Source of the DNA: Saccoglossus kowalevskii
Taxonomy: Eukaryota > Hemichordata > Enteropneusta > Harrimaniidae
NCBI RefSeq assembly: GCF_000003605.2
Contig: NW_003109669.1
Span: forward strand, 1-25,604
Direction of reading: 5' to 3'
DNA: 25,604 bases
Made by a program: the position numbers and the translations under genes. Each line of letters begins with the position of its first letter. The stretch's first letter is position 1. This document shows, piece after piece, positions 1 to 25,604 of this stretch. The notes beneath the pieces were generated by a model. The model had not been told where the DNA came from. It worked only from the letters and a program-made list of their open reading frames with translations, and did no database searches.

Positions 1-678
1 TCACAGAATTCACGTATCACAGTCGCATTAACTCAGAATTACGTTATGCAGTCGTCACAGAATTCATGTATCACAGTCGCATTAACTCAGAATTACGTTA
101 TGTAGTCGGCACAGAATTCATGTATCACAGTCGCATTAACTCAGAATTACGTTATGTAGTCGTCACAGAATTTACGTATCACAGTCGCATTAACTCAGAA
201 TTACGTTATGCAGTCGTCACAGAATTCACGTATCACAGTCGCATTAACTCAGAATTATGTTATGCAGTCGTCACAGAATTCACGTGTTTCAGTCGCATTA
301 ACTCAGAATTATGTTATGCAGTCGTCACAGAATTCACGTGCTTCAGTCGCATTAACTCAGAATTACGTTATGCAGTCGTCACAGAATTCACGTGTTTCAG
401 TCGCATTAACTCAGAATTATGTTATGCAGTCGTCACAGAATTCACGTGCTTCAGTCGCATTAACTCAGAATTACGTTATGCAGTCGTCACAGAACTTACG
501 TGTTTCAGTCGCATTAACTCATAATTATGTTATGCAGTCGTCACAGAATTCACGTGCTTCAGTCATATTAACTCAGAATTACGTTATGCAGTCGTCACAG
601 AATTCATGTGCTTCAGTCGCATTAACTCAGAATTACGTTATATAGTCGTCACAGAATTCACGTGTCACAGTCGAACTA
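1..678 (+). repeat. 54-bp satellite array, segment 1
   Basis: Head-to-tail 54-bp monomers. Positions 1 to about 245 carry five monomers of the GTATCAC class (ACGTATCAC, ATGTATCAC or TTACGTATCAC), the class found directly after every LINE insert. From about 245 to 600 the array alternates GTGTTT and GTGCTT monomers. One monomer near 563 carries the GTCATATTA variant and one near 486-520 carries GAACTTACG plus CTCATAATT. The segment lacks the 337-bp GAACTA block present in later segments. Base 1 corresponds to base 1062 of the next segment, which lies 13 bases after a LINE end, so another LINE copy probably ends just outside the window. The segment ends in the shared pre-LINE monomer with GTTATATAG and GTGTCACAG. 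Confidence 0.95.
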
Positions 679-1049
679 AGTCTGAATGTAATGTACAATT
701 TAAGAAATTCTCATCAATTACAGTTAAAACGACCAAGGACTAAACGCTATGGACTGGAGTCATTGTCTTATTATGGTGCTAAAATGTGGAACTCGCTTCC
801 TAATCGAATGAAGGAGTGCAAAGATTTGTATTCGTTTAAGCAAATGGTGTCATTGTGGTCACCATCATTTTAAGATATTTAATTGATTATTTGTGAAATC
901 TTACTGTTGTTTTTCTCTGTGTTTGATGTTTGATGTTTGTAATTTTTGCTTTTGTTTGATGTAATTTTTAGTAGCCAGTGATATTAGTCTTTGGCTAGGT
1001 ATTTCAAACTGACTTTAAATAAACCAATTGAATTGAATTGAATTGAATT
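679..1049 (+). mobile_element. 5'-truncated LINE 3' end, copy 1
   Basis: Non-satellite insert of about 371 bp. It holds the last 60 codons of a LINE reverse-transcriptase ORF (691-873), an AT-rich 3' UTR with a short TTTGATG tandem duplication near 922-935, an AATAAA at 1018-1023, and a terminal (AATTG)n tract at 1026-1049. Truncation at the 5' end and a simple-repeat tail are the usual result of target-primed reverse transcription by CR1/L2-type elements. The left junction falls after GTCGAACTAA and the right junction before TTATGCAGTCG, so the insert sits within one 29-bp half-monomer. The exact left edge is uncertain by a few bases. The tail motif GAATT is also present in the satellite target, so the right edge is ambiguous too. 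Confidence 0.88.
691..873 (+). pseudogene. LINE reverse transcriptase C-terminal remnant, copy 1
   Basis: Sixty codons from ATG to TAA with no internal stop. Visible motifs are YNLRN at residues 2-6, PRT..YG at 15-21, SLSYYGAKMWNSLP at 24-37 and SFKQM at 48-52. The order RT-YG-S-SY-GAK-WN-LP followed by a charged stretch and a FK motif is characteristic of the C-terminal tail, beyond the polymerase core, of CR1/L2/Crack/Daphne-type LINE ORF2 proteins. The catalytic palm (FADD box) and the endonuclease domain are absent, so the product cannot be active. The ATG is not a real start. The frame stays open upstream into the satellite until a TAG at 643-645. Confidence 0.85.
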
Positions 1050-1947
1050 ATTATGCAGTCGTCACAGAATTCACGTATCACAGTCGCATTAACTCAGAAT
1101 TACGTTATGCAGTCGTCACAGAATTCATGTATCACAGTCGCATTAACTCAGAATTACGTTATGTAGTCGGCACAGAAATTCATGTATCACAGTCGCATTA
1201 ACTCAGAATTACGTTATGTAGTCGTCACAGAATTTACGTATCACAGTCGCATTAACTCAGAATTACGTTATGCAGTCGTCACAGAATTCACGTATCACAG
1301 TCGCATTAACTCAGAATTATGTTATGCAGTCGTCACAGAATTCACGTGTTTCAGTCGCATTAACTCAGAATTATGTTATGCAGTCGTCACAGAATTCACG
1401 TGCTTCAGTCGCATTAACTCAGAATTACGTTATGCAGTCGTCACAGAATTCACGTGTTTCAGTCGCATTAACTCAGAATTATGTTATGCAGTCGTCACAG
1501 AATTCACGTGCTTCAGTCGCATTAACTCAGAATTACGTTATGCAGTCGTCACAGAATTCACGTGTTTCAGTCGCATTAACTCAGAATTATGTTAAGCAGT
1601 CGTCACAGAATTCACGTGCTTCAGTCGCATTAACTCAGAATTACGTTATGCAGTCGTCGCAGAATTCACGTGTTTCAGTCGCATTAACTCAGAATTATGT
1701 TATGCAGTCGTCACAGAATTCACGTGCTTCAGTCATATTAACTCAGAATTACGTTATGCAGTCGTCACAGAATTCACGTGTTTCAGTCGCATTAACTCAA
1801 AATTATGTTATGCAGTCGTCACAGAATTCATGTGCTTCAGTCGCATTAACTCAGAATTACGTTATGTAGTCGTCACAGAATTCACGTTTTTCAGTCGCAT
1901 TAACTCAGAATTATGTTATGCAGTCGTCACAGAATTCACGTGCTTCA

Positions 1948-2275
1948 GTCGAACTAACTCAGAATTACGTTATGTAGTCGTCACAGAATTCACGTGTTTC
2001 AGTCGAACTAACTCAGAATTACGTTATGCAGTCGTCACAGAATGCACGTGCTTCAGTCGAACTAACTCAGAATTACGTTATGTAGTCAGTCGTAACAGAA
2101 TTCACGTGCTTCAGTCGAACTAACTCGGAATTACGTTATGTAGTCAGTAGTAACAGAATTCACGTGCTTCAGTGGAACTAACACAGAATTACGTTATGTA
2201 GTCATCACATAATTCACGTGCCTCAGTCGCATTAACTCAGAACTATGTTATGTAGTCGACACAGAATTCATGTGT
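1948..2275 (+). repeat. GAACTA block, variant end
   Basis: First copy of the GAACTA module. GTCGCATTA is replaced by GTCGAACTA in successive monomers, followed by two 58-bp monomers in which AGTC is duplicated (AGTCAGTCGTAACAG, then AGTCAGTAGTAACAG). A CATCACATAATTC and GTGCCTCAG monomer then leads to AACTATG. Unlike the other full copies it ends in ATGTGTTTCAGTCGC rather than the GTCGCTGTCGC tag, and reads GTCGACAC just before. Confidence 0.85.
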
Positions 2276-2765
2276 TTCAGTCGCATTAACTCAGAATTAT
2301 GTTATGCAGTCGTCACAGAATTCACGTGCTTCAGTCGCATTAACTCAGAATTACGTTATGCAGTCGTCACAGAATTCACGTGTTTCAGTCGCATTAACTC
2401 AGAATTATGTTATGCAGTCGTCACAGAATTCACGTGCTTCAGTCGCATTAACTCAGAATTACGTTATGCAGTCGTCACAGAATTCACGTGTTTCAGTCGC
2501 ATTAACTCAGAATTATGTTAAGCAGTCGTCACAGAATTCACGTGCTTCAGTCGCATTAACTCAGAATTACGTTATGCAGTCGTCACAGAATTCACGTGTT
2601 TCAGTCGCATTAACTCAGAATTATGTTATGCAGTCGTCACAGAATTCACGTGCTTCAGTCATATTAACTCAGAATTACGTTATGTAGTCGTCACAGAATT
2701 CACGTTTTTCAGTCGCATTAACTCAGAATTATGTTATGCAGTCGTCACAGAATTCACGTGCTTCA

Positions 2766-3102
2766 GTCGAACTAACTCAGAATTACGTTATGTAGTCGTC
2801 ACAGAATTCACGTGTTTCAGTCGAACTAACTCAGAATTACGTTATGCAGTCGTCACAGAATGCACGTGCTTCAGTCGAACTAACTCAGAAATACGTTATG
2901 TAGTCAGTCGTAACAGAATTCACGTGCTTCAGTCGAACTAACTCGGAATTACGTTATGTAGTCAGTAGTAACAGAATTCACGTGCTTCAGTGGAACTAAC
3001 ACAGAATTACGTTATGTAGTCATCACATAATTCACGTGCCTCAGTCGCATTAACTCAGAACTATGTTATGTAGTCGTCACAGAATTCATGTGTCGCTGTC
3101 GC
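2766..3102 (+). repeat. 337-bp GAACTA module
   Basis: Complete copy of the recurrent 337-bp module, running from the first GTCGAACTA to the tag ATGTGTCGCTGTCGC. It holds three GAACTA monomers, the two 4-bp-expanded monomers, the TGGAACTAACACAG monomer, the CATCACATAATTC monomer and the tag. It carries a private T-to-A change giving CAGAAATACG near 2887. Confidence 0.9.
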
Positions 3103-3808
3103 ATTAACTCAGAATTATGTTATGCAGTCGTCACAGAATTCACGTGCTTCAGTCGCATTAACTCAGAATTACGTTATGCAGTCGTCACAGAATTCACGTG
3201 TTTCAGTTGCATTAACTCAGAATTATGTTATGCAGTCGTCACAGAATTCACGTGCTTCAGTCGCATTAACTCAGAATTACGTTATGCAGTCGTCACAGAA
3301 TTCACGTGTTTCAGTCGCATTAACTAAGAATTATGTTATGCAGTCGTCACAGAATTCACGTACTTCAGTCGCATTAACTCAGAATTACGTTATGTAGTCG
3401 TCACAGAATTCACGTTTTTCAGTCGCATTAACTCAGAATTATGTTATGCAGTCGTCACAGAATTCACGTGCTTCAGTCGAACTAACTCAGAATTACGTTA
3501 TGTAGTCGTCACAGAATTCACGTGCTTCAGTCGCATTAACTCAGAATTACGTTATGCAGTCGTCACAGAATTCACGTGTTTCAGTCGCATTAACTCAGAA
3601 TTATGTTATGCAGTCGTCACAGAATTCATGTATCACAGTCGCATTAACTCAGAATTACGTTATGTAGTCGGCACAGAATTCATGTATCACAGTCGCATTA
3701 ACTCAGAATTATGTTATGTAGACGTCACAGAATTCATGTGCTTCAGTCGAACTAACTAAGAATTACGTTATATAGTCGTCACAGAATTCACGTGTCACAG
3801 TCGAACTA

Positions 3809-4179
3809 AGTCTGAATGTAATGTACAATTTAAGAAATTCTCATCAATTACAGTTAAAACGACCAAGGACTAAACGCTATGGACTGGAGTCATTGTCTTA
3901 TTATGGTGCTAAAATGTGGAACTCGCTTCCTAATCGAATGAAGGAGTGCAAAGATTTGTATTCGTTTAAGCAAATGGTGTCATTGTGGTCACCATCATTT
4001 TAAGATATTTAATTGATTATTTGTGAAATCTTACTGTTGTTTTTCTCTGTGTTTGATGTTTGATGTTTGTAATTTTTGCTTTTGTTTGATGTAATTTTTA
4101 GTAGCCAGTGATATTAGTCTTTGGCTAGGTATTTCAAACTGACTTTAAATAAACCAATTGAATTGAATTGAATTGAATT
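3809..4179 (+). mobile_element. 5'-truncated LINE 3' end, copy 2
   Basis: I could find no difference from copy 1 over the 371 bp, and it sits exactly 3130 bp downstream of it. AATAAA lies at 4148-4153 and the (AATTG)n tail at 4156-4179. The left flank differs from copy 1: it carries the TAGACGTCAC and ACTAACTAAG variants shared with later copies. The right flank is the same GTATCAC-class block. Identical junctions argue for co-amplification with the satellite, not a second insertion. Confidence 0.88.
3821..4003 (+). pseudogene. LINE reverse transcriptase C-terminal remnant, copy 2
   Basis: Same 60-codon remnant as copy 1 with an identical translation, ending in TAA. It lacks the catalytic domains. 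The first in-frame ATG is an accident of the truncation. Confidence 0.85.
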
Positions 4180-4968
4180 ATTATGCAGTCGTCACAGAAT
4201 TCACGTATCACAGTCGCATTAACTCAGAATTACGTTATGCAGTCGTCACAGAATTCATGTATCACAGTCGCATTAACTCAGAATTACGTTATGTAGTCGG
4301 CACAGAATTCATGTATCACAGTCGCATTAACTCAGAATTACGTTATGTAGTCGTCACAGAATTTACGTATCACAGTCGCATTAACTCAGAATTACGTTAT
4401 GCAGTCGTCACAGAATTCACGTATCACAGTCGCATTAACTCAGAATTATGTTATGCAGTCGTCACAGAATTCACGTGTTTCAGTCGCATTAACTCAGAAT
4501 TATGTTATGCAGTCGTCACAGAATTCACGTGCTTCAGTCGCATTAACTCAGAATTACGTTATGCAGTCGTCACAGAATTCACGTGTTTCAGTCGCATTAA
4601 CTCAGAATTATGTTATGCAGTCGTCACAGAATTCACGTGCTTCAGTCGCATTAACTCAGAATTACGTTATGCAGTCGTCACAGAACTTACGTGTTTCAGT
4701 CGCATTAACTCATAATTATGTTATGCAGTCGTCACAGAATTCACGTGCTTCAGTCATATTAACTCAGAATTACGTTATGCAGTCGTCACAGAATTCACGT
4801 GTTTCAGTCGCATTAACTCAGAATTATGTTATGCAGTCGTCACAGAATTCATGTGCTTCAGTCGCATTAACTCAGAATTACGTTATGTAGTCGTCACAGA
4901 ATTCACGTTTTTCAGTCGCATTAACTCAGAATTATGTTATGCAGTCGTCACAGAATTCACGTCCTTCA

Positions 4969-5305
4969 GTCGAACTAACTCAGAATTACGTTATGTAGTC
5001 GTCACAGAATTCACGTGTTTCAGTCGAACTAACTCAGAATTACGTTATGCAGTCGTCACAGAATGCACGTGCTTCAGTCGAACTAACTCAGAATTACGTT
5101 ATGTAGTCAGTCGTAACAGAATTCACGTGCTTCAGTCGAACTAACTCGGAATTACGTTATGTAGTCAGTAGTAACAGAATTCACGTGCTTCAGTGGAACT
5201 AACACAGAATTACGTTATGAAGTCATCACATAATTCACGTGCCTCAGTCGCATTAACTCAGAACTATGTTATGTAGTCGTCAGAGAATTCATGTGTCGCT
5301 GTCGC
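4969..5305 (+). repeat. 337-bp GAACTA module
   Basis: Full-length copy. Private or subgroup variants are GTCCTTCAG just before it, ATGAAGTCATC instead of ATGTAGTCATC near 5218, and GTCAGAGAATTC near 5279. The same set recurs at 24822-25158, and partly at 18434-18771 and 19145-19481, which links those regions. Confidence 0.9.
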
Positions 5306-5678
5306 ATTAACTCAGAATTATGTTATGCAGTCGTCACAGAATTCACGTGCTTCAGTCGCATTAACTCAGAATTACGTTATGCAGTCGTCACAGAATTCAC
5401 GTGTTTCAGTCGCATTAACTCAGAATTATGTTATGCAGTCGTCACAGAATTCACGTGCTTTAGTCGCATTAACTCAGAATTACGTTATGCAGTCGTCACA
5501 TAATTCACGTGTTTCAGTCGCATTAACTCAGAATTATGTTATGCAGTCGTCACAGAATTCATGTGCTTCAGTCGCATTAACTCAGAATTACGTTATGTAG
5601 TCGTCACAGAATTCACGTTTTTCAGTCGCATTAACTCAGAATTATGTTATGCGGTCGTCACAGAATTCACGTGCTTCA

Positions 5679-5898
5679 GTCGAACTAACTCAGATTACGT
5701 TATGTAGTCGTCACAGAATTCACGTGTTTCAGTCGAACTAACTCAGAATTACGTTATGCAGTCGTCACAGAATGCACGTGCTTCAGTCGAACTAACTCGG
5801 AATTACGTTATGTAGTCATCACATAATTCACGTGCCTCAGTCGCATTAACTCAGAACTATGTTATGTAGTCGTCACAGAATTCATGTGTCGCTGTCGC
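5679..5898 (+). repeat. GAACTA module shortened by two 58-bp monomers
   Basis: 220 bp from the first GTCGAACTA to the tag. Both 4-bp-expanded monomers (2 x 58 = 116 bp) are missing, and one A is lost near 5691, which accounts for the full 117-bp difference from 337. Confidence 0.82.
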
Positions 5899-6300
5899 AT
5901 TAGCTCAGAATTATGTTATGCAGTCGTCACAGAATTCACGTGCTTCAGTCGCATTAACTCAGAATTACGTTATGCAGTCGTCACAGAATTCACGTGTTTC
6001 AGTCGCATTAACTCAGAATTATGTTATGCAGTCGTCACAGAATTCACGTGCTTTAGTCGCATTAACTCAGAATTACGTTATGCAGTCCTCACAGAATTCA
6101 CGTGTTTCAGTCGCATTAACTCAGAATTATGTTATGCAGTCGTCACAGAATTCACGTGCTTCAGTCGCATTAACTCAGAATTACGTTATGCAGTCGACAC
6201 AGAATTCACGTGTTTCAGTCGCATTAACTCAGAATTATGTTATGCAGTCGTCACAGAATTCACGTGCTTCAGTCGCATTAACTTAGAATTACGTTATGCA

Positions 6301-6350
6301 GTCGTCACAGAATTCACGTGTTTCAGTCGTCACAGAATTCACGTGCTTCA
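6301..6350 (+). repeat. Half-monomer deletion (two 25-bp half-units in tandem)
   Basis: Two 25-bp A-halves (GTCGTCACAGAATTCACGT plus GTTTCA or GCTTCA) follow each other directly, with the 29-bp B-half missing between them. This shifts the array phase by 25 bp. The same junction, in the same local context, occurs at 12082, 14545, 16260, 16555 and 23160. Confidence 0.9.
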
Positions 6351-7592
6351 GTCGCATTAACTCAGAATTACGTTATGTAGTCGTCACAGAATTCACGTTT
6401 TTCAGTCGCATTAACTCAGAATTATGTTATGCAGTCGTCACAGAATTCACGTGCTTCAGTCGCATTAACTCAGAATTACGTTATGCAGTCGTCACAGAAT
6501 TCACGTGCTTCAGTCGCATTAACTCAGAATTACGTTATGCAGTCGTCACAGAATTCACGTGTTTCAGTCGCATTAACTCAGAATTACGTTATGCAGTCGT
6601 CACAGAATTCACGTGTTTCAGTCGCATTAACTCAGAATTATGTTATGCAGTCGTCACAGAATTCACGTGCTTCAGTCGCATTAACTCAGAATTACGTTAT
6701 GCAGTCGTCACAGAATTCACGTGTTTCAGTCGCATTAACTCAGAATTATGTTATGCAGTCGTCACAGAATTCACGTGCTTCAGTCGCATTAACTCAGAAT
6801 TACGTTATGCAGTCGTCACAGAATTCACGTGATTCAGTCGCATTAACTCAGAATTATGTTAAGCAGTCGTCACAGAATTCACGTGTTTCAGTCGCATTAA
6901 CTCAGAATTATGTTATGCAGTCGTCACAGAATTCACGTGTTTCAGTCGCATTAACTCAGAATTATGTTATGCAGTCGTCACAGAATTCACGTGCTTCAGT
7001 CATATTAACTCAGAATTACGTTATGCAGTCGTCACAGAATGCACGTGTTTCAGTCGCATTAACTCAAAACTATGTTATGCAGTCGTCACAGAATTCATGT
7101 GCTTCAGTCGCATTAACTCAGAATTACGTTATGCAGTCGTCACAGAATTCACGTGTTTCAGTCGCATTAACTCAGAATTATGTTATGCAGTCGTCACAGA
7201 ATTCACGTGCTTCAGTCGCATTAACTCAGAATTACGTTATGCAGTCGTCACAGAATTCACGTGTTTCAGTCGCATTAACTCAGAATTATGTTAAGCAGTC
7301 GTCACAGAATTCACGTGCTTCAGTCGCATTAACTCAGAATTACGTTATGCAGTCGTCACAGAATTCACGTGTTTCAGTCGCATTAACTCAGAATTATGTT
7401 ATGCAGTCGTCACAGAATTCACGTGCTTCAGTCATATTAACTCAGAATTACGTTATGCAGTCGTCACAGAATTCACGTGTTTCAGTCGCATTAACTCAGA
7501 ATTATGTTATGCAGTCGTCGCAGAATTCATGTGCTTCAGTCGCATTAACTCAGAATTACGTTATGTAGTCGTCACAGAATTCACGTGTTTCA

Positions 7593-7875
7593 GTCGAACT
7601 AACTCAGAATTACGTTATGCAGTCGTCACAGAATGCACGTGCTTCAGTCGAACTAACTCAGAATTACGTTATGTAGTCAGTCGTAACAGAATTCACGTGC
7701 TTCAGTCGAACTAACTCGGAATTACGTTATGTAGTCAGTAATAACAGAATTCACGTGCTTCAGTGGAACTAACACAGAATTACGTTATGTAGTCATCACA
7801 TAATTCACGTGCCTCAGTCGCATTAACTCAGAACTATGTTATGTAGTCGTCACAGAATTCATGTGTCGCTGTCGC
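7593..7875 (+). repeat. GAACTA module, one monomer shorter
   Basis: 283 bp, exactly 54 bp shorter than the full module. It also has the AGTCAGTAATAAC variant (G to A), shared with about 9752 and 21919. Confidence 0.85.
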
Positions 7876-8990
7876 ATTAACTCAGAATTATGTTATGCAG
7901 TCGTCACAGAATTCACGTGCTTCAGTCGCATTAACTCAGAATTACGTTATGCAGTCGTCACAGAATTCATGTATCACAGTCGCATTAACTCAGAATTACG
8001 TTATGTAGTCGTCACAGAATTTACGTATCACAGTCGCATTAACTCAGAATTACGTTATGCAGTCGTCACAGAATTCACGTATCACAGTCGCATTAACTCA
8101 GAATTATGTTATGCAGTCGTCACAGAATTCACGTGTTTCAGTCGCATTAACTCAGAATTATGTTATGCAGTCGTCACAGAATTCACGTTCTTCAGTCGCA
8201 TTAACTCAGAATTACGTTATGCAGTCGTCACAGAATTCACGTGTTTCCGTCGCATTAACTCAGAATTATGTTATGCAGTCGTCACAGAATTCACGTGCTT
8301 CAGTCGCATTAACTCAGAATTACGTTATGCAGTCGTCACAGAATTCACGTGTTTCAGTCGCATTAACTCAGAATTATGTTAAGCAGTCGTCACAGAATTC
8401 ACGTGCTTCAGTCGCATTAACTCAGAATTACGTTATGCAGTCGTCACAGAATTCACGTGTTTCAGTCGCATTAACTCAGAATTATGTTATGCAGTCGTCA
8501 CAGAATTCACGTGCTTCAGTCATATTAACTCAGAATTACGTTATGCAGTCGTCACAGAATTCACGTGTTTCAGTCGCATTAACTCAAAATTATGTTATGC
8601 AGTCGTCACAGAATTCATGTGCTTCAGTCGCATTAACTCAGAATTACGTTATGTAGTCGTCACAGAATTCACGTTTTTCAGTCGCATTAACTCAGAATTA
8701 TGTTATGCAGTCGTCACAGAATTCACGTGCTTCAGTCGAACTAACTCAGAATTACGTTATGTAGTCGTCACAGAATTCACGTGTTTCAGTCGAACTAACT
8801 CAGAATTACGTTATGCAGTCGTCACAGAATGCACGTGCTTCAGTCGAACTAACTCAGAATTACGTTATGTAGTCAGTCGTAACAGAATTCACGTGCTTCA
8901 GTCGAACTAACTCGGAATTACGTTATGTAGTCAGTAGTAACAGAATTCACGTGCTTCAGTGGAACTAACACAGAATTACGTCATGTAGTC
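7672..8990 (+). repeat. Long duplication arm (2014-bp offset), left
   Basis: Matches 9686-11004 at a constant 2014-bp offset (37 x 54 + 16). Shared markers are AGTAATAACAG, the internal GTATCAC monomers, GTTCTTCAG, ACTCAAAATTATG and the TACGTCATG variant near 8979/10993. A related copy lies at about 21,850-22,780, with an offset of 14,180 changing to 14,234 after one extra 54-bp monomer. Confidence 0.82.
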
Positions 8991-9017
8991 GTCACAGAAT
9001 TCACGTGTCGCTGTCGC
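8735..9017 (+). repeat. GAACTA module with deleted ACATAATTC monomer
   Basis: 283 bp. The CATCACATAATTC/AACTATG monomer is missing, so the TGGAACTAACACAG monomer joins directly to ACGTGTCGCTGTCGC. This is the only copy of the tag that keeps CACGTG instead of CATGTG. Confidence 0.82.
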
Positions 9018-9685
9018 ATTAACTCAGAATTATGTTATGCAGTCGTCACAGAATTCACGTGCTTCAGTCGCATTAACTCAGAATTACGTTATGCAGTCGT
9101 CACAGAATTCACGTGTTTCAGTCGCATTAACTCAGAATTATGTTATGCAGTCGTCACAGAATTCACGTGCTTCAGTCGCATTAACTCAGAATTACGTTAT
9201 GCAGTCGTCACAGAATTCACGTGTTTCAGTCGCATTAACTCAGAATTATGTTATGCAGTCGTCACAGAATTCACGTGCTTTAGTCGCATTAACTCAGAAT
9301 TACGTTATGCAGTCCTCACAGAATTCACGTGTTTCAGTCGCATTAACTCAGAATTATGTTATGCAGTCCTCACAGAATTCACGTGTTTCAGTCGCATTAA
9401 CTCAGAATTATGTTATGCAGTCGTCACAGAATTCACGTGCTTCAGTCGCATTAACTCAGAATTACGTTATGCAGTCGACACAGAATTCACGTGTTTCAGT
9501 CGCATTAACTCAGAATTATGTTATGCAGTCGTCACAGAATTCACGTGCTTCAGTCGCATTAACTCAGAATTATGTTATGTAGTCGTCACAGAATTCACGT
9601 TTTTCAGTCGCATTAACTCAGAATTATGTTATGCAGTCGTCACAGAATTCACGTGCTTCAGTCGCATTAACTCAGAATTATGTTA

Positions 9686-11004
9686 TGTAGTCAGTCGTAA
9701 CAGAATTCACGTGCTTCAGTCGAACTAACTCGGAATTACGTTATGTAGTCAGTAATAACAGAATTCACGTGCTTCAGTGGAACTAACACAGAATTACGTT
9801 ATGTAGTCATCACATAATTCACGTGCCTCAGTCGCATTAACTCAGAACTATGTTATGTAGTCGTCACAGAATTCATGTGTCGCTGTCGCATTAACTCAGA
9901 ATTATGTTATGCAGTCGTCACAGAATTCACGTGCTTCAGTCGCATTAACTCAGAATTACGTTATGCAGTCGTCACAGAATTCATGTATCACAGTCGCATT
10001 AACTCAGAATTACGTTATGTAGTCGTCACAGAATTTACGTATCACAGTCGCATTAACTCAGAATTACGTTATGCAGTCGTCACAGAATTCACGTATCACA
10101 GTCGCATTAACTCAGAATTATGTTATGCAGTCGTCACAGAATTCACGTGTTTCAGTCGCATTAACTCAGAATTATGTTATGCAGTCGTCACAGAATTCAC
10201 GTTCTTCAGTCGCATTAACTCAGAATTACGTTATGCAGTCGTCACAGAATTCACGTGTTTCAGTCGCATTAACTCAGAATTATGTTATGCAGTCGTCACA
10301 GAATTCACGTGCTTCAGTCGCATTAACTCAGAATTACGTTATGTAGTCGTCACAGAATTCACGTGTTTCAGTCGCATTAACTCAGAATTATGTTAAGCAG
10401 TCGTCACAGAATTCACGTGCTTCAGTCGCATTAACTTAGAATTACGTTATGCAGTCGTCACAGAATTCACGTGTTTCAGTCGCATTAACTCAGAATTATG
10501 TTATGCAGTCGTCACAGAATTCACGTGCTTCAGTCATATTAACTCAGAATTACGTTATGCAGTCGTCACAGAATTCACGTGTTTCAGTCGCATTAACTCA
10601 AAATTATGTTATGCAGTCGTCACAGAATTCATGTGCTTCAGTCGCATTAACTCAGAATTACGTTATGTAGTCGTCACAGAATTCACGTTTTTCAGTCGCA
10701 TTAACTCAGAATTATGTTATGCAGTCGTCACAGAATTCACGTGCTTCAGTCGAACTAACTCAGAATTACGTTATGTAGTCGTCACAGAATTCACGTGTTT
10801 CAGTCGAACTAACTCAGAATTACGTTATGCAGTCGTCACAGAATGCACGTGCTTCAGTCGAACTAACTCAGAATTACGTTATGTAGTCAGTCGTAACAGA
10901 ATTCACGTGCTTCAGTCGAACTAACTCGGAATTACGTTATGTAGTCAGTAGTAACAGAATTCACGTGCTTCAGTGGAACTAACACAGAATTACGTCATGT
11001 AGTC
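9686..11004 (+). repeat. Long duplication arm (2014-bp offset), right
   Basis: Second arm of the 2014-bp-offset pair with 7672-8990. Differences from the left arm include TATGTAGTCG near 10339 and TTAACTTAG near 10431, both of which break the otherwise open frame. Confidence 0.82.
9719..9889 (+). repeat. GAACTA module, 5' part missing
   Basis: 171 bp. Begins in the monomer after the first 4-bp expansion, then has AGTAATAAC, TGGAACTAACACAG, CATCACATAATTC and the GTCGCTGTCGC tag. The leading GAACTA monomers are replaced by ordinary GCATTA monomers. Confidence 0.8.
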
Positions 11005-11085
11005 ATCACATAATTCACGTGCCTCAGTCGCATTAACTCAGAACTATGTTATGTAGTCGTCACAGAATTCATGTGTCGCTGTCGC
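10749..11085 (+). repeat. 337-bp GAACTA module
   Basis: Full-length copy with the TACGTCATG variant near 10993, otherwise canonical. Confidence 0.9.
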
Positions 11086-11458
11086 ATTAACTCAGAATTA
11101 TGTTATGCAGTCGTCACAGAATTCACGTGCTTCAGTCGCATTAACTCAGAATTACGTTATGCAGTCGTCACAGAATTCACGTGTTTCAGTCGCATTAACT
11201 CAGAATTATGTTATGCAGTCGTCACAGAATTCACGTGCTTCAGTCGCATTAACTCAGAATTACGTTATGCAGTCGTCACAGAATTCACGTGTTTCAGTCG
11301 CATTAACTAAGAATTATGTTATGCAGTCGTCACAGAATTCACGTACTTCAGTCGCATTAACTCAGAATTACGTTATGTAGTCGTCACAGAATTCACGTTT
11401 TTCAGTCGCATTAACTCAGAATTATGTTATGCAGTCGTCACAGAATTCACGTGCTTCA

Positions 11459-11679
11459 GTCGAACTAACTCAGAATTACGTTATGTAGTCGTCACAGAAT
11501 TCACGTGTTTCAGTCGAACTAACTCAGAATTACGTTATGCAGTCGTCACAGAATGCACGTGCTTCAGTCGAACTAACTCGGAATTACGTTATGTAGTCAT
11601 CACATAATTCACGTGCCTCAGTCGCATTAACTCAGAACTATGTTATGTAGTCGTCACAGAATTCATGTGTCGCTGTCGC
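11459..11679 (+). repeat. GAACTA module shortened by two 58-bp monomers
   Basis: 221 bp, which is 337 minus 2 x 58. Homologous to 5679-5898 but without the 1-bp loss. Confidence 0.84.
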
Positions 11680-12081
11680 ATTAGCTCAGAATTATGTTAT
11701 GCAGTCGTCACAGAATTCACGTGCTTCAGTCGCATTAACTCAGAATTACGTTATGCAGTCGTCACAGAATTCACGTGTTTCAGTCGCATTAACTCAGAAT
11801 TATGTTATGCAGTCGTCACAGAATTCACGTGCTTTAGTCGCATTAACTCAGAATTACGTTATGCAGTCCTCACAGAATTCACGTGTTTCAGTCGCATTAA
11901 CTCAGAATTATGTTATGCAGTCGTCACAGAATTCACGTGCTTCAGTCGCATTAACTCAGAATTACGTTATGCAGTCGACACAGAATTCACGTGTTTCAGT
12001 CGCATTAACTCAGAATTATGTTATGCAGTCGTCACAGAATTCACGTGCTTCAGTCGCATTAACTTAGAATTACGTTATGCA

Positions 12082-12131
12082 GTCGTCACAGAATTCACGT
12101 GTTTCAGTCGTCACAGAATTCACGTGCTTCA
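12082..12131 (+). repeat. Half-monomer deletion
   Basis: Two 25-bp A-halves in tandem, identical in arrangement to 6301-6350 and exactly 5781 bp from it. Confidence 0.9.
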
Positions 12132-12479
12132 GTCGCATTAACTCAGAATTACGTTATGTAGTCGTCACAGAATTCACGTTTTTCAGTCGCATTAACTCAG
12201 AATTATGTTATGCAGTCGTCACAGAATTCACGTGCTTCAGTCGCATTAACTCAGAATTACGTTATGCAGTCGTCACAGAATTCACGTGTTTCAGTCGCAT
12301 TAACTAAGAATTATGTTATGCAGTCGTCACAGAATTCACGTGTTTCAGTCGCATTAACTCAGAATTATGTTATGCAGTCGTCACAGAATTCACGTGCTTC
12401 AGTCGCATTAACTCAGAATTACGTTATGCAGTCGTCACAGAATTCACGTGTTTCAGTCGCATTAACTCAGAATTATGTT

Positions 12480-13510
12480 ATGCAGTCGTCACAGAATTCA
12501 CGTGCTTCAGTCGCATTAACTCAGAATTACGTTATGCAGTCGTCACAGAATTCACGTGTTTCAGTCGCATTAACTAAGAATTATGTTATGCAGTCGTCAC
12601 AGAATTCACGTACTTCAGTCGCATTAACTCAGAATTACGTTATGTAGTCGTCACAGAATTCACGTTTTTCAGTCGCATTAACTCAGAATTATGTTATGCA
12701 GTCGTCACAGAATTCACGTGCTTCAGTCGAACTAACTCAGAATTACGTTATGTAGTCGTCACAGAATTCACGTGTTTCAATCGAACTAACTCAGAATTAC
12801 GTTATGCAGTCGTCACAGAATGCACGTGCTTCAGTCGAACTAACTCAGAATTACGTTATGTAGTCAGTCGTAACAGAATTCACGTGCTTCAGTCGAACTA
12901 ACTCGGAATTACGTTATGTAGTCATCACATAATTCACGTGCCTCAGTCGCATTAACTCAGAACTATGTTATGTAGTCGTCACAGAATTCATGTGTCGCTG
13001 TCGCATTAACTCAGAATTATGTTATGCAGTCGTCACAGAATTCACGTGCTTCAGTCGCATTAACTCAGAATTACGTTATGCAGTCGTCACAGAATTCACG
13101 TGTTTCAGTCGCATTAACTCAGAATTATGTTATGCAGTCGTCACAGAATTCACGTGCTTCAGTCGCATTAACTCAGAATTACGTTATGCAGTCGTCACAG
13201 AATTCACGTGTTTCAGTCGCATTAACTCAGAATTATGTTATGCAGTCGTCACAGAATTCACGTGCTTTAGTCGCATTAACTCAGAATTACGTTATGCAGT
13301 CCTCACAGAATTCACGTGTTTCAGTCGCATTAACTCAGAATTATGTTATGCAGTCCTCACAGAATTCACGTGTTTCAGTCGCATTAACTCAGAATTATGT
13401 TATGCAGTCGTCACAGAATTCACGTGCTTCAGTCGCATTAACTCAGAATTACGTTATGCAGTCGACACAGAATTCACGTGTTTCAGTCGCATTAACTCAG
13501 AATTATGTTA
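12480..13510 (+). repeat. 1030-bp tandem duplication, first unit
   Basis: Nineteen monomers plus 4 bp. It shares with the next unit the GTACTTCAG and ACTAAGAATTATG monomers, the rare GTGTTTCAATCGAAC variant (12,771 and 13,801), a 279-bp shortened GAACTA module, and two GTCGTCAC dimer blocks. It has two consecutive GCAGTCCTCAC monomers where the second unit has one. Edges are approximate. Confidence 0.82.
12726..13004 (+). repeat. GAACTA module shortened by one 58-bp monomer
   Basis: 279 bp, which is 337 minus 58: the AGTCAGTAGTAACAG/TGGAACTAACACAG monomer is missing. The same deletion is seen at 13756-14034 and 15579-15857. Confidence 0.85.
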
Positions 13511-14486
13511 TGCAGTCGTCACAGAATTCACGTGCTTCAGTCGCATTAACTCAGAATTACGTTATGTAGTCGTCACAGAATTCACGTGTTTCAGTCGCAT
13601 TAACTAAGAATTATGTTATGCAGTCGTCACAGAATTCACGTACTTCAGTCGCATTAACTCAGAATTACGTTATGTAGTCGTCACAGAATTCACGTTTTTC
13701 AGTCGCATTAACTCAGAATTATGTTATGCAGTCGTCACAGAATTCACGTGCTTCAGTCGAACTAACTCAGAATTACGTTATGTAGTCGTCACAGAATTCA
13801 CGTGTTTCAATCGAACTAACTCAGAATTACGTTATGCAGTCGTCACAGAATGCACGTGCTTCAGTCGAACTAACTCAGAATTACGTTATGTAGTCAGTCG
13901 TAACAGAATTCACGTGCTTCAGTCGAACTAACTCGGAATTACGTTATGTAGTCATCACATAATTCACGTGCCTCAGTCGCATTAACTCAGAACTATGTTA
14001 TGTAGTCGTCACAGAATTCATGTGTCGCTGTCGCATTAACTCAGAATTATGTTATGCAGTCGTCACAGAATTCACGTGCTTCAGTCGCATTAACTCAGAA
14101 TTACGTTATGCAGTCGTCACAGAATTCACGTGTTTCAGTCGCATTAACTCAGAATTATGTTATGCAGTCGTCACAGAATTCACGTGCTTCAGTCGCATTA
14201 ACTCAGAATTACGTTATGCAGTCGTCACAGAATTCACGTGTTTCAGTCGCATTAACTCAGAATTATGTTATGCAGTCGTCACAGAATTCACGTGCTTTAG
14301 TCGCATTAACTCAGAATTACGTTATGCAGTCCTCACAGAATTCACGTGTTTCAGTCGCATTAACTCAGAATTATGTTATGCAGTCGTCACAGAATTCACG
14401 TGCTTCAGTCGCATTAACTCAGAATTACGTTATGCAGTCGACACAGAATTCACGTGTTTCAGTCGCATTAACTCAGAATTATGTTA
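13511..14486 (+). repeat. 1030-bp tandem duplication, second unit
   Basis: Repeats 12480-13510 at +1030 bp until about 14,380, where one 54-bp monomer has been lost. Both units share the GTTTCAATCG substitution, so the duplication came after that mutation. Confidence 0.8.
13756..14034 (+). repeat. GAACTA module shortened by one 58-bp monomer
   Basis: 279 bp copy inside the second 1030-bp unit, with the same deletion as 12726-13004. Confidence 0.85.
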
Positions 14487-14544
14487 TGCAGTCGTCACAG
14501 AATTCACGTGCTTCAGTCGCATTAACTCAGAATTACGTTATGCA

Positions 14545-14594
14545 GTCGTCACAGAATTCACGTGTTTCAGTCGTCACAGAATTCACGTGCTTCA
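14545..14594 (+). repeat. Half-monomer deletion
   Basis: Two A-halves in tandem, 2010 bp upstream of the same junction at 16555. Confidence 0.9.
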
Positions 14595-14867
14595 GTCGCA
14601 TTAACTCAGAATTACGTTATGTAGTCGTCACAGAATTCACGTTTTTCAGTCGCATTAACTCAGAATTATGTTATGCAGTCGTCACAGAATTCACGTGCTT
14701 CAGTCGCATTAACTCAGAATTATGTTATGTAGTCAGTCGTAACAGAATTCACGTGCTTCAGTCGAACTAACTCGGAATTACGTTATGTAGTCAGTAGTAA
14801 CAGAATTCACGTGCTTCAGTGGAACTAACACAGAATTACGTTATGTAGTCATCACATAATTCACGTG

Positions 14868-15120
14868 CTTCAGTCGCATTAACTAAGAATTACGTTATGC
14901 AGTCGTCACAGAATTCACGTGTTTCAGTCGCATTAACTAAGAATTATGTTATGCAGTCGTCACAGAATTCACGTGCTCCAGTCGCATTAACTCAGAATTA
15001 CGTTAATATGTAGTCGTCACAGAATTCACGTGTTTCAGTCGCATTTGACTCAGAATTATGTTATGTAGACGTCACAGAATTCATGTGCTTCAGTCGCATT
15101 AACTAAGAATTACGTTATGT
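14868..15120 (+). repeat. Pre-LINE flank without a LINE
   Basis: Carries the diagnostic series GCTCCAGTCG, GTTAATATGTAG, GCATTTGACTC, TAGACGTCAC (15,066-15,075) and ACTAACTAAG-like spacing that precedes LINE copies 3, 4 and 5. Here, however, the array runs on into TATGTAGTCATCACATAATTC. The homologous stretch at 16,878-17,130 (offset 2010 bp) leads into LINE copy 3. It represents either an exchange that removed the LINE or a module that never carried it. Confidence 0.8.
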
Positions 15121-15578
15121 AGTCATCACATAATTCACGTGCCTCAGTCGCATTAACTCAGAACTATGTTATGTAGTCGTCACAGAATTCATGTGTCGCT
15201 GTCGCATTAACTCAGAATTATGTTATGCAGTCGTCACAGAATTCACGTGCTTCAGTCGCATTAACTCAGAATTACGTTATGCAGTCGTCACAGAATTCAC
15301 GTGTTTCAGTCGCATTAACTCAGAATTATGTTATGCAGGCGTCACAGAATTCACGTGCTTCAGTCGCATTAACTCAGAATTACGTTATGCAGTCGTCACA
15401 GAATTCACGTGTTTCAGTCACATTAACTAAGAATTATGTTATGCAGTCGTCACAGAATTCACGTACTTCAGTCGCATTAACTCAGAATTACGTTATGTAG
15501 TCGTCACAGAATTCACGTTTTTCAGTCGCATTAACTCAGAATTATGTTATGCAGTCGTCACAGAATTCACGTGCTTCA

Positions 15579-15857
15579 GTCGAACTAACTCAGAATTACG
15601 TTATGTAGTCGTCACAGAATTCACGTGTTTCAGTCGAACTAACTCAGAATTACGTTATGCAGTCGTCACAGAATGCACGTGCTTCAGTCGAACTAACTCA
15701 GAATTACGTTATGTAGTCAGTCGTAACAGAATTCGCGTGCTTCAGTCGAACTAACTCGGAATTACGTTATGTAGTCATCACATAATTCACGTGCCTCAGT
15801 CGCATTAACTCAGAACTATGTTATGTAGTCGTCACAGAATTCATGTGTCGCTGTCGC
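15579..15857 (+). repeat. GAACTA module shortened by one 58-bp monomer
   Basis: 279 bp copy. Private variant: GAATTCGCGTGC near 15,731, where CACGTG has become CGCGTG. Confidence 0.84.
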
Positions 15858-16040
15858 ATTAACTCAGAATTATGTTATGCAGTCGTCACAGAATTCACGT
15901 GCTTCAGTCGCATTAACTCAGAATTACGTTATGCAGTCGTCACAGAATTCACGTGTTTCAGTCGCATTAACTCAGAATTATGTTATGCAGTCGTCACAGA
16001 ATTCACGCGCTTTAGTCGCATTAACTCAGAATTACGTTAT

Positions 16041-16335
16041 GCAGTCCTCACAGAATTCACGTGTTTCAGTCGCATTAACTCAGAATTATGTTATGCAGTC
16101 GTCACAGAATTCACGTGCTTCAGTCGCATTAACTCAGAATTACGTTATGCAGTCGACACAGAATTCACGTGTTTCAGTCGCATTAACTCAGAATTATGTT
16201 ATGCAGTCGTCACAGAATACACGTGCTTCAGTCGCATTAACTCAGAATTACGTTATGCAGTCGTCACAGAATTCACGTGTTTCAGTCGTCACAGAATTCA
16301 CGTGCTTCAGTCGCATTAACTCAGAATTACCTTAT
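16041..16335 (+). repeat. 295-bp tandem duplication, first unit
   Basis: Runs from GCAGTCCTCAC through GCAGTCGACAC, AATACACGTGC and the half-monomer deletion at 16260-16309. Length 295 = 5 x 54 + 25, so the half-unit is part of the duplicated segment. Confidence 0.88.
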
Positions 16336-16630
16336 GCAGTCCTCACAGAATTCACGTGTTTCAGTCGCATTAACTCAGAATTATGTTATGCAGTCGTCAC
16401 AGAATTCACGTGCTTCAGTCGCATTAACTCAGAATTACGTTATGCAGTCGACACAGAATTCACGTGTTTCAGTCGCATTAACTCAGAATTATGTTATGCA
16501 GTCGTCACAGAATACACGTGCTTCAGTCGCATTAACTCAGAATTACGTTATGCAGTCGTCACAGAATTCACGTGTTTCAGTCGTCACAGAATTCACGTGC
16601 TTCAGTCGCATTAACTCAGAATTACGTTAT
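16336..16630 (+). repeat. 295-bp tandem duplication, second unit
   Basis: Direct repeat of 16041-16335, including the private AATACACGTGC variant and the half-monomer deletion at 16555-16604. The duplication junction carries TTACCTTATG instead of TTACGTTATG at about 16,327-16,336. Confidence 0.88.
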
Positions 16631-17165
16631 GTAGTCGTCACAGAATTCACGTTTTTCAGTCGCATTAACTCAGAATTATGTTATGCAGTCGTCACAGAAT
16701 TCACGTGCTTCAGTCGCATTAACTCAGAATTATGTTATGTAGTCAGTCGTAACAGAATTCACGTGCTTCAGTCGAACTAACTCGGAATTACGTTATGTAG
16801 TCAGTAGTAACAGAATTCACGTGCTTCAGTGGAACTAACACAGAATTACGTTATGTAGTCATCACATAATTCACGTGCTTCAGTCGCATTAACTCAGAAT
16901 TACGTTATGCAGTCGTCACAGAATTCACGTGTTTCAGTCGCATTAACTAAGAATTATGTTATGCAGTCGTCACAGAATTCACGTGCTCCAGTCGCATTAA
17001 CTCAGAATTACGTTAATATGTAATCGTCACAGAATTCACGTGCTTCAGTCGCATTTGACTCAGAATTATGTTATGTAGACGTCACAGAATTCATGTGCTT
17101 CAGTCGAACTAACTAAGAATTACGTTATATAGTCGTCACAGAATTCACGTGTCACAGTCGAACTA

Positions 17166-17536
17166 AGTCTGAATGTAATGTACAATTTAAGAAATTCTCA
17201 TCAATTACAGTTAAAACGACCAAGGACTAAACGCTATGGACTGGAGTCATTGTCTTATTATGGTGCTAAAATGTGGAACTCGCTTCCTAATCGAATGAAG
17301 GAGTGCAAAGATTTGTATTCGTTTAAGCAAATGGTGTCATTGTGGTCACCATCATTTTAAGATATTTAATTGATTATTTGTGAAATCTTACTGTTGTTTT
17401 TCTCTGTGTTTGATGTTTGATGTTTGTAATTTTTGCTTTTGTTTGATGTAATTTTTAGTAGCCAGTGATATTAGCCTTTGGCTAGGTATTTCAAACTGAC
17501 TTTAAATAAACCAATTGAATTGAATTGAATTGAATT
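17166..17536 (+). mobile_element. 5'-truncated LINE 3' end, copy 3
   Basis: 371-bp insert with the same two junctions as copies 1 and 2. It differs by ATTAGCCTTTG instead of ATTAGTCTTTG in the 3' UTR, a change shared only with copy 4. AATAAA is at 17505-17510 and the (AATTG)n tail at 17513-17536. The left flank has the GTTAATATG (with TAATCG) and GCATTTGACTC variants. Confidence 0.88.
17178..17360 (+). pseudogene. LINE reverse transcriptase C-terminal remnant, copy 3
   Basis: Sixty-codon remnant with the same translation as copies 1 and 2. Only the post-polymerase C-terminal tail is present. Confidence 0.85.
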
Positions 17537-18433
17537 ATTATGCAGTCGTCACAGAATTCACGTATCACAGTCGCATTAACTCAGAATTACGTTATGCAGT
17601 CGTCACAGAATTCATGTATCACAGTCGCATTAACTCAGAATTACGTTATGTAGTCGGCACAGAATTCATGTATCACAGTCGCATTAACTCAGAATTACGT
17701 TATGTAGTCGTCACAGAATTTACGTATCACAGTCGCATTAACTCAGAATTACGTTATGCAGTCGTCACAGAATTCACGTATCACAGTCGCATTAACTCAG
17801 AATTATGTTATGCAGTCGTCACAGAATTCACGTGTTTCAGTCGCATTAACTCGGAATTATGTTATGCAGTCGTCACAGAATTCACGTGCTTCAGTCGCAT
17901 TAACTCAGAATTACGTTATGCAGTCGTCACAGAATTCACGTGTTTCAGTCGCATTAACTCAGAATTATGTTATGCAGTCGTCACAGAATTCACGTGCTTC
18001 AGTCGCATTAACTCAGAATTACGTTATGCAGTCGTCACAGAATTCACGTGTTTCAGTCGCATTAACTCAGAATTATGTTAAGCAGTCGTCACAGAATTCA
18101 CGTGCTTCAGTCGCATTAACTCAGAATTACGTTATGCAGTCGTCACAGAACTTACGTGTTTCAGTCGCATTAACTCAGAATTATGTTATGCAGTCGTCAC
18201 AGAATTCACGTGCTTCAGTCATATTAACTCAGAATTACGTTATGCAGTCGTCACAGAATTCACGTGTTTCAGTCGCATTAACTCAGAATTATGTTATGCA
18301 GTCGTCACAGAATTCATGTGCTTCAGTCGCATTAACTCAGAATTACGTTATGTAGTCGTCACAGAATTCACGTTTTTCAGTCGCATTAACTCAGAATTAT
18401 GTTATGCAGTCGTCACAGAATTCACGTGCTTCA

Positions 18434-18771
18434 GTCGAACTAACTCAGAATTACGTTATGTAGTCGTCACAGAATTCACGTGTTTCAGTCGAACTAACTC
18501 AGAATTACGTTATGCAGTCGTCACAGAATGCACGTGCTTCAGTCGAACTAACTCAGAATTACGTTATGTAGTCAGTCGTCATAGAATTCACGTGCTTCAG
18601 TCGAACTAACTCGGAATTACGTTATGTAGTCAGTAGTAACAGAATTCACGTGCTTCAGTGGAACTAACACAGAATTACGTTATGAAGTCATCACATAATT
18701 CACGTGCCTCAGTCGCATTAACTCAGAACTATGTTATTGTAGTCGTCAGAGAATTCATGTGTCGCTGTCGC
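18434..18771 (+). repeat. GAACTA module, 338 bp
   Basis: Full module with one inserted T (TATGTTATTGTAG near 18,737) and GTCGTCATAGAATTC instead of GTCGTAACAG near 18,576. It also has the ATGAAGTCATC and GTCAGAGAATTC subgroup variants. Confidence 0.88.
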
Positions 18772-19144
18772 ATTAACTCAGAATTATGTTATGCAGTCGT
18801 CACAGAATTCACGTGCTTCAGTCGCATTAACTCAGAATTACGTTATGCAGTCGTCACAGAATTCACGTGTTTCAGTCGCATTAACTCAGAATTATGTTAT
18901 GCAGTCGTCACAGAATTCACGTGCTTTAGTCGCATTAACTCAGAATTACGTTATGCAGTCGTCACATAATTCACGTGTTTCAGTCGCATTAACTCAGAAT
19001 TATGTTATGCAGTCGTCACAGAATTCATGTGCTTCAGTCGCATTAACTCAGAATTACGTTATGTAGTCGTCACAGAATTCACGTTTTTCAGTCGCATTAA
19101 CTCAGAATTTTGTTATGCGGTCGTCACAGAATTCACGTGCTTCA

Positions 19145-19481
19145 GTCGAACTAACTCAGAATTACGTTATGTAGTCGTCACAGAATTCACGTGTTTCAGT
19201 CGAACTAACTCAGAATTACGTTATGCAGTCGTCACAGAATGCACGTGCTTCAGTCGAACTAACTCAGAATTACGTTATGTAGTCAGTCGTAACAGAATTC
19301 ACGTGCTTCAGTCGAACTAACTCGGAATTACGTTATGTAGTCAGTAGTAACAGAATTCACGTGCTTCAGTGGAACTAACACAGAATTACGTTATGAAGTC
19401 ATCACATAATTCACGTGCCTCAGTCGCATTAACTCAGAACTATGTTATGTAGTCGTCAGAGAATTCATGTGTCGCTGTCGC
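19145..19481 (+). repeat. 337-bp GAACTA module
   Basis: Full-length copy 711 bp after the previous one, preceded by GAATTTTGTTATGCGG variants. It carries the ATGAAGTCATC and GTCAGAGAATTC subgroup markers. Confidence 0.9.
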
Positions 19482-20025
19482 ATTAACTCAGAATTATGTT
19501 ATGCAGTCGTCACAGAATTCACGTGCTTCAGTCGCATTAACTCAGAATTACGTTATGTAGTCGTCACAGAATTCACGTGTTTCAGTCGCATTAACTCAGA
19601 ATTATGTTATGCAGTCGTCACAGAATTCACGTGCTTTAGTCGCATTAACTCAGAATTACGTTATGCAGTCGTCACATAATTCACGTGTTTCAGTCGCATT
19701 AACTCAGAATTATGTTATGCAGTCGTCACAGAATTCACGTGCTTCAGTCGCATTAACTCAGAATTACGTTATGCAGTCGTCACAGAATTCACGTGTTTCA
19801 GTCGCATTAACTAAGAATTATGTTATGCAGTCGTCACAGAATTCACGTGCTCCAGTCGCATTAACTCAGAATTACGTTAATATGTAGTCGTCACAGAATT
19901 CACGTGCTTCAGTCGCATTTGACTCAGAATTATGTTATGTAGACGTCACAGAATTCATGTGCTTCAGTCGAACTAAGAATTACGTTATATAGTCGTCACA
20001 GAATTCACGTGTCACAGTCGAACTA

Positions 20026-20389
20026 AGTCTGAATGTAATGTACAATTTAAGAAATTCTCATCAATTACAGTTAAAACGACCAAGGACTGAACGCTATGGA
20101 CTGGAGTCATTGTCTTATTATGGTGCTAAAATGTGGAACTCGCTTCCTAATCGAATGAAGGAGTGCAAAGATTTGTATTCGTTTAAGCAAATGGTGTCAT
20201 TGTGGTCACCATCATTTTAAGATATTTAATTGATTATTTGTGAAATCTTACTGTTGTTTTTCTCTGTGTTTGATGTTTGTAATTTTTGCTTTTGTTTGAT
20301 GTAATTTTTAGTAGCCAGTGATATTAGCCTTTGGCTAGGTATTTCAAACTGACTTTAAATAAACCAATTGAATTGAATTGAATTGAATT
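20026..20389 (+). mobile_element. 5'-truncated LINE 3' end, copy 4
   Basis: 364 bp. It lacks one 7-bp unit of the TTTGATG duplication in the 3' UTR (near 20,268-20,280) and shares ATTAGCCTTTG with copy 3. AATAAA is at 20358-20363 and the (AATTG)n tail at 20366-20389. Junctions are the same as in the other copies. Confidence 0.88.
20038..20220 (+). pseudogene. LINE reverse transcriptase C-terminal remnant, copy 4
   Basis: Sixty codons. The only amino-acid change among the five copies is here: ACTGAACGC makes residue 18 Glu instead of Lys. Confidence 0.85.
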
Positions 20390-21718
20390 ATTATGCAGTC
20401 GTCACAGAATTCACGTATCACAGTCGCATTAACTCAGAATTACGTTATGCAGTCGTCACAGAATTCATGTATCACAGTCGCATTAACTCAGAATTACGTT
20501 ATGTAGTCGTCACAGAATTCATGTATCACAGTCGCATTAACTCAGAATTACGTTATGTAGTCGTCACAGAATTTACGTATCACAGTCGCATTAACTCAGA
20601 ATTACGTTATGCAGTCGTCACAGAATTCACGTATCACAGTCGCATTAACTCAGAATTATGTTATGCAGTCGTCACAGAATTCACGTGTTTCAGTCGCATT
20701 AACTCAGAATTATGTTATGCAGTCGTCACAGAATTCACGTGCTTCAGTCGCATTAACTCAGAATTACGTTATGCAGTCGTCACAGAATTCACGTGTTTCA
20801 GTCGCATTAACTCAGAATTATGTTATGCAGTCGTCACAGAATTCACGTGCTTCAGTCGCATTAACTCAGAATTACGTTATGCAGTCGTCACAGAATTCAC
20901 GTGTTTCAGTCGCATTAACTCAGAATTATGTTAAGCAGTCGTCACAGAATTCACGTGTTTCAGTCGCATTAACTCAGAATTATGTTATGCAGTCGTCACA
21001 GAATTCACGTGTTTCAGTCGCATTAACTCAGAATTATGTTATGCAGTCGTCACAGAATTCACGTGCTTCAGTCATATTAACTCAGAATTACGTTATGCAG
21101 TCGTCACAGAATTCACGTGTTTCAGTCGCATTAACTCAAAACTATGTTATGCAGTCGTCACAGAATTCATGTGCTTCAGTCGCATTAACTCAGAATTACG
21201 TTATGCAGTCGTCACAGAATTCACGTGTTTCAGTCGCATTAACTCAGAATTATGTTATGCAGTCGTCACAGAATTCACGTGCTTCAGTCGCATTAACTCA
21301 GAATTACGTTATGCAGTCGTCACAGAATTCACGTGTTTCAGTCGCATTAACTCAGAATTATGTTAAGCAGTCGTCACAGAATTCACGTGCTTCAGTCGCA
21401 TTAACTCAGAATTACGTTATGCAGTCGTCACAGAATTCACGTGTTTCAGTCGCATTAACTCAGAATTATGTTATGCAGTCGTCACAGAATTCACGTGCTT
21501 CAGTCATATTAACTCAGAATTACGTTATGCAGTCGTCACAGAATTCACGTGTTTCAGTCGCATTAACTCAGAATTATGTTATGCAGTCGTCACAGAATTC
21601 ATGTGCTTCAGTCGCATTAACTCAGAATTACGTTATGTAGTCGTCACAGAATTCACGTTTTTCAGTCGCATTAACTCAGAATTATGTTATGCAGTCGTCA
21701 CAGAATTCACGTGCTTCA

Positions 21719-22055
21719 GTCGAACTAATTCAGAATTACGTTATGTAGTCGTCACAGAATTCACGTGTTTCAGTCGAACTAACTCAGAATTACGTTATGC
21801 AGTCGTCACAGAATGCACGTGCTTCAGTCGAACTAATTCAGAATTACGTTATGTAGTCAGTCGTAACAGAATTCACGTGCTTCAGTCGAACTAACTCGGA
21901 ATTATGTTATGTAGTCAGTAATAACAGAATTCACGTGCTTCAGTGGAACTAACACAGAATTACGTTATGTAGTCATCACATAATTCACGTGCCTCAGTCG
22001 CATTAACTCAGAACTATGTTATGTAGTCGTCACAGAATTCATGTGTCGCTGTCGC
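21719..22055 (+). repeat. 337-bp GAACTA module
   Basis: Full-length copy with AACTAATTCAG (C to T) in two monomers (about 21,723 and 21,833) and the AGTCAGTAATAAC variant shared with 7,736 and 9,750. Confidence 0.9.
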
Positions 22056-23159
22056 ATTAACTCAGAATTATGTTATGCAGTCGTCACAGAATTCACGTGC
22101 TTCAGTCGCATTAACTCAGAATTACGTTATGCAGTCGTCACAGAATTCATGTATCACAGTCGCATTAACTCAGAATTACGTTATGTAGTCGTCACAGAAT
22201 TCATGTATCACAGTCGCATTAACTCAGAATTACGTTATGTAGTCGTCACAGAATTTACGTATCACAGTCGCATTAACTCAGAATTACGTTATGCAGTCGT
22301 CACAGAATTCACGTATCACAGTCGCATTAACTCAGAATTATGTTATGCAGTCGTCACAGAAATCACGTGTTTCAGTCGCATTAACTCAGAATTATGTTAT
22401 GCAGTCGTCACAGAATTCACGTTCTTCAGTCGCATTAACTCAGAATTACGTTATGCAGTCGTCACAGAATTCACGTGTTTCAGTCGCATTAACTCAGAAT
22501 TATGTTATGCAGTCGTCACAGAATTCACGTGCTTCAGTCGCATTAACTCAGAATTACGTTATGCAGTCGTCACAGAATTCACGTGTTTCAGTCGCATTAA
22601 CTCAGAATTATGTTAAGCAGTCGTCACAGAATTCACGTGCTTCAGTCGCATTAACTCAGAATTACGTTATGCAGTCGTCACAGAATTCACGTGTTTCAGT
22701 CGCATTAACTCAGAATTATGTTATGCAGTCGTCACAGAATTCACGTGCTTCAGTCATATTAACTCAGAATTACGTTATGTAGTCGTCACAGAATTCATGT
22801 ATCACAGTCGCATTAACTCAGAATTACGTTATGTAGTCGTCACAGAATTTACGTATCACAGTCGCATTAACTCACAATTACGTTATGCAGTCGTCACAGA
22901 ATTCACGTATCACAGTCGCATTAACTCAGAATTATGTTATGCAGTCGTCACAGAATTCACGTGTTTCAGTCGCATTAACTCAGAATTATGTTATGCAGTC
23001 GTCACAGAATTCACGTTCTTCAGTCGCATTAACTCAGAATTACGTTATGCAGTCGACACAGAATTCACGTGTTTCAGTCGCATTAACTCAGAATTATGTT
23101 ATGCAGTCGTCACAGAATTCACGTGCTTCAGTCGCATTAACTCAGAATTACGTTATGCA

Positions 23160-23209
23160 GTCGTCACAGAATTCACGTGTTTCAGTCGTCACAGAATTCA
23201 CGTGCTTCA
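23160..23209 (+). repeat. Half-monomer deletion
   Basis: Two A-halves in tandem, same context as at 16555, exactly 6605 bp away. That is also the distance between LINE copies 3 and 5. Confidence 0.9.
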
Positions 23210-23770
23210 GTCGCATTAACTCAGAATTACGTTATGTAGTCGTCACAGAATTCACGTTTTTCAGTCGCATTAACTCAGAATTATGTTATGCAGTCGTCAC
23301 AGAATTCACGTGCTTCAGTCGCATTAACTCAGAATTATGTTATGTAGTCAGTCGTAACAGAATTCACGTGCTTCAGTCGAACTAACTCGGAATTACGTTA
23401 TGTAGTCAGTAGTAACAGAATTCACGTGCTTCAGTGGAACTAACACAGAATTACGTTATGTAGTCATCACATAATTCACGTGCTTCAGTCGCATTAACTC
23501 AGAATTACGTTATGCAGTCGTCACAGAATTCACGTGTTTCAGTCGCATTAACTAAGAATTATGTTATGCAGTCGTCACAGAATTCACGTGCTCCAGTCGC
23601 ATTAACTCGGAATTACGTTAATATGTAGTCGTCACAGAATTCACGTGCTTCAGTCGCATTTGACTCAGAATTATGTTATGTAGACGTCACAGAATTCATG
23701 TGCTTCAGTCGAACTAACTAAGAATTACGTTATATAGTCGTCACAGAATTCACGTGTCACAGTCGAACTA

Positions 23771-24140
23771 AGTCTGAATGTAATGTACAATTTAAGAAAT
23801 TCTCATCAATTACAGTTAAAACGACCAAGGACTAAACGCTATGGACTGGAGTCATTGTCTTATTATGGTGCTAAAATGTGGAACTCGCTTCCTAATCGAA
23901 TGAAGGAATGCAAAGATTTGTATTCGTTTAAGCAAATGGTGTCATTGTGGTCACCATCATTTTAAGATATTTAATTGATTATTTGTGAAATCTTACTGTT
24001 GTTTTCTCTGTGTTTGATGTTTGATGTTTGTAATTTTTGCTTTTGTTTGATGTAATTTTTAGTAGCCAGTGATATTAGTCTTTGGCTAGGTATTTCAAAC
24101 TGACTTTAAATAAACCAATTGAATTGAATTGAATTGAATT
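23771..24140 (+). mobile_element. 5'-truncated LINE 3' end, copy 5
   Basis: 370 bp. One T is lost from the T-run in GTTGTTTTCTCTG near 24,000, and ATTAGTCTTTG is as in copies 1 and 2. AATAAA is at 24109-24114 and the (AATTG)n tail at 24117-24140. The left flank belongs to the copy 3/4 type and the right flank to the copy 2 type, so the unit is mosaic. Confidence 0.88.
23783..23965 (+). pseudogene. LINE reverse transcriptase C-terminal remnant, copy 5
   Basis: Sixty codons, with a translation identical to copies 1-3. One synonymous change, GAG to GAA, at codon 42. Confidence 0.85.
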
Positions 24141-25594
24141 ATTATGCAGTCGTCACAGAATTCACGTATCACAGTCGCATTAACTCAGAATTACGTTATG
24201 CAGTCGTCACAGAATTCATGTATCACAGTCGCATTAACTCAGAATTACGTTATGTAGTCGGCACAGAATTCATGTATCACAGTCGCATTAACTCAGAATT
24301 ACGTTATGTAGTCGTCACAGAATTTACGTATCACAGTCGCATTAACTCAGAATTACGTTATGCAGTCGTCACAGAATTCACGTATCACAGTCGCATTAAC
24401 TCAGAATTATGTTATGCAGTCGTCACAGAATTCACGTGTTTCAGTCGCATTAACTCAGAATTATGTTATGCAGTCGTCACAGAATTCACGTGCTTCAGTC
24501 GCATTAACTCAGAATTACGTTATGCAGTCGTCACAGAATTCACGTGTTTCAGTCGCATTAACTCAGAATTATGTTATGCAGTCGTCACAGAATTCACGTG
24601 CTTCAGTCGCATTAACTCAGAATTACGTTATGCAGTCGTCACAGAACTTACGTGTTTCAGTCGCATTAACTCAGAATTATGTTATGCAGTCGTCACAGAA
24701 TTCACGTGCTTCAGTCATATTAACTCAGAATTACGTTATGCAGTCGTCACAGAATTCACGTTTTTCAGTCGCATTAACTCAGAATTATGTTATGCAGTCG
24801 TCACAGAATTCACGTCCTTCAGTCGAACTAACTCAGAATTACGTTATGTAGTCGTCACAGAATTCACGTGTTTCAGTCGAACTAACTCAGAATTACGTTA
24901 TGCAGTCGTCACAGAATGCACGTGCTTCAGTCGAACTAACTCAGAATTACGTTATGTAGTCAGTCGTAACAGAATTCACGTGCTTCAGTCGAACTAACTC
25001 GGAATTACGTTATGTAGTCAGTAGTAACAGAATTCACGTGCTTCAGTGGAACTAACACAGAATTACGTTATGAAGTCATCACATAATTCACGTGCCTCAG
25101 TCGCATTAACTCAGAACTATGTTATGTAGTCGTCAGAGAATTCATGTGTCGCTGTCGCATTAACTCAGAATTATGTTATGCAGTCGTCACAGAATTCACG
25201 TGCTTCAGTCGCATTAACTCAGAATTACGTTATGCAGTCGTCACAGAATTCACGTGTTTCAGTCGCATTAACTCAGAATTATGTTATGCAGTCGTCACAG
25301 AATTCACGTGCTTTAGTCGCATTAACTCAGAATTACGTTATGCAGTCGTCACATAATTCACGTGTTTCAGTCGCATTAACTCAGAATTATGTTATGCAGT
25401 CGTCACAGAATTCATGTATCACAGTCGCATTAACTCAGAATTACGTTATGTAGTCGGCACAGAATTCATGTATCACAGTCGCATTAACTCAGAATTATGT
25501 TATGTAGACGTCACAGAATTCATGTGCTTCAGTCGAACTAACTAAGAATTACGTTATATAGTCGTCACAGAATTCACGTGTCACAGTCGAACTA
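24141..25594 (+). repeat. 54-bp satellite array, last segment
   Basis: 1454 bp between LINE copies 5 and 6, the shortest complete LINE-to-LINE unit wholly visible (1824 bp including the LINE). Order: GTATCAC monomers (24,150-24,390), 108-bp dimers with GAACTTACG (about 24,645) and GTCATATTA, a full GAACTA module (24822-25158), a short dimer block, two GTATCAC monomers (about 25,411-25,490), then TAGACGTCAC (25,505-25,514) and the common pre-LINE monomer. It is close to 4180-5500, with a 108-bp deletion. Confidence 0.95.
24822..25158 (+). repeat. 337-bp GAACTA module
   Basis: Full-length copy in the last segment. Shares GTCCTTCAG, ATGAAGTCATC and GTCAGAGAATTC with 4969-5305. Confidence 0.9.
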
Positions 25595-25604
25595 AGTCTG
25601 AATG
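25595..25604 (+). mobile_element. Start of LINE copy 6 (cut by window end)
   Basis: The last ten bases, AGTCTGAATG, match the first ten of the other inserts. The preceding flank (GTTATATAG, GTGTCACAGTCGAACTA) is the invariant pre-LINE monomer. The rest lies outside the window. Confidence 0.75.

Follow-up and report, generated by a model that had tools for sequence, protein, structure and literature searches.

The window, that is the whole stretch of DNA analysed, is contig C432 in full (positions 1 to 25604). It consists of a 54-bp satellite throughout, with LINE-derived inserts interspersed. The following features were located, with the complete inserts numbered W1 to W5 and the truncated sixth W6.

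1 to 25604, + strand: 54-bp satellite array, 442 monomer segments of 89 types
1 to 43, + strand: final 43 nt of a type 23 monomer, the kind that follows inserts; right flank of an insert that lies beyond the contig start
638 to 679, + strand: type 21 monomer that precedes the insert, shortened to 42 nt; the same sequence at 3768, 17125, 19985, 23730 and 25554
680 to 684, + strand: filler GTCTG at the junction, not LINE but similar to the satellite (two changes from CTCAG); the same in all 10 junctions found
685 to 1050, + strand: insert W1, LINE-derived, 366 bp
685 to 870, + strand: last 62 codons of a reverse-transcriptase ORF, stop codon at 871-873
1018 to 1023, + strand: AATAAA, within GACTTTAAATAAA (1011-1023), a stretch also present in the L001 LINE (3' UTR)
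1026 to 1050, + strand: pentameric tail, four AATTG units and AATTA
1051 to 1104, + strand: type 23 monomer, which occurs nowhere but after inserts; further copies at 4181, 17538, 20391 and 24142
3815 to 4180, + strand: insert W2, identical to W1
14949 to 15114, + strand: block related to the one before inserts but without an insert, types 35-68-69 followed by type 11
17172 to 17537, + strand: insert W3, with 309C and two GATGTTT units
20032 to 20390, + strand: insert W4, with 309C and one GATGTTT unit, the number seen in most of the dispersed copies that were read
23777 to 24141, + strand: insert W5
25596 to 25604, + strand: sixth insert (W6), filler and first 4 LINE bases, cut by the contig end

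Each satellite monomer is made up of a 25-bp and a 29-bp half that have diverged from each other, and monomers diverge by 8.6% on average (500 random monomer pairs). Against this mean, blocks of up to 1439 bp recur within the window at 98.7% identity, and a 2202-bp block that includes an insert is common to the window and a second contig, C987, at 99.0%. Multi-monomer blocks are far more alike than the monomers within a block, as in a higher-order repeat. The original prediction of a satellite higher-order repeat is right to this extent, but a regular period was not found and most blocks have no insert. Start-to-start spacings in the window are 3130, 13357, 2860, 3745 and 1824 bp, exactly as had been stated, and those in C987 range from 1166 to 6916 bp. 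The composite unit varies in length, as proposed; it is irregular, with an overall insert spacing of 1.2 to 13.4 kb, and the window holds 6 insert starts compared with 19 copies of one block marker. The satellite word was not found in viral_contigs. On contig C2859, a piece of the array adjoins a long run of N. Of the four contig ends of C432 and C987, three are no more than 16 nt away from the edge of an insert. Window position 1 falls 11 nt into a monomer otherwise found only after inserts, and C432 is thus bounded by inserts at both ends. Compared with all five right flanks, the flank at the contig start shows 0-1 substitutions over 475 bp, and two 1-base gaps against W1.

The left junction GTCGAACTAAGTCTG was detected at 670, 3800, 17157, 20017, 23762 and 25586, in agreement with the five complete inserts and the beginning of a sixth that had been described. 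The - strand of the window showed no insert start. In the assembled genome (572 Mb), the exact left junction occurs 10 times and only in the satellite contigs C432 and C987, the latter contributing four more inserts (C1 to C4). As a control, the reversed pattern gave 0 and 1 matches. All 10 left junctions have the same join and the same 5-base filler GTCTG, and both ends and the tail are common to all nine complete inserts; the 3' junction, GAATTA joined to TTATGCAG, and the tail are identical in 5/5 complete window inserts. The claims of a common 5' truncation point, a common 3' tail and an exact junction confined to the satellite are borne out by these results. Junction monomers had also been described as shared. 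This applies to the window, where the type 21 42-mer precedes the insert in 6/6 cases (the nearest other 42-mer differs by 3 bases), but not to three of the four inserts in C987 (3/10 overall). Since C1-C3 do not have it, monomer 21 was dropped as an obligatory junction monomer. All inserts end at the same monomer phase.

The insert is the last 62 codons and 3' UTR of an endonuclease/reverse-transcriptase (APE-type non-LTR) LINE. The predicted identity as a LINE 3' fragment was correct (end of the RT ORF, 3' UTR), but its start lies at 685 and not at 679. Among the 21 best dispersed matches, 18 copies continue upstream, and they match from insert position 6 (16 copies), 10 (one) or 26 (one). 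Because upstream-continuing copies mostly match only from position 6, positions 680-684 are not LINE. At the place of GTCTG, dispersed copies read AGAAA or similar and the satellite reads CTCAG. One degenerate motif scan of genome_contigs found L001, which carries a LINE. The insert aligns with it without gaps near the end of an RT ORF (E=5e-14), and the similarity persists outside the residues used to find it (0/100,000 shuffles). A copy from the source genome itself, L043, contains Exo_endo_phos (1.8e-7) and RVT_1 (3.5e-25) in separate open stretches; these domains are contiguous with the insert homology, and L043 itself is frame-broken. Judged from the general look of the ORF, the parent LINE may belong to the CR1/jockey-superfamily clade. 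Searches of Pfam and PDB with the 63-residue fragment gave nothing usable, the only two matches (E 0.38 and 2.2) being chance, and peptide and profile searches of genome_contigs and viral_contigs yielded no confirmed relative. A motif scan of viral_contigs, slightly looser than that of genome_contigs, gave no match. In phages and plasmids, protein searches returned chance matches only (E 3 to 8), and a phage DNA search found nothing. A SINE or RNA-headed element was also considered and rejected; window positions 600-4300 contain no Rfam match at gathering scores.

Outside C432 and C987, the LINE body has at least 33 further matches in at least 31 contigs of the source genome, a lower bound as 40 of 43 candidates were scored. 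The 5' starts of 24 of the 33 copies were read. Relative to the satellite-insert truncation point, they range from 91 bp downstream to 1500 bp or more upstream, with L033, L039 and L040 on the downstream side, and none of these 24 copies with upstream sequence read starts at that point. In the other nine, the match starts no earlier than insert position 153. Thus the parent LINE is truncated at other points elsewhere, as anticipated, and the non-satellite copies with the same truncation point that would have spoken against a single insertion did not appear among the 24. Tail lengths vary among the dispersed copies. A scan of 15 copies for target-site duplications (13 usable; L034 and L041 scanned from the alignment end and not from the tail) gave either no match or just 6-7-base matches whose places were inconsistent.

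Divergence is about 0.5% between satellite inserts, and 2-5% between these and the dispersed copies that match best. Three bases are present in all nine inserts but absent from every dispersed copy that has a base at the respective position (0/21, 0/18 and 0/18). In a maximum-likelihood tree of 28 rows, from which L038 and L041 were left out, the nine inserts clustered together (support 85/86; recovered in 87% of 200 bootstrap trees), and we regard this grouping as moderately supported. By inspection of the alignment, the nine inserts show seven base and two length differences, compatible with one tree. The mean was 2.0 substitutions per insert pair over 364 bp in a hand count that excludes columns 235-241, where MAFFT misplaced the 1-bp gap of W5; with these columns the mean is inflated to 3.33. 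The pairwise count of 4 mismatches for W4/W5 is inflated by similar gap placement. Within the window, the differences are T/C at insert position 309, a Lys-to-Glu change in copy 4 and a synonymous G-to-A in copy 5, with copy 4 shorter by 7 bp and copy 5 by 1 bp. As text, the original list of differences is accurate, but its 7-bp deletion is better read the other way. One GATGTTT unit was found in 18/19 evaluable dispersed copies (21 read, by inspection), and C at position 309 in 15/17 (by inspection). The single unit in most dispersed copies suggests that the shorter W4 is probably ancestral in length and that the 7-bp difference is probably a duplication in the other copies. The deletion reading was reversed on this evidence, though L021 (1/19) has two units.

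The flanks of the inserts are recombinant and fall into several distinct arrangements. On the left, the monomer context is 35-49-28-21 or a near variant in W3, W4, W5 and C4, 7-38-28-21 in W2 and W6, 5-8-21 in W1, and 49-n7, without monomer 21, in C1-C3. On the right, C2 and C3 differ after the first monomer. These right flanks, together with the three inserts without the usual left monomer, indicate that the amplified unit was not fixed. The stretch common to the nine complete inserts extends for about 17 bp on the left; on the right it covers one monomer (54 bp) and the first part of the following one. Over 432 bases, insert-linked right flanks in the window (10 pairs) differ at 0-2 positions. 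Three insert-free copies of the same block were compared with them: one differs by 2-4 of 432 bases, and the other two by 1-3 of 378 after removal of a monomer missing from them. The flanks next to inserts thus resemble each other only a little more than they resemble insert-free copies, and they add little support.

Based on the junction, the filler and the truncation points, one truncated LINE insertion into the satellite, followed by co-amplification with the array, is very probably the origin of these inserts, as originally proposed. A 5'-truncated, endonuclease-bearing LINE (62 codons, 3' UTR, AATTG tail) would have inserted once, presumably by target priming, at GAATT in the second half of a 54-bp monomer. 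The event would have left no clear target-site duplication, with at most a few target bases lost. At the satellite insert, a possible duplication amounts to at most a GAAT overlap with the tail, the 5' join has about 3 bp of homology (AAT) and the 5-base filler, and an empty site exactly matching the junction was not found. The insert would then have become a constituent of the array and been copied with its nearest flanks, now giving at least 10 junctions in two assembled pieces. We suppose that unequal exchange between misaligned units was the main copying process. Copy number and order of the inserts rest on the assembly of a tandem array.

The same single insertion may instead have been multiplied chiefly through gene conversion, or through rolling-circle amplification with reintegration, which we consider possible but the less likely course. 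Short conversion tracts would produce what is seen around the nine complete inserts, a short common stretch with differing contexts beyond, but the long near-identical blocks described above fit tandem duplication. By sequence alone, these routes and unequal crossing-over are not separable. More speculatively, and with low probability, the insert may itself serve as a point of alignment or of breakage and thereby direct unequal exchange or conversion, with array turnover around it; it is the sole non-satellite landmark in an otherwise slippery array and stays intact while contexts change close by on both sides. That one or two real inserts were multiplied by misassembly is improbable. The array seems hard to assemble, judging from the contig ends near insert edges and the run into N on C2859, but the nine inserts comprise seven distinct sequences, still four classes once single-copy differences (possible errors) are set aside, and the left flanks also form four classes. 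Independent insertions into equivalent monomers, by a site-specific LINE (some LINEs are site-specific) or a short non-autonomous element with fixed ends, would account for the constant monomer phase at the insert end but were rejected as extremely improbable, given dispersed copies in at least 31 other contigs with varied 5' ends (24 read) and tails, the filler and private bases common to the satellite inserts and the lack of an Rfam match at gathering scores in window positions 600-4300.

A single insertion followed by co-amplification is a process already known in kind and is not new. Li and Leung are said to have found in 2006 that a CR1 fragment is part of every unit of the chicken HinfI repeat. 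The fragment was not found in every unit here; it is occasional in the 54-bp array and irregularly spaced. A bovine satellite described by Streeck in 1982 reportedly acquired a foreign insert that was then co-amplified. This would resemble the present array, with differences in insert type and regularity. The array examined here is a composite LINE-bearing satellite with a same-ended fragment in many units (10 left junctions, 9 complete inserts). In the passages of PMC9659126 on chicken HinfI (SCR1), the CR1 LINE 3' UTR and a partial RT ORF lie in a tandem repeat, an embedding like the one found here, and PMC8392823 cites Li and Leung 2006 (Genome 49:97) on HinfI/CR1. We regard this system as a close precedent. 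The common cetacean satellite, as summarized in part of PMC9659126 (Kapitonov 1998), likewise has a LINE 3' end within satellite DNA, but there the monomer itself resembles the L1 3' end, whereas the 54-bp monomer here is distinct from the LINE fragment. The reuse of TE remnants in tandem repeats is also treated in sections of PMC12628747; unlike the composite monomers described there, which hold several short TE-like pieces, the present array has one identifiable fragment in a pre-existing satellite. In summary, this small and clean case allows the insertion join, the parental LINE family and several recombinant flanks to be recognized from the sequence. The likely order of later changes is also readable from the insert sequences, and the insert serves as a tag for following the growth and rearrangement of a satellite array.

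The window is one entire contig (C432) of a 572-Mb source genome in 4830 contigs, and it is made up of the 54-bp satellite, for which monomer coding gave 89 types among 442 segments. A word search for the left junction located five whole inserts (W1 to W5) and the start of a sixth (W6), all on the plus strand, which agrees with the original prediction.

Inserts in the window
680, + strand, complete insert W1
3810, + strand, complete insert W2
17167, + strand, complete insert W3
20027, + strand, complete insert W4
23772, + strand, complete insert W5
25596, + strand, sixth insert W6, start only

Further insert pieces beyond the five complete ones were not detected in the window by blastn with 7-base words and E values up to 1. 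One more insert probably lies just beyond the contig start, since bases 1-43 are the end of a monomer otherwise seen only after inserts and bases 1-475 show 0 or 1 substitution against all five right flanks. A second satellite contig, C987, was analyzed over its whole length (14,461 bp). It contains four complete inserts (C1 to C4) with the same ends as in the window. At three of the four ends of these two contigs (window 1 and 25604; C987 14461) an insert edge is no more than 16 nt away, and for this reason the assembler seems to have broken the contigs at inserts.

The insert has a reading frame of 62 residues followed by a stop, and a 3' UTR with AATAAA and then an AATTG-repeat tail. In the third insert of C987 (L010/L011, reverse complement 6225-6588), and only there, AATAAA is replaced by AGTAAA. 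Pfam and PDB searches with the short peptide gave no recognition. A motif scan yielded L001, a contig listed in the assembly of a Bathymodiolus symbiont. Its frame of 1169 codons contains PHD and RVT_1 domains. Residues 1098-1158, close to the end of this frame, gave an ungapped alignment with the peptide (23/61 identical, E=5e-14). Since L001 had been found with residues of this peptide, the remaining residues were tested separately. Outside the search-pattern stretch 15 of 50 residues were identical, a score above all of 100,000 shuffles. In addition, GACTTTAAATAAA is common to both UTRs. Outside C432 and C987 at least 33 LINE-body matches were found in 31 contigs (40 of 43 candidates scored). 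One of these, L043, holds endonuclease and RT domains; it matched the L001 frame from residue 209 to residue 1158, piecewise and across three frames. Based on the L001 alignment and on these domains in its own genome, the insert represents the 3' terminus of a LINE of the endonuclease type, putatively CR1-like, of the jockey superfamily. The whole LINE frame of L001 (NZ_CAHJWD020000243.1), a contig deposited under a bacterial gill symbiont, is probably DNA of the host or of another eukaryote that stayed in the bacterial assembly.

The junction word occurs ten times in the assembled genome, six times in C432 and four times in C987. Thus, the exact left junction is restricted to the satellite family, as had been expected. 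The LINE fragment had been placed from 679; this start was not retained. Among the 21 best dispersed matches, the 18 copies with upstream LINE sequence match the insert only from insert position 6 (10 or 26 in two of them), and just 5' of the match they read AGAAA or similar where the insert has GTCTG. On this comparison GTCTG at 680-684 is assigned as a filler resembling satellite CTCAG, with LINE sequence from 685. The filler is identical in all ten junctions, and a single insertion event is the favored reading. Of the 33 non-satellite matches, 24 had their upstream sequence read. Twenty of these extend 5' of the satellite truncation point, the shortest by 8 bp and the longest by at least 1489-1500 bp (L021, L023, L024 and L037, all four ended by the fetched stretch). 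Four start downstream of it, by 31, 82, 88 and 91 bp. None of the 24 starts at the exact satellite truncation point, and the expectation of other truncation points elsewhere therefore held for every copy examined. The other nine matches, two of them second pieces of copies already counted, start at insert position 153 or later. The AATTG tail has at most three full units in 14 dispersed tails; that of the satellite insert has four, followed by AATTA.

The nine complete inserts represent seven distinct sequences. By inspection of the alignment table, their seven base differences and the 7-bp and 1-bp length differences fit one tree without conflict. Three bases are common to all nine and absent from the dispersed copies readable at those positions. 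In a tree that left out L038 and L041, and in which 17 of 23 inner branches were weak, the nine inserts grouped together with moderate support (85/86). A single GATGTTT unit is present in 18 of 19 evaluable dispersed copies (21 read), and insert position 309 is C in 15 of 17. Because the dispersed copies mostly have this state, the length of W4 and of all four C987 inserts is probably the older one, W1, W2, W3 and W5 probably carry a 7-bp duplication, and 309T (W1, W2, W5) probably arose later. The change originally described as a 7-bp deletion is more likely this duplication in the other copies. Its direction is likely, but not certain, since two units also occur in L021, one of the best dispersed matches (96.3%).

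At the 5' join, AAT is common to the satellite (CAGAAT/TACG) and the LINE (AAT/GTAATG). On the 3' side the insert reads GAATTA followed by TTATGCAG, which in the satellite is preceded by GAATTACG or GAATTATG. The two joins read as insertion at a GAATT, with a few bases lost and any duplication limited to about 4 bp. Target-primed reverse transcription, the standard route of LINE insertion, is the presumed mechanism. Tail-to-target homology is not a strong argument, because the window has 819 copies of GAATT.

Left-flank classes of the inserts, by satellite monomer type
35-49-28-21 or near variants: W3, W4, W5, C4
7-38-28-21: W2, W6
5-8-21: W1
49-n7, without monomer 21: C1, C2, C3

The first right-flank monomer is 23 for all inserts; after it, C2 and C3 diverge from the others. 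To judge by the sequences, monomer 38 would be a cross of types 27 and 49; n7 resembles a 28/21 fusion inside CAGTCGAACTAA, common to both. The flank pattern fits unequal exchange of misaligned units; conversion or circles are possible alternative copying routes. A block marker is present in 19 copies versus six insert starts in the window, thus inserts occupy a minority of units. Insert-linked right flanks differ pairwise at 0-2 of 432 bases (10 pairs). The insert-free block at 22127 differs from them at 2-4 of 432, and those at 7947 and 9961 at 1-3 of 378 with the absent monomer removed. Insert flanks are more alike than the surrounding array, but only slightly, because insert-free copies of the same block are nearly as close; this comparison counts against the exchange reading in so far as the flanks lend it little added support. 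A divergence of 3.2% between insert-free and insert-linked flanks was rejected as an alignment effect. The insert-free blocks may themselves have carried the insert once and lost it by exchange.

The 22-base satellite core occurs 404 times genome-wide, with 262 copies in C432, 138 in C987 and four in a further contig, C2859. There, an array piece without the insert gives way at 50687 to N, which extends at least as far as 74900. Positions 80000-80300 and 80301-84717 are likewise N. If N continues through 74901-79999, the whole stretch measures 34,031 bases; it could be a gap in the assembly or sequence that was withheld. Past this stretch, no satellite was found in 84718-89999. C432 and C987, together 40 kb, may be unplaced pieces belonging at this array edge. 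The edge (L063, C2859:45000-54900) has a divergent block adjoining unique DNA and lacks the amplified insert. It holds a single different insert (reverse-complement coordinates about 5005-5889) with 212 open codons, a TTA-repeat tail and an apparent direct repeat (A)TTAAC at both sides, which by eye looks like another LINE 3' fragment. In contrast to the amplified LINE insert of C432 and C987, it is present once. A 24-bp tandem array (AGTCGTCACAGAATTAAGTGTTGT) in contig C3687 (L064, C3687:52359-52840) is like half of the 54-bp monomer and is a possible relative of the monomer's ancestor. This resemblance favors reading the monomer as a diverged dimer; the similarity of its two halves has a score reached by one of 2000 shuffles.

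A literature search, not made by sequence, found no description of this 54-bp satellite. The nearest precedent that it gave is the HinfI repeat of chicken, in which a CR1 fragment is embedded, as described in a review (PMC9659126). The array of C432 and C987, with a LINE fragment in a tandem repeat, is a new example of the chicken type, with an arrangement that is irregular.
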